From Brevibacillus panacihumi W25 (GTDB taxonomy: Bacteria > Bacillota > Bacilli > Brevibacillales > Brevibacillaceae), in contig NZ_KI629785.1 of assembly GCF_000503775.1 (NCBI RefSeq), positions 1,487,501-1,551,500 on the forward strand: a DNA stretch of 64,000 nucleotides, in the 5' to 3' direction. Numbering within the stretch: position 1 is the first letter of the stretch; each line of letters starts with the position of its first letter. This document shows, in pieces, positions 1-64,000 of this stretch. The translations under genes and the position numbers were made by a program. The notes below the pieces were generated by a model. It was not told where the DNA came from. It saw only the letters and a list, made by a program, of their open reading frames with translations, and ran no database searches.

Positions 1-674
1 ACAGACGCGCTGTTCTCCTCCGCCACCGCCGCGAGCTCATGGGCGGAGTTGGCGAGGGAGACACGCAGTTCATCTTTTTTCTTCTGTTCCATTTGGCGGG
101 CACGTTCATGTTCGTTCTCGTACTCTTCCAGAACGATCTGCTGTTCGATGTTGAGCAGTTTCGTCACCACTTCCAGTGCCATGACGAATTCACGCTTGTC
201 CGGAATGGCTTCGTCCAAAAGCCCGATGATCGATACCAGCAAATTCTGGAAGGCACACATATACCACTTCGGCTCCAGGCCGATCCGCATGTGAATGACG
301 GCGATGCGGCTTCGTTGGGCAATATATTCACTGTCGATCTTGCCGCTGAACATTTCGGTGATGTGCCGATTCAGTGTTTGCTTCAACCGATCAATGGTGC
401 TGTTATTGTCAATAATCGCCATAAGCAGCTCTTCACGTGCAATATTCTCGTAAAAACAGTCTACAATTCTGTCAATATGTTGAATGACAATAGGTTGAAT
501 CGCTTTTGCAATCGTCAGATCTTCTTCCGTCAAATGGATTTGGGCCAATTGTCTGGATAAAAGCGAACCAGGAGCGATGTTCACTTCCCCCCGTTCCCTC
601 ATTTCTCCAAAAAAGGACTCATTCTTCGATTTTCCTTTTAATCTGAACATGCTGGAAAACGGACTTGTGCTCAT
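1..674 (-). CDS. hemAT: HemAT-like globin-coupled aerotaxis transducer (partial, C-terminus beyond left edge)
   Basis: The reading frame starts at ATG 674 behind an AAAGGAG site and stays open to base 1, so the carboxyl part is missing. Residues 40-180 read like the sensor globin of B. subtilis HemAT: segments DRLKQTLNRHI, EMFSGKID, and RIAVIHMRIGL followed by PKWYMCAFQNLL. The His in RIAVIH (about residue 128) fits the proximal haem ligand. After the globin a charged EEYENEHERARQ coiled coil begins, which in the family leads into a methyl-accepting signalling domain contacting CheA/CheW. Expected role: soluble O2-sensing chemoreceptor. Family identity is strong from the visible part; the MCP domain itself is not in the window. 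Confidence 0.88.
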   Translation of the reverse strand, partial: MSTSPFSSMFRLKGKSKNESFFGEMRERGEVNIAPGSLLSRQLAQIHLTEEDLTIAKAIQPIVIQHIDRIVDCFYENIAREELLMAIIDNNSTIDRLKQTLNRHITEMFSGKIDSEYIAQRSRIAVIHMRIGLEPKWYMCAFQNLLVSIIGLLDEAIPDKREFVMALEVVTKLLNIEQQIVLEEYENEHERARQMEQKKKDELRVSLANSAHELAAVAEENSAS

Positions 675-726
675 GGGTTGTACTCCTTTTATTGCAAGAA
701 TGTAAAGATAATTACCAATCCTATGA

Positions 727-755
727 ATTATATACTGGATCAAAGGACCTGTAAA
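727..755 (-). promoter_or_regulatory. Candidate vegetative promoter of the hemAT-like gene
   Basis: On the minus strand a TTTACA hexamer (750-755) is followed after 17 bp by a perfect TATAAT (727-732), about 55 bp upstream of the ATG at 674. This is a SigA-type promoter by sequence. I saw no SigD motility-type promoter, although chemoreceptors are often SigD-dependent. Confidence 0.6.
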
Positions 756-888
756 CATATTGGGAAACAGTTATGTGAAGAACTTATGATCAAGTCTGAC
801 CGAGCAGAAGAGACGTATGATATGGTAAAATGCGGAGAAAGTATGACTGATTTGGGATACCCAACCACTACTAGCAGGAGAATGACTC

Positions 889-1824
889 ATGAAGATACTG
901 TTGATTCAAAACGGACTTATCACACCGCTCGATGATCTCGAACAAACAATTGCCCCTCCAGATAACGGGTTCTACTGGATTGACGCTACCCCCTTCGATC
1001 TATCCGTTCTGCAACCTTTGTTCGGATTGCACCATCTGGCCGTCGAGGATTGCATCGACGAGGAGGAACAGCGTCCCAAGCTGCAAATCTATGATGATCA
1101 TTACTTTTTGGTCGTAAACGGAATTACGTTCCATAATCATGATATTTTCTTACGTGAAATCAATCTGTTTTTGGGCAGCCACACGATTATAACCGTGACC
1201 AAGCAGGAAGCGCCGGAGTTCGCTCAGCTCCTTGCCTTGATTCGGGAAAAGGAATTGAATCGCCCCGCAGAATTGCTCTACCAGCTGATTGATCAGGTCG
1301 TGGATCGCTATTTTGATGTGATTGAAGATATTGAAGATATGATTGAAAAATTGGAAGAAGAAATATTGGTGAATACGCGCAAATCCCATCTCGAGCAAAT
1401 CATCGGTTTGCGCAGTGAAATTTTATATGCACGGAAAATGCTGCTGCCGCAGCGAGATTTGATTGACGCATTGCATAAAAAAGAACTTCCGCTCATCGAG
1501 CCTTACCTACGGAAGTACTTCGGCGACATTGTGGAGGATGCTGTAAAGGTCGCGGAGAGCTTCGATACATTTCGCGACCTGATCGGCAACTTGCGTGAAG
1601 CCTACCAAGCATCTCTGGCTGGACGCGCCAATGACATCATGCGCGTATTTACTGCCTTGACCACGATCTTCATGCCCTTGACGATCGTGACCGGCATCTA
1701 CGGCATGAATTTTCATAACATGCCTGAACTGAATAACCCTTACGGCTACTACATCGTTCTCGGCTCTATGTTGGCGATCGGCGTCACGATGTACCTCATT
1801 TTCAAGAAAAAGGAGTGGCTGTAA
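889..1824 (+). CDS. corA: CorA-family Mg2+/divalent cation transporter
   Basis: A 311-residue protein with the CorA plan: a large acidic cytoplasmic alpha/beta domain, a long helix rich in Glu/Lys (EDIEDMIEKLEEEI), and two carboxyl-terminal membrane segments. The signature YGMNF lies at residues 271-275, at the end of the first membrane segment, and a basic tail KKKEWL follows the second. CorA proteins form pentameric channels for Mg2+, sometimes Co2+ or Ni2+. The ATG at 889 has GGAG about eight bases upstream. The gene stops five bases short of the convergent HD-GYP gene with no visible terminator between them. Confidence 0.93.
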   Translation: MKILLIQNGLITPLDDLEQTIAPPDNGFYWIDATPFDLSVLQPLFGLHHLAVEDCIDEEEQRPKLQIYDDHYFLVVNGITFHNHDIFLREINLFLGSHTIITVTKQEAPEFAQLLALIREKELNRPAELLYQLIDQVVDRYFDVIEDIEDMIEKLEEEILVNTRKSHLEQIIGLRSEILYARKMLLPQRDLIDALHKKELPLIEPYLRKYFGDIVEDAVKVAESFDTFRDLIGNLREAYQASLAGRANDIMRVFTALTTIFMPLTIVTGIYGMNFHNMPELNNPYGYYIVLGSMLAIGVTMYLIFKKKEWL

Positions 1825-1829
1825 TCCGT

Positions 1830-2924
1830 TTAAACCAGCTCATCACAAGCAGTAATCATCAGATGAAGCTTCTTGGACAGATCAATTTCGTAAGGTACAT
1901 CTACCCGCTCTCCAGCTTCATTCATCAGGATGCGAATGATTGGGCGACTCGGCAACCCGATGTTGGCATCGACTACCACGCCGGACTCCCCTGTGTTCAA
2001 TGTCACGCTCAACCCCAGCGGATAGAGGGCGATCGTATCCCGCAATGCCACTACATAGTGATGATCAAACAAGCGGTCGGCTCCAGAGTACAAGACCTCC
2101 ATCGCTGCGTGAGGCAGCATCGGCTCGCGATAGATGCGATGGGGCGTGAGTGCGTCAAAAACATCTGCCACTGCCATCAATCTTCCGTAGGGGTGAATCT
2201 CCTCTCCCTTTAATCGGCGAGGGTAGCCTGATCCATCCCAGCGTTCGTGATGCTGGAACGCACAATGCGCTGCCAGCAAGGGTATATCCTCTTGCTTGCG
2301 GAGCAATTCAAACCCGATTTCGGTATGCTTTTTCATCATAGCAAATTCTTCTGTCGTCAATCGCCCAGGCTTTTTCAAAATCGCATCGGGGATATGCATT
2401 TTTCCAATATCGTGGAGTAGTCCGCCGATTCCAATCTCCAGCACTTCTTTTTCCGTGAAGTCTGTTTTCATCGCCAGTGCTGTGCTGTACAAAGCGACAT
2501 TGAATGAATGGGTAAAGATGTAATTGTCATACGCACAAGCATCCGCCATCAGATTCAAGGCTGAACGGCAGCCCTTCATCTCATCCGCGACTGTCGTCAT
2601 GATTTGGCGAAGCTGCCGTCCAAATGAACGATCGGTAAAGATTTGTTGCCACTTTTGCGGCGATTCCCCTACGGTAAACAAGGTTTCATGGATAATCGCC
2701 ATCGCTTCCCTGCGCGTCTGCTCCGTAAGTACGCTTTCGACGAGAATGTCATCTGTCCGTTTGTCTTGTATGTATAGGCTCGTGATATTCTTGTTTTTCA
2801 ATCTCATCAGCATGCGTTCCGTCAGTTCCACACCCGCCCCGACGAGTACCATGCCGGTCTCGGTGTATATAGAACGTGCCAGCGTATCACCTGGACGGCA
2901 TTTTCGTATGGATATCAGTCTCAT
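1830..2924 (-). CDS. HD-GYP domain phosphodiesterase
   Basis: This 364-residue protein has an amino-terminal region of about 130 residues typical of HD-GYP response proteins (MRLISIRKCRPGD...), with no receiver domain. The catalytic domain follows: HD at 171-172 in GGLLHDIGK, then the HHERWDGSGYP block at 225-235 and ADVFDALT. The intact HD and GYP motifs support c-di-GMP hydrolysis, the established activity of the family. No membrane segment is obvious, so it is probably cytoplasmic. Start ATG 2924 follows an AGAGAGGCGA-type site. Confidence 0.9.
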   Translation of the reverse strand: MRLISIRKCRPGDTLARSIYTETGMVLVGAGVELTERMLMRLKNKNITSLYIQDKRTDDILVESVLTEQTRREAMAIIHETLFTVGESPQKWQQIFTDRSFGRQLRQIMTTVADEMKGCRSALNLMADACAYDNYIFTHSFNVALYSTALAMKTDFTEKEVLEIGIGGLLHDIGKMHIPDAILKKPGRLTTEEFAMMKKHTEIGFELLRKQEDIPLLAAHCAFQHHERWDGSGYPRRLKGEEIHPYGRLMAVADVFDALTPHRIYREPMLPHAAMEVLYSGADRLFDHHYVVALRDTIALYPLGLSVTLNTGESGVVVDANIGLPSRPIIRILMNEAGERVDVPYEIDLSKKLHLMITACDELV

Positions 2925-3011
2925 CTTTCCAATAATCGCCTCTCTTTTTCGTCCACCTCATTATAGCGTGATTCGACTCGTTTCAACACGAAAAAATGCA
3001 CAATATAATGG

Positions 3012-3049
3012 AAAAAAGCCTTTGTCAGCGTTCATTGACAAAGGCTTTT
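3012..3049 (-). terminator. Terminator of the yun cluster
   Basis: Minus-strand hairpin with the 12-bp stem AAGCCTTTGTCA / TGACAAAGGCTT and an 8-base loop, followed by TTTT. It lies 18 bp after the yunC stop and would end the yunF-E-D-C transcript. Confidence 0.85.
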
Positions 3050-3067
3050 GGCAAAAATATGGACGGC

Positions 3068-3370
3068 TTACAGCATTTTGACAAGGGCATCTCGGCCGAT
3101 CATCCCTGCCGTAATCCCCATTTGTTCTGCTGTACGTGTGACGGATTCCAATGGTGCGTCGAGCAATTCCTGAATCGTCTTCACTCCAACAGCACGCCCT
3201 GCTACGATCTCCCGCTTGGCAAGCCGCTCGTTCAGCAAGCCTACATCGAGTGCCCCGCACATGATATACCCGTTGTCGGTCGTTACTGCAAGCAGCGTCG
3301 TCTTGGGCAGATGCACTGTAATTGCGATCGCCGTTCCTTCTGACAAATGAATAGGTTGGACTTCAACCAT
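3068..3370 (-). CDS. yunC: DUF1805 protein, YunC homologue
   Basis: The 100-residue product matches B. subtilis YunC over its whole length, including the blocks NGYIMCGALDVGLLNERL, IVAGRAVGVKTI and ELLDAPLESVT. The biochemical function of DUF1805 is not known to me. It is the last gene of a minus-strand cluster with yunD, yunE and a DUF72 gene, the same set as in B. subtilis, which supports co-function. Start ATG 3370 follows CAGGAGGAGAG. No membrane segment or signal peptide is visible. Confidence 0.85.
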   Translation of the reverse strand: MVEVQPIHLSEGTAIAITVHLPKTTLLAVTTDNGYIMCGALDVGLLNERLAKREIVAGRAVGVKTIQELLDAPLESVTRTAEQMGITAGMIGRDALVKML

Positions 3371-3441
3371 CGCGCACTCTCCTCCTGTCGCCCGTTTCGG
3401 CGTTATATCCTATGTAAAAAGGGAGGCGTCTGTGCACTTGC

Positions 3442-4881
3442 TCAGCCTGCCCTCACCGGAATCCATCTGCGTGAAAACGAACGCGCAATCATCTCCTCAT
3501 TCTGCAAAGTCTCTGCCAGGAGCTCACGCAACAGTACGGGAAGAAAGAATTGGACATCGCTTCCTTGCAGCAGAACGGGAAAGAGACGATTGTACATGAA
3601 CATATCTACGGTCCCCACTCGATACCTCCGGCTTCCCTCCAATTTCTGCCCGTTCACTTCGATGGAGACGATGCGGGGATGTTCGTCCTTCACATACTCA
3701 ATTCTCAGGCCGTCTACACCCATCCAGCCCTCCACTTTCCCCCGAAATCCGCAGCCACGCAGTTCCCGCTTCACAATCTGCGGCTGAATCGCTTGTTCCA
3801 GAACTTGTGTGAGCTGTTCTCCCGTCAAGGTGATCGCACACAGATTCAATGGATGGGGCACACAGCGCAACAGATCTGCCCGGGACAAGCCGCCTTGCTT
3901 CAGATCGGTCAGCAGCAGTCCCCCGTTCGCCAGTCCCACCTCAGCGCCTGTTTTTTCCCGGATGCTTGCAGCCAAAAAGGAGCCGAATGCCGTCTCCTCC
4001 TCCCAGTCGATCCGCAAGTCGTGGGCAAGCGTGGCAATCGGTCGATTCAGCCTCGTCTCCGCAGCTTCCATCTCCTCCTGCAGGTATTGGCTGATCTGCG
4101 TATCCTCCGGGTACTGCTCTGTCGGAAATACCTCCGCAGTCGCTTCCATCACGGTTTTCTTTTCCCGATCCAGGACCAGGCGGACGTGACCGACGTATTG
4201 TCCAAAACGGCCGGTCTGGGCAATCAAGGTATTCCTGATTCGAACTCCCTGTTCCAGAAGATGGTGTGTATGGGCTCCCAAAATGACATCGATCCCCTCC
4301 ACCTCCTCCGCCAGCCGACAATCCTCCTGGTAACCCAGATGGGACAAGAGGACGATCACATCCACCTGTGCCCGCAGCGCCGCTACCTGATCGGAGAGTA
4401 TGGGCTTGGGTTCCAAACTTGACCAGCCCATCATCTGATAGGAATGCGGATAAGGGATCGTCGCCCCCAGCAAAGCAACTCGCAAATCCCCCCATTCATG
4501 GATGGCATACGGCACCGACCAATCAGGCTGCCGACCGTCTGGCGGGTCCAGCAAGTTGCTTGCCACGACCGTAAAAGCAGCATGTTCGTACAGGTGATTG
4601 AGCTGCTTTTTAGGCAAGGTGATGCCTTCATTATTGCCGATGGTAGCGTACTGGTAGCCGCTTCGGTTCATCAGCTCGACATTTACCTTGCCAAAGCTGG
4701 CCTCCGTAATGATATTCATCCGGTCCAGATGATCGCCGATATCGACGGTCAGGACATGCTCATTGTTCTGCTCCCAGGTCTGGCGATGTGTACGAAGACA
4801 GGTGACGATTCGAGGCAAGCTCGCGAAATGGCTGTGCAGATCATTCGTATGCAGCAAATGCAAGGTACAGATGTCCGCCAC
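3442..4881 (-). CDS. yunD: Metallophosphatase / 5'-nucleotidase family protein, YunD-like
   Basis: A 479-residue two-domain protein. The amino-terminal calcineurin-like phosphoesterase has NDLHSH (13-18), DIGDH (47-51), GNNE (82-85), SHLG (180-183) and GAHTHH (202-207), which supply the dinuclear metal ligands. The carboxyl half matches the 5'-nucleotidase substrate domain, with ANGGLLLTDLKQGGLSRADLL and a basic end. Most family members are secreted, but there is no signal peptide here, so this one is predicted to be cytoplasmic; its substrate is unknown. Start is GTG 4881 after GGGAGGGGAG. The yunE stop lies 24 bp upstream. Confidence 0.88.
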   Translation of the reverse strand: MADICTLHLLHTNDLHSHFASLPRIVTCLRTHRQTWEQNNEHVLTVDIGDHLDRMNIITEASFGKVNVELMNRSGYQYATIGNNEGITLPKKQLNHLYEHAAFTVVASNLLDPPDGRQPDWSVPYAIHEWGDLRVALLGATIPYPHSYQMMGWSSLEPKPILSDQVAALRAQVDVIVLLSHLGYQEDCRLAEEVEGIDVILGAHTHHLLEQGVRIRNTLIAQTGRFGQYVGHVRLVLDREKKTVMEATAEVFPTEQYPEDTQISQYLQEEMEAAETRLNRPIATLAHDLRIDWEEETAFGSFLAASIREKTGAEVGLANGGLLLTDLKQGGLSRADLLRCVPHPLNLCAITLTGEQLTQVLEQAIQPQIVKRELRGCGFRGKVEGWMGVDGLRIEYVKDEHPRIVSIEVNGQKLEGSRRYRVGTVDMFMYNRLFPVLLQGSDVQFFLPVLLRELLAETLQNEEMIARSFSRRWIPVRAG

Positions 4882-4905
4882 GATCTCCCCTCCCCTCTAT
4901 TCCCA

Positions 4906-5730
4906 TTAGCGAAAAATCGTTTCCCCGATCATTTGGACCGCAACGCCCAAAATGAGGACCCGCAGCAGCAAGACGATGGTTTTCCCCTTCATCTTGTTGG
5001 CTACAAAGGCGCCCAATTGACCGCCTGCCCAAGCTCCAGGCCCCAGCATAGCGGCGTTCATCCAGTTGATATACCCATGCGAAATGTTTGTGATGGAGCC
5101 GACCACTGCCGAGAAAAGGATTACCAGCATAGAGGTTGCTGCGGCAATATGCGGCGGAAATCGAAACAAAATCATCATCGCAGGCACCATCAGAACACCT
5201 CCGCCTACACCAAAAAGCGAAGAAGTAATCCCGACGAAAAAAGCGACCAAAATCGCCATCCATCTGGAGTATCCGTACTCGTATTCATTCCCTTCGCTAT
5301 CGATGAAATGGCGCTTTACGTCCCAGTGCAGCTGGCGAGGCTTGATCTTGTCCTTCACCATCAGCACCACGAACATGCAAAGCTGAAACAAACCGAAGAG
5401 CAGCGTAAACTGATTCGTTTCTAGTAATGTATTAAGGTATACGCCTACGATAGCACCGGGAGCGCTACCGATAAAAAAAAGCAGCGCGCTTTGCAAGTCC
5501 ACCTTTTTTTGCTTCAGGTAGGAAATGGAGGAGGACAAAGCAGTCACCGCAATGACGATCAGCGATGTTGCTGCCGCTGTATGCGGCTGCATCGATCCCG
5601 GCATGTAGAGATTGGCAAAAAACAACAGGGCAGGAACAAAGAAGATCCCGCCACCCAAACCGGCGATACTGCCAACCACTCCCGCAGCTAGTCCAATAAA
5701 TAGGAACAATAACGCGATCGCTACAAACAT
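4906..5730 (-). CDS. yunE: TSUP family membrane permease, YunE-like (TauE/SafE)
   Basis: A 274-residue membrane protein with about eight hydrophobic segments. Each half contains a related glycine-rich motif, GSIAGLGGGIFFVPALL near residue 25 and SSLFGVGGGVLMVPAMM near 175, the internal duplication typical of TauE/SafE transporters. Family members export or import sulfite, sulfoacetate or related organosulfur anions; the substrate here is unknown. The ATG at 5730 lies two bases after the stop of the upstream DUF72 gene, so the two are almost certainly co-transcribed and possibly translationally coupled. Confidence 0.88.
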   Translation of the reverse strand: MFVAIALLFLFIGLAAGVVGSIAGLGGGIFFVPALLFFANLYMPGSMQPHTAAATSLIVIAVTALSSSISYLKQKKVDLQSALLFFIGSAPGAIVGVYLNTLLETNQFTLLFGLFQLCMFVVLMVKDKIKPRQLHWDVKRHFIDSEGNEYEYGYSRWMAILVAFFVGITSSLFGVGGGVLMVPAMMILFRFPPHIAAATSMLVILFSAVVGSITNISHGYINWMNAAMLGPGAWAGGQLGAFVANKMKGKTIVLLLRVLILGVAVQMIGETIFR

Positions 5731-5732
5731 GG

Positions 5733-6602
5733 CTACCCTTCTTTCTCTAATGTAAACAACTCCATCTGTCGAGGGTTTAACCCGCTTGGCTGCAGTCCCA
5801 GCATGTTCGAAAACTGCTTGGCATTGGCTACTGCATCTCCCCCAGAATTATTGTTGAATAAAATGCATACTTCTTCTGCCTCGCTGGCGATCTGCTCAAT
5901 GCGTGGGACCCACTCCGCAAGCTCCGCCTCACTATAACGGTAGAGGTAGCGGACATCCCGCCACTTTTGCCCTTCTCCCGGATCACGCCAGCCCGCTATG
6001 TTTCGTCCATGAAAGCGGACCAGGGACAGAGCTTCGTGCGTGACACCTACCACGATCGGCACGGAACCACGACCTGCCTGCGGCTCGTCGCAAATCACGT
6101 GAGTGGCTTGCAACTGGCGTAGAAAATCCAGCGTGCGCTCACGGTACTTTTCCTCAAACCAGCTTTGATGGCGAAACTCCACTGCGAACGGATACTTCGC
6201 CATTTCCCTGCGACAGGCTCGTACGTACTGCACATGCTCGCGGGTGCAATCGAACCATGGCGGAAATTGAAACAGAAGTGTCTTTAGTTTGCCCGCATTC
6301 ACGAGCGGTTGGATACTTACCTCAAACTGGCGAAAAAGCTGGCTGCGGTCCGTCGGGACATCCGTGCGCTGATGGCCTGTCAGAGCCTGATACGCTTTGA
6401 CAACAAAGCCAAAGCGATCCGGTGTTTCCCGTACCCATGCTTCATAATTGCGTTGTGGTAAGATAGCGTAAAAGGAGCTGTCCAGCTCCACGATTGGAAA
6501 GTGGCCCGCATACACAGACAGCTTGTCCCGGCTGCGTACGCCTTGGGTATACAAATCATGTTGATCTCCCCAGCCACATACACCGATCTGAACGTTGCGC
6601 AT
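5733..6602 (-). CDS. yunF: DUF72 protein, YunF-like
   Basis: DUF72 family TIM-barrel-like protein of 289 residues. Recognisable blocks are VQIGVCGWGD at the start, LDSSFYAILP, FPPWFDCT, FAVEFRHQSWF, VRFHGRN, and YRYSEAEL followed by VCILFNNNSGG. The enzymatic role of DUF72 is unsettled; a link to RNA or nucleotide metabolism has been suggested for the fold. I chose ATG 6602 because GGGAG lies 11 bases upstream; the in-frame GTG at 6614 would sit directly on that site. First gene of the yunF-E-D-C set. Its start is only 26 bp from the divergent JAMM gene. Confidence 0.85.
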   Translation of the reverse strand: MRNVQIGVCGWGDQHDLYTQGVRSRDKLSVYAGHFPIVELDSSFYAILPQRNYEAWVRETPDRFGFVVKAYQALTGHQRTDVPTDRSQLFRQFEVSIQPLVNAGKLKTLLFQFPPWFDCTREHVQYVRACRREMAKYPFAVEFRHQSWFEEKYRERTLDFLRQLQATHVICDEPQAGRGSVPIVVGVTHEALSLVRFHGRNIAGWRDPGEGQKWRDVRYLYRYSEAELAEWVPRIEQIASEAEEVCILFNNNSGGDAVANAKQFSNMLGLQPSGLNPRQMELFTLEKEG

Positions 6603-6628
6603 ACAAATGATCACTCCCGGAGGATACC

Positions 6629-7084
6629 ATGTACATCGACCTTTTGGGCGAACCCTTTGCGTCTAAGGATACCAGACTATCCCTTACCCGAAAAGTGCAG
6701 AAACAGCTCTTGGATGAAGCGAATGCAAGATGGCCGCATGAATACTCTGCCCTGCTCTACGGTCGCGGGACTGCCATCTGCGGTCATATTGCCATGCCTG
6801 CTTCCAACCATGACAGGCACAGCTTTTCCTGGAATGGCCCGGATTTTCTCCAGGCACTTAAGCAAATCCGCCAGACCCGGATGCAATGGCTCGGTGTCCT
6901 GCACTCACATCCGCATACACCGCCTATCCCATCCTCCCGTGATGCGGCAGGATGGCATTATCCCTCTCTGAGCTACTGGATTCTCGGAATGCAAACACCC
7001 GCCACTCCTCTGTGGCGGGGCTATCAATGGGTAGACGGGGAATTCGATGTCCGTTCCTACACCGTCAGCGACGACAGCGAGTGA
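6629..7084 (+). CDS. Stand-alone JAMM/MPN+ metalloprotease-like protein
   Basis: The 151-residue product is little more than a JAB1/MPN/Mov34 domain. All catalytic positions are present: Glu38 in HEYSALLYG and the complete JAMM signature HSHPHTPPIPSSRD, with His92, His94, Ser102 and Asp105. Known bacterial members are isopeptidases that cleave ubiquitin-like or cysteine-carrier proteins, but no ubiquitin-like or ThiS/MoaD partner gene is adjacent. Start ATG 6629 follows GGAGG. The 3' end overlaps the convergent aspartokinase gene by 28 bp. Substrate unknown. Confidence 0.85.
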   Translation: MYIDLLGEPFASKDTRLSLTRKVQKQLLDEANARWPHEYSALLYGRGTAICGHIAMPASNHDRHSFSWNGPDFLQALKQIRQTRMQWLGVLHSHPHTPPIPSSRDAAGWHYPSLSYWILGMQTPATPLWRGYQWVDGEFDVRSYTVSDDSE

Positions 7085-8457
7085 GCCTTCTCCCTTTCCT
7101 CTTCTTTTCCAAAAAATGCATGGTACAAAGCGATGACAGCGCGGTCTGCATCTTCTGCTTTCACGCCAAACATCATGCTTACCTCAGACGAGCCCTGGTT
7201 GATCATATCCAGGTTGATCTGGGCGGCTGCCAGGGCAACTGTCGCCTTCGCCGTAGTTCCGACAGATTGACGCATCCCTTCCCCGACGATCATAACCAAA
7301 GCCAAGTCATGCTGCACGGCAATATCGTCTACCTGAAGCTCGGATTGGATGCGCTCTACAATCCGCGCTTCCTTGGCCGGAGTGAGATCGCGTTCACGCA
7401 GAATGACGGAAATATTGTCGATCCCAGATGGCGTATGCTCGTAGGAAATGCCTTCCTCCTCGAGGATTTGCAGCAGCTTGCGGCCGAAACCGATTTCTTT
7501 GTGCATCAGGTACTTGCTCACGTATATGCTGCAAAAGCCGGTATCGCACGCGACGCCTGAAACGCGGTTCACCGAGGCTGGACGCTCCGCTACGATCATG
7601 GTTCCCGGTGCAGACGGATTGTTTGTATTTTTGATGCATACCGGAATTTCTGCCTGATAAGCTGGCAGAAGCGCCTCTTCATGGAATACACTGAATCCCG
7701 AGTAGGACAGCTCACGCATCTCCCGGTAAGTAATCTCCTTGATCTCCACCGGATTTTCCACCAGATTCGGGTTGACCACGTATACGGAATCCACATCGGT
7801 GAAGTTCTCGTATACCTCCGCCTTCACCGCAGCGGCGAGGATCGAACCGGTGATGTCCGAGCCTCCACGAGAAAATGTAACCAATTCTCCTGCTTCTGTA
7901 TAACCAAAAAATCCTGGGAAAACCAAAATTCCTTGTCTGTCGCGAAGCTTTTTCAGTCTCTCATAAGCGGCAGGCAATACATGCGCGTTTCCTGCTTCAT
8001 CGGTGACAAGCATCCCGGCTTCACGTGGATTCACATAGTGGGCATCTTCCCCCAGGCTTCGCAGATAATGCGCCACGACCTTGGCACTGTTATCCTCTCC
8101 AGCCGCTTTTACCGCATCGACAAAGCGGTCGGGTGAAAGTCCCGCATGATTGGCAAGCACAGCCTCCAGCTCAGCTTCAATTTTCTGACCGACCTCTGCC
8201 GGCAAGCCAAGCTCCCGGACGATCTCGCGATAGCGATTGAATACGGCTTCCTTTTCTGCCCGTGCCTCTCCCTTTTGCAAAAATACTTCCGCATAGCGGA
8301 TCAGCAAATCCGTTACTTTGTCATCTTCCTTGTATCGTTTTCCCGGAGCAGAGACCACTACCAGACGCCTGTTTTGATCTGCTCGAATAATATTGCATAC
8401 CTTCTTTATCTGCTCCGCATTGGCTAAAGAGGTTCCTCCAAATTTGGCAACTTTCAT
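7057..8457 (-). CDS. Aspartokinase (class III, YclM/ThrD type)
   Basis: Aspartate kinase phosphorylates aspartate at the head of lysine, threonine, methionine and diaminopimelate synthesis. The kinase domain carries the amino-terminal KFGGTS (residues 5-10) and the FSRGGSDITGS block near 205. Two ACT regulatory domains follow, with SEVSMMFGV near the end. The length of 466 residues and the insert between kinase motifs fit the monofunctional class III enzyme rather than the 400-residue LysC type. The ATG at 8457 has GGAGGAG six bases upstream and is preferred to the GTG at 8472. I found no lysine riboswitch in the short upstream region. Confidence 0.92.
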   Translation of the reverse strand: MKVAKFGGTSLANAEQIKKVCNIIRADQNRRLVVVSAPGKRYKEDDKVTDLLIRYAEVFLQKGEARAEKEAVFNRYREIVRELGLPAEVGQKIEAELEAVLANHAGLSPDRFVDAVKAAGEDNSAKVVAHYLRSLGEDAHYVNPREAGMLVTDEAGNAHVLPAAYERLKKLRDRQGILVFPGFFGYTEAGELVTFSRGGSDITGSILAAAVKAEVYENFTDVDSVYVVNPNLVENPVEIKEITYREMRELSYSGFSVFHEEALLPAYQAEIPVCIKNTNNPSAPGTMIVAERPASVNRVSGVACDTGFCSIYVSKYLMHKEIGFGRKLLQILEEEGISYEHTPSGIDNISVILRERDLTPAKEARIVERIQSELQVDDIAVQHDLALVMIVGEGMRQSVGTTAKATVALAAAQINLDMINQGSSEVSMMFGVKAEDADRAVIALYHAFFGKEEEREKAHSLSSLTV

Positions 8458-8648
8458 CTCCGACTCCTCCACCTATCTGTCTCTAGCATGTTATTAGATT
8501 ACGGTATCCTCCCAAAAAGCACAAGTGTCTTTTTAGTGCGGACACATCACTTCAGGGCGGATCCCACATATTCGCCTGTCAATTGTGCATAGTAACAAGG
8601 CATAGCTTCGAGCTGCAACAAAGACAAGTGGCATAAGGAGAGAAAAGC

Positions 8649-9401
8649 ATGAACAAGCAACTTCTTTCATGGATTCTGCTGATCGGCCTTTTCCTGTTGC
8701 CAAGCCAGACAGAGATCGTCATGGCGAAAAAAGAGAAGGATCGGGATTACTACGAGACGCGGGGGGAAATTGTCTGGGAAGTACCCACCAACAAAAAGGT
8801 AATTGCCCTGACCTTTGACGATGGACCTGATCCGGTCTATACACGCCAGATCGCGGAATTGCTGAAGCAATATGAGGCCAAAGCGACCTTTTTTGTCGTA
8901 GGCTCCCGGGTCAAAGCATACCCAGGGGTCATTCAGCAATTGGCAAAGGAAAAGCATGAATTGGCGAATCACACGTACACACACCCTGATCTTCGCCGGA
9001 TTTCCCCCGACAAGCTGCAGGAAGAAGTCGTGGCGACCCAGCAGGAGATCTTCCGCAGCACAAACATCATGACTCACCTGTTCCGTCCTCCTGGCGGCTA
9101 TTACAGCGAATCTCTGGTCGATGTGGCAAAAAAATCCGGCTATTTGGTTGTATTGTGGTCGTGGCATCAGGATACACGGGACTGGAGCGATCCGGGTGTG
9201 AAAAAAATCGTCAACAAGGTCTTGAACAATGCGCGAAACGGCGATATTGTCCTGTTCCACGATTACGGCGGAAATCGCAAGCAAACCGTCGATGCCTTGC
9301 GAGAGATTCTGCCGGAGCTGCAGAAGCGCGGTTATCAATTCATCACCGTCAGTGAAATGATGAAGCTTTATGACAACACCAAGAAGGCAGGAAAGGATTA
9401 A
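8649..9401 (+). CDS. Secreted polysaccharide deacetylase (NodB homology, CE4)
   Basis: A 250-residue protein with an amino-terminal hydrophobic signal (residues 5-26) and a complete CE4 domain: TFDDGPD (55-61), metal-binding HTYTH (108-112), RPPGG (146-150), WSWHQDTRDW and LFHD (202-205). Family members remove N-acetyl groups from peptidoglycan or chitin-like sugars; the size and lack of other domains fit the cell-wall or spore-cortex deacetylases of spore formers. ATG 8649 follows AAGGAGAG. It stands alone, with a strong terminator just downstream. A related deacetylase lies at 39.9 kb. Confidence 0.9.
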   Translation: MNKQLLSWILLIGLFLLPSQTEIVMAKKEKDRDYYETRGEIVWEVPTNKKVIALTFDDGPDPVYTRQIAELLKQYEAKATFFVVGSRVKAYPGVIQQLAKEKHELANHTYTHPDLRRISPDKLQEEVVATQQEIFRSTNIMTHLFRPPGGYYSESLVDVAKKSGYLVVLWSWHQDTRDWSDPGVKKIVNKVLNNARNGDIVLFHDYGGNRKQTVDALREILPELQKRGYQFITVSEMMKLYDNTKKAGKD

Positions 9402-9409
9402 ATGCAAAT

Positions 9410-9443
9410 AGGCTGTCCCTTGCGATTGGGGACAGCCTGTTTG
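9410..9443 (+). terminator. Rho-independent terminator after the first deacetylase
   Basis: Perfect 10-bp stem AGGCTGTCCC / GGGACAGCCT with a 9-base loop, followed by a short T-rich end. It lies directly after the stop at 9401. Confidence 0.75.
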
Positions 9444-9455
9444 CCGTGAGACGCT

Positions 9456-10985
9456 TTATTTTTCCGTTTCCTTCGGTTGCTCTTCGGAAGTGTTCTCTGG
9501 CTGTTGCGGAGCCGGAGCATCTTTCTTTTGCATGAAGTCCGTGATCATTTTATTCATATCCAAGCCAGAGACGTCCTTCAGCATCTCAGGCAACTGCGCC
9601 ATCAGCTTGGTGACGTTGCCGCTTAGGCGGTTGATGCCGTCTCCCTGACCGCCTCCCGCATCGACGATCGTAACCTTGTCGATCGCTTTGATTGGCTCGG
9701 CGATTTTTCCTGCCAATTCCGGAAGCATTTTGGAGACGATATCCAAGACAGCAGCGTGACCGAACTTTTCGAAAGCTTCTGCCAGTTTTTCTTTCCCTTG
9801 CGCTTCTGCTTCCAGCTTCAGTCTGGTTACCTCTGCCTCAGCCGTACCCTTGGCTTTTTCCGCTTCCGCGACAGCCAAGCCCTCCAGGCGTTTCTGTTCA
9901 GCGAGCGCCTTGGCCTCTGCCTCGATACGATAACTGAGAGCATCTGCTTCACGCAGCTTCTTGGCTTTTTCCGCTTCTGCTGCCTGCTCGACCGAGTAGC
10001 GTTCCGCATCGGCCTTTTTCTTGACTTCTGCATCATATTGCCGCTCGCGGCGCAGAATTTCCTTTTCCTCCAGCTCGATTTCCTTCTGTTTACGGACGAG
10101 CTCAATCTTCATTTCCTCTTCGGTAACCTGCTGCTTCGCTACGGCTTCCTGCAGCTTGTAGGCTTGGTCCGCGCTTGCTTTCGCCTTATCCTGTTCTTGT
10201 TTGAAGGACGCGACCTTCAATTCTTTTTCCTTTTCGGCTTCGGCGATGTTCGTCTCTTTCAGCACCTCTGCTTTGCGCGCTTCTTCCTCTGCCTGTGCTT
10301 GCCGGATCCGCGCTTCCTTGTCCGCATCGGCCTGAGAGATCGTCGCGTCGCGCTTGACCGCAGCGATTTGTGGAATACCCAGCGCAGCCAGGTACCCGTT
10401 TTTGTCGCGAACATCCTTGATTGTGAAGCTCACGACGGACAGACCCATTTTTTTCAGGTCCTTGGCCGCCACACTCTGTACTTCCTGCGCAAAGCGCTCG
10501 CGGTTTTTGTAGATTTCCTCGACAGTCATACTTCCCAGGATGGCGCGCAGATACCCTTCCAGGACCTCTTGCGCCTCTGTTTTGAGAGCCTCGTCTGTCT
10601 TGCCCATAAATTGCTCGGCAGCCGTCGCAATATCTTCAATCGAACCGCCGACCTTGATGATAGCTACCCCGTCTGCCATGACAGGAACGCCCTGTTCTGT
10701 GTATACCTCCGGAGTGGAGACGTCAAGCTTATGTGACAGAAGACTGAGAAAATTCGCCTGTTGGAAAATAGGCAGAATAAAAGCGCCGCCGCCACGGACA
10801 ATTTTCATCTTGCGCCCTGATTCGTCAGACAGCACGTTTTTGCTGCCGAGATAGCTTCCTGTAACAATCATGGCTTCGTCGGCGCCTACTGTTTTGTACC
10901 GGGCCCAAAACGCGATTCCCAGTACTACAAAAACCAGTACGATGATGGCCGCCACCATGAGGACAGGTGAACCCATGAGATCCAT
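9456..10985 (-). CDS. floT: Flotillin-like membrane scaffold protein (FloT/YuaG)
   Basis: The 509-residue product begins with a membrane hairpin helix (VAAIIVLVFVVLGIAFW, about residues 11-27), then an SPFH domain to about residue 210 (IVRGGGAFILPIFQ, VMADGVAIIKVGG). A very long coiled coil rich in Ala, Glu and Lys runs from about 210 to 400, followed by a glycine-rich segment and a polar Pro/Glu tail. This is the architecture of bacterial flotillin, which organises membrane fluidity and functional microdomains. It lies two bases after the NfeD gene stop, the conserved yuaF-floT pairing. Confidence 0.93.
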   Translation of the reverse strand: MDLMGSPVLMVAAIIVLVFVVLGIAFWARYKTVGADEAMIVTGSYLGSKNVLSDESGRKMKIVRGGGAFILPIFQQANFLSLLSHKLDVSTPEVYTEQGVPVMADGVAIIKVGGSIEDIATAAEQFMGKTDEALKTEAQEVLEGYLRAILGSMTVEEIYKNRERFAQEVQSVAAKDLKKMGLSVVSFTIKDVRDKNGYLAALGIPQIAAVKRDATISQADADKEARIRQAQAEEEARKAEVLKETNIAEAEKEKELKVASFKQEQDKAKASADQAYKLQEAVAKQQVTEEEMKIELVRKQKEIELEEKEILRRERQYDAEVKKKADAERYSVEQAAEAEKAKKLREADALSYRIEAEAKALAEQKRLEGLAVAEAEKAKGTAEAEVTRLKLEAEAQGKEKLAEAFEKFGHAAVLDIVSKMLPELAGKIAEPIKAIDKVTIVDAGGGQGDGINRLSGNVTKLMAQLPEMLKDVSGLDMNKMITDFMQKKDAPAPQQPENTSEEQPKETEK

Positions 10986-10987
10986 GC

Positions 10988-11524
10988 TTAATCCTCTCCT
11001 TTTTCATGATCTTCCGGGAAAGGGGTGACGTACAGGACATGGTCTCGTACCTCTACTACGACGACACGCGTGCCAGCCGGAATGCTCTCTTTCTCCATGC
11101 TGGATGCCATGTGGTAAGTCGTTCCGCTCACCATCTTGACCAGCACTTCGCCCAACCCTTCGGAAGGAATCGTCGTCCCTACTTCCCCGATTTTCCCAGA
11201 CAATTGACTCATGGAATAGCCTGTTGACGTTTCCGCCTTGTCCATGGGTTTGATCCAGAGAAAATACGCAGCCACTGCAAGTGATGCGCCCACAACAGCG
11301 GAAAGCAGAAATACAGCGAGACCGGACCATTCTGTCAGCCGGGTCAGCAAGAACCCGACCCCGCCCAATGCGGTCAAGCCGCTCACGAGCAAAATCGGCT
11401 GCAGAACCGGCAGATGAAGCTCACCCAGCATGTCGGAAATGGCATCGCCTAAAAGCAACGTCACAAGTGCGTAAATAAGTCCGCCAACCAAACAAATGAG
11501 GTAGATCATCTCCATTGCGCCCAT
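10988..11524 (-). CDS. yuaF: NfeD-family membrane protein, YuaF-like partner of flotillin
   Basis: A 178-residue protein with three hydrophobic segments (about residues 5-22, 45-62 and 70-87), then a soluble beta-rich OB-fold-like domain (LSGKIGEVGTTI, IPAGTRVVVVEVRDHVL). This is the short NfeD type that in B. subtilis precedes and works with flotillin. I chose ATG 11524, eight bases after a GGGGTG site; the frame continues further upstream without a better start. It forms an operon with floT. Confidence 0.87.
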   Translation of the reverse strand: MGAMEMIYLICLVGGLIYALVTLLLGDAISDMLGELHLPVLQPILLVSGLTALGGVGFLLTRLTEWSGLAVFLLSAVVGASLAVAAYFLWIKPMDKAETSTGYSMSQLSGKIGEVGTTIPSEGLGEVLVKMVSGTTYHMASSMEKESIPAGTRVVVVEVRDHVLYVTPFPEDHEKGED

Positions 11525-11563
11525 CGTATTGTCACCCCTTCCCAATTTTGTCTCTATTTTTCA

Positions 11564-11589
11564 TACGAATCACGACAAAAAAGGTTGCG
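11564..11589 (-). promoter_or_regulatory. Possible ECF (SigW-like) promoter of yuaF-floT
   Basis: Minus strand: CGCAAC (11584-11589), 16-bp spacer, CGTA (11564-11567), 40 bp upstream of the yuaF start. The SigW consensus is TGAAAC-N16-CGTA, and yuaF-floT belongs to the SigW regulon in B. subtilis. The -35 matches four of six bases, the spacing and -10 match fully. Inference, moderate support. Confidence 0.4.
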
Positions 11590-11648
11590 AAATCGCCACA
11601 TTTCGGCGAAATTCTTCCTGATTTTTCCATTTTACAGAAATTTACAAT

Positions 11649-11677
11649 GAATAATTTCGATTTCACGAAACAAAATA
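11649..11677 (+). promoter_or_regulatory. Possible forespore (SigG/SigF-type) promoter of the first ger operon
   Basis: GAATA (11649-11653), 17-bp spacer, CAAAATA (11671-11677), about 30 bp before the ATG at 11707. This resembles the forespore consensus (GNATA / CATNNTA), which is where gerA operons are expressed in Bacillus. One mismatch in the -10 block; not proven. Confidence 0.4.
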
Positions 11678-11706
11678 GCAATATTCCTTCTCCAGGAGGT
11701 TTTGCT

Positions 11707-13110
11707 ATGAAATGGGATAAGGAATTGGCCAATCGGCTAGGCAGCAGCTCTGACTTTCAACGTTACGAGCTTGGCACGGAGGAAAAACAGCTCCTCTTTT
11801 TTTATCTCGACAGTCTGGTAAACCTGACCTATATCCAAAACCAGCTGGTAGACAAGCTGTTCCAGGATCAGCATCCCTATCCCCTGACTGCCGTCCATAC
11901 TGTAGATGAAGCCGTCCAAGCCATATTAGAAGGGTTCATTGTCATCTGGTCTATGTCCGAGCAGACTGCCTATAAAGCCATCAGCAACGGGTTGGAATCT
12001 AGAAGCATAGAGGAATCAGAGAACGAGAGCAACCTGCGCGGCCCGCGCGACGGTTTTGTCGAATCGCTCAACACCAACTTGTCTTTGATTCGCAGACGGC
12101 TTCCAAACGCTGATCTACACATTCATATTCGGGAAATCGGGAGACAGACAAAAACAAAGGTAGCCCTGCTATACGTCCAGGGGATTGTCCATCCGGATGT
12201 CTTACACGAGGTTCGCACCCGACTGGACACGATCGACATCGACCAGGTTCTCGACAGCGGGATCGTGGAACAATGGATAGAGGATAGCTGGGTCTCTCCG
12301 TTCCCGCAAATACAAAATACAGAGCTGCCGAACAAGGTTTTGCACGCCATATTGGAAGGCCGCGTCGCCATTATGGTAGATGGCTCTCCATTCGTCCTGA
12401 TCGTCCCTGTTACCTTTTCCATGCTGTTTCAGGCTCCTGATGACTACTATGACCGCTGGCTGATTGGAAGCGCGATTCGCATCATTCGTGCTGTCGGCGC
12501 TCTGGTAGCCCTTTTTTTGCCAGCCCTCTATATTGCGCTTATTTCCTACCATCCCGGCATGATTCCAACGCAGCTGGCCCTGAGCATTTCCGCAACCCGT
12601 GCAGAAGTACCGTTCCCTTCTTTGGTAGAGGCGATTGCCATGGAGGCCACACTGGAGATGCTGCGTGAAGCTGGCTTGCGCTTGCCCAAGATGCTGAGTC
12701 AGACAGTAGGAATCGTAGGCGGACTGGTGATTGGTCAAGCCGCTGTGGAAGCAGGAATTGTCAGTCCCGTCCTGGTGATTGTCGTCGCCATCACCGCTAT
12801 CTCGACCTTTCTGGTCCCCGCCTACAATGCGTCGATTGCCCTGCGGATGCTCCGCTTTCCCTTGATGTTGTTGGCCGGAAGCCTGGGGCTGTTCGGCTTG
12901 ATTCTGGGAGCGCTGTTGATCCTGGCTCATCTCGTATCTCTCAAGTCCTTTGGCATCAACTACTTTTCTCCCATCGTCCCTTATCGCACCAAAGACTGGA
13001 AGGATTTGCTCGTACGTGCCCCGCTTCCTTACCTGAAGGAGAGACCGGAAATCCTGCATTCGTTCAACTCTAAACGAATGAATCTCCAAAAGCGCAAGAA
13101 AGGGTGGTAG
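11707..13110 (+). CDS. Spore germination receptor subunit A (GerAA family)
   Basis: GerA-family subunit A of 467 residues. A soluble amino-terminal part of about 240 residues contains RGPRDGFVESLNTNLSLIRR and VDGSPFVLIVPVTF. A membrane part follows with about five hydrophobic segments, including EATLEMLREAGLRLP and QTVGIVGGLVIGQAAV, which are family hallmarks. Subunit A, with B and C, forms the inner-membrane nutrient receptor of dormant spores. The ATG at 11707 sits seven bases after an AGGAGGT site; the frame is open upstream but without such a signal. First gene of an AA-AB-AC operon. Confidence 0.93.
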   Translation: MKWDKELANRLGSSSDFQRYELGTEEKQLLFFYLDSLVNLTYIQNQLVDKLFQDQHPYPLTAVHTVDEAVQAILEGFIVIWSMSEQTAYKAISNGLESRSIEESENESNLRGPRDGFVESLNTNLSLIRRRLPNADLHIHIREIGRQTKTKVALLYVQGIVHPDVLHEVRTRLDTIDIDQVLDSGIVEQWIEDSWVSPFPQIQNTELPNKVLHAILEGRVAIMVDGSPFVLIVPVTFSMLFQAPDDYYDRWLIGSAIRIIRAVGALVALFLPALYIALISYHPGMIPTQLALSISATRAEVPFPSLVEAIAMEATLEMLREAGLRLPKMLSQTVGIVGGLVIGQAAVEAGIVSPVLVIVVAITAISTFLVPAYNASIALRMLRFPLMLLAGSLGLFGLILGALLILAHLVSLKSFGINYFSPIVPYRTKDWKDLLVRAPLPYLKERPEILHSFNSKRMNLQKRKKGW

Positions 13111-13112
13111 CG

Positions 13113-14204
13113 ATGATTAAAGACAAATTAACCAACACGCAAATGGCCTTGCAAATGTTTGCCGCGATGGTAGGAGTAGGTGTCCTCTCCTTGCCGTCCG
13201 TATTAGTAGGCAGTGCAGGGGTGGACGCATGGCTCGTAATACTCCTGGCCGGGGGATATGCTGTCATCGCGGTTTCGATCATGGCCTATCTGGGCAATCG
13301 CTTCCCGGGAAAAAGCATCATCCAATACGCGCCGCTGCTTCTTGGGCATGTTCTTGGCACATGCGTTTTGCTTGCTTTTCTTCTCTATTTTTTGATGTTC
13401 GTAGGTACGATTGTGAGAATGTCCGCCGATGTCACGAAGCTGTTTCTGTTAGATTTGACTCAGGTAGAGGTAATCGTGCTCGGCATGCTGGTTACCAGCA
13501 CGTATCTGATTCTGCAAGGAGTGAACGCCATCGCTCGTTTCAATGAATTTATCCAGCCTCTCGCATTGTTCGCCTTGTTGCTTGTTCTGACGCAAACCTT
13601 GCGCGAGACCGACTTCGGCAGGCTTCTCCCCGTCCTGGGAGATGGGATTCAATCTGTCCTGCAATCATTTCCGAGCGTCTTTTTTTCATTGCTAGGTTTT
13701 GAGATTTTGCTGTTTCTCCATCCCTTTATGGAAAATCCGTCTCGTGGGCTGCAATCTGCATTCCTTGCCATCGGGATGACCGTTGTTCTCTACGCACTCT
13801 TGACGATTCTGAGCATTGCCTTGATGGGAGCCGCCGAAGTGGAGCTGATCGAATATCCTGCGCTTGCCATCATCAAAAGCATTGAAGTTCCCGGCTCGTT
13901 TATTGAACGACTGGATTCGATCATGATGATGGTCTGGGTGCCTTTTGCTGTCACCTCGATTGTCATGTTCCATTACTGCGCCAGTCTGATCACATCTCAA
14001 TTGCTAGGTTTGCAGGACCATCGTGTCGTCTCTCTGCTTTATGTACCGATTGTGTTTTTGATCGCGGTTCTTCCTCGCAACGTACTGGAAGTGGAGAAAT
14101 GGAGCCAATGGACAAGCTGGCTCGGCGTCGGACTGGTCAGCCTGGTTCCCCTATCCATGATCGTGGCGTACAAATGGAGGGCAAGGAGGGTATCGTCGAC
14201 GTGA
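13113..14204 (+). CDS. Spore germination receptor subunit B (GerAB family, endospore permease)
   Basis: A 363-residue membrane protein with about ten hydrophobic segments, from the amino acid/polyamine/organocation transporter superfamily. It opens with QMFAAMVGVGVLSLPS, the typical GerAB start, and ends in the short basic tail KWRARRVSST. In the receptor, subunit B is thought to bind the germinant. ATG 13113 lies two bases after the subunit A stop, with AGGGTGG upstream. Its end overlaps the next gene by four bases (GTGA), so A, B and C appear translationally coupled. Confidence 0.92.
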   Translation: MIKDKLTNTQMALQMFAAMVGVGVLSLPSVLVGSAGVDAWLVILLAGGYAVIAVSIMAYLGNRFPGKSIIQYAPLLLGHVLGTCVLLAFLLYFLMFVGTIVRMSADVTKLFLLDLTQVEVIVLGMLVTSTYLILQGVNAIARFNEFIQPLALFALLLVLTQTLRETDFGRLLPVLGDGIQSVLQSFPSVFFSLLGFEILLFLHPFMENPSRGLQSAFLAIGMTVVLYALLTILSIALMGAAEVELIEYPALAIIKSIEVPGSFIERLDSIMMMVWVPFAVTSIVMFHYCASLITSQLLGLQDHRVVSLLYVPIVFLIAVLPRNVLEVEKWSQWTSWLGVGLVSLVPLSMIVAYKWRARRVSST

Positions 14205-15340
14205 AAACACGCCTGCTCCTCTCGTTATGCTTTTTGTTGACGTTCCTGCTGGCTGGCTGTTGGGACAGGGTCGAGATTCAGGATCGGCTCATCGTAATGG
14301 CGGTCGCGATCGACAAGGTGCGTACGGAGGATGAGAAGCGAAATTTCTATGAATTTACCGCACAGCTGACAGAAGCACAGGCGTTGTCAGGCCGAATCAG
14401 TACCCCGAATATTTCTCCTGTATGGAATGCGAGTGCAACCGGGCCATCCATTTTTGAATGCATTCGGATCTTGACCACCAGGGTGGCGCGCCAGCCCTAC
14501 TACGATCACTTGCAAATCATCATCATCGGGGAAGAATTGGCGAAGGAAGGGATCGATCGCGCACTCGACCTGTTTTATCGCGATCATGAATCCCGTCCCA
14601 AGATCAAACTCGTGATAGCCAAAGGCAGGGCCAGGGAAGTCCTGGATCTCGACCCCAAGCTGATGCCCATCTCGGGAAGATACATCAGCACCTTGATGGA
14701 GGAAGGCGAGGCCAAGACCGCCCGATTTCCCAAAACCTCTACGATCGGGCAGTTTTCCAGCTACTTTCATGGCGGTGCAAACTGTGTCCTACCCGCTCTG
14801 CGCATCGAAAAGCAAGAAGCCAAGATGGCTGGCGGAGCCATCATGCGCGGAGATCGACTCGTCGGCTGGCTATCCGATCAGGAGGTCAAGACGCTGCGTT
14901 GGCTCAACGGCACTTTTACCGCAGGAGATGAAGTCATTGTAAAAAATGGGTCCGAACAGGAGAGGAACGTCACCACATTCGAGGTGCGAGGCGCGCGCTC
15001 CAGCGTCAAATCGGAAATCCGCAATGGAATTCCTGTCTTCACGCTGTCCATTCGTGGGGAAGGATCCCTGGCTGAGGACGGATTCGATCATAAGCCCTCT
15101 TTGAGGAAGTTGAAAGAGCGCGAAAAGGAAATCAGCCAAAATATCAAGGAAAACGCCGAAAAGCTAATCGTCAAAATGCAAAAAAAGAAAGTCGATATCT
15201 TCGGTTTGTATGAAGAAATGCGCCGTCACCAGCATCCGTACTGGAAGCAGCATCGGAATAACTGGGACGAAGTATTTCAACATGCTGACATTCACATCGA
15301 TGTCGTCACCTATATTCGCAGGTTCGGACAGTTCAAGTAA
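14201..15340 (+). CDS. Spore germination lipoprotein subunit C (GerAC family)
   Basis: A 379-residue Ger(x)C lipoprotein. The signal peptide ends in the lipobox LLAGC (Cys about residue 19), followed by WDRVEIQDRLIVMAVAID, the standard beginning of this family. The rest is soluble and lies outside the forespore inner membrane. I chose GTG 14201, because AAGGAGGG lies ten bases upstream and the start overlaps the subunit B stop; longer in-frame starts would destroy the signal peptide. It completes the first germination operon. Its last eight bases overlap the end of a small convergent gene. Confidence 0.92.
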   Translation: MKTRLLLSLCFLLTFLLAGCWDRVEIQDRLIVMAVAIDKVRTEDEKRNFYEFTAQLTEAQALSGRISTPNISPVWNASATGPSIFECIRILTTRVARQPYYDHLQIIIIGEELAKEGIDRALDLFYRDHESRPKIKLVIAKGRAREVLDLDPKLMPISGRYISTLMEEGEAKTARFPKTSTIGQFSSYFHGGANCVLPALRIEKQEAKMAGGAIMRGDRLVGWLSDQEVKTLRWLNGTFTAGDEVIVKNGSEQERNVTTFEVRGARSSVKSEIRNGIPVFTLSIRGEGSLAEDGFDHKPSLRKLKEREKEISQNIKENAEKLIVKMQKKKVDIFGLYEEMRRHQHPYWKQHRNNWDEVFQHADIHIDVVTYIRRFGQFK

Positions 15341-15548
15341 CGACGAAGTGCATAACCAACACGAAAGCAGAGAGAATGAGACAGGTGTATCCTCCCCCCT
15401 TCGCCAAAGCTCTGTCCATGCTCATCTCGCGGTTTTGGTAAGCGGGATAATAGCCGAAACGCAAAAGCAAGCCCGTAACCAACAGAACCAGCGTCAGATA
15501 ATAAGAAGTGAGGGATTCAATAAATCCGATAACCAGTGAAAACCCCAT
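15333..15548 (-). CDS. Small two-helix membrane protein, antisense-overlapping gerAC
   Basis: Predicted 71-residue protein starting at ATG 15548 behind a very strong AAGGAGGGGGAG site. Two hydrophobic segments (about residues 14-32 and 52-69) flank a polar loop, NREMSMDRALAKGGG. Its stop lies eight bases inside the convergent gerAC gene. The strong ribosome site and clear two-segment topology support a real gene. I do not recognise the family with certainty. The position next to a germination operon, though on the opposite strand, makes a spore-membrane role possible but unproven. Confidence 0.65.
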   Translation of the reverse strand: MGFSLVIGFIESLTSYYLTLVLLVTGLLLRFGYYPAYQNREMSMDRALAKGGGYTCLILSAFVLVMHFVVT

Positions 15549-15615
15549 GCTCCCCCTCCTTTTTCTCGTCATGGGTAGTATGTTCCGGGATGCATCCTGT
15601 TATAGCACGCTGCGC

Positions 15616-17046
15616 TTAAAATGCACGCAAAACGCGGGTCAATCGACGTATCCCTTCCTGGATGCCAGCTTTGCTCTCCCAAGAATACGTGAGACGAAGC
15701 CAACCGGCCTCCGCCCCGTATACGCTGCCGGGAGTGCAAACTACTCCTTCGCGGATCATGGCCTCCAGCAGCTCTTCTTCGTCGAGAGGCCTATGCAGTC
15801 TGCACCAGAAGTGAAAGCTGCCCTCCGGGTCATTCCATGACAAGAAGTCACCCGCCTCTTTCTCCAATGCATCCAGCATGGTCTGACGCTGCTCCAGCAA
15901 ATAGGAGGACAGACGTTCCATTTGGGTCGACCAGCTATCGCCATCCAGGAAAGAGGCAGCAAGCTGCTGCGAGATGCTGCTCGTTCCAAAATCCATCTGC
16001 TGTTTGGCGTCAGCGAGTCGTTCGATGACGGATCTGGGGCCTGCCAGCCATCCGATTCGCAAGCCGGGAGCGACCGTTTTGGACATGCTGTTCACATAGA
16101 GCACCACTCCGCTTTTATCAATCGCTTTGATGGGCAGGGGAGGTTTGGCTCTCCCAGGCAGCGTGAGTGCTCCGTAAGCATCGTCTTCTACCAGTGGGAG
16201 GCGCAGTTCCTGGCAGATCTCCAATACTTGCCGCCGACGGGACTCGCTCCAGACGATCCCCGTCGGATTATGGTAGGTCGGATTGACGAAGACCATGCGA
16301 ATCTTATGTTTTTGATGAAGAAACCGAATCTGCTCTGGCAGTACTCCCGCATCATCCATCGGCAGCCGATACAATCGCAACCCTGCGGAGATAAATAGCG
16401 GCAAGGAGTAAAAGTAGGATGGTCCTTCCATTGCGACCGCGTCGCCGGGACTAAGCAGGCACAAGGAAAGCAAATGCAGTGCTTGCTGCGCTCCCGAGGT
16501 CACTAGAATTTCTTCCGGTGAAGCGGTTATGCCGTATTGGGTGCGCAGATGGACAGCCAGTACCTCCCGCAGCTTCGGGCTCCCCTTGGGATGCGCGTAG
16601 CCCAACTCCAGCCCAGCTTCATGGATCCTGGACAATCGCTCCAACGGGAGGGCAGAAATCATGGGCGTAGACAGTTCCGCCTTTGCCAGGTTGATGATGC
16701 CGGGAGCAAAGCACGCCTCTCCTATGCGCTTGCTCAGGGGATAAGCAGGCAAAAAAGCCCCTCCATTCGTATATTTGTGCCAATTCGGAATCTGCTGCAC
16801 GCCCCAGAGATGACGGCTCACCCAAGTGCCGCTTCCCTGCAAGGATTGGAGCAGACCAGAAGCCCGAAGCTCCTCATAAGCTGCAGACACCGTCCCCCGA
16901 TTCACTCCGTAACGTCTTGCCAGGGCTCTCTCAGCAGGCAATACCGTTCCCGGGGGCAGCTCACCATCGATGATTTGCCGCTCCAACTGCTTAATAATCT
17001 GTTGATAGACAGGCTCACCGCTTTGCTTGTCCGGCTTCCACTCCAC
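15616..17046 (-). CDS. MocR/PdxR-type regulator (GntR DNA-binding domain fused to aminotransferase fold)
   Basis: The amino-terminal winged helix is GntR-like (PVYQQIIKQLERQIIDGELPPG, LARRYGVNRGTVSAAYEEL). A linker leads to a fold-type I aminotransferase domain with the PLP-lysine block NSMSKTVAPGLRIGW. MocR proteins use PLP or an external aldimine as effector, often controlling a divergent transporter or PLP-salvage genes. It is divergent from a DMT transporter, its most likely target. Start is uncertain: GTG 17046 gives the usual MEWKPDKQ-like beginning behind AGGGCGGTG; GTG 17055 or ATG 17127 are alternatives. Confidence 0.88.
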   Translation of the reverse strand: MEWKPDKQSGEPVYQQIIKQLERQIIDGELPPGTVLPAERALARRYGVNRGTVSAAYEELRASGLLQSLQGSGTWVSRHLWGVQQIPNWHKYTNGGAFLPAYPLSKRIGEACFAPGIINLAKAELSTPMISALPLERLSRIHEAGLELGYAHPKGSPKLREVLAVHLRTQYGITASPEEILVTSGAQQALHLLSLCLLSPGDAVAMEGPSYFYSLPLFISAGLRLYRLPMDDAGVLPEQIRFLHQKHKIRMVFVNPTYHNPTGIVWSESRRRQVLEICQELRLPLVEDDAYGALTLPGRAKPPLPIKAIDKSGVVLYVNSMSKTVAPGLRIGWLAGPRSVIERLADAKQQMDFGTSSISQQLAASFLDGDSWSTQMERLSSYLLEQRQTMLDALEKEAGDFLSWNDPEGSFHFWCRLHRPLDEEELLEAMIREGVVCTPGSVYGAEAGWLRLTYSWESKAGIQEGIRRLTRVLRAF

Positions 17047-17210
17047 TTCCAACACCGCCCTTTTTGTTCTCCTACGCCTTACATCTTGAAGCTTTTCGAC
17101 AAATTGGCCTACCCATCCTGCAACCAATTGGCTCTTTGCTTTCTATCAAGCCGGTTCTAAGATGAGAGAACAGTACACCTGTACGTCTCAAATATAAGGA
17201 TGGGATCCAA

Positions 17211-18125
17211 ATGTTGCATGCCGAAGCAAAGGCAAAAGAAAAAAGCAGCCTGGCAGTCGAACACGCAGGTATGCTTTACGGCTTGTTGGGTGTTTGCAGT
17301 TTTAGTCTGACCCTTCCCTCTACCAGACTCATTGTAGATGTTCTCTCCCCTGCTTCTGCAGGATTGGGACGCTCTTTGGTGGCAGCTTTGCTGGCAGCGG
17401 TGTTATTGGCAATCAGACGCGTGCCCTTTCCCCGTTGGACAGAAATCAAACAGCTATTTCTTGTCGCCGCTGGAGTTGTGTTCGGCTTTCCGTTTTTCTC
17501 TGCCTGGGCGATGGAACGCGTGCCCGCCTCGCATGGCGCCATTATCATCGCACTTTTGCCCTTGGCAACTGCAGGAGCCGCTGCCTTTTTTTCCGGAGAA
17601 CGTCCTTCCCGCCTGTACTGGCTCTCCAGCATCACCGCTTGTCTTACGATTCTTGGTTATGCCATAAGCTCCGGAATGGGAGCACTGCAATGGGCGGATC
17701 TAGCCTTGCTTGCCGCTGTCCTCTCTGCAGCGATAGGCTACGCAGTTGGTGGAAAGCTCTCGCGGACCCTGGGAAGCTGGCAGGTCATTAGCTGGGCATT
17801 GGTGCTTGCCTTTCCCTTTTTGGTTGTTCCCATCGCAGGCCCTCTGCTGGAAGAATTGCAGCAGGCGACCTGGTCTACCTGGCTTGGCTTTGGCTATGTG
17901 AGCGTCATCAGCCAATTCCTCGCTTTTTTCGCCTGGTATCATGGGCTTGCCATCGGAGGTGTTGCCAAAGTGGGGCAAATCCAGTACGTCCAGCCCTTTC
18001 TGACGATGCTAGCCTCATGGCTGCTGCTGGCAGAATCCATAACAGCAGGGGGCATCATCGCCGCCTTGATCGTGGTTCTTGCAGTAGCAAAAGGACGAAG
18101 TGCAGTAGTAAAAACCTCGAGATAG
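17211..18125 (+). CDS. EamA/DMT family transporter
   Basis: A 304-residue membrane protein with ten hydrophobic segments in two EamA repeats (first half about 18-150, second about 160-290). Family members export amino acids, nucleobases or other metabolites; the substrate cannot be read from the sequence. The gene is divergent from the MocR-type regulator with about 165 bp between the starts. That region holds an interrupted palindrome GTACACCTGTAC (17173-17184) that could be an operator. ATG 17211 follows a weak AAGGATGGG site. Confidence 0.85.
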   Translation: MLHAEAKAKEKSSLAVEHAGMLYGLLGVCSFSLTLPSTRLIVDVLSPASAGLGRSLVAALLAAVLLAIRRVPFPRWTEIKQLFLVAAGVVFGFPFFSAWAMERVPASHGAIIIALLPLATAGAAAFFSGERPSRLYWLSSITACLTILGYAISSGMGALQWADLALLAAVLSAAIGYAVGGKLSRTLGSWQVISWALVLAFPFLVVPIAGPLLEELQQATWSTWLGFGYVSVISQFLAFFAWYHGLAIGGVAKVGQIQYVQPFLTMLASWLLLAESITAGGIIAALIVVLAVAKGRSAVVKTSR

Positions 18126-18133
18126 GGAGCAGC

Positions 18134-18156
18134 GAGCGGCACATGCCGTGCCGCTC
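18134..18156. terminator. Weak shared hairpin between convergent DMT and Nudix genes
   Basis: Nine-bp stem GAGCGGCAC / GTGCCGCTC with a 5-base loop between two convergent genes. There is no clear U-tract on either strand, so termination activity is uncertain. Confidence 0.4.
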
Positions 18157-18622
18157 AGCTTTCCTGCGCCTCCCACACGTTTCCATGATAATCAGGAGAA
18201 TAGTCCGCTTCTGTCAAGGCTCCCCATACCAGATTCTTCACCTTGCCCTTCAGGGAAGGCAAAGTCCTCCACTCCTCCAGCGGGACCCAGCCCGCCCATT
18301 CAATTTGCTCATCCTCCAGCCCTCCAGGGATCGGGTCGGTCTGCTCCCCCACCAGTCTGGCCAACACCCCAATGCCAACCGTGTGCTTCCCTTCCCCTGC
18401 ATGTTCGATCCGATCATCTACCCAAAGCAGGCGCTCCATCTCTACCAAGAGACCTGTTTCCTCCCACACCTCCCTGCGTGCCGCCTCTGCAATCGTCTCC
18501 AGAAACTCAATCTGACCGCCAGGCAGGCTATAGCCTTCCCTGCTGCTCCTTTTTTCCTTGATCAGCAGGATGCTTCCCTGGTTCTCAACTACTACCGTTA
18601 CTCTCAAGCCGGTCGTCTTCAC
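18155..18622 (-). CDS. Nudix hydrolase
   Basis: A 155-residue protein with a complete Nudix box: Gly, five residues, Glu, seven residues, then REVWEETGL, exactly the GX5EX7REUXEEXGU pattern. Flanking strands (VVVENQGSILLIKEK, YSLPGGQIEFLE) fit the fold. Substrate is probably a nucleotide or nucleotide-sugar diphosphate but cannot be specified. I prefer GTG 18622, ten bases after GGAGGAGGG, over the in-frame TTG at 18643 that lies inside that site. It overlaps the upstream SUFU-like gene by 38 bases in another frame, indicating co-transcription. Confidence 0.87.
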   Translation of the reverse strand: MKTTGLRVTVVVENQGSILLIKEKRSSREGYSLPGGQIEFLETIAEAARREVWEETGLLVEMERLLWVDDRIEHAGEGKHTVGIGVLARLVGEQTDPIPGGLEDEQIEWAGWVPLEEWRTLPSLKGKVKNLVWGALTEADYSPDYHGNVWEAQES

Positions 18623-19181
18623 TCTGCTCCATCCCTCCTCCAACGACAGGGTGACGCATCAAATCAAGAGAATCTACGCCTTTACGGACAAACAGCTCCT
18701 CCAGAGCAGCAAAGCCATGCCTCGCCAAAAAGTCAGCCTCATCGTGTGCGATCGCATGCAGCATCAGCAAGCGAACAACCACACGACCATCAGTAAAGTA
18801 ATCAAAGCCCTCTTCTTCAAAATCAAGCGGTGCAGCCATCACGTGTTGCAGAATCGATTTCTCCGCGACAGGCTGCTCCAAACGATAGACAGAGCCGGTC
18901 TGCACACGCTCCCGGCCTTCCTCCCATTGTCTGATGATCCGCGCCGAGACATCAGCCAGATGCGCCACAATTTGCGGCTCGAAGCGGTAGGAATACATCA
19001 CACACTCGGATTCTCCCGTACGATGCAGCTCCAATGTCACGTAGCTCCACCAGCCCCGCCTTTTGGTCGGTGGGTAGACCGCGATCAGTACATCTGCTGC
19101 TTCATATTGGTATAACGCTGCCCTTGCTCCAAACAGTGTATTGCAATGTTGCAGCAATTGCCCTGTCATTATCATATGCAT
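18585..19181 (-). CDS. SUFU-like (suppressor of fused domain) protein
   Basis: The 198-residue product has no signal peptide or membrane segment. The pattern YVTLELHR in the first half and LHAIAHDEADFLARHGFAAL followed by LFVRKGVDSLDLMRHPVV at the end resembles bacterial SUFU-domain proteins, which share a fold with the eukaryotic Hedgehog regulator and occur in some toxin-immunity sets. No toxin gene is adjacent. The last 13 residues are a polar tail overlapping the Nudix start. Identification is by motif memory and needs a profile search. Confidence 0.5.
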   Translation of the reverse strand: MHMIMTGQLLQHCNTLFGARAALYQYEAADVLIAVYPPTKRRGWWSYVTLELHRTGESECVMYSYRFEPQIVAHLADVSARIIRQWEEGRERVQTGSVYRLEQPVAEKSILQHVMAAPLDFEEEGFDYFTDGRVVVRLLMLHAIAHDEADFLARHGFAALEELFVRKGVDSLDLMRHPVVGGGMEQSEDDRLESNGSS

Positions 19182-19220
19182 GTCCCCGTCCCAATCAGAA
19201 AAAAACTTTCCTTTTCCGCT

Positions 19221-19248
19221 AGTATATCTCAGCAGTCAGCGGATGCAA
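19221..19248 (-). promoter_or_regulatory. Candidate promoter of the SUFU-like/Nudix operon
   Basis: Minus strand TTGCAT (19243-19248), 16-bp spacer, TATACT (19221-19226), 40 bp upstream of the start at 19181. SigA-like. Confidence 0.5.
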
Positions 19249-19285
19249 AAAGAAGGTGTCCCGCAGCCCTTGGCTTTGGAACACC
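19248..19285 (-). terminator. Terminator of the sigma/anti-sigma operon
   Basis: Minus-strand hairpin with outer stem GGTGTTCC / GGGACACC (one G-U pair) and inner AGCC / GGCT, followed by TTCTTTTT. It lies after the anti-sigma stop and overlaps the -35 of the next gene. Confidence 0.65.
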
Positions 19286-19317
19286 GCTTCTCCTTGATCA
19301 CAGTATTCTAGTGTATT

Positions 19318-20181
19318 CTATTCATTTCCAGTTGCAGGAGCTGGAGCGGGAGCAGGACCAGCTTTTTCTGATTGCAACGAGCTTTCTAATAGACCTTTCG
19401 CTTTCTCGATTTCCTCTTGTGTCAATGGTTCTCCCATTTCAAAGCTGTTGATGATTTTTCCAAGAGTGACGGGGTCAAAATCCTCCCGAGCGTACAACTC
19501 CACCGTGTATCCCTCAGTCTCCCAAATCACAATTCCGTTCGCGAAATAGACCTTCTTGCCGGCGATCACCTCTGTTTTGACTGCATCTGTGGTTCCGATA
19601 CCGTTTTCACCACCATGGGAGATCAAGAAATTGACCGTTTTCTCATTTTGCTCGTATTGGACTTCCACCATCGATTTGCCGTGAAGAACCGTGTTGACGT
19701 ATTCATAATCAGCTACCCACGAGGGCGCCGGGAAATTCATGCCTGTTGCCAAACGGGCTTCACGTAGCGAAAGTTTGGGCTGAGCTGGTAATTCAACCGC
19801 ACTGGATTCGGTTCCTCGCCCCTGCTCGACCGATCCGATCGTTTCAGAAACCGGCAGTTCCTTGTCGTATTGGACAATTTCCAAATTCCCCACCTGGAAA
19901 CGCGCCAGAATCGATTGAATCAATCCTTGTGCGTATGAGTTCGTTGAAAGCGCACCGCCAATGAAGATGATAGCTGCTGTAGCTGCAGCGACCGTTTTCC
20001 ATTTTCTTTTCATCATCGATATCCCGTCCTTTTTCGTGTGTTGGGGTTGAATCGTTCCCGTCTCCATTTTGTTTACCAGACGCTTGAATATGCGCTCTTT
20101 GGCCAACTGGTTATCAAGCTCCACATTCTCAAGCAGATGAACTACCCTCTCAAATGACTTCGGATCACGTTTTTCACTCAT
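19318..20181 (-). CDS. Anti-sigma-factor-like membrane protein with DUF4367-type domain
   Basis: A 287-residue protein. Residues 1-55 are polar and helical (VVHLLENVELDNQLAKERIFKRLV), a likely sigma-binding part. One membrane segment lies near 60-80 (TVAAATAAIIFIGGALS), and an external domain contains LREARLATGMNFPAP and IWETEGYTVELYAREDF, as in DUF4367 proteins that sense envelope state. It ends in an Ala/Pro tail. The gene overlaps the end of the sigma-factor gene by eight bases, the usual arrangement of a sigma factor and its membrane anti-sigma. Target inferred from context. Confidence 0.75.
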   Translation of the reverse strand: MSEKRDPKSFERVVHLLENVELDNQLAKERIFKRLVNKMETGTIQPQHTKKDGISMMKRKWKTVAAATAAIIFIGGALSTNSYAQGLIQSILARFQVGNLEIVQYDKELPVSETIGSVEQGRGTESSAVELPAQPKLSLREARLATGMNFPAPSWVADYEYVNTVLHGKSMVEVQYEQNEKTVNFLISHGGENGIGTTDAVKTEVIAGKKVYFANGIVIWETEGYTVELYAREDFDPVTLGKIINSFEMGEPLTQEEIEKAKGLLESSLQSEKAGPAPAPAPATGNE

Positions 20182-20702
20182 CTCGATCCCTTCCTACCTC
20201 CAAATATTTACGCAGCTTGTTTATGATCCTGTAGACGACCACACCAATATTTGACTCGCTTACACCCATTAGCTCTGCAATTTCTGAATTTTTCAGACCC
20301 GCAGCGAATTTCATTGCGATGATGTTCCGTTCTTTATCACGCAGCTTGGCCATTGCTTGAAACATCGCCTGATGTTCGTCATCTCGAATTGCCAACTCTT
20401 CGGGGGATGGTTTCCGAGCGAAAGTAATCCGTGACCGTGTTTCTGGCAATCGCAAACAGCCATACATCAAACCTGGCTTTTTCTTCTGAGAAGGTGTGGT
20501 ATTTGGTAATGACTGTTTCAAAAACCTGGCTGCAAAGATCTTCTGCCTCGTAATGATTGTTAATCCGATAGCAGATATACTTGTATACACGGTTGAAATA
20601 CATTTCGTAAATCTGAGAAAATTCGTCTGTGCTCAAAACTTCTCCGCCAAGCTTTTCTTTTCTATCCTGGTAAATTTCCATATATACTCGAGCGCTCTCC
20701 AA
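20174..20702 (-). pseudogene. Sigma-70 family (ECF-like) sigma factor, frameshifted
   Basis: Two overlapping frames together encode one sigma factor. The first (from TTG 20702, seven bases after AAAGGAGG) carries region 2: EMYFNRVYKYICYRINN, DLCSQVFETVI, VWLFAIARNTVTDYFR. It then runs into a stop near 20379. The second frame supplies EELAIRDDEHQAMFQAM and region 4, NIIAMKFAAGLKNSEIAELM followed by SESNIGVVVYRI. Removing one base from the run of five Gs at 20402-20406 (plus strand) joins them as ...RSETIPEELAIRDD. Either a true inactivating frameshift or a homopolymer sequencing error. Partner of the adjacent anti-sigma. Confidence 0.8.
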
Positions 20703-20882
20703 TGCCTTCCCTCCTTTCACTAAGTAGGCCTATCCGGGGAAATTTACATATGTTAATACGTCGTCACAAGAAAAGCATTAACAAATAAAAGACCTGTATT
20801 TGCTGCGGATCTGTGTTCTTTCAAATCATGCCTACAGTGATACAGATTTTTGGTAAAATTGAACGAAGGAGAAGGGGGTTAC

Positions 20883-21209
20883 ATGTTGGACACTTCTACA
20901 TTTCAATCTTGGGTCAAAGAATATTACGAATCAAGAGGTTGGACCGAACTTGATATTTTTGTCCGTATCGGTTTTTTAGCCGAAGAAACAGGGGAAGTAG
21001 CAAGGGCAATCCGAGCATTAGAAGTCGGTCGTGATCGACCTGATGAGGATACCAGAACACAGGAAGAGTTAAAGCAGGAGCTAGTCGAAGAGTTAGGGGA
21101 TGTTTTGGGGAACGTGATTGTGATTGCCAATAAATATGACATCCCCCTAGAAGATATTTTTAAATCTCATCGAAACAAATTGCAAAAACGTTATCAGGGT
21201 AATGAATAG
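20883..21209 (+). CDS. MazG-like nucleotide pyrophosphohydrolase
   Basis: A 108-residue all-alpha NTP pyrophosphatase. The metal-binding motif EETGEVARA and the later ELVEELGDVLGN give the EExxE and ExxD pattern of the MazG fold; a single short domain is typical of house-cleaning enzymes that remove aberrant nucleotides. ATG 20883 follows GAAGGAGAAGGGGG. It stands alone in a stretch clearly richer in A+T than the flanks and is followed by a strong terminator. Confidence 0.85.
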   Translation: MLDTSTFQSWVKEYYESRGWTELDIFVRIGFLAEETGEVARAIRALEVGRDRPDEDTRTQEELKQELVEELGDVLGNVIVIANKYDIPLEDIFKSHRNKLQKRYQGNE

Positions 21210-21219
21210 ATCCAGCTTC

Positions 21220-21252
21220 AAAAACAAGGACATCGATGTCCTTGTTTTTTTA
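21220..21252 (+). terminator. Terminator of the MazG-like gene
   Basis: Perfect palindromic stem AACAAGGACATC / GATGTCCTTGTT followed by a run of seven Ts. Confidence 0.9.
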
Positions 21253-21380
21253 TGGCCTCAGGTCGGTCTATTTTTCTAAAATAAAACACAGCGAATATGG
21301 CATCCTATACCCAAGGAGGTGAGGCAAAATCTAGTCACATGAGGGTATCTCATATGGTCAAGGGCAGGGAAGAAAAATTG

Positions 21381-21857
21381 ATGAAAAGTACAGCAATTGA
21401 AAAAATACTGTGGAGTATTGCTCTACCGGGATTTGGTCAATTATTAAACGGTAAGTTTTTAAAGGGATTAACGTTGCTTGGTCTTGAATTCATCATCAAT
21501 CAGAAATCCCATCTAAACCAGACCATCATAGCGAGTTTTCAGGGAGAAATCCCGATGGCCATTCGAGTAACGGATTATCAGTGGCTTATGTTTTATCCGT
21601 GTGTGTACATGTTTGCCATATATGATGCGTACCGGGATACCCTTTCAGGCGATACTCCCCCCTACTCGTTTTTTCCATTTGCCTTCGCAGCTTTTTTCGC
21701 GACAATTGGCGTTATTTATTCCCCTAATTTCCGTATTTTTGGAGTGTTATTGGGTCCTGTATGGCTGCCGATCATATTCTGCTTTATCGGTATTCTCATA
21801 GGGAATGCTATAAAGTTCGTTTGTCGAAACAAGCTTCCTCCAAGCATCCATAAATAG
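21381..21857 (+). CDS. Small integral membrane protein with PGFGQ motif
   Basis: A 158-residue protein with about four hydrophobic segments. The first reads WSIALPGFGQLLNGKFLKG, a motif of small membrane proteins related to the TM2/DUF5683 groups, in which a Pro-Gly-x-Gly-Gln turn enters the first helix. No function is known. I chose ATG 21381 behind GGGAAG; the frame is open from 21297, and an AAGGAGGTGAGG at 21313-21324 has no start at a good distance. Codon usage is A+T-rich like its neighbours. Confidence 0.6.
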   Translation: MKSTAIEKILWSIALPGFGQLLNGKFLKGLTLLGLEFIINQKSHLNQTIIASFQGEIPMAIRVTDYQWLMFYPCVYMFAIYDAYRDTLSGDTPPYSFFPFAFAAFFATIGVIYSPNFRIFGVLLGPVWLPIIFCFIGILIGNAIKFVCRNKLPPSIHK

Positions 21858-21923
21858 GAAACATATTTCGACCCATTACTGGTGAGAATGTTAATCAGAA
21901 ATTGTTCGACGGAGGGATTATTA

Positions 21924-22985
21924 GTGGAAACCATAGTGGATGAGCAAACGAGTGGATCGGAGCAATCCGATCTCTTGGCTCAAGAAAATATTAATAAATT
22001 GTCTTCTGCCGAGCAAGGCAAGCTTTGGGCAACGTATGTTGGAAATACCATGTCGGTTTGCGTGTTGAATTATATGCTGAAGCATGTTGAGGATCAGGAA
22101 ATAAAAAGCATTCTGGAAAATGCATTGCATTTGTCTGAAGAGTTTGTACAAACGATCCACAAGATCTTTGTTCAGGAAAAGTTTCCGGTCCCCGTAGGAT
22201 TCACAAATGAGGACGTCGATTTAACAGCGCCAAGATTATTTGAAGATGAATTTTACCTGCACTACTTAAAATATGTTGCCAAGGCCGGAATCAGTCTATA
22301 CGGAATCGCAGTTCCATTGGTAACAAGAGCTGATATTCGACAGTTCTTTACGTATAGCATGGACCAGACAGTGAATCTCATTAATCAGGTCACCACTGCC
22401 TTGCTGAAAAAAGGATTTTTAACGAAACCACCATATATACCCTATCCAGAAACTGTGGATTTTGTAGACAAGAATAGCTATCACAATGGTTTTTTTGGTC
22501 GAGTCAGACCGCTGCAAGCCTTGGAGATTACACATCTTTACGATAACGTTGAAAACAATGCGACAAGCAAAGCGGTTTTGATTGGCTTTAGTCAGGTGGC
22601 AAAATCCAATCAGTCAAAGGCGTATTTTCGCAGAGGGCTGGAGATTGCCACCAGCCACTACGAAGCTTTCAGCGGTATCATGCAGGAGGCTGGCTTGACT
22701 GCTCCCTCCATCATCGACCAGCTGGTGACCACCTCCACTACTGCCCCCTTTTCTGATCGCTTAATGCTGTTTCATAAGCTGGATATGTATGCGGTTCGAA
22801 TAAGAGCTTATGGAAATGCCCTCTCTATGTGCACCAGACATGATGTAGCAGCCAAATACATCACCTTTTTTGCAGAAGTTGGAAATTACACTGAGGATGG
22901 ATCGAATCTCTTGATTAAAAATGGTTGGCTGGAGCAGCCGCCTCAAGCTGTCGATCGAAAAGCCCTTGCCTCCAACAGGCATTAA
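21924..22985 (+). CDS. DUF3231 family protein (two helical repeats)
   Basis: This 353-residue soluble protein has two related helical halves, about residues 15-165 and 185-335; each holds long amphipathic helices and ends near a KKGFLTKPP or KNGWLEQPP turn. That duplication and those turns are typical of DUF3231 proteins, common in spore-forming bacilli and distantly related to ferritin-like spore-coat CotF proteins. Function unproven; a spore-associated role is inference. Start GTG 21924 follows GGAGGG. A terminator follows. Confidence 0.78.
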   Translation: METIVDEQTSGSEQSDLLAQENINKLSSAEQGKLWATYVGNTMSVCVLNYMLKHVEDQEIKSILENALHLSEEFVQTIHKIFVQEKFPVPVGFTNEDVDLTAPRLFEDEFYLHYLKYVAKAGISLYGIAVPLVTRADIRQFFTYSMDQTVNLINQVTTALLKKGFLTKPPYIPYPETVDFVDKNSYHNGFFGRVRPLQALEITHLYDNVENNATSKAVLIGFSQVAKSNQSKAYFRRGLEIATSHYEAFSGIMQEAGLTAPSIIDQLVTTSTTAPFSDRLMLFHKLDMYAVRIRAYGNALSMCTRHDVAAKYITFFAEVGNYTEDGSNLLIKNGWLEQPPQAVDRKALASNRH

Positions 22986-23004
22986 GTGCCCCCCTATTCA
23001 TACG

Positions 23005-23040
23005 ATGGCCCCCTGACCTGATACGGTTAGGGGGCCATTG
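23005..23040 (+). terminator. Terminator of the DUF3231 gene
   Basis: Stem TGGCCCCCTGACC / GGTTAGGGGGCCA (one G-T mismatch pair) with a 6-base loop, followed by TTGTT. It lies 20 bp after the stop. Confidence 0.8.
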
Positions 23041-23052
23041 TTCATCATTCAA

Positions 23053-23114
23053 TAAAATAAAAATACGTGTCCGAGCGGCTTGTACGCAAGCGTGAAAGCC
23101 GCAACAGACACGTA
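23053..23114 (-). terminator. Long terminator of the suf operon
   Basis: On the minus strand three stacked stems, TACGTGTC / GACACGTA, GCGGCTT / AAGCCGC and ACGC / GCGT, separated by small internal loops, are followed by TTTTTATTTTATT. It lies 68 bp after the sufB stop and is unusually long for an intrinsic terminator. Confidence 0.85.
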
Positions 23115-23182
23115 TCTACATTTTATGGGCAAATTATGGGCAAGCCCGCTGTCGGAAGACGGAAACCTTTGTGGCGCAAGGG

Positions 23183-24580
23183 TTAACCGATGCTTCCCTC
23201 CATCTCGAACTTGATGAGACGGTTCATCTCTACCGCATATTCCATCGGCAATTCTTTGGTAAACGGCTCGATGAAGCCCATGACGATCATCTCAGTCGCT
23301 TCCGCCTCGGACAAACCGCGGCTCATCAGGTAGAAGAGCTGGTCTTCCGATACCTTGGATACAGTCGCTTCATGCTCCAGCGTGATGTGGTCGTTCATGA
23401 TCTCGTTGTACGGAATCGTATCCGACGTAGAGAGCTTGTCGAGAATCAGCGTGTCGCATTTGATGTTGGACTTGGAGCCTTCCGACTTGCGTCCAAACTG
23501 CGAGAGGCCGCGATATGTTACTTTTCCGCCATCACGGGAGATGGACTTGGAAATGATGGTGGACGTGCAATCAGGCGCCAGGTGGATCATTTTCGCACCC
23601 GCGTCTTGGTGCTGTCCTTTTCCTGCTACCGCGATGGAAAGAACGGTACCTTTGGCACGAGGTCCTTTCATGATGACCGCAGGATATTTCATGGTCAGCT
23701 TGGAACCGATGTTGCCGTCGATCCATTCCATGTTGGCGTCCGCGTACGCAACTGCACGTTTGGTAACGAGGTTGTATACGTTGTTGGACCAGTTTTGGAT
23801 CGTGGTATAACGGCAGCGCGCGCGTTCCTTGACGATGATCTCTACGACTGCGGAGTGGAGGGAATCCGTGCTGTAGATCGGAGCCGTACAGCCCTCTACA
23901 TAGTGGACGAATGCGTCTTCGTCAACGATGATCAGCGTACGCTCGAATTGTCCCATGTTCTCCGAGTTGATGCGGAAGTATGCTTGCAGCGGAGTTTCCA
24001 CTTTTACGCCTTTTGGCACGTAAATGAAGGAACCGCCGGACCATACCGCAGAGTTGAGCGCAGCGAACTTGTTGTCTGCTGCCGGAATAACTGTGGAGAA
24101 ATACTCCTTCACGATGTCTGGATACAGCTTCACAGCGGAATCCATGTCGCAGAAGAGGACACCCAGCTTCTCCAGGTCTTCCTGCATGTTGTGGTAGACG
24201 ACCTCAGACTCGTACTGAGCGGATACACCGGCGAGGAACTTCTGCTCGGCTTCCGGAATCCCCAGCTTGTCAAAGGTAGCCTTGATCTCTTCCGGCACCT
24301 CATCCCAGCTGCGTCCTTGCTTCTCAGACGGCTTGACGTAATAGGTGATGTTGTCGAAATCAAGATCGTCCAGATCGCCGCCCCATTTTGGCATCGGGAG
24401 GCTGTTGAAAATGTCCAATGATTTCAAGCGGAATTCCAGCATCCATTCGGGCTCTTCCTTGATCTTCGAGATTTCCTCGACGATCTCGCGAGTCAGACCC
24501 TTTTTGGTACGGAATACGGATACGTCCTTATCGTGAAAGCCGTACTGGTAATCCTGTATTTCAGGGGCTTTTTTTGCCAT
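23183..24580 (-). CDS. sufB: Fe-S cluster scaffold protein SufB
   Basis: A 465-residue SufB, the central scaffold of the SufBC2D complex that receives sulfur and builds Fe-S clusters. Recognisable blocks are [20 protein letters not shown] at the start, [35 protein letters not shown] and [17 protein letters not shown]. The beta-helix core and the carboxyl end show the homology to SufD. Last gene of sufC-D-S-U-B. ATG 24580 follows AAAGGAGTGA; 41 bp separate it from sufU. Confidence 0.96.
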
Positions 24581-24621
24581 CGTGATTCACTCCTTTATCT
24601 TCACATGCTTATGCCTCATGA

Positions 24622-27570
<2,949 letters not shown>

Positions 27571-27591
27571 TTCACTGCTGCCTCCTTCTTC

Positions 27592-28380
27592 CTACACGTT
27601 GGCGTTTACGGTTTCATCCTCGATGCCGAGCTCTTCCTTGATCCAGTCGTACCCTTCCGCCTCGAGGCGCTCAGCCAGCTCTGGTCCGCCGGATTTGACA
27701 ATACGGCCCTGCATCATCACGTGTACGAAGTCAGGCTTGATGTAGTTCAGCAAGCGCTGATAGTGGGTGATGATCAAAAAGCCACGGTCAGCCGTGCGCA
27801 TTTCATTTACGCCGTTCGCTACTACTTTCAAAGCGTCGATGTCGAGACCGGAGTCGATCTCGTCGAGAATACAGATGCTTGGTTCGAGCATCATCATTTG
27901 CAGGATCTCGTTGCGCTTTTTCTCCCCGCCGGAGAAGCCTTCGTTCAGGTAGCGGTGGGAGAAGGACTCATCCATTTCCAATGTGCCCATTTTTTTGTCC
28001 ATCTCACGGATGAACTTCATCAGAGAAATCTCATTGCCCTCGCCGCGGCGCGCATTGATCGCGGAACGCAGGAAGTCAGAGTTGGTTACACCGCTGACTT
28101 CAGACGGATACTGCATGGCCAAAAAGAGTCCAGCGCGAGCCCGTTCATCTACTGCCATATCCAGCAGGTCATCACCGTTGATCAAAACTTCGCCTTCTGT
28201 TACCTCATACTTCGGATGTCCCATCAAAGTAGAAGCCAGGGTGGATTTCCCTGTTCCGTTTGGACCCATGATCGCGTGTACTTCGCCGCCCTTGATTTCC
28301 AAGTTCAAGCCTTTGAGGATTTCTTTGTCCTCAATCTTGGCGCGAAGGTTTTTTATCTGCAAATGCGGTATTGCTGTCAT
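27592..28380 (-). CDS. sufC: Fe-S assembly ATPase SufC
   Basis: A 262-residue ABC-type ATPase that drives conformational change in SufBC2D. It shows Walker A GPNGTGKST, signature NEGFSGGEKKRNE and Walker B ICILDEIDSGLDIDAL, all typical of SufC rather than of importers. I chose ATG 28380, eight bases after GGAGGG; the frame is open eight codons further. It is the first gene of the operon; a candidate promoter and a phased direct repeat lie upstream. Confidence 0.96.
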   Translation of the reverse strand: MTAIPHLQIKNLRAKIEDKEILKGLNLEIKGGEVHAIMGPNGTGKSTLASTLMGHPKYEVTEGEVLINGDDLLDMAVDERARAGLFLAMQYPSEVSGVTNSDFLRSAINARRGEGNEISLMKFIREMDKKMGTLEMDESFSHRYLNEGFSGGEKKRNEILQMMMLEPSICILDEIDSGLDIDALKVVANGVNEMRTADRGFLIITHYQRLLNYIKPDFVHVMMQGRIVKSGGPELAERLEAEGYDWIKEELGIEDETVNANV

Positions 28381-28418
28381 CTGTTTTTCCCTCCATAACG
28401 TCAAAAGTGAGTTGGTTT

Positions 28419-28438
28419 ATTCTCAATCCATTCTCAAT
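28419..28438 (-). repeat. Phased 9-bp direct repeat upstream of sufC, possible operator
   Basis: The minus strand reads ATTGAGAAT twice (28430-28438 and 28419-28427) with an 11-bp period, one helical turn. It lies just downstream of the candidate -10 (28443-28448) and 38 bp before the sufC start, covering the likely transcription start. That position suits a repressor. Confidence 0.5.
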
Positions 28439-28442
28439 ACCC

Positions 28443-28471
28443 ATCTTATAATAAGAATAATTATAAATCAA
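28443..28471 (-). promoter_or_regulatory. Candidate promoter of the suf operon
   Basis: Minus strand TTGATT (28466-28471), 17-bp spacer, TAAGAT (28443-28448), in a very A+T-rich segment upstream of sufC. Four of six bases match consensus in each block. Confidence 0.45.
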
Positions 28472-28613
28472 GGAATGAAACATATCTGTAATTTTTAAAT
28501 CATTATATTTAGAAAGTCCTTCGTTTGTTATAGACTCCTGTACCTCCTTCCTACGAAAAAGAATGCCTCCCCTAGCAGCTGTTTAGCCGCTTGAAGAGAC
28601 ATTTTTATCTTCA

Positions 28614-30089
28614 TCAGGTTCCGGACTTTTTCAGTTCAACCCCATTTTTTGATCGATTGTTATATTCATGCTCCCAAAAATCGGCGTTTTCTACTCCTGC
28701 AGCCTTCGGGTCAAAGACGGGATCCAATCCTTCGCTCTTCTGTCGCTCATAATCTTTCAATACCCGCAGTGCTGGCTTGGTAAGCAGCAGAATGGCGATG
28801 ATGTTGAGCCACGCCATGCTGCCGACTCCGATGTCCCCAAGCGTCCATGCCAGTTTGGCAGACTTCACGCTGCCGTAGATGACCATGCCCATCATGACCA
28901 GCTTCAACGCATATTCGGTCCACACCCGTCTGACTCGGTTGTTCAGATAGGCCAGGTTGGTTTCAGCCATGTAATAGTAGGCCATAATCGTCGTAAATGC
29001 GAAGAACAACAGCGCGATGGCGACAAATGGCGCACCGAACCCTGGAAGTACCGCTTCTACGGCATTTTGCGTGTAGATGGGACCTGGCTCTACCGCTCCC
29101 AGCTTGTTCACGATCGGGTTCATTCCTTCCGGCTCGACATTGTACATCCCGGTGATCAGGATCATGAAAGCTGTAGCCGAACATACAAACAATGTATCCA
29201 CATAGACGGAAAAAGCTTGTACGATCCCTTGCTTGGCCGGATGGGATACCTCTGCAGCAGCGGCAGCATGCGGAGCCGTCCCTTGTCCCGCTTCATTGGA
29301 GTAGATGCCGCGTTTGACGCCCCACATGATCGCAGCGCCGAGAATACCGCCAAAGGCGGCATCGGTACCGAACGCACTTTGGAAAATCAGAGCGATCATC
29401 CCGGGAAGCTCCGAAATATTGAGAAAAACAATCAGCAAAGCCACGAGAATATAGCCAAACGCCATGAAAGGCACGACAACCTGTGCAACATTCGCAATTC
29501 GCTTGACTCCGCCAAAAATGATCAATCCCAATATAATCGCCAGGAAAATACCCGTAATCCACGGATTGGTGCCAAATGCGGTGTTCATCCCGGAAGCGAT
29601 GCTGTTGGCTTGAACTCCCGGAAGAAGTACCCCCGTAGCGATCACAGTAACAACGGCAAACAAAACAGCGTACCACTTTGCCTTCAAGCCCTTTTCGATG
29701 AAATAGGCTGGTCCCCCGCGAAATTGTCCGTTCCGCGTGGTTTTATACACTTGTCCTAGCGTGGCTTCAATAAAACCGGTGGCGGAACCGAGAAACGCCA
29801 TGACCCACATCCAGAAAATTGCTCCAGGGCCCCCGTAGGCAATTGCCGTTGCCACACCGGCAATATTTCCAGTCCCTACCCTGCCCGACAAGGCGATGGA
29901 CAATGCCTGAAAGGATGAAACGCCTGCATCCGAGCTTTTTCCGTCAAACATGAGCCTGATCATGTCCTTTAGATGGCGCACCTGGAGAAAACGAGTAGCA
30001 ATCGAATAAAACAAGCCTGCTCCTAAACAAAGATAAATAAGTGCCTGACTCCAGATCATATCATTGAGCCAATTGACGAACTCCTCCAA
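28614..30089 (-). CDS. Sodium:alanine/glycine symporter (AGCS family)
   Basis: A 491-residue transporter with about eleven hydrophobic segments. The family signature is plain in GRVGTGNIAGVATAIAYGGP near residue 70, with NEAGQGTAPHAAAAAE near 270. AGCS proteins import alanine, glycine or glutamine with Na+. The start appears to be TTG 30089, thirteen bases after AGGAGGG; no ATG fits better. It stands alone on the minus strand after the pckA terminator. A direct repeat that may be an operator lies 41-75 bp upstream. No convincing terminator follows. Confidence 0.9.
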   Translation of the reverse strand: MEEFVNWLNDMIWSQALIYLCLGAGLFYSIATRFLQVRHLKDMIRLMFDGKSSDAGVSSFQALSIALSGRVGTGNIAGVATAIAYGGPGAIFWMWVMAFLGSATGFIEATLGQVYKTTRNGQFRGGPAYFIEKGLKAKWYAVLFAVVTVIATGVLLPGVQANSIASGMNTAFGTNPWITGIFLAIILGLIIFGGVKRIANVAQVVVPFMAFGYILVALLIVFLNISELPGMIALIFQSAFGTDAAFGGILGAAIMWGVKRGIYSNEAGQGTAPHAAAAAEVSHPAKQGIVQAFSVYVDTLFVCSATAFMILITGMYNVEPEGMNPIVNKLGAVEPGPIYTQNAVEAVLPGFGAPFVAIALLFFAFTTIMAYYYMAETNLAYLNNRVRRVWTEYALKLVMMGMVIYGSVKSAKLAWTLGDIGVGSMAWLNIIAILLLTKPALRVLKDYERQKSEGLDPVFDPKAAGVENADFWEHEYNNRSKNGVELKKSGT

Positions 30090-30129
30090 AAGCGATCCCT
30101 CCTATTTCTTATCGTTTTTGCCTATATTC

Positions 30130-30164
30130 TTTTCACTATTATAGAGAGTATTTTCACTATTATA
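30130..30164 (-). repeat. Perfect 14-bp direct repeat upstream of the AGCS gene, possible operator
   Basis: The minus strand reads TATAATAGTGAAAA at 30151-30164 and again at 30130-30143: two identical copies with a 21-bp period, two helical turns. Each contains a TATAAT that could serve as -10. The arrangement suits a dimeric response regulator or repressor; the factor is unknown. Confidence 0.55.
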
Positions 30165-30225
30165 AATATTATCTAAAAATAAACTGTTAAAATATGACTA
30201 ATATACTATTTTTACCCGAAACAGC

Positions 30226-30256
30226 AAAAACGGTTAGACCATGGTGTCTAACCGTT
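30226..30256 (-). terminator. Terminator of pckA
   Basis: Minus-strand stem AACGGTTAGAC / GTCTAACCGTT with a 6-base loop, followed by TTT; it lies 22 bp after the pckA stop. Confidence 0.88.
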
Positions 30257-30277
30257 TCGGATTCTCGTTGAATCAGT

Positions 30278-31855
30278 CTATGCCTTTGGACCTGCCTTGG
30301 CAATCTCTGTTGCCTCAGGGAACTTTTTCTGGAAGTTTTCGATAAAGCGATTCGCCAGGTCTTTGGCTTGCGCATCGTAAGCTTCTTTGTTTTCCCAAGT
30401 GTTGCGCGGCTGCAGAACATCAGCCGGTACATTCGGGCAAGAAGTAGGGACCTGTACGCCAAAGACAGGGTCTGTTACGTACTCTGCCTGCTCCAATTCT
30501 CCGCTAAGGGCCGCGGTTACCATCGCGCGGGTATAGCTCAGCTTCATGCGGGATCCCACCCCTACAGGGCCACCTGTCCAGCCGGTGTTGACGAGGTATA
30601 CCTGCACGTCGCGCTCATCGATCTTTTTCCCGAGCATTTCCGCGTATACGACAGGGTGAAGCGGCAAGAATGGAGAGCCGAAGCAAGTCGAAAACTCTGT
30701 TTGCGGTGCAGTGACGCCGCGTTCTGTGCCTGCCATTTTGCTGGTGTAGCCGGAAAGGAAGTGGTACATCGCTTGCTCGCGGCTCAGCTTGGAGATAGGA
30801 GGCAGTACGCCGAACGAATCAGCTGTCAAGAAAATGATGACATTCGGCTGTCCGCCTACTCCAGGAATCACAGCTCCTGGGATCGCTTCTACAGGGTAAG
30901 CGGCACGGGTGTTCTCGGTGTATTTGTCACTGTCGTAGTTGGCTGTACGTGTTTGTTCATCCACGTCTACGTTCTCCAGGACCGTACCGAATTGGATCGC
31001 CTTCCAGATCTGCGGTTCGCCTTCCTCGGACAGCTTGATGCATTTTGCGTAGCAGCCGCCCTCGATATTGAATACGCCATTATCAGACCAGCCATGCTCA
31101 TCGTCACCAATCAGGAAGCGGTTCGGGTCAGCGGACAAAGTCGTTTTGCCAGTACCGGACAGCCCGAAGAACAGCGCTACATCTCCGTCTTTGCCAATAT
31201 TGGCCGAGCAGTGCATGGAAAGCACGTTGCGCTCCGGCAACAGGAAGTTCATCACGCTGAAGATCGATTTCTTCATTTCTCCCGCATACTCGGTTCCGCC
31301 GATCAGAACCATCTTTTGCTCAAAGCTGAGCACGATGAACGTCTCCGAATTGGTTCCATGAACCGCCGGGTTCGCTTTGAAGCTCGGTGCATATACTACA
31401 GTGAATTCTGCTGTGTGAGCAGCCAATTCTTCTGCCGAAGGGCGAATAAACAGTTGACGGGCAAACAGATTATGCCATGCAAATTCGTTCACAACACGGA
31501 TTGGCAAACGGTATGTCTCATCTGCACCTGCAAAGCCGTCAAAGACAAACAGCTCTTTGTCCTGCAGATAAGCCATGACATCCTGATGCAAAAGTTGGAA
31601 TTTTTCTTCAGAGATCGGTTGGTTGACCGGACCCCAGTTGATTTTATCGTGTACAGAAGCTTCGTCCACAACGAATTTATCCTTTGGCGAGCGGCCTGTA
31701 AACTTGCCTGTCAGCGCGTTGAGCGCCCCTTTGTCGGTCAAAATCCCTTCGCCACGCTTTACTGCCATTTCTACGAGCTGGGTTACAGGGAGGTTGAAAT
31801 GAACCTCTGTAGCTGCCAGAATGTCAGAAAGCTTGTGTGCCGTTTTGGTTTCCAT
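30278..31855 (-). CDS. pckA: Phosphoenolpyruvate carboxykinase (ATP)
   Basis: PckA converts oxaloacetate and ATP to phosphoenolpyruvate, the entry to gluconeogenesis. The 525-residue protein shows the substrate block GRSPKDKF (54-61), the P-loop GLSGTGKTT (231-239) and the metal block IGDDEHGW (249-256), all characteristic of the ATP-dependent enzyme. ATG 31855 follows AAGGAGA. The gene stands alone with its own terminator. About 200 bp of A+T-rich upstream sequence should hold its promoter, but I cannot assign boxes confidently. A dispersed palindromic repeat begins 196 bp upstream. Confidence 0.96.
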
Positions 31856-32050
31856 GTGTGAACGGTCTCCTTCCCAAATGTGTACCTGTATAGTAGCATT
31901 TCATTATCCTCTTGATTTGTAATTAGTATATCACATTTAGCCAATTAAGCTACATAATTTTATAATTTCTTATGGAGAATGTGTGACTGCCTGTCTTAGT
32001 TTGTCCTGATGCGTAAAAACATATAGAAGGACGCCGTGGTTCGTGGCTTT

Positions 32051-32273
32051 AGTGGCGGAGAGGAAAAAGGGGGAAACGCTCCAGCCGGTTGGGATCTTAG
32101 CTGGGGGGCATCCCTGGCCGCCTCCCACTCCAAAGGCGGAACCGCGGCCAAAAGCAGCCGATTCGAAGAAGCGGTATCCAGGTTGTCCGCTAAAGGCGTG
32201 TTCCGCCTTTTCCGTTCCGGCTTGGTTGAGATCCCAAATGCCTTCGCTTTTTCCCCTTTTTCCTCTGCCAGCT
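32051..32273. repeat. Dispersed palindromic repeat, copy 1
   Basis: 223-bp element with nested inverted segments: outer GAGGAAAAAGGGG... / ...CCCCTTTTTCCTC, then GGGATCT / AGATCCC, then AAAGGCGGAAC / GTTCCGCCTTT. It shares a 34-bp identical block (from 32128, ACTCCAAAGGCGG...) and a 21-bp block (GTGTTCCGCC...) with copy 2. It fills the space between the M20-gene terminator and the pckA upstream region. Open frames in it are not conserved between copies, so it is probably not coding. Nothing else is evident between 31856 and 32300 apart from A+T-rich pckA upstream DNA. Confidence 0.8.
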
Positions 32274-32303
32274 ATCTCTGCTCCTCCAGCTTATATAAAA
32301 TCC

Positions 32304-32347
32304 AAAAAGGAAATCACCCAACGCGACTTGTGGGTGACTTCCTTTTT
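32304..32347 (-). terminator. Terminator of the M20 amidohydrolase gene
   Basis: Minus-strand stem GGAAGTCACCCA / TGGGTGATTTCC (one mismatch) followed by TTTTT; it begins a few bases after the stop at 32350. Confidence 0.88.
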
Positions 32348-32349
32348 TA

Positions 32350-33507
32350 CTATTCCCGCTCTCCTTGCAGCTTCTCAAACGTCTTCACGACCACTCGGGC
32401 CATAATCTCTACGCCTTTGACCAGGTCTTCTCGGTTGAAATGCATTTTGGGGTGGTGCAGTCCCGGCTGCAGGTCACAGCCAAGCGCCAGCATAGTCGCT
32501 TTGATGTGCGGACGCTCGACGGTGTAGAAATGAAAATCTTCCGCTCCTGGTGTAACGGGAGCTGGTTGCAGCTTCTCTTGTCCGAGCACGTCTACGATGG
32601 CTTGCTCCATCAATTGCTTCGCCTCGTCCGCCACCTCGGCGGCGACCATCCTGGCTCCCTGCTCCAGGGAGATTTCGGCCTGGTACGAGACCGCTACGCC
32701 TTCTATGATCTGCTTGACGCGTTTGACGAGATCATCCATCGCCTCATTGGTCTGCGCCCGCAGGTCAAGCGCAAAACGCGCCTTGTCAGGAATGATGTTG
32801 TAGCTTTCCCCGCCCGCCTGCAGCGTGGTCATTTTTACCGTAGCCGGAACCATGGGATTGGTATGTACCTGCCCGATCCCCGAGAGGATTGCCCCTGCTA
32901 CCTCGATCGCATTGATGCCGAGATGAGGTCTGGCACCGTGCGCGGACACGCCTGTAATCTCCCCGTATAGAAACATCGCCCCGCCATTGTAGATCGCCCC
33001 GCCGCAATGACCGCTTCTCATCTCCTGGATCGGGCGCAAATGGACACCGTACAGGTAGTCGATGTCATCCACAACGCCTTTTTCGACCAGCTTCAAGGCT
33101 CCGGTCCCTTTTTCTTCAGCAGGCTGAAAGAGAATCTTTAGCGTCCCCGGCGGCTGATACCCGGATGCTATCAGAGATTCTACCGCTTCCAGCACCACGG
33201 TCATATGCGCATCATGTCCGCAAGAATGGTTGGCTTTCCACTCGCCGTCTACTTCCTGCCAGAGCGCGTCGATGTCTGTCCGCAGTGCGACCACCGGCTT
33301 GCCCTCGCCCCATTCCGCCACAAGTCCCGTACAGTCCTCGAACGTCGTTACGCGCAATCCCAAAGCGCGCATGCGTTCCGCCAAGTATCGAGTTGTCTCC
33401 ATTTCCTTCCAGCTTATCTCCGGATTGGCGTGCAAGTGTTGGAATGTTTGGTCAATGAATTGCTCACGAGAGGCAACAGCTTGGCGAAGCGGCAACGCAG
33501 TGGTCAT
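32350..33507 (-). CDS. M20 family amidohydrolase (AmhX-like)
   Basis: A 385-residue metallo-amidohydrolase of the M20/ACY1 group. Metal-binding residues lie in CGHDAH (96-101), PAEEKGTG (Glu131, Glu132) and ISGVSAHGARPH-like LTGVSAHGARPHLG; a dimerisation domain is inserted between about 180 and 290. It most resembles B. subtilis AmhX (ALRTDIDALWQEVDGEWKAN segment). Members hydrolyse N-acyl amino acids or amino-acid conjugates; the substrate is unknown. ATG 33507 follows AGGAGGAAT. Monocistronic, with its own terminator. Confidence 0.87.
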   Translation of the reverse strand: MTTALPLRQAVASREQFIDQTFQHLHANPEISWKEMETTRYLAERMRALGLRVTTFEDCTGLVAEWGEGKPVVALRTDIDALWQEVDGEWKANHSCGHDAHMTVVLEAVESLIASGYQPPGTLKILFQPAEEKGTGALKLVEKGVVDDIDYLYGVHLRPIQEMRSGHCGGAIYNGGAMFLYGEITGVSAHGARPHLGINAIEVAGAILSGIGQVHTNPMVPATVKMTTLQAGGESYNIIPDKARFALDLRAQTNEAMDDLVKRVKQIIEGVAVSYQAEISLEQGARMVAAEVADEAKQLMEQAIVDVLGQEKLQPAPVTPGAEDFHFYTVERPHIKATMLALGCDLQPGLHHPKMHFNREDLVKGVEIMARVVVKTFEKLQGERE

Positions 33508-33581
33508 CGTGATTCCTCCTCATTCAGCTTTTTCCCCATTATAGCACAGGTCTTTTCCAACAATCGGAGGTTCCGAAGCTG

Positions 33582-33926
33582 TCATTTGCAGGTAAGCCGA
33601 AAAAGCGCATCCAGCTTCAACTGATCCCTGCAAGTCCCCGTCATCTTCACTTTTTGTTTGGCGATCACATAACGCATTTCATCCCCTTCCAGAAGCATCC
33701 CGATCTCCTGCTCCCTGCCGCGCACCACCAGGTCCGGCTGTTCCGTCCCGTTCCATTCCTGACACATAGACCCCTCTCTTGAAAATACAAGCTGCCAGCG
33801 GATCTGCGTATCCTCCGTGACAATCCCGATCCGCCTTTCCCACCCCATCATGACGGGCCAAAGATGTTTTTTCCGCTGCAAACGCACAAGCATTTCATCT
33901 AGCAGGTTTTCGATTCGAGTCGTCAT
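33582..33926 (-). CDS. SCP-2 sterol-transfer-like domain protein
   Basis: A 114-residue protein consisting of a single SCP2-like domain: WQLVFSREGSMCQEWNGTEQ, PDLVVRGREQEIGMLLEGDE and a final basic KVKMTGTCRDQLKLDALFRL. SCP2 domains bind lipids or acyl chains; B. subtilis has a comparable small protein (YusD) close to the gcvH/yusI genes that also occur here. ATG 33926 follows GGGAGGCGAT. No membrane segment. Family call is good, function open. Confidence 0.75.
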   Translation of the reverse strand: MTTRIENLLDEMLVRLQRKKHLWPVMMGWERRIGIVTEDTQIRWQLVFSREGSMCQEWNGTEQPDLVVRGREQEIGMLLEGDEMRYVIAKQKVKMTGTCRDQLKLDALFRLTCK

Positions 33927-34045
33927 GGCCGATCGCCTCCCTCTTTTCCAAGGGGTTCGCCTGTGCTTGCGTCGAATCCTTTGACGAGGAATGAGAAGCT
34001 CTGTCGCCTCTTGTCAGGCAAGAAATGTACTTCTCGACAATGGGC

Positions 34046-34076
34046 AAAAAAAGACACCTGCTTCTTGCAGATGCCT
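34046..34076 (-). terminator. Terminator of the VOC gene
   Basis: Minus-strand stem AGGCATCTGC / GCAGGTGTCT (with two G-U pairs), 5-base loop, then seven Ts. Confidence 0.82.
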
Positions 34077-34101
34077 GTTGTTTCCTATCCCTATTCAACT
34101 G

Positions 34102-34503
34102 TTACTCTTCAATTTCATCGAATTCATCCTTGTCCAGACGGACCTCGAGATGATGCCCATCCGGTGTTTCAAAATACAAGTTGAAGCTTGTAGGTCTGGT
34201 GATAGGGCCGCGATAGCAGATATTTTCCGCCTCCAGCTTGTCTACCAGGTAATCCAGTTCGGCGCGGCTAGTAACAGAAAAAGCGATGTGGTCTACCTGT
34301 CCCACTCCGCCTTTTCCCTCTTCCCCGCTGTGCGGGTGCAGGCCGATCCGTGTGTATGTGCCAATTTGAAAGTAGACAGGCTCTCCTTCTACAATACTTT
34401 CTTCCGGGATAGGAACTTCCAGGATGTCATGAAAAAACCGAGCTGTTTTCCTCACATCACTGCAATTTAACGCGATGTGATGAACTCCTTTCAAATGAAA
34501 CAT
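34102..34503 (-). CDS. VOC superfamily protein (glyoxalase/bleomycin-resistance fold)
   Basis: A 133-residue protein with two beta-alpha-beta-beta-beta modules. Conserved metal-site positions are visible: KGVHHIALNCSD at the start, GQVDHIAFSVTS in the middle, and FETPDGHHLEVRLDKD near the end, where the Glu is the usual last ligand. The family includes glyoxalase I, dioxygenases and thiol transferases; I cannot assign the reaction. ATG 34503 follows GGGAGG, and the protein ends in an acidic tail. Confidence 0.83.
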   Translation of the reverse strand: MFHLKGVHHIALNCSDVRKTARFFHDILEVPIPEESIVEGEPVYFQIGTYTRIGLHPHSGEEGKGGVGQVDHIAFSVTSRAELDYLVDKLEAENICYRGPITRPTSFNLYFETPDGHHLEVRLDKDEFDEIEE

Positions 34504-34528
34504 TCACACTGCCTCCCAGGTCTTTCGA

Positions 34529-34963
34529 TCAAGCGCTTTTCTGCGAAATTTGCTTTCTCTTGTTGTAGTGCTTCAATCGCTCGCTTAACCGTTTCAAACG
34601 GATCATCAACGCTTCTCGCCACTCGTCATCCTTCAGATCTTTGGCTACGCCAAGCAGATCCAACGAGATGTCGATCTGTTGTTTCAACACGTCAGAGAAG
34701 CTGATTGCTTCGTCCGTCATGGTACAATTCTCAAACAACTCCGATGTATTGTCAACACTCACGAAGTCGGTGAAGTCCACTTCAGGAGCTTTATCTCCCT
34801 GTGCATATTCTACTAAAATTTCGTATTCCCCTTCAATAGCAGGATGAACGTCAATTCTGTCACATACAGGACAAAACATGATGGGGACATTGTGCACCAG
34901 CGTTTTATGATGACGGACAGACCCAATTGACCCTACCATTCCAGCGCCGCAACAAAAACTCAT
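34529..34963 (-). CDS. Unrecognised protein with Cys-rich zinc-ribbon-like start
   Basis: A 144-residue protein. It begins MSFCCGAG, and residues 28-34 read IMFCPVC, giving two Cys pairs that could bind zinc. The centre is acidic (EVDFTDFVSVDNTSELFENC) and the carboxyl end is helical and basic (MIRLKRLSERLKHYNKRKQ). I do not recognise the family. ATG 34963 follows GAAGGAGGGAG. It lies 25 bp upstream of the VOC gene on the same strand and may be co-transcribed with it. The 5' region holds an imperfect inverted repeat at 35027-35053. Confidence 0.7.
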   Translation of the reverse strand: MSFCCGAGMVGSIGSVRHHKTLVHNVPIMFCPVCDRIDVHPAIEGEYEILVEYAQGDKAPEVDFTDFVSVDNTSELFENCTMTDEAISFSDVLKQQIDISLDLLGVAKDLKDDEWREALMIRLKRLSERLKHYNKRKQISQKSA

Positions 34964-35175
34964 TTCGTCTCCCTCCTTCTTCGCCCAAACAAATAAGTCT
35001 CGTGTTTGAACGATAGTCTGTCTGTACTAGTCATTGTAGCCTAAATGACCTAGAAGTCTCTACCCGCAAAAGATGCCAAAAGTTGATCGTAAAAGTAAAT
35101 GTACAATTATTGTACTCGATGAAAGAGGAAACGACCACTATTTTCTGACTAGTTAGATTTTTCCATGCTGGTCGT

Positions 35176-35205
35176 AAAAAAAGCTGAGGACTTGGCCCCA
35201 GCTTT
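35176..35205 (-). terminator. Terminator of the gcvH operon
   Basis: Minus-strand stem AAAGCTG / CAGCTTT with inner G/C pairs, followed by a T-run, ten bases after the gcvH stop. Between 34964 and 35175 I see only the small inverted repeat noted for the neighbouring gene. Confidence 0.82.
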
Positions 35206-35215
35206 CTTCTGATCA

Positions 35216-35596
35216 CTATTCTTTTACCATCGCTTCGTATTTGTCGGCATCCATCAGCTTATCCAATTCTGCTTCGTCCGACAGTTCCACGACGATCATC
35301 CACGCTTTCTCGTACGGCGAGGAATTCACCAGTTCAGGCGCATCTTCCAGCTCTCCGTTTACCTCGATGACTTTGCCGCTCAAAGGCGCGTACAGCTCCG
35401 ATACGGTTTTGACAGACTCGACACTTCCGAATGGCTCGTCCTGTTGAATCGTGGAACCAACCTCTGGCAACTCGACGAACACGATGTCACCCAGTTCAGA
35501 TTGTGCAAATTCTGTAATGCCGATATAAGCCTTATTGCCTTCAATACGCACCCACTCATGCTCTTCGCTGTAACGCAGATTTTTTGGGAATTCCAT
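35216..35596 (-). CDS. gcvH: Glycine cleavage system H protein
   Basis: GcvH is the lipoyl carrier of the glycine cleavage system and in Bacillus also the lipoyl relay for other dehydrogenases. The 126-residue protein has the lipoylation lysine Lys63 in [19 protein letters not shown], and the ends [14 protein letters not shown] and [15 protein letters not shown] match the family. The P, T and L genes are not nearby, as is common. It lies 62 bp downstream of a thioredoxin-like gene, apparently in one transcript. Confidence 0.96.
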
Positions 35597-35658
35597 CGTT
35601 TACGTATCCTCCTATTCGGGTACAATCCATTCTTTCATAAAGATATTTGACGCCTTTT

Positions 35659-36111
35659 CTAGGATTCCTCTTCAATGCCTAAAATTCGGAACAGGCGTTT
35701 TTTAACCAGGTTCAAGCCCTTCTCTCCTGCCTGGAAATGGCGAAGCTGCAGATTCTCGTCAAAGAGATAAAAAGCTGGGACGTACTCATTTTGAAAAGCA
35801 TCCACGGTCTTCATCTCGTTGTCGATGGCGACCGGATGGGTCAGCTCGTACTCCGCAATGGTAGCCTTGATCGCTTCGATATCCGTATCCTTCTCGGAGC
35901 GAGGCATGTGTACGCCAATCACCTTCAGCCCATTGGCTGCGTATTTGTCCCGCCACTCATTGATATTGGGCAAGGATTCCTTGCACATGTAGCAGCTGAC
36001 TGACCAGAAGTGGACCAGCACAGGACTGCCTTGCAAATCCGCTTTTGTGACCTGCCCGTTCACCCATTCTGTGATTCCCGGAAAATCTGGCAATTCTTCA
36101 CGCAGACGCAT
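35659..36111 (-). CDS. Cytoplasmic thioredoxin-like/TlpA-type protein
   Basis: A 150-residue thioredoxin-fold protein. The redox motif is CYMC in VHFWSVSCYMCKESLPNI (residues 40-43), and the cis-proline loop is EYVPAFYLFD. It resembles the redoxin domain of ResA/TlpA and DipZ-type proteins, but there is no signal peptide or membrane anchor, so it should act in the cytoplasm, where such proteins reduce disulfides or peroxides. ATG 36111 follows AAAAGGAGAT. It precedes gcvH in the same direction. Confidence 0.85.
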   Translation of the reverse strand: MRLREELPDFPGITEWVNGQVTKADLQGSPVLVHFWSVSCYMCKESLPNINEWRDKYAANGLKVIGVHMPRSEKDTDIEAIKATIAEYELTHPVAIDNEMKTVDAFQNEYVPAFYLFDENLQLRHFQAGEKGLNLVKKRLFRILGIEEES

Positions 36112-36227
36112 CCTTCACACATCTCCTTTTCAAAAGGCTGGACAAACTTTCCTTATACCTGACTATACCTGTTCTCTACGCAGATTTCCAGCTACTTGTC
36201 TCGATGTTTTGGAAGGGGTGGTCCACC

Positions 36228-36457
36228 AGCTGTAGTGGCGGGGATGAAAAAGGGGAAAACGCTTCAGGCCGGCTGGGATCTTTGCTGGGGGATAGCACTG
36301 GTCGTCTGCACTCCAAAGGCGGAACCGCGGCCAAAAGCAGCCGTTACCAGGAGGTGATTCAGGGTTAGCCGCTGAAATCGTGTTCCGCCTTTTCCGTTCC
36401 GACTGGGTCAAGATCCCAAATGCCTTCCGCTCTTTTCCCCTTTTTCATCGACCAGCT
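36228..36457. repeat. Dispersed palindromic repeat, copy 2
   Basis: 230-bp element with the same nested plan as copy 1: outer GATGAAAAAGGGGAAAA / TTTTCCCCTTTTTCATC (17-bp perfect stem), GGGATCTT / AAGATCCC, AAAGGCGGAAC / GTTCCGCCTTT. The two loops between conserved blocks differ from copy 1, while stem segments are conserved, suggesting selection or recent origin of the stem parts. It sits between the peroxiredoxin terminator and the thioredoxin-like gene, 117 bp upstream of the latter. The rest of 36112-36524 shows nothing further. Confidence 0.8.
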
Positions 36458-36524
36458 TTTCCAGGTCTCCCTTCCACCTTTTGTGGGCTTCTCAAAGGGG
36501 GGTTAAGCCCATCGGTATTATCAA

Positions 36525-36566
36525 CAAAAAACGTGCAGCCCCTCCCTAGAAGAAGGACTGCACGTT
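36525..36566 (-). terminator. Terminator of the peroxiredoxin gene
   Basis: Minus-strand stem AACGTGCAGTCC / GGGCTGCACGTT (one mismatch) with a 15-base loop, followed by TTTT, 30 bp after the stop. Confidence 0.86.
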
Positions 36567-36596
36567 ATAGATGGTTCATTCAATAGTAATGCGCGA

Positions 36597-37145
36597 TTAC
36601 TTCGCAGTCAGTTGAGCTTGTCCTGGACGCCAGTTGGCTGGGCACAGACCGCCGGATTGCAGAGCTTGCAGTACGCGCAGAGTCTCGTCAGTGGAACGGC
36701 CGATGTTCAGGTCATTTACTACTTGGTATTTCAGGATGCCTTCTGGATCGATGATGAACAGACCGCGGAACGCTACGCCTGCTTCTTCATCCAGCACGCC
36801 GTAGTCGCGAGCTGTTGTTTTCAGGAAGTCTGCAGCCAGTGGGTAGTTCAAGCCACCCAGACCGTTTTGGTCGCGAGGAGTGTTGATCCAAGCGCGGTGG
36901 GAGTGGATGGAGTCTACAGAGATACCGAGAACTTCTGCATCCAGGTCTTTGAATTCTTCGATTGCATCGCTCAGTGCGATGATCTCAGTTGGGCATACAA
37001 AGGTAAAGTCCAGTGGATAGAAGAACATGACCAGCCATTTGCCACGGTAGTCGGACAGGGATACTTTGCCGAACTCTTTACCGTTTCCGAGTGCTGTTTC
37101 CAGAGTGAAATCTGGTGCTGGGAGACCGACCAAACGTTGTGCCAT
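36597..37145 (-). CDS. 2-Cys peroxiredoxin (AhpC/TSA family)
   Basis: A 182-residue typical 2-Cys peroxiredoxin. The peroxidatic cysteine is Cys51 in [10 protein letters not shown] and the resolving cysteine Cys168 in [12 protein letters not shown]. It reduces H2O2 and organic hydroperoxides; no AhpF gene is adjacent, so thioredoxin is the likely reductant. ATG 37145 sits behind a very strong CAAGGAGGT site, consistent with high expression. Single gene with clear promoter and terminator. Confidence 0.94.
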
Positions 37146-37191
37146 ATGTAAAAAACCTCCTTGGAATGTGGTGTACTAGCTTACCTATCAC

Positions 37192-37221
37192 ATAATATCA
37201 TTGCTATCACTTTATAGTCAA
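37192..37221 (-). promoter_or_regulatory. Promoter of the peroxiredoxin gene
   Basis: Minus strand TTGACT (37216-37221), 18-bp spacer, TATTAT (37192-37197), 47 bp before the start codon. A good SigA-type promoter. The region is A+T-rich, but I could not fit a convincing PerR box. Confidence 0.68.
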
Positions 37222-37308
37222 TACAATGTAGGAATTATTTCAACCTGTTATTCATTTTCATTCCATTCGGAACAAGCACAAAAGTAATGTTTCCTGCAGT
37301 CCCGTCCC

Positions 37309-38496
37309 CTATGCATCCTTTTTTCTCTGGAGTATCCCGGAGCTGGCGATGGATGCGGCTGCCTCTCTCAATACTTCTCGATCCTGGACAAGCGCAATGC
37401 GCACATAGCCTTCCCCTTCGGCGCCAAAAGCGCTCCCCGGAATCACGACGACACCCGCCTCCTCCAGCAAGGCCAACGCAAATTCATGTGACGTCCACCC
37501 CGTCGGCACCGGGGCCCAGACAAACATCGTAGCTTTTGGCGGTTCAATCACCCAGCCCGCTTTCGCCAGCTCCGCCAGCAATACATCACGCCGCTCCTGA
37601 TACAGCCCACTCACGCTGTTTCGGCCGCCGGACAGCCGGTCTTCCCTCATCGCCGCAACCGCCATCTCCTGTACAGGCAAGAAAACCCCATAGTCGACAT
37701 TGGACTTGACGATGGCGAGCGGCTTGATGATCTCCGCATTTCCCACGACATAGGCGATCCGGCAGCCAGCCATATTGAAGCTTTTGGAAAACGAGTTGAA
37801 CTCGATCCCCACTTCTTTGGCACCGGGAGCTTGCAGAAAGCTGGGCGGCTTGTAACCATCGAAGGCCATTTCCGAATAGGCGAGATCATGCACCACGATA
37901 ATGTCATGCCGCCGGGCAAATTCTACCACCTCTTCAAAGAAGGCCACGGTGGCTACAGCGGAGACAGGATTGTTGGGATAGTTGAGAATCATGAACTTTG
38001 CCTGCTTGGCTGCCTCTTGCGGGATCGCAGCGAGATCCGGCAGAAATCCGCGCTCCGCTTTCAAGGGCATAAAATAAGGAGTGGCCCCGGCCAGATGGAC
38101 ACTGCCGGCGTAGATCGGGTATCCAGGGTCAGGAACCAGCACCAGATCGCCCGGGTCTGTCCAGGCAAGAGCGAAGTGGGCCAACCCGTCCTGGGATCCC
38201 ATCAGGGAATGGATCTCCCCATCCGGATTCAACTCTACGCCAAAACGATATTGATACCACTGCGCAACCTCTGCCCGAAACGCTGCCGTCCCTTCACTGA
38301 GTGCATAGCCAAAAGCCCCCGGCTTCTCCACCGCTGCCGCAAGGGCTTCCAGCAGCGTGCGCTCTGGCTGCTGATCCGGACTGCCGATGCTCAGATCATA
38401 GACTCTCCTGGTCTGGGCTACCTCCCGTTTACGATTTGCCATCTCCGAAAAAATCGCGGCTGACAACTGTTCCAGTCGCTTCGACGGTCTGGGCAT
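37309..38496 (-). CDS. Class I/II aminotransferase (PatA / LL-diaminopimelate aminotransferase-like)
   Basis: The 395-residue enzyme is a fold-type I PLP aminotransferase. The PLP lysine is in FNSFSKSFNMAGCRIAY (about residue 233); other landmarks are GSPDQQP, YALSEG, PDPGYPIY, NYPNNPV and HDLAYSEM. The closest named groups are PatA-like and LL-diaminopimelate aminotransferase-like enzymes, but substrate cannot be assigned from sequence alone. ATG 38496 follows GGGGAGGAAAG. It lies five bases after the YusI-like gene and is surely co-transcribed. Confidence 0.85.
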   Translation of the reverse strand: MPRPSKRLEQLSAAIFSEMANRKREVAQTRRVYDLSIGSPDQQPERTLLEALAAAVEKPGAFGYALSEGTAAFRAEVAQWYQYRFGVELNPDGEIHSLMGSQDGLAHFALAWTDPGDLVLVPDPGYPIYAGSVHLAGATPYFMPLKAERGFLPDLAAIPQEAAKQAKFMILNYPNNPVSAVATVAFFEEVVEFARRHDIIVVHDLAYSEMAFDGYKPPSFLQAPGAKEVGIEFNSFSKSFNMAGCRIAYVVGNAEIIKPLAIVKSNVDYGVFLPVQEMAVAAMREDRLSGGRNSVSGLYQERRDVLLAELAKAGWVIEPPKATMFVWAPVPTGWTSHEFALALLEEAGVVVIPGSAFGAEGEGYVRIALVQDREVLREAAASIASSGILQRKKDA

Positions 38497-38500
38497 GATT

Positions 38501-38863
38501 TCACTTTCCTCCCCAGGTTTTTTCCAGTTCTTCTGGTTTAAAGCCCAAAGTTACCTTTTTCTCATCGGTGATCAAAGGACGCTTGATCAGCTTTCCATTG
38601 GAGGCGAGCAAATCAAGCATCTCTTCCTCAGACATGGTTGGCAGCTTGTCCTTGAGGCCCAGCTCTTTGTACTGAACTCCGCTCACGTTAAAAAACTTGC
38701 GAAGCTCAAGCCCGCTTGCTTGCCAGATGCGGCGCAGCTCCTCCTTGGTCGGTGGGGCTTCTACAATCGGAATCTCCTCAAAGCTGATGCCTTCCTCGCT
38801 CATCCACTTCTTCGCTTTGCGGCATGTGTCGCATTTATTATACAGATATGCTTTAATCGCCAT
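38501..38863 (-). CDS. ArsC/Spx-like thioredoxin-fold protein, YusI homologue
   Basis: A 120-residue protein of the arsenate reductase-like/Spx branch. It has the CxxC pair Cys11/Cys14 (NKCDTCRKAKKW), FNVSGVQYKELGLKD and the RPLITDEKKVTLGF end, matching YusI-type proteins rather than Spx itself, since the RNA-polymerase contact pattern of Spx is not evident. Function unknown; a redox role is likely. ATG 38863 follows AGAGGTGAT. First gene of a two-gene unit with the aminotransferase. Confidence 0.83.
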   Translation of the reverse strand: MAIKAYLYNKCDTCRKAKKWMSEEGISFEEIPIVEAPPTKEELRRIWQASGLELRKFFNVSGVQYKELGLKDKLPTMSEEEMLDLLASNGKLIKRPLITDEKKVTLGFKPEELEKTWGGK

Positions 38864-38888
38864 GCTTGCATCACCTCTGTCATTTTAT

Positions 38889-38922
38889 AAGGAACGACAG
38901 CCCAAAATCTCCAGGCTGCCGT
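38889..38922 (-). terminator. Probable terminator of the DUF2797 gene
   Basis: Minus-strand stem ACGGCAGCC / GGCTGTCGT (one mismatch) with an 11-base loop, followed by TTCCTT. The weak U-tract lowers confidence. Confidence 0.5.
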
Positions 38923-38954
38923 CTTCTCGCTGTTCTCTCGCTGCTGTTTTGGTT

Positions 38955-39767
38955 TTACGAACCGGATTGGACCGTAATCTGGACCTGGTACCCCGCATGC
39001 TTTCTCGCTTGAAAGACGCCATTTTCAAAGATCAGGTACTGAGCCTTCACCCCGATGAGACGTCCACCGATCCTCTCTTCTTTATCAAGCGTCTTGGAGT
39101 TGATCTTGTCCAAAGACTCCAGGATTGGATAGGTAATATCGACCCATTCATCTTCACGGTATTGGAATGGCTTGAAAGCGTCCGGGAAATGGCTGTACAC
39201 TTCGTCGCGCAAAGTGATCAAGTCGACCTCCCGCACTTCTCCTTTCAACATTTTACGCCAGTTGGTTTTATCAGGCAAAAATTGGCTGAGGTGAAACTCC
39301 AGCTCCCCGGCCATCCGTCTCGTCGGCACCTCGGCGATCGGAATCGCACGGATCGCTCCCTGATCCACCCAGCGCTTCAATTCATTGTTTTTGCGTGTCA
39401 AACCCACTTTAATATCGCTGGAAACAGCCAAATAGACGTAATGCGGAATCATGCAATACGATTGGCCGAAGCTCTCATCCCGGCATGTCCCCAGCTCAAA
39501 ATGACATTCATGCGGTTTGACGATGCAAAGGTCATTTTCCGGCAGTTTGGTAAAGCAAGGATAGCAATAGCCGCTGTTGAAGGTCTTGTTCGTCTTGCGG
39601 CCACAGGCAATGCAATTCTTCTGTCCCAGATAGGAAATGGTGACTTCGTGATTCAGCCACTCGTTTAATGGCAAACGGTCTTCGCCGATTTGCAGATAGT
39701 AGTCAACAGGCTTGTCCTTGCCATGGTATTGGTGTGTCAAGCCATGCAGCAAACCGCTCAGTTCCAA
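38955..39767 (-). CDS. DUF2797 protein with Cys-rich zinc-binding region
   Basis: A 270-residue protein. Residues 52-72 contain CIACGRKT and GYCYPCF, a four-Cys zinc ribbon; further Cys/His residues follow in LCIVKPHECHFE and GTCRDESFGQSYC. Next comes YVYLAVSSDIKVGLTR with WVDQGAIRAIPIAEVPTRRMAG, reminiscent of GIY-YIG nuclease strands, a feature of DUF2797. No activity is established to my knowledge. The start appears to be TTG 39767 after GGGGAGAGTAGG. Confidence 0.78.
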   Translation of the reverse strand: MELSGLLHGLTHQYHGKDKPVDYYLQIGEDRLPLNEWLNHEVTISYLGQKNCIACGRKTNKTFNSGYCYPCFTKLPENDLCIVKPHECHFELGTCRDESFGQSYCMIPHYVYLAVSSDIKVGLTRKNNELKRWVDQGAIRAIPIAEVPTRRMAGELEFHLSQFLPDKTNWRKMLKGEVREVDLITLRDEVYSHFPDAFKPFQYREDEWVDITYPILESLDKINSKTLDKEERIGGRLIGVKAQYLIFENGVFQARKHAGYQVQITVQSGS

Positions 39768-39907
39768 CCTACTCTCCCCTTCCCGATTTACATCTTCTCA
39801 TTCTATCACATCATCGATCCGCGTTGACGGTTGCTTTGTTTTGGCTGCATGTTTTCACAGCCTGGGGGCGAAGCTATGACCATACTCGATGGAAGGAGGC
39901 GTTTTCC

Positions 39908-40618
39908 CTGAGATACCGCGTCCTTGGCGCCTTGTTAACCATCGCTTGCCTTCTTGGCATTATTGCCCTTCCTTCCCTGGCTGCTGCTCCTCTCCCCACA
40001 TACGAGCCGATTCACCGGATCGATACGAAGAAAAAGGTGGTAGCCCTTACGTTCGACGATGGACCTGATGCTACCTATACTCCGAAAATCCTGGAGGTCC
40101 TGCACCAGCATCAAGTCCAGGCCACTTTTTTTGTGCTCGGCTCGCAGGTGGACAAGTACCCCAAAGTGATGCAATGGATCACCAAAGCGGGGCATGAGAT
40201 CGGCAATCACGGCTACGATCATCACGACTTGAACAAGTTGACCGAGCAGGAGGTCTACGATGACATCAAGCGCGGTGAACTTTCTATTCTGAGAACGACA
40301 GGGATTCTCGCGCAAAATTACCGACCACCCGGTGGAGTCATGACTCACGATGTGATGAATGCAGTCCAGGCATGCGGCTATGATCTGATCCACTGGTCGA
40401 TTGATCCAAAGGATTGGTCCATGGCTCGAACAGCCTCCCTTATCGCGAAAAGCGTCAAGAGCAACGTCAAGGCAGGAGACATCATCCTTTTTCACGACGG
40501 CGGCTTGAATCAAAAACAAACGGTGGCGGCTCTGAGAGATTTGATCAAGGACCTGCGGGCGCAAGGGTATCGCTTTGTCACCGTCAGCCAGTTATTAGAT
40601 GAAGCAAAAGCAAAATAG
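39908..40618 (+). CDS. Second secreted polysaccharide deacetylase, probable CTG start
   Basis: From CTG 39908 the product is 236 residues: a short basic start RYR, a hydrophobic core LGALLTIACLLGIIALPSLA, a plausible cleavage after AAA, then a CE4 domain with TFDDGPD (48-54), a metal-binding NHGYDHH, RPPGG, WSIDPKDWS and LFHD. The start assignment rests on GGAAGGAGG at 39891-39899, eight bases upstream; no in-frame ATG, GTG or TTG lies at a usable distance. The next in-frame ATG upstream (39668) lies inside the divergent DUF2797 gene. Likely a cell-wall deacetylase. Confidence 0.82.
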   Translation: MRYRVLGALLTIACLLGIIALPSLAAAPLPTYEPIHRIDTKKKVVALTFDDGPDATYTPKILEVLHQHQVQATFFVLGSQVDKYPKVMQWITKAGHEIGNHGYDHHDLNKLTEQEVYDDIKRGELSILRTTGILAQNYRPPGGVMTHDVMNAVQACGYDLIHWSIDPKDWSMARTASLIAKSVKSNVKAGDIILFHDGGLNQKQTVAALRDLIKDLRAQGYRFVTVSQLLDEAKAK

Positions 40619-40620
40619 GA

Positions 40621-40661
40621 AAAGGCACCAGTCCTTCCGGTTGCCGGAACGACTGGCGCCC
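40621..40661 (-). terminator. Terminator of the orphan ABC ATPase gene (possibly bidirectional)
   Basis: Long stem of about 17 bp (GGCGCCAGTCGTTCCGG / CCGGAAGGACTGGTGCC, two mismatches) with a 3-base loop, followed on the minus strand by TTTTCC. It may also stop the convergent deacetylase transcript. Confidence 0.8.
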
Positions 40662-40678
40662 ATGTTATCATCTACTGC

Positions 40679-41410
40679 TCATCCTACCATTACCTTGCCC
40701 AAAAACGAACGCAGCCGCTCATTCTTCGGATGTTCAAACAATTCCTCCGGCTTTCCTTCTTCCATAATAATTCCCTGATCCATAAAAATGACGCGATCCC
40801 CCACTTCCCGGGCGAAGCCCATCTCATGCGTCACTACGATCATGGTCATTCCTTCTGCAGCCAGGTTTTTCATGACCGCCAATACCTCGCCGACCAATTC
40901 CGGGTCGAGTGCAGAGGTTGGCTCGTCAAACAGCATCACTTTCGGATTCATGGCCAAGGCCCGGGCTATCGCCACACGCTGCATCTGTCCTCCCGACAAA
41001 CGATCTGGATAGACGTCAGCCTTATCTGCCAATCCCACTTTCTTTAGCAAAGCCATGCCTGTTTTCCGCGCTTCGTCCAAAGGCGTCTTGCGCACCTTGA
41101 TCGGGGCAAGCATCACATTTTCCAGAACGGTCTTATGCGGAAAGAGATTGAACCGCTGAAAAACCATCCCCACGTCTTCCCGAACCTTGTTGATATCCAC
41201 CTTGGGATCGGACAGATCGTATCCGTTCATGATGATGGTTCCGCTCGTCATCTCCTCCAGTTGGTTCAGACAGCGCAAAAACGTGCTTTTTCCCGATCCG
41301 GAAGGGCCGATGACACATACGACTTCCCTTTCCGCGATCTGTGTCGTGATTCCTTTTAACACCTGCAATTTGCCGTAGTTCTTTTTCAAGTCCTTTACCT
41401 GAATGATCAT
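40679..41410 (-). CDS. Orphan polar-amino-acid ABC transporter ATPase (GlnQ type)
   Basis: A 243-residue ATPase with Walker [11 protein letters not shown]-loop [12 protein letters not shown], signature [15 protein letters not shown] and Walker [16 protein letters not shown], all typical of glutamine/arginine/cystine uptake systems. No permease or solute-binding gene is adjacent: upstream lies a P-type ATPase and downstream a convergent deacetylase. It must use membrane partners encoded elsewhere or be a leftover. ATG 41410 sits behind CCAGGAGGTGAT; the frame is open 14 codons upstream. Confidence 0.88.
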
Positions 41411-41495
41411 GGCATCACCTCCTGGAGCTTCCTGCGTGTGCTTGGTCATCATATGCTTCTATCATACACGAAAATTGTCGCAATTGCATGAAAGA

Positions 41496-43406
41496 TTAGC
41501 CTTTTGCCGTTAACTGACAATCGCCCTGACAAGAACAGGATGAGCAAGAAGGCGCTGGCGGAGTCATGCGCTTATGCTCGTTTTTGCTGGACAGGTAGTG
41601 AATCAAACGCGCTGAATTCAGTACCACCAGCACGGAGGTAGCATTGTGGACAAAAGCTCCGCCGACGGGTCCGAGGGTGCCTACCATCGCCAAAATGACC
41701 GCTGCCGCATTGATCAGACTGGAAATCATCAGATTTTCGCGGATGACTCGCAACGTTTTCTGGCCGAGCTGGACTACATCCGCCACTTTGGAGACATCAT
41801 CATGCATGATGACGATATCGGCTGCTTCCGAAGCGATTTGGGTTCCCCCTTCTCCCATAGCGATTCCTACGTGGGCTGCCGTCAATGCGGGAGCGTCGTT
41901 GATGCCGTCGCCTACCATCCCGACGACAAGCCCTTTTTGCCGATATTCTTCGACGCGTTGGTACTTCGCTTCCGGAAATTGCTCGGCATAGACTGTCGTG
42001 ACCCCTGCTTGACGAGCAATCTGGCTGGCTGCACCCCGGTTGTCTCCGGTCAGCATGGCAATCTCTCCTACTCCGTGCAGCCGCAGACGTCCGATTGTAT
42101 CCCGCGATTCCACACGGACGCGGTCGGCCAACGATACCAGCCCGACAAGCCGGCGATCCCTTGCGACCAATACCGCCGTATGTCCGGCCTGCTCCTGCTC
42201 TTCTCGAAGTTGCGTCAATTCAGTCGTCTCGACCCCCATCTCAGCAAAAAAGCGGGCATTCCCAACCAGAACTTCACGACCGTCTATTTTTCCGGAGACT
42301 CCATTGCCCGGGTGGACGAGAAAAGCATCTACCTGCGGCACCTCGATGCGCCGTTCTTCGCTTGCCTTGAGAATAGCCTGGGCGACGGGATGCTCCGAAT
42401 GCTTTTCCAAAGCCGCTGCCAGGCGCAGGACGTCATCCGCCTCTTCGTTATACAGCCGAGCTACACCTGTCACCTGCAGCTTTCCTTCCGTCAACGTCCC
42501 TGTCTTGTCAAACAAGAGCGCATTGATCAGTCCAATCTGCTCCAGTGCGACTCCGCTTTTGATGAGTATGCCATGCTTGGCGGCACTTCCAATCCCCGCC
42601 ATGATCGCAGTCGGTGTAGCCAGTACCAGTGCGCAGGGACAAAAAACGATCAGGATCGTAACCGCTCGGACCAGATCCCCCGTAAACAGATACATCAGGA
42701 CAGCCAGCGCCAGACTGCTCGGCACGATCCAGGCAGCCCAGCGATCCAGCAGGCGTTGGACGGGGGCTTTTCGTTCCATCGCCTCAGCGACAAGGCGGGT
42801 TACTTTGGCAAATGTCGTCTCGTCCCCGATCCGCTCCGCCTCGATCTCCATCACTCCGTTGGTATTCAAGGTTCCCATGAATACCTCATCACCGGGGCGT
42901 TTTTCCACAGGCAATGACTCTCCTGTCAGTGCCGCCTGATTGACGGCTGCCTGTCCCTGTCTGACGATCCCGTCGACCGGAATTTTTTCACCTGGCTTGA
43001 CCTGGACTACGTCTCCTTTCACGACCTCATCCAAAGCGACTTCCAGCCACGCATCCCCTCTTTTGACATGGGCCGTCTGCGGAGCCATCTGCACCATTTC
43101 TTCCAGCGCTGACGCAGCTTTGGCCACGGTGCGATTCTCCAGCCACATGCCGATCATCATAATCAGCGCCACTTCTCCTGCTGCGAAGATTTCTCCAATC
43201 GAGACTGCAGCGATGATCGCAATCGTCACCAGCACGTCACTGTTGATCGAGCGTTCCTCCAACAATTCCTTTCCGGCTGCCCAGGCAATCGGAAGTCCGC
43301 ACAGCACGACTGCCAGCCACGCCAAATCCAGTCCCCAAACAACTCCATACAGCCAACTGACCAATAAACCTGCACCCGACAGCAGCATCCCCATTTTCTG
43401 TATCAT
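41496..43406 (-). CDS. P1B-type heavy-metal ATPase with C-terminal Cys tail
   Basis: A 636-residue metal-exporting P-type ATPase. It has about eight membrane segments, the transmembrane CPC motif in VFCPCALVLATPTA, the phosphorylation motif DKTGTLTEGK and the hinge GDGINDAPAL. There is no amino-terminal HMA domain; instead the end reads SCSSCSCQGDCQLTAKG, five Cys that may bind metal. The last membrane pair contains VHNATSVLVVLNSARL. Metal unknown: zinc, cadmium, copper and iron are all possible. A Fur-type box lies about 105 bp upstream. ATG 43406 preferred, nine bases after GGGGAG. Confidence 0.9.
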   Translation of the reverse strand: MIQKMGMLLSGAGLLVSWLYGVVWGLDLAWLAVVLCGLPIAWAAGKELLEERSINSDVLVTIAIIAAVSIGEIFAAGEVALIMMIGMWLENRTVAKAASALEEMVQMAPQTAHVKRGDAWLEVALDEVVKGDVVQVKPGEKIPVDGIVRQGQAAVNQAALTGESLPVEKRPGDEVFMGTLNTNGVMEIEAERIGDETTFAKVTRLVAEAMERKAPVQRLLDRWAAWIVPSSLALAVLMYLFTGDLVRAVTILIVFCPCALVLATPTAIMAGIGSAAKHGILIKSGVALEQIGLINALLFDKTGTLTEGKLQVTGVARLYNEEADDVLRLAAALEKHSEHPVAQAILKASEERRIEVPQVDAFLVHPGNGVSGKIDGREVLVGNARFFAEMGVETTELTQLREEQEQAGHTAVLVARDRRLVGLVSLADRVRVESRDTIGRLRLHGVGEIAMLTGDNRGAASQIARQAGVTTVYAEQFPEAKYQRVEEYRQKGLVVGMVGDGINDAPALTAAHVGIAMGEGGTQIASEAADIVIMHDDVSKVADVVQLGQKTLRVIRENLMISSLINAAAVILAMVGTLGPVGGAFVHNATSVLVVLNSARLIHYLSSKNEHKRMTPPAPSCSSCSCQGDCQLTAKG

Positions 43407-43509
43407 CCCAACCATCTCCCCTTTTCTTTCCCAGTTGAGAAAGAGAATCAGACTTATTTCTCCCGTAAAAACAGTGGAAGCTGCTGCCCGAAGGCAACAG
43501 CATCCTAAT

Positions 43510-43524
43510 TGATAATGATTATCC
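43510..43524 (-). promoter_or_regulatory. Fur-family operator (7-1-7 box)
   Basis: Plus-strand TGATAATGATTATCC differs from the Bacillus Fur consensus TGATAATNATTATCA at one position. It lies about 105 bp upstream of the metal ATPase (minus) and 150 bp upstream of sppA (plus). The composition fits Fur better than PerR or Zur boxes. Confidence 0.6.
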
Positions 43525-43674
43525 TTATTTTTACCTAGGCGAATCCTTTTGCGTCAGGTAAATATTTTTATATTCATTCTAATGTGGAAACTGCCTTACC
43601 GTCAAACCCAATTTTCCATCATTTGATGTGTAACAGCGACGAGGTCTGTTCATGATAAGAGTGAGGTGAATAAC

Positions 43675-44649
43675 ATGCAGCGTAAAAAATGGATTGCTCT
43701 CATCATCGTTATGGCTGTGTTGTTTGCGGGCCTGATTGTAGAGGGATTTACAGGAACTCCCGAAGATCTGGCAAATCATCCAGGGTACGCGTGGGAAGAA
43801 AACGTGGTCTCCGGAACTGGCAACGCCAAAATCATTCAGCTTTTTGTCAATGGCGTCATCTCTGGCGAACGAAACGCGGCTGGCATCCCTACCAATACAG
43901 AGATTCTTCGCGAGCAGCTTCGTTATGCCGAGGAGGATGAAAATGTAAAAGCGCTGGTGCTTCGGATCGACAGTCCCGGAGGCGAGGTCGTAGCCACCGA
44001 TGAGATTTACAATCGGCTATTGCGATTCAAACAGGTTCGGAACATTCCCATCGTTGTCAGCATGGGCTCTACAGCAGCATCAGGCGGTTACTACCTGGCA
44101 ACCGCCGCGGATACGATATTTGCCAATCCAAATACGCTGACAGGCAGCCTGGGCGTTATTTTTAATCTCGTCAACTACAGCGAAGCAGCCAATAAGCTGG
44201 GAATCCACCAGTACGCCATCAAAAGCGGACGCTTCAAAGACATCGGAAGCCCCACTCGCCCCGTCACTGCTCAAGAGCAGCAAATTTTTCAAACACTGGT
44301 GAATGAAAGCTACCATAAATTCGTCGATGTCATTGTCAAAGGCCGCAACTTAAGTCGCGAACGGGTACTGGAGATTGCCGATGGACGAGTCTATTCCGGA
44401 GAACAAGCAAAGCAGCTTGGATTGATCGACAAGTTTGGCGATCTGGAGGAAGCGACGCAGCATGCCCTCTCCTTGTCTGGTGAACAAACGGCGACAGTCG
44501 TACGGTATTCTGATCAAATCTCGTTCAGCAAACTGCTGTTCAGCATGAAGCAGCATTGGTCCAATCCGGATCCTTTGGGCCTGTCCCGTATTTTGGATCG
44601 CCATTCCACACATCGTTTGCTGTATCAATTCATTCCTGGAGAATCGTAG
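43675..44649 (+). CDS. sppA: Signal peptide peptidase SppA
   Basis: A 324-residue membrane-anchored serine protease with one amino-terminal membrane segment (residues 6-24). The catalytic serine is Ser136 in GSTAASGGYY and the lysine Lys183 in YAIKSGRFKDIG; the oxyanion loop IDSPGGEVVATDEIY is present. SppA degrades leftover signal peptides and takes part in envelope stress tolerance. The ATG at 43675 follows GAGTGAGGTG. It is followed 12 bp later by an RDD-family gene, the sppA-yteJ order of B. subtilis. Confidence 0.95.
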   Translation: MQRKKWIALIIVMAVLFAGLIVEGFTGTPEDLANHPGYAWEENVVSGTGNAKIIQLFVNGVISGERNAAGIPTNTEILREQLRYAEEDENVKALVLRIDSPGGEVVATDEIYNRLLRFKQVRNIPIVVSMGSTAASGGYYLATAADTIFANPNTLTGSLGVIFNLVNYSEAANKLGIHQYAIKSGRFKDIGSPTRPVTAQEQQIFQTLVNESYHKFVDVIVKGRNLSRERVLEIADGRVYSGEQAKQLGLIDKFGDLEEATQHALSLSGEQTATVVRYSDQISFSKLLFSMKQHWSNPDPLGLSRILDRHSTHRLLYQFIPGES

Positions 44650-44661
44650 GGAGGATAAGCA

Positions 44662-45129
44662 ATGACACAGAAAATGCTGGATGATTCACCGCCGGTCAAG
44701 GATGTGTCCACCCACGTTTTTGCCGGCTTTTGGATTCGGGTGGCAGCTACTATCTTTGATTCCCTCTTTTTGATGGGCGTCTCCTTGTTGATCTTCAATC
44801 CCCTGCGCCGTCTGTTCGGAGTGTACGGGGCTGCCTTTTCCCAGATCGATCTGCTGGAAATCCTGTTCTCCCTGCTATACTTCATTCTGCTAACCTGGTG
44901 GACCGGACAAACGCTCGGCAAAATCATTACCGGGATTCGCGTCATTCCCACTGGCGAGGGGCGAGGCAGCCTCTCCGCCGGTCAAGTCATTTTACGCGAG
45001 GTAATCGGCAAATTCGTCTCGTCCCTGGTATTTGGGCTCGGCTACATGTGGGTTGGCTGGAACAAGAAAAAACAAGGCTGGCATGATCTCATCGCCAATA
45101 CCTTCGTCGTTTGGGAAAAGCGGGTCTAG
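44662..45129 (+). CDS. yteJ: RDD family membrane protein, YteJ-like
   Basis: A 155-residue RDD protein. It begins with a polar start, then FAGFWIRVAATIFDSLFLMG, whose Arg and Asp are the RDD hallmark; WWTGQTLGKIITGIRVI is the second conserved block, and the carboxyl end has NKKKQGWHDLIANTFVV, with the conserved His-Asp. About three membrane segments. In B. subtilis YteJ modulates SppA activity, and the adjacent sppA supports the same here. ATG 44662, with GGAGG nearby. Confidence 0.9.
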   Translation: MTQKMLDDSPPVKDVSTHVFAGFWIRVAATIFDSLFLMGVSLLIFNPLRRLFGVYGAAFSQIDLLEILFSLLYFILLTWWTGQTLGKIITGIRVIPTGEGRGSLSAGQVILREVIGKFVSSLVFGLGYMWVGWNKKKQGWHDLIANTFVVWEKRV

Positions 45130-45143
45130 GACGCAGCCAAACA

Positions 45144-45187
45144 AAAAACTCGCTTCCGCGTCGGTCACGCGAAAAAGCGAGTTTTTT
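45144..45187 (+). terminator. Terminator of sppA-yteJ
   Basis: Twelve-bp perfect stem AAAAACTCGCTT / AAGCGAGTTTTT followed by more Ts and a GC-rich inner loop; 14 bp after the stop. Confidence 0.88.
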
Positions 45188-45338
45188 ACCTTGCTTGCAT
45201 TTGTTGTTGTGGTGCAGCGGGAGCAGGCGGTTTGTCCTCTTCTTCATAAAAGAACGGGAGGAGGACCAAGCTCACGACGAAAAACAGTATCCAGATGATC
45301 CCACGCTTGAAAATGCACGGAGTAAGCACTTGGACCAA
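45186..45338 (-). CDS. Possible 50-residue single-span membrane peptide
   Basis: A short minus-strand frame, TTG 45338 (or GTG 45329), preceded by AAAAGGGG. The predicted peptide has a basic start (IFKRG), one hydrophobic segment (IIWILFFVVSLVLLPFF), an acidic turn YEEEDK and a tail rich in Pro, Ala and Gln. The regular topology supports a real small gene, but I know no relative. Its stop touches the sppA-yteJ terminator. It lies downstream of the MFS gene on the same strand. Confidence 0.5.
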   Translation of the reverse strand: MVQVLTPCIFKRGIIWILFFVVSLVLLPFFYEEEDKPPAPAAPQQQMQAR

Positions 45339-45401
45339 CCCCTTTTCACGTCATTCTCTATATATCTACGCTTCCCCACCTGCCGCCCGTTTATCCCAAT
45401 T

Positions 45402-46592
45402 TTATGCACCTGTAAAAATTTTTTGTCCATGCTGTTCCGTTGCCGCTCGTTTCGGCCTGCTGCGATGAACCAGACAGGCGGCGGCAAACGCCAACAGCTG
45501 CGCACCCATCAGCCAAAACATCGTCCACGGTTCCCACGCCTGCATCAGATACCCGTTGATCCCCGGAGCGAGAATACTGGCTACTCCGAAGTTAATCCCT
45601 GCTACGATGCCTACCGTCGGAATCAGGGAGCCTGGCAAGAGATCTGCCGCATAAGCCAGGCCAAGGGAATAAAAAGAGCCGACAGCCGCCCCGGCCACTG
45701 CCAACAGCAGCATCATCACCCAGACGTTCTCCCCCGCCAGCGGAAACAGGAAAAAGGCAGCCGCGCCAACCAGGGCGCAGACGAACATCACTTTTTTGCG
45801 TCCTACCCTGTCACTCAATGCCCCGAGCGGCATTTGCAGAATGATGCTCCCGACGATAAACGACGGCAGGATCAGGGACATCCACTCCAGCGACAAGCCC
45901 GTACGCAAGGCATACACAGGAAAGCTTCCATTGAGTGAAGTTTCCATGAAACCGTAGAGAAAAGCCGGAATCAGCGCCAGCCAGCCGATGCGCAGAACCG
46001 TTACATATTTGTTCTGCTTTTTCTCCGTCGGTCTGAACTCTTCGGGGTAGTCATTTTTGATTCGCGCCAGCAGCAAATAGGCGATGACGTACAGCACGAT
46101 CAACGCAGCAAACGGCACCCACAAGCCAAACGTCAGCAAGTTCAGGCCCAATGGACCAATCCCGAAGCCAATTCCAAAAGCCAGTCCGTAGATCGACAAG
46201 TCGCGTCCCCTGTTTTTCTCCGAGGTAATTTTCGTTACCCACATCTGGCTGGCGTAATGCAGACTGGAATCCCCCACCCCCATCAGCAAACGCAGGATAA
46301 ACCAGATCGTCAAGGAAGAGAAGACAGGGACCAGCAAGGTCGATCCCGTCAACAGCACCAGTCCCCAGAAGATCGTGTTTTTATAGCCCAGACGACGCAA
46401 GGGGATCTCTAGCCAAGGAGAGACGAGCACGATTCCCAGATACAAAGCCGTTGCATTCAAGCCATTGACCACAGAGGATACGCCTTGCTGCTCCAGCAAG
46501 ACGGCCAGCAATGGAATGGTCAAGCCTTGATTGGCTCCCGCGACCGCCACGACGACGATCAACACCCAAAAGGTGTAGCGCGATGATTGCAT
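45402..46592 (-). CDS. MFS transporter (probable drug efflux)
   Basis: A 396-residue major facilitator protein with twelve hydrophobic segments. The loop 2-3 motif region reads LEIPLRRLGYKN, and a second copy between segments 8 and 9 reads GALSDRVGRKKV. Family members are proton-coupled exporters; the position 18 bp after an ABC multidrug exporter gene suggests a shared export or resistance role (inference). ATG 46592 has a GTGAGGG site somewhat far upstream. Confidence 0.86.
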   Translation of the reverse strand: MQSSRYTFWVLIVVVAVAGANQGLTIPLLAVLLEQQGVSSVVNGLNATALYLGIVLVSPWLEIPLRRLGYKNTIFWGLVLLTGSTLLVPVFSSLTIWFILRLLMGVGDSSLHYASQMWVTKITSEKNRGRDLSIYGLAFGIGFGIGPLGLNLLTFGLWVPFAALIVLYVIAYLLLARIKNDYPEEFRPTEKKQNKYVTVLRIGWLALIPAFLYGFMETSLNGSFPVYALRTGLSLEWMSLILPSFIVGSIILQMPLGALSDRVGRKKVMFVCALVGAAAFFLFPLAGENVWVMMLLLAVAGAAVGSFYSLGLAYAADLLPGSLIPTVGIVAGINFGVASILAPGINGYLMQAWEPWTMFWLMGAQLLAFAAACLVHRSRPKRAATEQHGQKIFTGA

Positions 46593-46610
46593 GGTGTTGA
46601 ACCCTCACTT

Positions 46611-48689
46611 TCATGATCCCGATGCGGTAGCAGAAAGACTTCCTTGTTGGAGCTGGTACATTTTTCGATACAGGCCGTCACGACCCATCAGCTCCTCATG
46701 TGTCCCTCGCTCCACCACTTCCCCGCGCGACAATACCAGAATTTGATCAGCATGCTGAATCGTCGACAGCCGATGCGCGATGATGAATGTGGTCCTTCCT
46801 TGAGACAGCACGTGCAGTGCCTCCTGGATGGCAGACTCCGTCTCGCTGTCGATGCTGGCTGTCGCCTCGTCCAGGATCAGAATCGCGGGATCGCTGACCA
46901 GTGCACGGGCAAAGGAAATGAGCTGTCGCTGTCCTGCCGACAAGGTCGATCCCCGCTCCACCACCGGTTCGTCATAGCCGCCCGGCAACTGCCGGATAAA
47001 ATCATCCGCACGAACAGCTTTGGCTGCTTCGCGGATCTGTTCATCCGTCACGTGATCATTGTACATGCGTATGTTGTAGCCCACGCTTCCCGCAAAGAGA
47101 AACGGATCCTGCAAAACCAGACCGAAATGGCGGCGCAAGGATTGGATGTCCAACTCGCTCATTGGCGTGCCATCGATCAAAATCTGCCCTTTTGTCACGG
47201 GGTAATAGCCAAGCAACAGGTTCATTAATGAGCTTTTTCCCGAACCCGTGTGGCCAACCAAGGCGATCGTCTCGCCCGGTTTTGCCGTGAATGAGACATC
47301 TTTGAGCACGTATTCATCCCCGTTATAGGCGAAGGACACGTGATCGAACACTACTTCTCCCTTTGGTCGGGGAGCGGCCGTTTTCTTCTCATCCTCCTGC
47401 GCCGGAGTATCCAAAATCTCGAAGACCCGTTTGGCCGAAATATTCGCCTGCTGAAGCTGTGAGAGGCGATCCATGATCATGTTGATCGGCTCGAAAAAAC
47501 GCCCCATGTAATCGACAAAGGCAAACAGCGCCCCGAAGGAGATCGCGCTGTGAAAGGAGGCAGAGCCGAAGTACCAGACGATCAAGGTCAATGCCACCTT
47601 CCAGATCAGGTCGACAGCCGGACGAAGCAGGAACGATTCGACGTTGATTTCCTTCAGTCTGACTTTGAAATACTCCTCGTTCATCTGGGCGAATTCCTGC
47701 TGTACGCCCTTTTCGCGGCGAAACGCTTGCACGATCGTCATGTTTTGAATCATCTCGTTGATCGTCGCGTTCATGTCGCTGAGCCGAGTGCGTATAAGCG
47801 TGTAGTAGCGCGAGCTGTACTTGCGGTACACGATGACGAGCAAGACGAGCAGCGGCACCGTCACGCAGCAAAACAGAGCAAGCTCTGGCTGCAGCAGGAA
47901 CAAGGCGATCAATATTCCGACCAGGTAGAAACCGTTCTGCACAAAGGTAGCCAAAACGCTGACGTACAGCTCCCGAATCGCCTCTGTATCGTTGGTGACA
48001 CGCGAGACAAGTGAGCCTACAGGCGTCTTGTCAAAAAAGGAGACCGGGAGCTTTTGCAGATGGGAAAACAGCTTCATCCGCATCTGCTGGATAATCCGTT
48101 GCGCGATCTTTTGCAGCCACAAGATCTGAATGTAATTGAAGCCCGCCGACAAGAGGATCAGGACCCCATAGCCCGCAGATAGCCAGATAATCGGCTGGAC
48201 ATCTGCCGCATACATCCCTTTTACCTCTGCTGCCGTCAGACGAATGCCTGAGGCAGGCTCGGATTGGTTCACGCTCACTTCTACCCGCTCCCGGCCACTT
48301 TCCGCAGCGACCGGTGTGATCTGCTTTTCCCCGTTTTGCTCTACGATTCCCTCGACCAGGTAATACGTCATTCCTTCTGTCAGCACTGTCATCTGCTGAT
48401 CCTGCAAGCGATCCGGCGTTTCCCCGATCGCCGGCAACTTATCTTCCCGCACGTAATAATAGCCGTCCACTTCGACTGCGATCTTTGCAGCTGCCTGCGG
48501 CTTCTGCTCAAACTGGTACCAGGTCTGCTGAATGGCGAGGATGTGATTGTCGATCATCACCTTCGCCAAGAAGGGACCCGCCAGCTCTGCTCCCGTGCCA
48601 AGCACCAGAAGAAAAAGCGCTCCCGCGATTTGTTTTTGAAAGGGTCTGGCGAATGCCACTAACCGTTCCCATACGTTCTGCCCACTCAT
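46611..48689 (-). CDS. ABC exporter half-transporter, BmrD/YheH-like
   Basis: A 692-residue half-transporter: six membrane segments, with an extra outward loop of about 120 residues after the first (KMIDNHIL..., about 45-170), and an ATPase domain. It shows Walker A GHTGSGKSS, signature TLSAGQRQL and Walker B ILILDEATASID with the catalytic Glu. The length and outward insert match B. subtilis BmrD/YheH. It pairs with the upstream BmrC-like protein as an asymmetric multidrug exporter. ATG 48689 lies 15 bp after the bmrC-like stop. Confidence 0.9.
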   Translation of the reverse strand: MSGQNVWERLVAFARPFQKQIAGALFLLVLGTGAELAGPFLAKVMIDNHILAIQQTWYQFEQKPQAAAKIAVEVDGYYYVREDKLPAIGETPDRLQDQQMTVLTEGMTYYLVEGIVEQNGEKQITPVAAESGRERVEVSVNQSEPASGIRLTAAEVKGMYAADVQPIIWLSAGYGVLILLSAGFNYIQILWLQKIAQRIIQQMRMKLFSHLQKLPVSFFDKTPVGSLVSRVTNDTEAIRELYVSVLATFVQNGFYLVGILIALFLLQPELALFCCVTVPLLVLLVIVYRKYSSRYYTLIRTRLSDMNATINEMIQNMTIVQAFRREKGVQQEFAQMNEEYFKVRLKEINVESFLLRPAVDLIWKVALTLIVWYFGSASFHSAISFGALFAFVDYMGRFFEPINMIMDRLSQLQQANISAKRVFEILDTPAQEDEKKTAAPRPKGEVVFDHVSFAYNGDEYVLKDVSFTAKPGETIALVGHTGSGKSSLMNLLLGYYPVTKGQILIDGTPMSELDIQSLRRHFGLVLQDPFLFAGSVGYNIRMYNDHVTDEQIREAAKAVRADDFIRQLPGGYDEPVVERGSTLSAGQRQLISFARALVSDPAILILDEATASIDSETESAIQEALHVLSQGRTTFIIAHRLSTIQHADQILVLSRGEVVERGTHEELMGRDGLYRKMYQLQQGSLSATASGS

Positions 48690-48704
48690 GAAACGCTCTC
48701 CCTT

Positions 48705-50456
48705 CTAGCCTTGACCGGCTGCTACGTCCTGCTCCATCTGTTGACGGCGATACTGCTCGGCGTACCAGCCCCCCTGCTTCATCAATTCCTCATGGGTTCC
48801 ACGCTCCACGATTCTTCCCTCATCGAGGACAAGGATCAGCTGGGCATGCTGTACGGCCGACAAGCGATGGGCCGTGATGATCGTCGTTTTTCCTTGCCGT
48901 TCCTGGCGGAGATGGTGGACGATTCGCTCCTCTGTCCGCGCGTCGACGGCTGAGAGCGAGTCGTCGAGAATCAGAATATCCGCATCCATCAGCAAAGCCC
49001 GTGCAATCGAGATGCGCTGCTTTTGTCCCCCGGACAAGGTGACGCCCTTCTCCCCGACCATCGTTTCGAGTCCTTCACCAAATTGCGCGAGATCACGTCC
49101 CATCTCCGCCAGTTCGAGTGCGCGCATGACCTCTTGCTCAGTCGCTTCCGGCTTGCCAAAGGCCACATTTTCTGCAATCGTCCGTGAGAACAATAGATGC
49201 TCCTGCGGCACGTAGCCGATTTTGGCGCGCAAGGAATCGAAGGAAATCTGCTCGATCGGCACACCACCGAAGAACAAGGCATCCTTTTCCATCCGATACT
49301 GGTGCAGCAAGGTCCGGCACAGGGTGGATTTGCCGCTCCCTGTTCGTCCCACGATCCCCAATGTCTCACCTTCCCCCAGCGAAAAGGTGATGTCATGCAG
49401 GACAGGTTTGTCCGTCCCCGGATAGGTGAAGGTAAAATGGCGGGCTTCGATATGATTGGCCCCTACCTCTGTTACGGGGTGGGAGGTCTCATGAACGTCC
49501 GGCTCCTCCGCCAGCATCTCTGTCAGTCGTTTGAGTGAAGCGCTCCCCCGCTGTACGACGTTGATCAGCCAGCCAAACGCGAACATCGGCCAGATCAGAA
49601 GGCCCAGATACAGGTTGAAGGCGACCAGATCGCCCAAGGAAATCGAACTGGTAAAGACCAGATACGTGCCGTAGCCCAATCCGATCAGGAAGCTGAATCC
49701 AATAATGATGCCAATGGTTGGTTCAAACAGCGCGTCGATGCGCGATACATTCACATTTCGCTCCAGTGTTTTCTCGCTCACTCGGCGAAACGCCTCCACA
49801 TCCTGGTCTTCCTGAACGAAGGCCCGCATGACTCGCACGCCGGAAACGGACTGCTGAACGTGGTCGTTCATTTCTCCAAATGCCTCCTGCGCCAGGTAAA
49901 AACGCTCGTGAAGCAACCGTCCGTAGTAAGCGGTCGACCAGGCGAGAAACGGCATGGGAACCAACGCTGCCAAGGTCAGCTTCCAATCGATGGACACGAT
50001 CATCACGCCAAGCGTCAGTAGCGTCATAAACAGCGAATCCACCAGGGTCAAAACGCCCATGCTCGCTGTCCGCTCCACAGCTGGAATATCGTTGGTGGCA
50101 ATCGCCATCAAATCTCCGCTGCGCCTGCGTTGGTAAAAAGAGGGGGTCATGCGGGTCAGATGGCCAAACAGCCGCTCCCGCAGCACCCGCTCCAGGATCA
50201 GCGCCCCGCCATTGAGCAGGTACCGCCAGACGAAACGCATCACGTACAGCGCCACGCCTAACGAGAGCAGGATGAAGAGCGTTTTCGTCAGGCCAGACTC
50301 GGTCAGCGAACCGTTGCGAATCGCATCCACGGTCTCTCCGATCAAGCGTGGCGGCCAAAGCATCAGGACATCAATCGCAAACAAGAAAGCAATACCCACG
50401 GTATACCGTTTCCAGTGCTTCCGAAAAAACCAGGACAATTCTCGCAAGATGTACAC
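48705..50456 (-). CDS. ABC exporter half-transporter, BmrC/YheI-like
   Basis: A 583-residue half-transporter with six membrane segments and an ATPase domain: Walker A GRTGSGKST, signature TLSGGQKQR. The Walker B reads ILILDDSLSAVDART, with Asp in place of the catalytic Glu, so one of the two ATP sites is degenerate, exactly as in the BmrC subunit of BmrCD. Start is GTG 50456 after AAGGTG. A terminator-like hairpin at 50482-50512 sits between promoter and gene, as in the attenuated B. subtilis bmrCD operon. Confidence 0.9.
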   Translation of the reverse strand: MYILRELSWFFRKHWKRYTVGIAFLFAIDVLMLWPPRLIGETVDAIRNGSLTESGLTKTLFILLSLGVALYVMRFVWRYLLNGGALILERVLRERLFGHLTRMTPSFYQRRRSGDLMAIATNDIPAVERTASMGVLTLVDSLFMTLLTLGVMIVSIDWKLTLAALVPMPFLAWSTAYYGRLLHERFYLAQEAFGEMNDHVQQSVSGVRVMRAFVQEDQDVEAFRRVSEKTLERNVNVSRIDALFEPTIGIIIGFSFLIGLGYGTYLVFTSSISLGDLVAFNLYLGLLIWPMFAFGWLINVVQRGSASLKRLTEMLAEEPDVHETSHPVTEVGANHIEARHFTFTYPGTDKPVLHDITFSLGEGETLGIVGRTGSGKSTLCRTLLHQYRMEKDALFFGGVPIEQISFDSLRAKIGYVPQEHLLFSRTIAENVAFGKPEATEQEVMRALELAEMGRDLAQFGEGLETMVGEKGVTLSGGQKQRISIARALLMDADILILDDSLSAVDARTEERIVHHLRQERQGKTTIITAHRLSAVQHAQLILVLDEGRIVERGTHEELMKQGGWYAEQYRRQQMEQDVAAGQG

Positions 50457-50481
50457 GTTTTTTCACCTTCTTTACTAAGAG

Positions 50482-50512
50482 AAAAACGCGAGGAATTACC
50501 CGCGTTGTTTTT
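50482..50512 (-). terminator. Hairpin in the bmrC leader, possible transcription attenuator
   Basis: Minus-strand AACGCG, GG, 5-base loop, CC, (T), CGCGTT, followed by TTTCTC and flanked by A/T runs that extend the stem. It ends 26 bp before the GTG start, far from any upstream stop, so it can only act on the bmrC transcript (or on a short leader). B. subtilis bmrCD is controlled by such an attenuator with a leader peptide. Confidence 0.55.
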
Positions 50513-50526
50513 GGTGGTGATTTTCC

Positions 50527-50617
50527 AGCTTTCCTGCCGGGGGAGGAAAAAGGGAAAACTCCAGCTTGGTCAAGATCCCAAATGCCTTCGCTTTTTTCCC
50601 TTTTTCCTCGACCAGCT
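50527..50617. repeat. Dispersed palindromic repeat, copy 3 (internally deleted)
   Basis: A 91-bp version of the element. The outer stem GAGGAAAAAGGGAAAA / TTTTCCCTTTTTCCTC is perfect over 16 bp; the shared AGATCCCAAATGCCTTC block is kept, while the roughly 130-bp centre with the AAAGGCGGAAC pairs is missing. It lies between the GNAT terminator and the bmrC attenuator. It would be transcribed if the bmrC promoter lies beyond it. Confidence 0.75.
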
Positions 50618-50671
50618 TTGTCTGGTCCCCCTCAACCTTTTGACGGTTTCTCAAGGAGTGCAAGATGTATG

Positions 50672-50696
50672 AAAAAGGGTTGCACAGACGCAACCC
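50672..50696 (-). terminator. Terminator of the OsmC-GNAT unit
   Basis: Minus-strand stem GGGTTGC / GCAACCC with a 6-base loop, followed by TTTTTC, about 40 bp after the GNAT stop. Confidence 0.82.
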
Positions 50697-50737
50697 TCAT
50701 TTTGCTCCTATCATCGTAATTGACAGAATTTTACCTG

Positions 50738-51304
50738 TCAATTGCTTTTGCGCGACCGTAAATCCAGCCATTCGGAGCGCAGCATGCTGTATACGGCATG
50801 GTCCACATAGTGATCATACAGGAATTCATTTTGGCGCAGGACACCTTCCAGCGTGAACCCGAGCCGCTCCGGAATCGCCCGGCTTTTGGCATTGCCCGTC
50901 GCCGCCTGGATCGTCACCTTTTCCATGCCCCAAGAACCAAAAATCAAGCGATCCATATACGTCTCGACAGCCATGGACATCAAGCCTCGTCCCTGATACC
51001 CGGCCCCCAGCCAGTAGCCCAGGGAGGTTTTCTTGTTGATCCAGTCCAGGTTGTGAACACCCAAAGTCCCGGCCATTCTCCCCCTGTACCAGATTCCGTA
51101 ATGCGTTCCCTGGTTGTTGTTGTGCTGATTGATCGTCATCGCAATAAAATGGGCAGTATCCTCCACCTGCCTGGTGTAATCGAGCCAAGGAAGCCACTCG
51201 CGCAAATACGCTCGATTCGTATCGATCAGCCAAAACATCTCCGCTGCATCGGAAGGCTCCAATTGCTTGAGAAATGCATCTTCTGTCATCGGCAATACTC
51301 TCAT
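50738..51304 (-). CDS. GNAT acetyltransferase (RimJ/RimL type)
   Basis: A 188-residue acetyltransferase. The acetyl-CoA loop is visible in LGYWLGAGYQGRGLMSMAV, preceded by GTLGVHNLDWINKKTSLG, with the late motif NAKSRAIPERLGFTLEGVLRQ, all typical of the ribosomal-protein-serine acetyltransferase group. The acceptor is unknown. ATG 51304 follows AAGGAGGG and overlaps the OsmC stop by three bases (ATGA), so the two genes are translationally coupled. Confidence 0.9.
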   Translation of the reverse strand: MRVLPMTEDAFLKQLEPSDAAEMFWLIDTNRAYLREWLPWLDYTRQVEDTAHFIAMTINQHNNNQGTHYGIWYRGRMAGTLGVHNLDWINKKTSLGYWLGAGYQGRGLMSMAVETYMDRLIFGSWGMEKVTIQAATGNAKSRAIPERLGFTLEGVLRQNEFLYDHYVDHAVYSMLRSEWLDLRSRKSN

Positions 51305-51771
51305 CTCAATCCCTCCTTGGACTCCTCCGCTGGCATGGGGAGCTCTTGGCCGTTCAATATGACCTGCAAGATGATCTCGGCATGCAAAGATTTCGCCACT
51401 GGACAATACTGCTCGGCCTCCAGCTTCACAGCCTGCCAGATGCGCGATGGCGCAACTTCACCGGTCGCACGAAATGTAAGGTGGATCTGTGTGATCGCAT
51501 GGGGGAGCTTGGCCTCGCGAATCCCGTCGGCCTCGATTTCAAGAGATTCCAGTGATTGCCGCATCTTCTCCAGCAATTGCGTCACCCCGATGCCGATGCA
51601 ACCGGTCAAACCGACGAGCAGCAGCTCCAGCGGACTGTTTCCTGCTCCTTCGCCGCCGTATTCTTCCTTGGCATCCATCCGGACAGGATAACCACTCGGT
51701 CCGACGGCTTCAAATTGCCGTCTTCCCAACCATTGTGTTCTGACACCGATCCTTTTTTGCCCTTCCGCCAT
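51301..51771 (-). CDS. OsmC family hydroperoxide-reductase-like protein
   Basis: The OsmC fold is recognisable in a 156-residue protein: SPLELLLVGLTGCIGIGVTQ with the first Cys and QYCPVAKSL with the second, the redox pair of OsmC/Ohr enzymes. The family reduces organic hydroperoxides using lipoyl or thiol donors; this branch (YhfA-like) is less well characterised. I chose ATG 51771 behind GGAAGTGGGAT. It is followed by the overlapping GNAT gene. Confidence 0.85.
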   Translation of the reverse strand: MAEGQKRIGVRTQWLGRRQFEAVGPSGYPVRMDAKEEYGGEGAGNSPLELLLVGLTGCIGIGVTQLLEKMRQSLESLEIEADGIREAKLPHAITQIHLTFRATGEVAPSRIWQAVKLEAEQYCPVAKSLHAEIILQVILNGQELPMPAEESKEGLR

Positions 51772-51865
51772 CTGGATCCCACTTCCTTTTCTACTATCAT
51801 AACAGGAGTTGACCAAAAAATGGAGAAAAGCGTCCAGCCGCAGAATGCAGTGGACGCTTTATGTG

Positions 51866-52906
51866 CTAGGCCTTGCTTTTCGCAATCTCTTCCGGTTTGA
51901 AAATCCCTGTCTCCGTCACGATCGCCGTGATATAGGCTGCAGGGGTGACATCGAATGCGGGATTGTACACCTTGATGTCATCCGGCGCTACCTGCTTGCC
52001 CAGACCGTGCGTAATTTCTTCGCCAGGGCGCTCTTCGATCGGAATCTGTGCCCCTGTCGCCGTCTCCAGATCAATAGAAGAAAGAGGTGCGGCGACGTAG
52101 AACGGAATGCCATGGGCTTTCGCCAAAACGGCTACGCCGTATGTGCCGATTTTGTTGGCTACATCCCCGTTGGCCGCCACGCGGTCGGTACCGACGATGA
52201 CCGCCTGGACCTTGCCCTGGGACATGACCATTGCCGCCATGTTGTCGCAGATCAGCGTGACATCGATGCCAGCCTGCTGCAGTTCATACGCGGTCAGACG
52301 CGCTCCCTGCAGAACCGGACGTGTCTCATCGGCGAATACCTTCAGGTCCCAGCCCCGCTCCTTCGCCAGATAAAACGGCGCTGTCGCTGTACCGTAAGCT
52401 GCTGTCGCAAGTGCGCCGGGATTACAGTGCGTCAGAACACCCATTCCGTCTTCCAGCAAGGTAAGCAGATTCTCCCCGATCGTGCGGCAAACCTCCGCAT
52501 CCTCTTTTTGAATCGCCAGCGCTTCATCCAATACCGCTGCCTTGAGCTGGACTACATCTTTTCCGGCATCGCGCTGCACACGCGCCTTGATCCGATCCAA
52601 TGCCCAGAACAGGTTTACGGCTGTAGGACGGGAACTGCCCAAATACTCCGCCTTTTGGTTTACTTCAGCGATCAATGCTTCCGTTGTCGCTGCCTCGCTG
52701 TTGCGAACGCCCAAATACAAGCCATAAGCTGCCGCCATGCCAATCGCCGGGGCTCCCCTTACCTGCAGGTGGCGGATCGCCGCCCATACCTCTTCTGCAG
52801 TGGTCAATGTCAAATAGATCGTTTCTACTGGCAATTTCGTCTGGTCAAGCAAGACCAGCGCGTTATTCTCCCACTTTACCGGGGTAAGTTGTGAACTTGT
52901 TGTCAT
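51866..52906 (-). CDS. mtnA: S-methyl-5-thioribose-1-phosphate isomerase
   Basis: MtnA converts methylthioribose-1-phosphate to methylthioribulose-1-phosphate. The 346-residue protein has the catalytic Cys161 in [11 protein letters not shown] and Asp241 in [11 protein letters not shown], positions one residue from those known in B. subtilis MtnA. The eIF2B-like fold is clear. Its ATG overlaps the mtnK stop by four bases (ATGA). Expressed under the SAM-I riboswitch upstream of mtnK. Confidence 0.97.
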
Positions 52907-54132
52907 ACGGTTGCTGCCTCCTGGTAAAATTTCGCGGTAACGGAACGGACCAGATCGGTAATATCGGTCGACTCGCCTATCTTGGTGCGCTGCAAAATCA
53001 ACGCTTCCCCGATTGCGAGAGCCAGACGTTCCGCTTCTGCGCGCGTCTGCTCATCAGCGATCTCGTTCAGATCCGCCACTCCCGCAAGCCCAATGACGCG
53101 GCGCAGAATTTTGCAGCCTGCATATCCTGCCGTGTCCTGGATCAGTCGGTTCACATAGCTCTCCCACAAGCCTTCTACATGAGCGCTGCGCTCCTTGGCT
53201 TGCTTGTGCCAAAGCTGGACAAACTGCGAAACGAATTCGTTCCACACATCCTCTACCGTCTCCAACAGGTATTCGCGATACGATTCCCGTTCTCCTGGGT
53301 CAGCTTGCAATCCGTGCTGTCCTGCGTAGTTGAGCAGCAGATTGGCGATCACCGCACCGATGTCAAAGCCAAGCGGTCCATAGTAGGCGAATTCGGGATC
53401 GATCACTTTCAGGCTGGTCTTCGTCACGAAGATGCTTCCTGTATGCAGATCTCCATGAAGCAAGGCTTCTGCGCGCGTCAGAAAATCGTATTTCAGCTTG
53501 GCGATTTCCAGCTTCAGCGGCTTGTTCTGCCAGATCGCTTCCACTTCCCGCTGAATCAGCGGATTGAAGTTGTTGGTCGGCGCATTTTCATAAGGGTCTG
53601 TGAAAACGAGATCTTCAGTAATTTTGCATAATTCTGGATTGATGAATCTTCCGACAAGTGCTTTTTTCTCATACGGATGAGATCCGAGATCAGAGGTATA
53701 GAAAAGGGTGTGCGCGAGAAACTTGCCGATCTGCTTTGCGAACAGCGGATAGCGGTTGCCCTCGATCAAGCCTTTGCGCATGATGATGTGGTCTCCGACG
53801 TTCTCCATCACGGTCAAAGCAAGCTCTTGATCAAAATGGTACACCTGCGGCACCAGCTCCGGCACTCGTTTGTACTGGATTTGCAGGGCCTCGCTTTCGA
53901 TGCGGGCACGATCCAGCGTCAAGGGCCAAGACTCGCCCACCACGCGAGCATACGGCAGCGCCTGCTTCACGATGACGCTTTTTCCCGTTGCCTCCTCGCG
54001 AATATCAAACACCAGATTCAGGTTTCCGTCGCCGATTTCCCGGCTGGACAGGTCGGCTCCTTCTGAAAACAGCCCGGGCAATTCCTTTACATACTGTACT
54101 GCTTCTTGTTCTGTCAGCGCGCGATAGGCCAT
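52903..54132 (-). CDS. mtnK: Methylthioribose kinase
   Basis: MtnK phosphorylates 5-methylthioribose with ATP, the first committed step of salvage after nucleosidase action. The 409-residue kinase has the choline-kinase-like catalytic loop [14 protein letters not shown] and the metal block [19 protein letters not shown] 54132 follows GGGGAG. First gene of mtnK-mtnA; a SAM-I riboswitch and a strong promoter precede it. Confidence 0.97.
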
Positions 54133-54188
54133 AGTCTGCCATTCTCCCCTCTAGCTCTTTTTTGATCTATTCCTAAAAGAAATAAAAA

Positions 54189-54214
54189 ACCTCTTTTCTC
54201 GAAGAAAAGAGGTT
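54189..54214 (-). terminator. Riboswitch-controlled terminator before mtnK
   Basis: Minus-strand stem AACCTCTTTTCT / AGAAAAGAGGTT with a tight TCG loop and a T-run, 57 bp before mtnK. It is the expression platform of the SAM-I aptamer. Confidence 0.9.
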
Positions 54215-54253
54215 GTCATCGTACACGCATCAGGTAAACGTGCCCGTCTCCCC

Positions 54254-54392
54254 CTTATCTTCCAGACCACTTTTGTTTCTGCAGGAATTAGCACCGTGCA
54301 TGTCGCATATTGCAGTCGCGTTATGCGGCTGAATCGCGTCATGTCGGTTGCCGGGTATCATCGGGCCAGTCCCTCCACCTTCTCTGGATAAG
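54254..54392 (-). ncRNA. SAM-I (S-box) riboswitch controlling mtnKA
   Basis: On the minus strand the aptamer opens with CTTATCCAGAGAAGGTGGAG, then GGGACTGGCCCGATGA, CCCGGCAACC, and the 3' block GGTGCTAATTCCTGC, closing with AGATAAG, which pairs with CTTATC to form P1. These are the conserved S-box elements. SAM binding stabilises P1 and lets the downstream terminator form, so mtnK-mtnA are expressed when SAM is low. Confidence 0.95.
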
Positions 54393-54424
54393 GTATCCAA
54401 CGTATGCAGTTTTGATTAGTTTGA

Positions 54425-54453
54425 ATCATACAACCCGTGGTGGAAGCTGTCAA
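54425..54453 (-). promoter_or_regulatory. Promoter of the mtnKA leader
   Basis: Minus strand TTGACA (54448-54453), 17-bp spacer, TATGAT (54425-54430), about 30 bp before the riboswitch. A near-consensus SigA promoter. Confidence 0.85.
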
Positions 54454-54474
54454 CTCCCTTTTTGCTCCTGTACG

Positions 54475-55659
54475 TCACCAACTGTTCTGAGAGCCGGACG
54501 CGGAGGGACGTTCCCAGTTCCACCAGTCCACCTTGCCCAAAAAGGCAGCGGTGATCGAAGGCTCTTCCCGAAGCTTGAGCAATTCCTTGGTCGGTCCCGT
54601 GACGATTGCGCCGTAGATGCGGACGCCGTTTTTCTGCAGGTATTGATAGCGATCTTGGATTTTCGGATCGTTGGTCCACATCAGGCCTCTGCCGACCGCC
54701 CTGCTCAGCCGCTCCTGATCGGCTAAATATTTCATCTCGGATACGTAGGCTGCTGCCCGTCGATCTCCCTCGCCGTTGACCTGAATGGACGCCCCTCCAT
54801 AATCCAAGCTGCGCTCGGAAAAGCCCCAGACCTTCCCTGCTGACAGCAATAGATCGCCTCTCTCCTCGTCCGCCTGTTTGATCTCTTCCCCCGTGTCTAC
54901 CGCGAACCAGACCGTCTCATGCTCGTAATCAGGCAGATGGCTCAAGATCAGTTGCTGATACTCCTCATAGGTCAGACGCCGATCGAAGGAGATGGCCAAC
55001 TGCGAGACCGTTCCCTCCGGCAGCTTTTCCATTGCTTTCCACGCTGGGTCCCGCCGGAATTTCGTCTCTTCTGATGTCGCTGCTTCATTCGGATAGCGAA
55101 AGAACAATTTGACATCGCGGATTCCGTTGGGCCACTTGGGCTGTGCATGGATCAGCCACAAAAGATTGGTGCTCTCCATCCTGCCTGCGTTCTGATTCTC
55201 TTTTCCCACCTGTTCGCGCAGCTCCATCTGGATGTTTCCGTACAAAAGGCCGATCTGCGAGCCGCTGCTTCCGGCCGTGATCCCCGGTTGGGTGAAATTC
55301 ACCATGCTCCTCGTCACGCGGTACAGATCGTCGTACATGGCTCTGCCGAACCAGCCATTGATGAAAAAAATCAAAACTCCCGCTGCAAACGCAATCCCGA
55401 GCGTAAAAGCGGAGTTGCCAAAACGCATCCGCCACTTTCCGCGACGCAGGATTTTGCGCTGTTTTTCTTCGGGCAGTCCAATCGGTTCGGACGATTTCTC
55501 CTCGTTTTCCTCGCCGAGCAAAAGTCGCTCAAGCTTTTGTGCATACTCCTCATCGTCAGCCAGTTCTTCTTGCAGCCGCTTCTTTTCCTCTTCCGTCAGC
55601 TCGCCGCGCAGATAGGCGAGCAGCCGTCCTTCTTTGTTGTTATCTTCCCTGTTCGTCAT
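54475..55659 (-). CDS. Anti-sigma factor with Sigma_reg-type extracytoplasmic domain, YhdL-like
   Basis: A 394-residue membrane protein. An acidic amino-terminal helical part (LRGELTEEEKKRLQEELADDEEYAQKL, a sigma-binding type helix) is followed by one membrane segment at about 85-105 (AFTLGIAFAAGVLIFFINGW) and a large external domain. The end, KLREEPSITAAFLGKVDWWNWERP, resembles Sigma_reg_C proteins such as YhdL, which holds SigM. ATG 55659 follows GGAGGGATCAGG and overlaps the sigma gene by 20 bases. Function inferred from architecture and neighbour. Confidence 0.78.
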   Translation of the reverse strand: MTNREDNNKEGRLLAYLRGELTEEEKKRLQEELADDEEYAQKLERLLLGEENEEKSSEPIGLPEEKQRKILRRGKWRMRFGNSAFTLGIAFAAGVLIFFINGWFGRAMYDDLYRVTRSMVNFTQPGITAGSSGSQIGLLYGNIQMELREQVGKENQNAGRMESTNLLWLIHAQPKWPNGIRDVKLFFRYPNEAATSEETKFRRDPAWKAMEKLPEGTVSQLAISFDRRLTYEEYQQLILSHLPDYEHETVWFAVDTGEEIKQADEERGDLLLSAGKVWGFSERSLDYGGASIQVNGEGDRRAAAYVSEMKYLADQERLSRAVGRGLMWTNDPKIQDRYQYLQKNGVRIYGAIVTGPTKELLKLREEPSITAAFLGKVDWWNWERPSASGSQNSW

Positions 55660-56173
55660 CCGCCTGATCCCTCCACAACTTGCGCATCTTTTGTCGTCCG
55701 CGAAAAAGCGAACGCTTGACATCTGCCAGACTGATTCCCAATACCTCGGCGATCTCTGCGTATCGAAACTGCATGGCAAACAGCAGAATCACCTGTCGCT
55801 GCTGCTCGGGCAAAAGCTCCAGATAGGCGTGCGCCGTCTCCCACAATTCCTGCGACACGAAGACTTCTGCCGGATCCATCGCCTGCAGGTCCGCCCTCTC
55901 CGGCAGTCGCTCCATAATCTGCAAAGGGTGTCTTGCCTGCTTGCGATGCCAATCGACAAACGCGTTGTATGCTACCTTGAACAGCCAGGGACGCACCTTT
56001 TCCCCGCGGTAGTCATCCAGGGCCTGAAAAGCGCGGAAAAAGGTTTCCTGCGTCAGATCCTCTGCCTGCCTCGCATCCCTTGTCAGTCGGAAAAGATAGC
56101 GGTAAATGTCATTTACGTGTAACCGGTACACGTCTTCCAGGCCTACTTTCCCAACCTTCTCACACCCTTTCAT
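55640..56173 (-). CDS. ECF sigma factor, SigM-like
   Basis: An ECF sigma factor of up to 177 residues. Region 2: LEDVYRLHVNDIYRYLFRLT, AEDLTQETFFRAF, VRPWLFKVAYNAFVDWHRK; region 4: LPEQQRQVILLFAMQFRYAEI, GISLADVKRSLFRGRQKM. It closely resembles B. subtilis SigM and is followed by an overlapping YhdL-like anti-sigma. The start is uncertain: ATG 56173 is used here, but family alignment suggests translation begins about ten codons later. An ECF promoter lies just upstream, implying autoregulation. Confidence 0.88.
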   Translation of the reverse strand: MKGCEKVGKVGLEDVYRLHVNDIYRYLFRLTRDARQAEDLTQETFFRAFQALDDYRGEKVRPWLFKVAYNAFVDWHRKQARHPLQIMERLPERADLQAMDPAEVFVSQELWETAHAYLELLPEQQRQVILLFAMQFRYAEIAEVLGISLADVKRSLFRGRQKMRKLWRDQADDEQGR

Positions 56174-56180
56174 CCCTTAC

Positions 56181-56207
56181 CACGTCCTTACAGCCAAAAA
56201 GGTTTCA
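56181..56207 (-). promoter_or_regulatory. ECF-type autoregulatory promoter of the SigM-like gene
   Basis: Minus strand TGAAAC (56202-56207, followed by C), 17-bp spacer, CGTG (56181-56184). The ECF consensus for SigM/SigW is TGAAAC-N16/17-CGTC/A. The -10 lies only about ten bases before ATG 56173, which argues for a downstream start codon or an almost leaderless mRNA. Confidence 0.65.
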
Positions 56208-56236
56208 CTCCGGGTGCCTGCCCTGAAAAACAAACA

Positions 56237-56265
56237 TTGACTCCTGTTTGAGAACGTCATATCAT
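56237..56265 (+). promoter_or_regulatory. Promoter of the mtnW leader
   Basis: TTGACT (56237-56242), 17-bp spacer, TATCAT (56260-56265), about 35 bp upstream of the riboswitch. SigA-like. Confidence 0.75.
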
Positions 56266-56305
56266 GGGTGTATCTCATACGCGTCTACGCGTATCAACAA
56301 CATAA

Positions 56306-56411
56306 CTCTTATCGCGAGCTGGCTGAGGGACTGGCCCTATGATGCCCGGCAACCGGCGCTCATCTACCACGTTGTAGTGAGCGAAACGGTGCTAATTCCA
56401 ACGGATAAGAG
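56306..56411 (+). ncRNA. SAM-I (S-box) riboswitch controlling mtnWXBD
   Basis: CTCTTATC (56306-56313) pairs with GATAAGAG (56404-56411) as P1. Between them are GAGCTGGCTGAGGGACTGGC, CCTATGATGCCCGGCAACC, a variable hairpin, and GGTGCTAATTCC, all S-box landmarks. The segment to 56508 holds antiterminator and terminator strands. Expected: transcription of the mtnW operon only when SAM is scarce. Confidence 0.95.
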
Positions 56412-56482
56412 TCAAGCGCCTGTCTTGACTTCTTACCCGAGAGATGAGAGGCGACGAAAAAACGTTCTTCAGACGACAAGCG

Positions 56483-56508
56483 CCTCCCACTCCGGGAGGT
56501 TTTTTTTC
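56483..56508 (+). terminator. Riboswitch-controlled terminator before mtnW
   Basis: Short stem CCTCCC / GGGAGG with a 5-base loop and a run of eight Ts, 60 bp before mtnW; an upstream GAGAGGCG could pair with its 5' arm as antiterminator. Confidence 0.88.
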
Positions 56509-56568
56509 GTTTCCGAAGCTTCTGCAAGCCAAATGATCACGAATGAAAAAGGAGGCTTATTCCTGACG

Positions 56569-57783
56569 ATGAGTGAACAGCGCATCCTTGTTACGTATTT
56601 GACACAAGCCAAAGATCTGAATAAAAAAGCAGAGGCGATCGCCGTCGGCATGACGGTAGGCTCCTGGACAGATTTGCCTGCCGCCAAACAAGAGGAATTG
56701 AAACCCTACCTCGGGGAAGCCGTCCAGGCAAAAGTGCTGGAAACGCTGGCAAACGGCGAGCAGCGTGGCTTGATTACCGTCAGTTATCCAGTACGCAATT
56801 TTACCCCGGATATCCCTTCTCTGTTAACCGGGATTTTCGGCAAACTCTCAATGGACGGAAAAATCAAACTCATGGACATCAGCTTGCCTGAGTCGCTTCT
56901 GGGACACTTCCCAGGTCCCAAGTTTGGGATCGACGGCCTCCGCAACCGACTCGGTGCCCATGATCGTCCGCTGCTCATGAGCATTTTCAAATCATGCCTG
57001 GGGCTTCCTTTTGACGATCTGAAAACCCAGTTCCGCGCTCAGGCGTTGGGAGGCGTCGACCTAGTCAAGGATGACGAGATCTTCTTCGCCGATGATCGTG
57101 CGCCATTCCTCGAACGGATCAAGGCGTTCAAACAGATCGCGTTGGAGGCTGAGGCTGAGACAGGAAAACCGGTCCTTTACGCAGCCAATCTGACTGGACC
57201 TGTCCATGAGCTGAACGAAAAGGCGAAACGCGCCGTAGAAGCAGGTGCCGATTGCCTGCTGTTCAACGTGCTGGCTTTCGGATTCGACGCCCTGCATCGC
57301 TTGGCGGCTGACCCGGATATCAACATCCCGATCATGGCTCACCCGGCATTGGCGGGGGCTTACTACCCGTCGCCTGATTACGGCATCGCCACGCCGCTTC
57401 TGCTCGGTACACTGATGCGGATCGCCGGAGCCGACCTGGTTCTGTTCCCATCGCCGTACGGGAACGTCGCCTTGGACAAAAACGAAGCACTGAAACTGGC
57501 AGATCATCTGACCAAGCCGCTCGAAGGCGTACGCCGCTCCTTCCCGGTGCCGTCCGCTGGCATTCACCCTGGACTCGTCCCGCAATTGTACGCGGACTTC
57601 GGTCTGGATCAGATCGTCAATGCAGGCGGCGGCATTCACGGCCATCCTGGCGGAGCGACTGCTGGAGCGAAGGCATTCGTCGCTGCGATCGAAGCGGTGA
57701 CAGCAGGCCGAAGCTTGCAGGATGCAGCGGCCGATTCCGCTGAATTGGCGATAGCCCTCGAAAAATGGGGTGGCGGACGATGA
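56569..57783 (+). CDS. mtnW: 2,3-diketo-5-methylthiopentyl-1-phosphate enolase (RuBisCO-like protein)
   Basis: MtnW enolises diketo-methylthiopentyl-phosphate. The 404-residue RuBisCO-like protein carries GGVDLVKDDE with the lysine carbamylated in the family (Lys167), AHPALAGAYY, and the phosphate-binding GGGIHGHPGG. ATG 56569 matches the start of B. subtilis MtnW but is 13 bases from AAAGGAGG; an in-frame CTG at 56563 is at the ideal distance. Its TGA overlaps the mtnX start by four bases. Confidence 0.95.
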   Translation: MSEQRILVTYLTQAKDLNKKAEAIAVGMTVGSWTDLPAAKQEELKPYLGEAVQAKVLETLANGEQRGLITVSYPVRNFTPDIPSLLTGIFGKLSMDGKIKLMDISLPESLLGHFPGPKFGIDGLRNRLGAHDRPLLMSIFKSCLGLPFDDLKTQFRAQALGGVDLVKDDEIFFADDRAPFLERIKAFKQIALEAEAETGKPVLYAANLTGPVHELNEKAKRAVEAGADCLLFNVLAFGFDALHRLAADPDINIPIMAHPALAGAYYPSPDYGIATPLLLGTLMRIAGADLVLFPSPYGNVALDKNEALKLADHLTKPLEGVRRSFPVPSAGIHPGLVPQLYADFGLDQIVNAGGGIHGHPGGATAGAKAFVAAIEAVTAGRSLQDAAADSAELAIALEKWGGGR

Positions 57784-58454
57784 GCAAGAAATTAGTCCTT
57801 TTTTGCGACTTCGACGGAACCATCACCGAAAAAGACAACATCGTCTCCATCGTGCGCAAATTCGCGCCACCCGAGTGCGAAACGCTGATCGAGCAGATCC
57901 TGACGCAAAAAATCACGATTCAATCTGGCGTCGGCCAGTTGTTTCAGATGGTCCCCTCCTCGAAAAAACAGGAGATCATTGATTTTATTCTCGAAGAAGC
58001 GAAGATTCGCCCCGGCTTTGCTGAATTTGTCCGCTTCTGCCGCGAGGAGGGCGTGGAGCTTCTGATCACCAGCGGCGGCATCGACTTTTTCGTAGAGCCG
58101 ATCCTCGCTCCATTCGATTTGACTGGCGTGCCGATCTACTGCAACGGAAGCGATTTTTCAGGAGATCACATTACGATCACCTGGCCGCATCACTGCGACG
58201 AGCATTGCTCGACCGGCTGCGGCATGTGCAAGACAACGATCATTCGCCGCTACGACCCGAATCAGTATTTTCGCGTCGTAATTGGCGATTCCATCACTGA
58301 CCTGGCAGGAGCCAAAATTGCCGACTACGTGATTGCCCGCTCCCTTCTGGCGCAGAAAGCGCAGGAGCTGCAATTGCCGCATCGCACCTTTGCCACCTTC
58401 CACGAGGTGATTGCCATTTTACAGGATTTGAAACACCAACAGGAGGTCTCTTAG
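57780..58454 (+). CDS. mtnX: 2-hydroxy-3-keto-5-methylthiopentenyl-1-phosphate phosphatase
   Basis: A 224-residue HAD phosphatase: nucleophile motif FCDFDGT (Asp10, Asp12), LLITSGGIDFF as motif II and VIGDSITDLAGA as motif IV. A Cys-rich stretch HCDEHCSTGCGMC lies in the cap, as in MtnX. It removes phosphate from the enol produced by MtnW, giving acireductone. Translationally coupled to mtnW (ATGA). Confidence 0.95.
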   Translation: MSKKLVLFCDFDGTITEKDNIVSIVRKFAPPECETLIEQILTQKITIQSGVGQLFQMVPSSKKQEIIDFILEEAKIRPGFAEFVRFCREEGVELLITSGGIDFFVEPILAPFDLTGVPIYCNGSDFSGDHITITWPHHCDEHCSTGCGMCKTTIIRRYDPNQYFRVVIGDSITDLAGAKIADYVIARSLLAQKAQELQLPHRTFATFHEVIAILQDLKHQQEVS

Positions 58455-58456
58455 CC

Positions 58457-59116
58457 ATGACAGCAACATTGGAGCAACGCCTGGATGCCTTCCGCCGTCT
58501 CGATGACGTGAAAATGACCTTTGCCCGTCGGGACTGGTTCCCTGGCACCAGCGGCAATTTGTCCATCAAGATCGCGGATGATCCCCTGCAATTTGCCGTT
58601 ACTGCAAGCGGCAAAGACAAAACCAAGCTTTCACCCGAGGATTATCTCATCGTCGATAAAGACTCTCGTCCGGTCGATGCCACTACCCTGAAGCCTTCCG
58701 CCGAGACCTTGATCCACGCTGTCGTCTATAAAAAATTCGCGCAAGCCGGTGCCTGCTTCCACGTGCACACCGTCTGGAATAATCTGATCTCAGAGCTGTA
58801 CTTCGGTCAGCGCGCCTTCTCCATTCAGGGCCAGGAACTGATCAAGGGCCTGGGAATCTGGGAAGAAAATGCACGCATTACGATCCCGATCGTCGAGAAC
58901 TTTGCAGATATTCCTACTTTGGCAGTCGCCATCGAAAAAGTCATCACGCCGGAAGTACCCGGTGTTCTGATCCGCAACCACGGCATCTACGCGTGGGGCG
59001 GCAATGACTTCGAGGCGAAGCGTCACCTCGAAGCATTCGAATTCCTGTTTGAGTACCACGCTCGCTGGCTGCAGCTGCGTCACGCGACCGTGTCCACTTC
59101 TACCACCACAATCTAA
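58457..59116 (+). CDS. mtnB: Methylthioribulose-1-phosphate dehydratase
   Basis: MtnB, a class II aldolase-fold zinc enzyme, dehydrates methylthioribulose-1-phosphate, linking MtnA to MtnW. The 219-residue protein contains GTSGNLSIK, the zinc-binding CFHVHTVWNNL and IRNHGIYAWGGN. ATG 58457 lies two bases after the mtnX stop, with AGGAGG upstream. Confidence 0.95.
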   Translation: MTATLEQRLDAFRRLDDVKMTFARRDWFPGTSGNLSIKIADDPLQFAVTASGKDKTKLSPEDYLIVDKDSRPVDATTLKPSAETLIHAVVYKKFAQAGACFHVHTVWNNLISELYFGQRAFSIQGQELIKGLGIWEENARITIPIVENFADIPTLAVAIEKVITPEVPGVLIRNHGIYAWGGNDFEAKRHLEAFEFLFEYHARWLQLRHATVSTSTTTI

Positions 59117-59130
59117 GGAGGGCTTCAAGC

Positions 59131-59643
59131 ATGGCACAAGTTCGTTTTCACGATACCAACGAGTACATCAAAGGCGCTGCGGAAGTAAACGACTTCCTCA
59201 GCACCCAGGGCATTATTTATGAGCATTGGGGAGTTGATCGCCTGGCCCCCAACCTGCGCGACAACTACAGCCCGACAGAGGAAGAGAAGCAGCAGATTCT
59301 GGACGCGTTCAAACCGGAGATCGAGGACATCAGCAAGCGTCGCGGCTATCTGACAGCTGACATCATCGTCCTCTCCGACAACAACCCCAATCTGGATGAG
59401 CTTCTCGTCAAATTCAAAGCAGAGCATCACCATACAGATGATGAGTGCCGCTTCTGCGTAGACGGCCATGGCATTTTTGCGATCAAAGGCGATGACGGCC
59501 GCTACTTTGACGTAGAATTGGAGCCGGGCGACCTGATCTCCGTACCGCCCAACTTCCGCCACTACTTTACTCTGATGGATGACCGCAAAATCAAGGCGAT
59601 TCGCCTGTTCGTCACCCCTGCAGGCTGGGAAGCCATCTATTAA
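59131..59643 (+). CDS. mtnD: Acireductone dioxygenase
   Basis: MtnD oxidises acireductone to formate and the keto-acid precursor of methionine (Fe form) or to an off-pathway product (Ni form). The 170-residue cupin has the metal ligands in EHHHTDDECRF (HxH and Glu) and FRHYFTL. Last gene of mtnWXBD, followed by a terminator. ATG 59131 follows AAGGAGGG. The final transaminase (MtnE) and the nucleosidase are not in the window. Confidence 0.96.
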   Translation: MAQVRFHDTNEYIKGAAEVNDFLSTQGIIYEHWGVDRLAPNLRDNYSPTEEEKQQILDAFKPEIEDISKRRGYLTADIIVLSDNNPNLDELLVKFKAEHHHTDDECRFCVDGHGIFAIKGDDGRYFDVELEPGDLISVPPNFRHYFTLMDDRKIKAIRLFVTPAGWEAIY

Positions 59644-59650
59644 TCAACAG

Positions 59651-59690
59651 CACCCTGGTTGCCAACACTGCCGACCGGGGTGTTTTTTTG
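59651..59690. terminator. Terminator between mtnD and the second ger operon (bidirectional)
   Basis: Stem CACCCTGGT / ACCGGGGTG (one mismatch) with a 14-base loop, then seven Ts on the plus strand; A-rich sequence on the other side could serve the convergent gerAC transcript. Confidence 0.78.
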
Positions 59691-60809
59691 TTATTTGACC
59701 ACGCCATTACCCTTGATCGATACTTCCGGGATGATCTGGACGGAGGCTTTGGTAAATTCTTTTGTCCAGTTATCCTTCACCTTCTTCCACTCCTCGTATT
59801 CGTAAGCCCTGGCATGCATGCCAAAACCAAATGGATCTGTGGCGGATTTCTGGCATTTTTCGATTAATTTGGCGTATGACTTGCGCAGTTCTTCCTCAAT
59901 CTCCCGCTCCATTTGCTTGTATCCCTTCTCCATATCGAAAGGAAACAGTCTTTCTGTAATCGATATTTTCAGCTTCTGGCGCACCGTAAAATGAAAACGG
60001 CCATCCTGATACGAAGTCTCTATTTTATTGGATACATCTTTTATGACGATACTAACCTTGCTTTTTATAATTTTGCCACGCTCTTGATGTTCCGGTAGAA
60101 GAAAGCTCATCGCAACATCCCCTTGCTTTCCATCAAGCAACAGCAGCAGAAGAGTAGATTCTGGCGGCTCAATCAGTTTTACATAGGTTCCTTTTCCGCT
60201 CAATAGTGCAATTCCCATCACCTTCACTACCTGATTATCTTTCTTGATCTCTGTGAGTATGGGTGTAATCCCTTTTTCCAGGATTTGGCGATGCAGATCC
60301 TGCGCTTTTGTTTTGACAGTCACGTTTCTGCGGGCGGCTGTATCAATGAGCTTCGTCAGATGAAGAGCTAGGCGCGGCTTGTCCTTCGGGTTAAAATGAA
60401 ATAATTCATGGACATCTCCATCGTATACAACCATTCGTGAGTTAACCGTAAGGCGCGCATCCCGATAGATCACATCCAAGTATCTGAACCACTCCGGATG
60501 TTTCAAAAACCGTTTTCCAAGAATATACACCTGAATTTTTCCTGGCAGCGTAATTCCCGTGACCACCTCGTCCAGACGGACTCTAGCCTCTCGAAAGGTA
60601 TCCGCCTTCACACCGAACTCCTCCGACTTTTTCTTTGCCTCTTTACTGAAGACAGGGCTTGATAAATAAAACAGAATTTCGTTTTTTTCATTCAAGTCAA
60701 TTCCAGCCATAAGCGTGATCGTCGTATCCTCCAGATCGATTCTGTCCATACAGCCGGATAAGCACGTGGTCACCATCACCAACAACAAGATTCGTATGCA
60801 TGCTTTCAT
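59691..60809 (-). CDS. Spore germination lipoprotein subunit C (GerAC family), second operon
   Basis: A 372-residue Ger(x)C lipoprotein. Signal peptide MKACIRILLLVMVTTCLSGC with lipobox LSGC, followed by MDRIDLEDTTITLMAGID. It is clearly diverged from the first copy at 14.2 kb, so the two operons probably respond to different germinants. ATG 60809 follows GGGGAG and overlaps the subunit B stop by four bases (ATGA). Last gene of the minus-strand operon. Confidence 0.92.
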   Translation of the reverse strand: MKACIRILLLVMVTTCLSGCMDRIDLEDTTITLMAGIDLNEKNEILFYLSSPVFSKEAKKKSEEFGVKADTFREARVRLDEVVTGITLPGKIQVYILGKRFLKHPEWFRYLDVIYRDARLTVNSRMVVYDGDVHELFHFNPKDKPRLALHLTKLIDTAARRNVTVKTKAQDLHRQILEKGITPILTEIKKDNQVVKVMGIALLSGKGTYVKLIEPPESTLLLLLLDGKQGDVAMSFLLPEHQERGKIIKSKVSIVIKDVSNKIETSYQDGRFHFTVRQKLKISITERLFPFDMEKGYKQMEREIEEELRKSYAKLIEKCQKSATDPFGFGMHARAYEYEEWKKVKDNWTKEFTKASVQIIPEVSIKGNGVVK

Positions 60810-61909
60810 ATTTTTCTCCCCTTGGCTGATCGATGGTATAGCCAGATAGGTCCGGATATGAGTAGAGGCACGGCATACCCAAAGACTAGGCCGGCTTGGC
60901 TCCAGAGCTCCGTCAATCTCCTCAGATCCATAAAAGTTGGCGTGTACAGCCAAAAAGCCGCCACGAGCAGAATTAAAAAGACTTTCAATTGCTTTCTAGG
61001 GTCCCATTTTTTCAGTAAGTGACTGGATGAAAAGATTGTAAAGTAGACGTAAGGAAAGATGGTCGTAGACAGCACCAGCAAGTAGAAGGACAAGAAAGTA
61101 ATGTCCACTCGCTCCAGAAAACGATATTCTATGCCTTTCAGCAAAACAAGGGTAGGCCAGGTATACTTCGTGATCTCATCGGGACTGAAATACGTGAAGC
61201 AAAGTATGGTAACGTGCAGAAATACAAGCAAGGACCAGGTATTGGCCGCTACGATCCCTAGCGCTGCATACTTCTTATTATGCAGGAATGGGTATGCAAA
61301 GAAAGCCAGCTCAAATCCAAGAAAGGAGTATACCGTTAATCTAGCTCCCGAGATGATGGGACCCCACCCCTCTTTTACGACAGGAAGCAAATTCAGCCAA
61401 TGGGCGTCGCTCAGCGTGATCGTCAGCACAACTGGCATCCAGAGTGTAAGATAGAAAATCAGTTCCGAATATCTTCCAAGTACATGTATGCCTTTCTGGA
61501 GGATTACATAAGTCGGAATTACAAACAGGAAAACGATCAAATAACCAGGTGTCTGCGTGAGAATCCATATATTCAAGATCCCCACCGTATTTCCAATCAC
61601 CGTAATACACGCTAATAAACAGTACAAAATGATCAGGACAATCGCTGCTCTCCCTACCCATTTTCCCAAGAATAGCGGCAGCAGCTCAACAATCGTATGA
61701 TTTGGATACCGTTTCATGACACTGATAATCAGCAGACTGGCGATTACGGCTGCACCCCCACCGATCAAAAGAGAGATCCACCCGTCCGTTCCTGCCGCTT
61801 CCGCCAACTCCCGAGGCATGGACAATACACCGATTCCCACCTGTGTTCCATGTATTAAAAAAATGTACTGGAGGACCGTCAACTTGGGTGGTACAGATTT
61901 GTTCATTGC
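60806..61909 (-). CDS. Spore germination receptor subunit B (GerAB family), second operon
   Basis: This 367-residue membrane protein has about ten hydrophobic segments and begins PKLTVLQYIFLIHGTQVGIG, then VLSMPRELAEAAGTDGW, the standard opening of endospore permeases. It belongs to the APC transporter superfamily and likely recognises the nutrient. ATG 61909 sits behind AAGGAGGATC and overlaps the end of subunit A by seven bases; overlap with subunit C is four bases. Confidence 0.92.
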   Translation of the reverse strand, partial: AMNKSVPPKLTVLQYIFLIHGTQVGIGVLSMPRELAEAAGTDGWISLLIGGGAAVIASLLIISVMKRYPNHTIVELLPLFLGKWVGRAAIVLIILYCLLACITVIGNTVGILNIWILTQTPGYLIVFLFVIPTYVILQKGIHVLGRYSELIFYLTLWMPVVLTITLSDAHWLNLLPVVKEGWGPIISGARLTVYSFLGFELAFFAYPFLHNKKYAALGIVAANTWSLLVFLHVTILCFTYFSPDEITKYTWPTLVLLKGIEYRFLERVDITFLSFYLLVLSTTIFPYVYFTIFSSSHLLKKWDPRKQLKVFLILLVAAFWLYTPTFMDLRRLTELWSQAGLVFGYAVPLLISGPIWLYHRSAKGRKI

Positions 61910-63450
61910 TGATCCTCCTTCCTCCAGTTTTTCCCCTGTCTGCGCGATTGAGTCGACAAGACACTCGTTGGCCGGTTCTTCATGAGCCAAAGGGGAAGCC
62001 GCAGAAATGTATCCTTCAAATCCTGAAACCTTACTGGTGCAAACGGACTCGCGTAAGGTGCCCCCAGCGATTCCAAGGAGATCAGATGCCCAATCAGGAT
62101 CATAAAGCCGATGACAATGCCGATGATCCCGAACATCGAAGCTAGCCCCATCATGGCGAAACGAACCAGCCTGATAGCAGCAGCCATGTCATAGTTGGGA
62201 AAAATGAACGAGGAGATCGCTGTAAACGCCACCACAATCACCATGACATTGCTAACAATCCCTGCTTGTACGACAGCCTGACCAATGACAATACCTCCGA
62301 CAATCCCAACCGTTTGCCCAATCGGGGAAGGCAACCGAATCCCTGCTTCCCTCAGCATTTCCAGCGTCAGCTCCATCATTACCGCTTCGATTAAGGGCGG
62401 AAAAGGCACCCTTTCCCTTGACTCGCCCACCGTTAAAATCAAATCTAGCGGGATCAACTCGTAATTGAACGAGATCAAGGCAATGTAGAGGGCAGGTAGA
62501 AAAGTTGCAACCACCATGGCTAAAAAGCGCAACAAACGGATAAAAGAGGATACCAGCCAGCGCGTACTGTAATCGTCGACGGATTGAAAGAACGAGACAA
62601 ACGTGCTTGGCGCTATCAAGACACTGGGAGACCGGTCTACTATGATGCCAATTCGGCCCTGCAACAAATGAGAAGCTGCTGTATCAGGCCTTTCCGTCGT
62701 ATAAAATTGGGGAAAAGGTGAGTATGGATTGTCTTCAATCATTTCCTCCAGCTCACCGGTGTTGAGTACGGCGTCAACTGTGATAGCGGTGATCCGATCC
62801 TCCAAGATTCGAAGCAAATCCGGGTCGACAATATCTTCGACAAACATGACAGAGACTTTGCAGACTCCTCTTTGCCCGACCCAGATTTCCTTGATCTTCA
62901 GCTCTCGATTGGGAATGTATCGCCGAATCAAAGCAATGTTTTGCAAAGCCGTTTCCACAAAACCTTGATGAGCGCCCTTCAAGGAAGTCTCTAACTGCGG
63001 ATCTTCAATAGCGCGTTGCGGCCATCCGTTCGTATCCAATGCATACGCTTCTCGCTGCCCTTCAATAAACAGCAAGCTGCTTCCTTGCAAAATTTTATCT
63101 TCGACAGTTCGAAAGTCGTAGACGGGTGAAATTTGACTAACAGACAACAGACCAAATATACTGATGCCTCCTTGTTCGGGTGGAGCCATAAGGGGGCGCA
63201 GCACATTGTTGTTGATGGAATTTTTGTCCACCAACCCATCCAGGTAAACCAACGTTACCTGCCCCTCCATATAGTTGCTGGTAAAGCTGCGTATAACCAG
63301 GTCAGGGGTTAGGGTAAAGATATTGGTTATCTCCTCGATATTTTCGCTTGTTCGATTACTGATCATGCGGTTTTGAGCAAGGGGAGCAGACGGGCTGATT
63401 CTCTCAGTCACAAACGCCTTTTTTCTTTTCATCCATCCTCTGATTCTCAT
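61903..63450 (-). CDS. Spore germination receptor subunit A (GerAA family), second operon
   Basis: GerAA homologue of 515 residues. The amino-terminal soluble part is longer than in the first copy and starts with a basic stretch, RGWMKRKK. Family blocks include LKGAHQGFVETALQNIALIRR, VDRSPSVLIAPSTFVSFFQ, ELTLEMLREAGIRLPSPIG and QTVGIVGGIVIGQAVVQAG. About five membrane segments, then a basic tail ending in SRRQGKNWRKEDQQ. ATG 63450 follows AGGAAAG. An inverted repeat lies just upstream. Confidence 0.93.
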   Translation of the reverse strand: MRIRGWMKRKKAFVTERISPSAPLAQNRMISNRTSENIEEITNIFTLTPDLVIRSFTSNYMEGQVTLVYLDGLVDKNSINNNVLRPLMAPPEQGGISIFGLLSVSQISPVYDFRTVEDKILQGSSLLFIEGQREAYALDTNGWPQRAIEDPQLETSLKGAHQGFVETALQNIALIRRYIPNRELKIKEIWVGQRGVCKVSVMFVEDIVDPDLLRILEDRITAITVDAVLNTGELEEMIEDNPYSPFPQFYTTERPDTAASHLLQGRIGIIVDRSPSVLIAPSTFVSFFQSVDDYSTRWLVSSFIRLLRFLAMVVATFLPALYIALISFNYELIPLDLILTVGESRERVPFPPLIEAVMMELTLEMLREAGIRLPSPIGQTVGIVGGIVIGQAVVQAGIVSNVMVIVVAFTAISSFIFPNYDMAAAIRLVRFAMMGLASMFGIIGIVIGFMILIGHLISLESLGAPYASPFAPVRFQDLKDTFLRLPLWLMKNRPTSVLSTQSRRQGKNWRKEDQQ

Positions 63451-63468
63451 CTTGCGGCTTTCCTGCCT

Positions 63469-63506
63469 CCCAGTAGTTTGTTCTGTTAGCGTTGGTGACT
63501 ACTGGG
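63469..63506 (-). promoter_or_regulatory. Inverted repeat in the leader of the second ger operon
   Basis: CCCAGTAGT (63469-63477) and ACTACTGGG (63498-63506) form a perfect 9-bp stem with a 20-base loop, ending 18 bp before gerAA and next to its ribosome site. It may be an operator or a leader hairpin affecting translation. Confidence 0.5.
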
Positions 63507-63558
63507 AAAACTATTCACAACCGATTTGAATGGACGCTGCTTTTTAGAGATTTCAAAT

Positions 63559-63594
63559 AAAAAAGGAGCCAAGGGAAATTTCCCTTAGCTCCTT
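63559..63594 (-). terminator. Terminator of the acyl-CoA dehydrogenase operon
   Basis: Minus-strand stem AAGGAGCTAAGGGAAA / TTTCCCTTGGCTCCTT (one mismatch) with almost no loop, followed by a T-run. Confidence 0.88.
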
Positions 63595-63613
63595 GCTGAT
63601 TCTTCCTTAGGTT

Positions 63614-64000
63614 CTATACCACGTATCCATCTGCTTCAATGACGCGATCGGCAATGGCTCGTTTCAGTTGAACGGTATTGATCGGTGTACGGCGAGTCAG
63701 CTTTTTCAGGATGGAGAGGCGCAGACGCAGATCGTCTCCTTCTTCCATCGCGGCCAGAGCTTCCTTCGCCCAAGCCTCTACGCGATCAAACGCTTCCTGC
63801 ACATAGACGACCGTCAGATCCAGCTTTTGCTGCTCTTGCTCCAGCCCGTTGGCAGCGATCGCTTTTTCCGTCCGTTTTACGACGCTATCCATCGCATACA
63901 GCTCGATCAGCATATCGGCCGCGAAGACCAACAGCTCCTGCTCCTTGGAGATGGCTTGCTGGTACTTCATCAGCGCTGAGCCCGCGACCATCAGGATGAT
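63614..64000 (-). CDS. Acyl-CoA dehydrogenase, C-terminal part (FadE-like; partial at right edge)
   Basis: The frame is open to base 64000, so only about 129 carboxyl residues are seen. They are helical (KYQQAISKEQELLVFAADML, IELYAMDSVVKRTEKAI, ILKKLTRRTPINTVQLKRAI) and resemble the carboxyl extension of the roughly 590-residue acyl-CoA dehydrogenases such as B. subtilis FadE, which carries out the first step of beta-oxidation. The flavin domain is outside the window, so the assignment rests on the tail alone. Confidence 0.72.
   Translation of the reverse strand: MILMVAGSALMKYQQAISKEQELLVFAADMLIELYAMDSVVKRTEKAIAANGLEQEQQKLDLTVVYVQEAFDRVEAWAKEALAAMEEGDDLRLRLSILKKLTRRTPINTVQLKRAIADRVIEADGYVV

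Follow-up and report, generated by a model that had tools for sequence, protein, structure and literature searches.

REPs are described as units of 20–40 bp (PMC3733652); REP and BIME sequences are reported to be dispersed extragenic palindromes that alternate in orientation within clusters (PMC2817692), and REP repeats are said to be targeted by insertion sequences (PMC1525189). For the bcr1 and other B. cereus repeats, lengths of 100–400 bp, an average of 39 bcr1 copies per strain and features of mobile elements are given, with a mobility that is tied to a TTTAT motif (PMC6542083). The attC sites of integrons are recognized structurally, as single strands, and show little sequence conservation (PMC2727003), while IS200/IS605 elements have hairpin ends and target the lagging-strand template (PMC6006769). 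These descriptions follow excerpts of the cited papers. Here we describe an element of Brevibacillus that looks like an apparently undescribed kind, dispersed, probably mobile and conserved in shape across related bacteria. A literature search whose coverage stopped short of most subscription papers did not turn up a description of this repeat in Brevibacillus, and the word Brevibacillus is absent from the available portions of PMC12306157 and PMC2267715.

The window, that is the whole stretch of 64,000 nucleotides from Brevibacillus panacihumi W25 that was analysed, contains three related elements (Table 1). Among named records, B. panacihumi JCM 15085 comes closest to the locus, with 99% over the thioredoxin-like protein, and the Rfam matches in the window are two SAM riboswitches only. 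Much of the preliminary description was borne out: the outer stem, the block AGATCCCAAATGCCTTC and the blocks common to copies 1 and 2 are present in the sequence, all three copies have a single orientation, and the next minus-strand gene follows within the claimed 70–200 bp (approximately 195, 122 and 78 bp from copies 1, 2 and 3, respectively). Copies 1 and 2 are full-length, with the start of copy 2 nearer to the position given in Table 1 than to 36228. The stretches between the identical blocks, which had been described as differing, are also conserved and paired. Visual inspection places all three window copies just beyond a terminator; under a strict scan, however, only 11 of 42 copies of the same genome have a terminator on the corresponding side, compared with 0.2 in shuffled sequences. 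The preliminary description had also staked its interpretation on further copies in the genome and on compensatory changes in the stems, and many of both were found.

Table 1. Elements and neighbouring features in the window. Bit scores are from a covariance model trained on 50 sequences, among them copies 1 and 2; gene names marked as presumed are our assumption from general knowledge and, for pckA and bmrC, from the preliminary description.
Feature	Position	Strand	Basis
Copy 1, full-length element	32051..32273	− (modelled strand)	covariance model, 239.2 bits
Copy 2, full-length element	36234..36457	−	covariance model, 235.6 bits
Copy 3, shortened derivative, outer stem retained	50535..50617	−	covariance model, 53.9 bits; inverted pair I3
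Terminator-like hairpin between the 32350–33507 gene and copy 1	32303..32347	−	by eye
Terminator-like hairpin between the peroxiredoxin-like gene and copy 2	36529..36566	−	by eye
Terminator-like hairpin between the 50738–51406 gene and copy 3	50671..50703	−	by eye
pckA (presumed), downstream of copy 1	30278..31855	−	ORF of 525 aa; one match per genome in 26 genomes of the genus
Thioredoxin/TlpA-like gene (presumed), downstream of copy 2	35659..36111	−	ORF of 150 aa; relatives in 33 loci
ABC transporter gene, bmrC-like (presumed), downstream of copy 3	48705..50456	−	ORF of 583 aa

The family proved far larger than the three copies first noted. Each of two block patterns matched 59 places in the W25 genome, where a DNA search ranked copy 1 as the best place, and the reversed-pattern controls matched none. 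Combining both patterns, dropping one mismatched lone match and splitting three clusters left 63 places, all intergenic and some of them partial or interrupted. According to simple codon-based gene calls, 44 of these are flanked by genes that both run with the modelled strand and one by genes that both run against it; nine lie between convergent and two between divergent genes, and seven have no gene call on one side. The fixed genomic context claimed for the element thus applies to the 44 places and fails for the nine between convergent genes.

Outside this genome, the covariance model matched at least 24 of 26 genomes of the genus; across the order it matched at least 32 of 39, in five of seven genera. 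By comparison, copy 1 used as a plain DNA query gave matches in 21 of 39 genomes, every one within the genus. In a class-wide draw, at least 19 of 299 genomes were matched, two of those outside the family. The candidates scored per genome numbered up to 88 (genus), 58 (order) and 7 (class-wide draw); match counts for single genomes are rough, because weak matches may represent other subfamilies or antisense cross-hits. Copies are present or absent between species: among the candidates scored, none was found in genus genomes G003 and G025, and many occur in sister species. In the order-wide search, genomes G028–G030, G037 and G038 likewise gave no match among the candidates scored. Copy 1 had no match in plasmid and phage records, two patterns had none in IMG/VR, and Rfam contained no match to the element.

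The element has a core of approximately 220 nt, or 300 nt with its weakly conserved flanks, and some conservation extends approximately 35–45 nt past the outer stem on both sides. The outer stem, with 13 covarying pairs, forms terminal inverted repeats. In family A (127 matches, 123 distinct), 98.2% of the cells pair compared with 89.1% after shuffling. Double changes occur at 24 of 39 pairs, and double-change cells number 491 compared with 152 in shuffled and 23–63 in slid controls, in an alignment that was fitted to the covariance model and therefore favours the structure; a MAFFT alignment of 50 sequences yielded double changes at 20 of the 39 pairs. Addition of other subfamilies, in which the stems are largely rewritten, raised this to 38 of 39 pairs with a score of 0.734 (0.176 shuffled, at most 0.123 slid), the alignment of 52 rows including five of family A and several antisense cross-hits. 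Even in the 38 rows from other subfamilies only, two or more Watson-Crick types were seen at 37 of 39 pairs. The stems thus covary across very different sequences. Motifs resembling ACCCAG, ACACGC and GGACAGT recur when inspected by eye, and other genera show this layout of stems and loops with different stem sequences.

The orientation of the copies with respect to replication is family-specific. In four complete genomes, 127 of the 130 matches listed with at least 110 bits lie on the presumed leading strand, many of them at orthologous sites and hence not independent. This assignment assumes that the contig of a complete genome starts at the origin and that the terminus lies half-way; it agrees with GC skew at 18 of 19 fetched loci of genome G007, and the three exceptions are located 41–100 kb from a contig end. 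In the W25 genome, the GC skew of the flanks is negative at 60 of the 63 places, read in the plus orientation of the preliminary description, and all nine places between convergent genes follow the majority orientation of their contig. Middle-scoring matches behave similarly (40 of 45 listed on the presumed leading strand), whereas 21 of the 28 weakest-scoring relatives listed are on the opposite strand. Strand preference is therefore not a property of the shape alone.

Comparison of orthologous loci revealed turnover. The site directly upstream of pckA is filled in two of 26 genomes, in one of them without the 5′ half, as judged by motif search and by eye, and a related element is found approximately 2 kb further upstream in several genomes of the B. 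brevis clade. The site of copy 2 is filled in one of 33 loci of relatives, the loci read including three with a different upstream gene; the orthologous copy is in B. panacihumi (locus L197, 4654–4878). Genomes of the B. brevis clade look to share many sites by position, among the matches listed, and differ in array size, which suggests that movement is slow or past. The same within-clade comparison identified two deletion derivatives, one shortened at the 5′ end (98 nt) and one internally by 143 nt with both ends kept. This orthologous copy of another species makes it plausible that copy 3, as proposed, is an internal deletion as well. Other genomes contain arrays with a single direction, arrays with alternating orientation and inverted pairs.

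No clean empty site was detected in the fetched loci, including those of the within-clade comparison, nor was a transposase bounded by the element ends, and neither a transposase nor a recombinase was identified for the element. A target-site duplication was not seen either; the ends fade gradually, and the orthologous intergenic regions are too diverged. For the non-autonomous mobile element of the preliminary description, the dispersed intergenic copies and the presence/absence between species are therefore in favour; that a transposase, a target-site duplication and an exact empty site were not found counts against it. Some of the copies are themselves occupied by other elements. At seven loci an ORF of 447 aa with identical first 60 residues lies inside the element; one of these ORFs was identified as a reverse transcriptase/maturase, and group II intron domains are present in both loci searched. 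In addition, an IS110-family element interrupts five copies, always at one position. Both the group II intron and the IS110-family element occupy fixed points within the copies. Two long copies of the W25 genome carry an IS3-type insertion besides the group II intron. An autonomous transposon with the ends of the element was considered for such long copies, but those fetched from this genome are interrupted by the group II intron instead.

We favour the explanation that these copies belong to a non-autonomous dispersed superfamily, with a REP/BIME-like habit and moved in trans, whose identity would reside in a folded DNA strand, and regard its chances as about even. A long hairpin of several Watson-Crick stems parted by internal loops would carry this identity. 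Replication exposes single strands, so that one strand could fold; a putative trans-acting enzyme would recognize the folded shape and might insert or copy the element into gaps between genes. The element would then be attC-like in its reliance on shape and REP/BIME-like in its habit. The idea draws on the covariation, orientation and turnover described above, on the alternating arrays, and on a weak RNA bias and the lack of promoter enrichment described below. Weighing against it are the slow or past movement within the B. brevis clade, the weakest-scoring relatives on the opposite strand, the lack of plasmid and phage matches for copy 1, and the comparison of orthologous copies given below. 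In a more far-reaching form, which is tentative and which we think more probably wrong than right, the copies would represent a family-wide class of folded single-strand DNA elements, with shape and not sequence as their defining feature, that an undiscovered recombinase or transposase copies to new places in bacterial chromosomes as the replication fork passes, and in which the group II intron and the IS110-family element in turn settle at fixed points.

The copies could instead encode a structured noncoding RNA or belong to untranslated regions, with leading-strand transcription and selection acting copy by copy. Such a multicopy RNA would also account for the covariation and for the shared direction with the gene 5′ of the element in tandem-gene contexts (44 versus 1), but we consider it unlikely. 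It gains from the comparison of orthologous copies. Between W25 and genus genome G016, with flank identities of 89.6–99.2%, paired columns differ by 2.2% and unpaired columns by 6.2%; this slower evolution of paired columns suggests a constraint on individual copies. One-sided changes among 18 orthologous copies (six of 24 rows, with no partner in hand, were omitted) gave 10 G-U and 2 A-C, and the pairs of the model itself gave 17 and 2, as an RNA would predict. Leading-strand C-to-T bias could contribute to such a G-U excess. Double changes on the model's pairs number six in the orthologous copies, and all stay Watson-Crick; as they cluster in three copies whose flanks are more similar than the copies themselves, exchange between copies may be their source.

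Overall, the excess of G-U over A-C is moderate in a strand-neutral recount and does not reach that of a structured RNA of the same genus. Pairs of family A chosen without G-U on either strand gave 34 G-U and 13 A-C, compared with 29 and 0 in RNase P of 26 genus genomes. With another pair set the numbers were 75:51 in the element and 75:6 in RNase P, and in other subfamilies (38 members) they were 27:18. Moreover, only 20 of 50 sequences have a lower fold energy on the modelled strand than on the other. Promoter-like sites were not enriched 5′ of 42 copies of the W25 genome, with counts of 0, 8 and 31 at two, three and four mismatches compared with 1.7, 11.2 and 31.6 in shuffled sequences, and terminators tend to precede the element. 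Appearance and loss of sites between species and the lack of an Rfam match also argue against an RNA. From the weak G-U bias relative to RNase P and the lack of promoter enrichment, the pairing looks to be enforced mainly at the DNA level; on the same grounds the structured RNA put forward in the preliminary description has lost weight.

Alternatively, the copies might be inactive dispersed repeats: template-switch (quasipalindrome) correction at replication would keep their arms complementary, and the folded product would not be under selection. The weak strand asymmetry of the mismatches and the dominance of Watson-Crick pairs fit this explanation, and template switching has been proposed, in the excerpted text of PMC8794818, both to create and to maintain hairpins. 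It does not predict that one stem/loop arrangement recurs across genera with different stems or that motifs such as ACCCAG recur by eye, and we regard it as quite unlikely. This objection is itself weakened by the other subfamilies (38 rows), in which mean conservation is 0.68 in paired and 0.68 in unpaired columns and 90% is reached by 10 of the 78 paired columns and by 13 of the 124 unpaired ones; the same equality weakens a strong reading of shape conservation.

A DNA site that organises the chromosome or serves in replication, being oriented and dispersed and bound by protein as duplex or cruciform, would explain the near-fixed orientation relative to replication, the intergenic location and the maintenance within a clade. 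It is nevertheless very unlikely, given copy numbers from zero (G003 and G025, among candidates scored) to many in sister species, related subfamilies that prefer the opposite strand, and arrays that expand and shrink. Protein coding is improbable: the full-length copies differ by single-base indels, which speaks against a conserved frame in the ORFs overlapping copy 1. A riboswitch or leader was rejected because each of the three window copies has different neighbours and Rfam finds only the two SAM riboswitches in the window.

Covariation is usually taken as evidence for an RNA; here nearly every modelled pair covaries, yet the RNA strand bias is much weaker than in RNase P of the genus. The element is therefore a test case for shape kept at the DNA level and for maintenance by template switching. 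It is also a dispersed element, oriented relative to replication and defined by shape, and a comparison between carriers and close relatives without it offers a way to look for a mobiliser.

Among the known systems, the element resembles REP/BIME/REPIN sequences (RAYT/TnpA-REP systems) in its many extragenic copies (63 intergenic), its alternating clusters in other species and its occupation by insertion sequences. Unlike a REP, it is not a short unit but measures approximately 220 nt and is composed of several stems and of internal loops, and unlike REP/BIME clusters some of its arrays keep one orientation. The terminal inverted repeats formed by the 13 covarying pairs of the outer stem are a feature shared with MITEs. 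Nearest in size and habit are the bcr repeats, judged by their excerpted description. As in integron attC sites, shape would count for much and sequence for little; the attC core boxes do not seem to fit when compared by eye, and no gene cassettes were seen between copies. The whole element is one nested hairpin, which distinguishes it from IS200/IS605 elements and their non-autonomous derivatives, whose type of lagging-strand-template targeting and hairpin ends could give rise to the replication-linked orientation seen here.

At seven loci in the genome of Brevibacillus panacihumi W25 (L033 and L035–L040), the dispersed hairpin-forming repeat, family A, was interrupted at one point by a group II intron, which carries an ORF of 447 aa. 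The intron copies at these loci were near-uniform, whereas the host elements shared only ~85% similarity. This difference in sequence divergence suggests that old element copies were recently invaded by the intron. At L036 and at L034, the sequence of which consists partly of masked bases, the group II intron itself holds an IS3-type element with two ORFs. Five copies in the same genome (L025, L030, L019, L006 and L062) were split by an IS110-family element at an identical point of the outer stem.

At locus L092 (1062–2687), five copies form an array in the same direction with a spacing of 351–352 nt, in which variants alternate to give a 703-nt period. Loci L074 and L153 contain family A interleaved with a second, related hairpin type in opposite orientation. 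Element copies also lie less than 200 bases from contig ends at G000:C4:1760000 and G000:C5:816538 of the W25 assembly, and the repeats may therefore have caused these assembly breaks. The window additionally contains SAM riboswitches.

SAM riboswitches in the window
Feature	Position	Strand
SAM riboswitch	54252–54394	-
SAM riboswitch	56306–56450	+

The covariance model identified three structural relatives of the element (L276–L278; best E-value 5.3e-11) in G087, a genome from another family of the same class.
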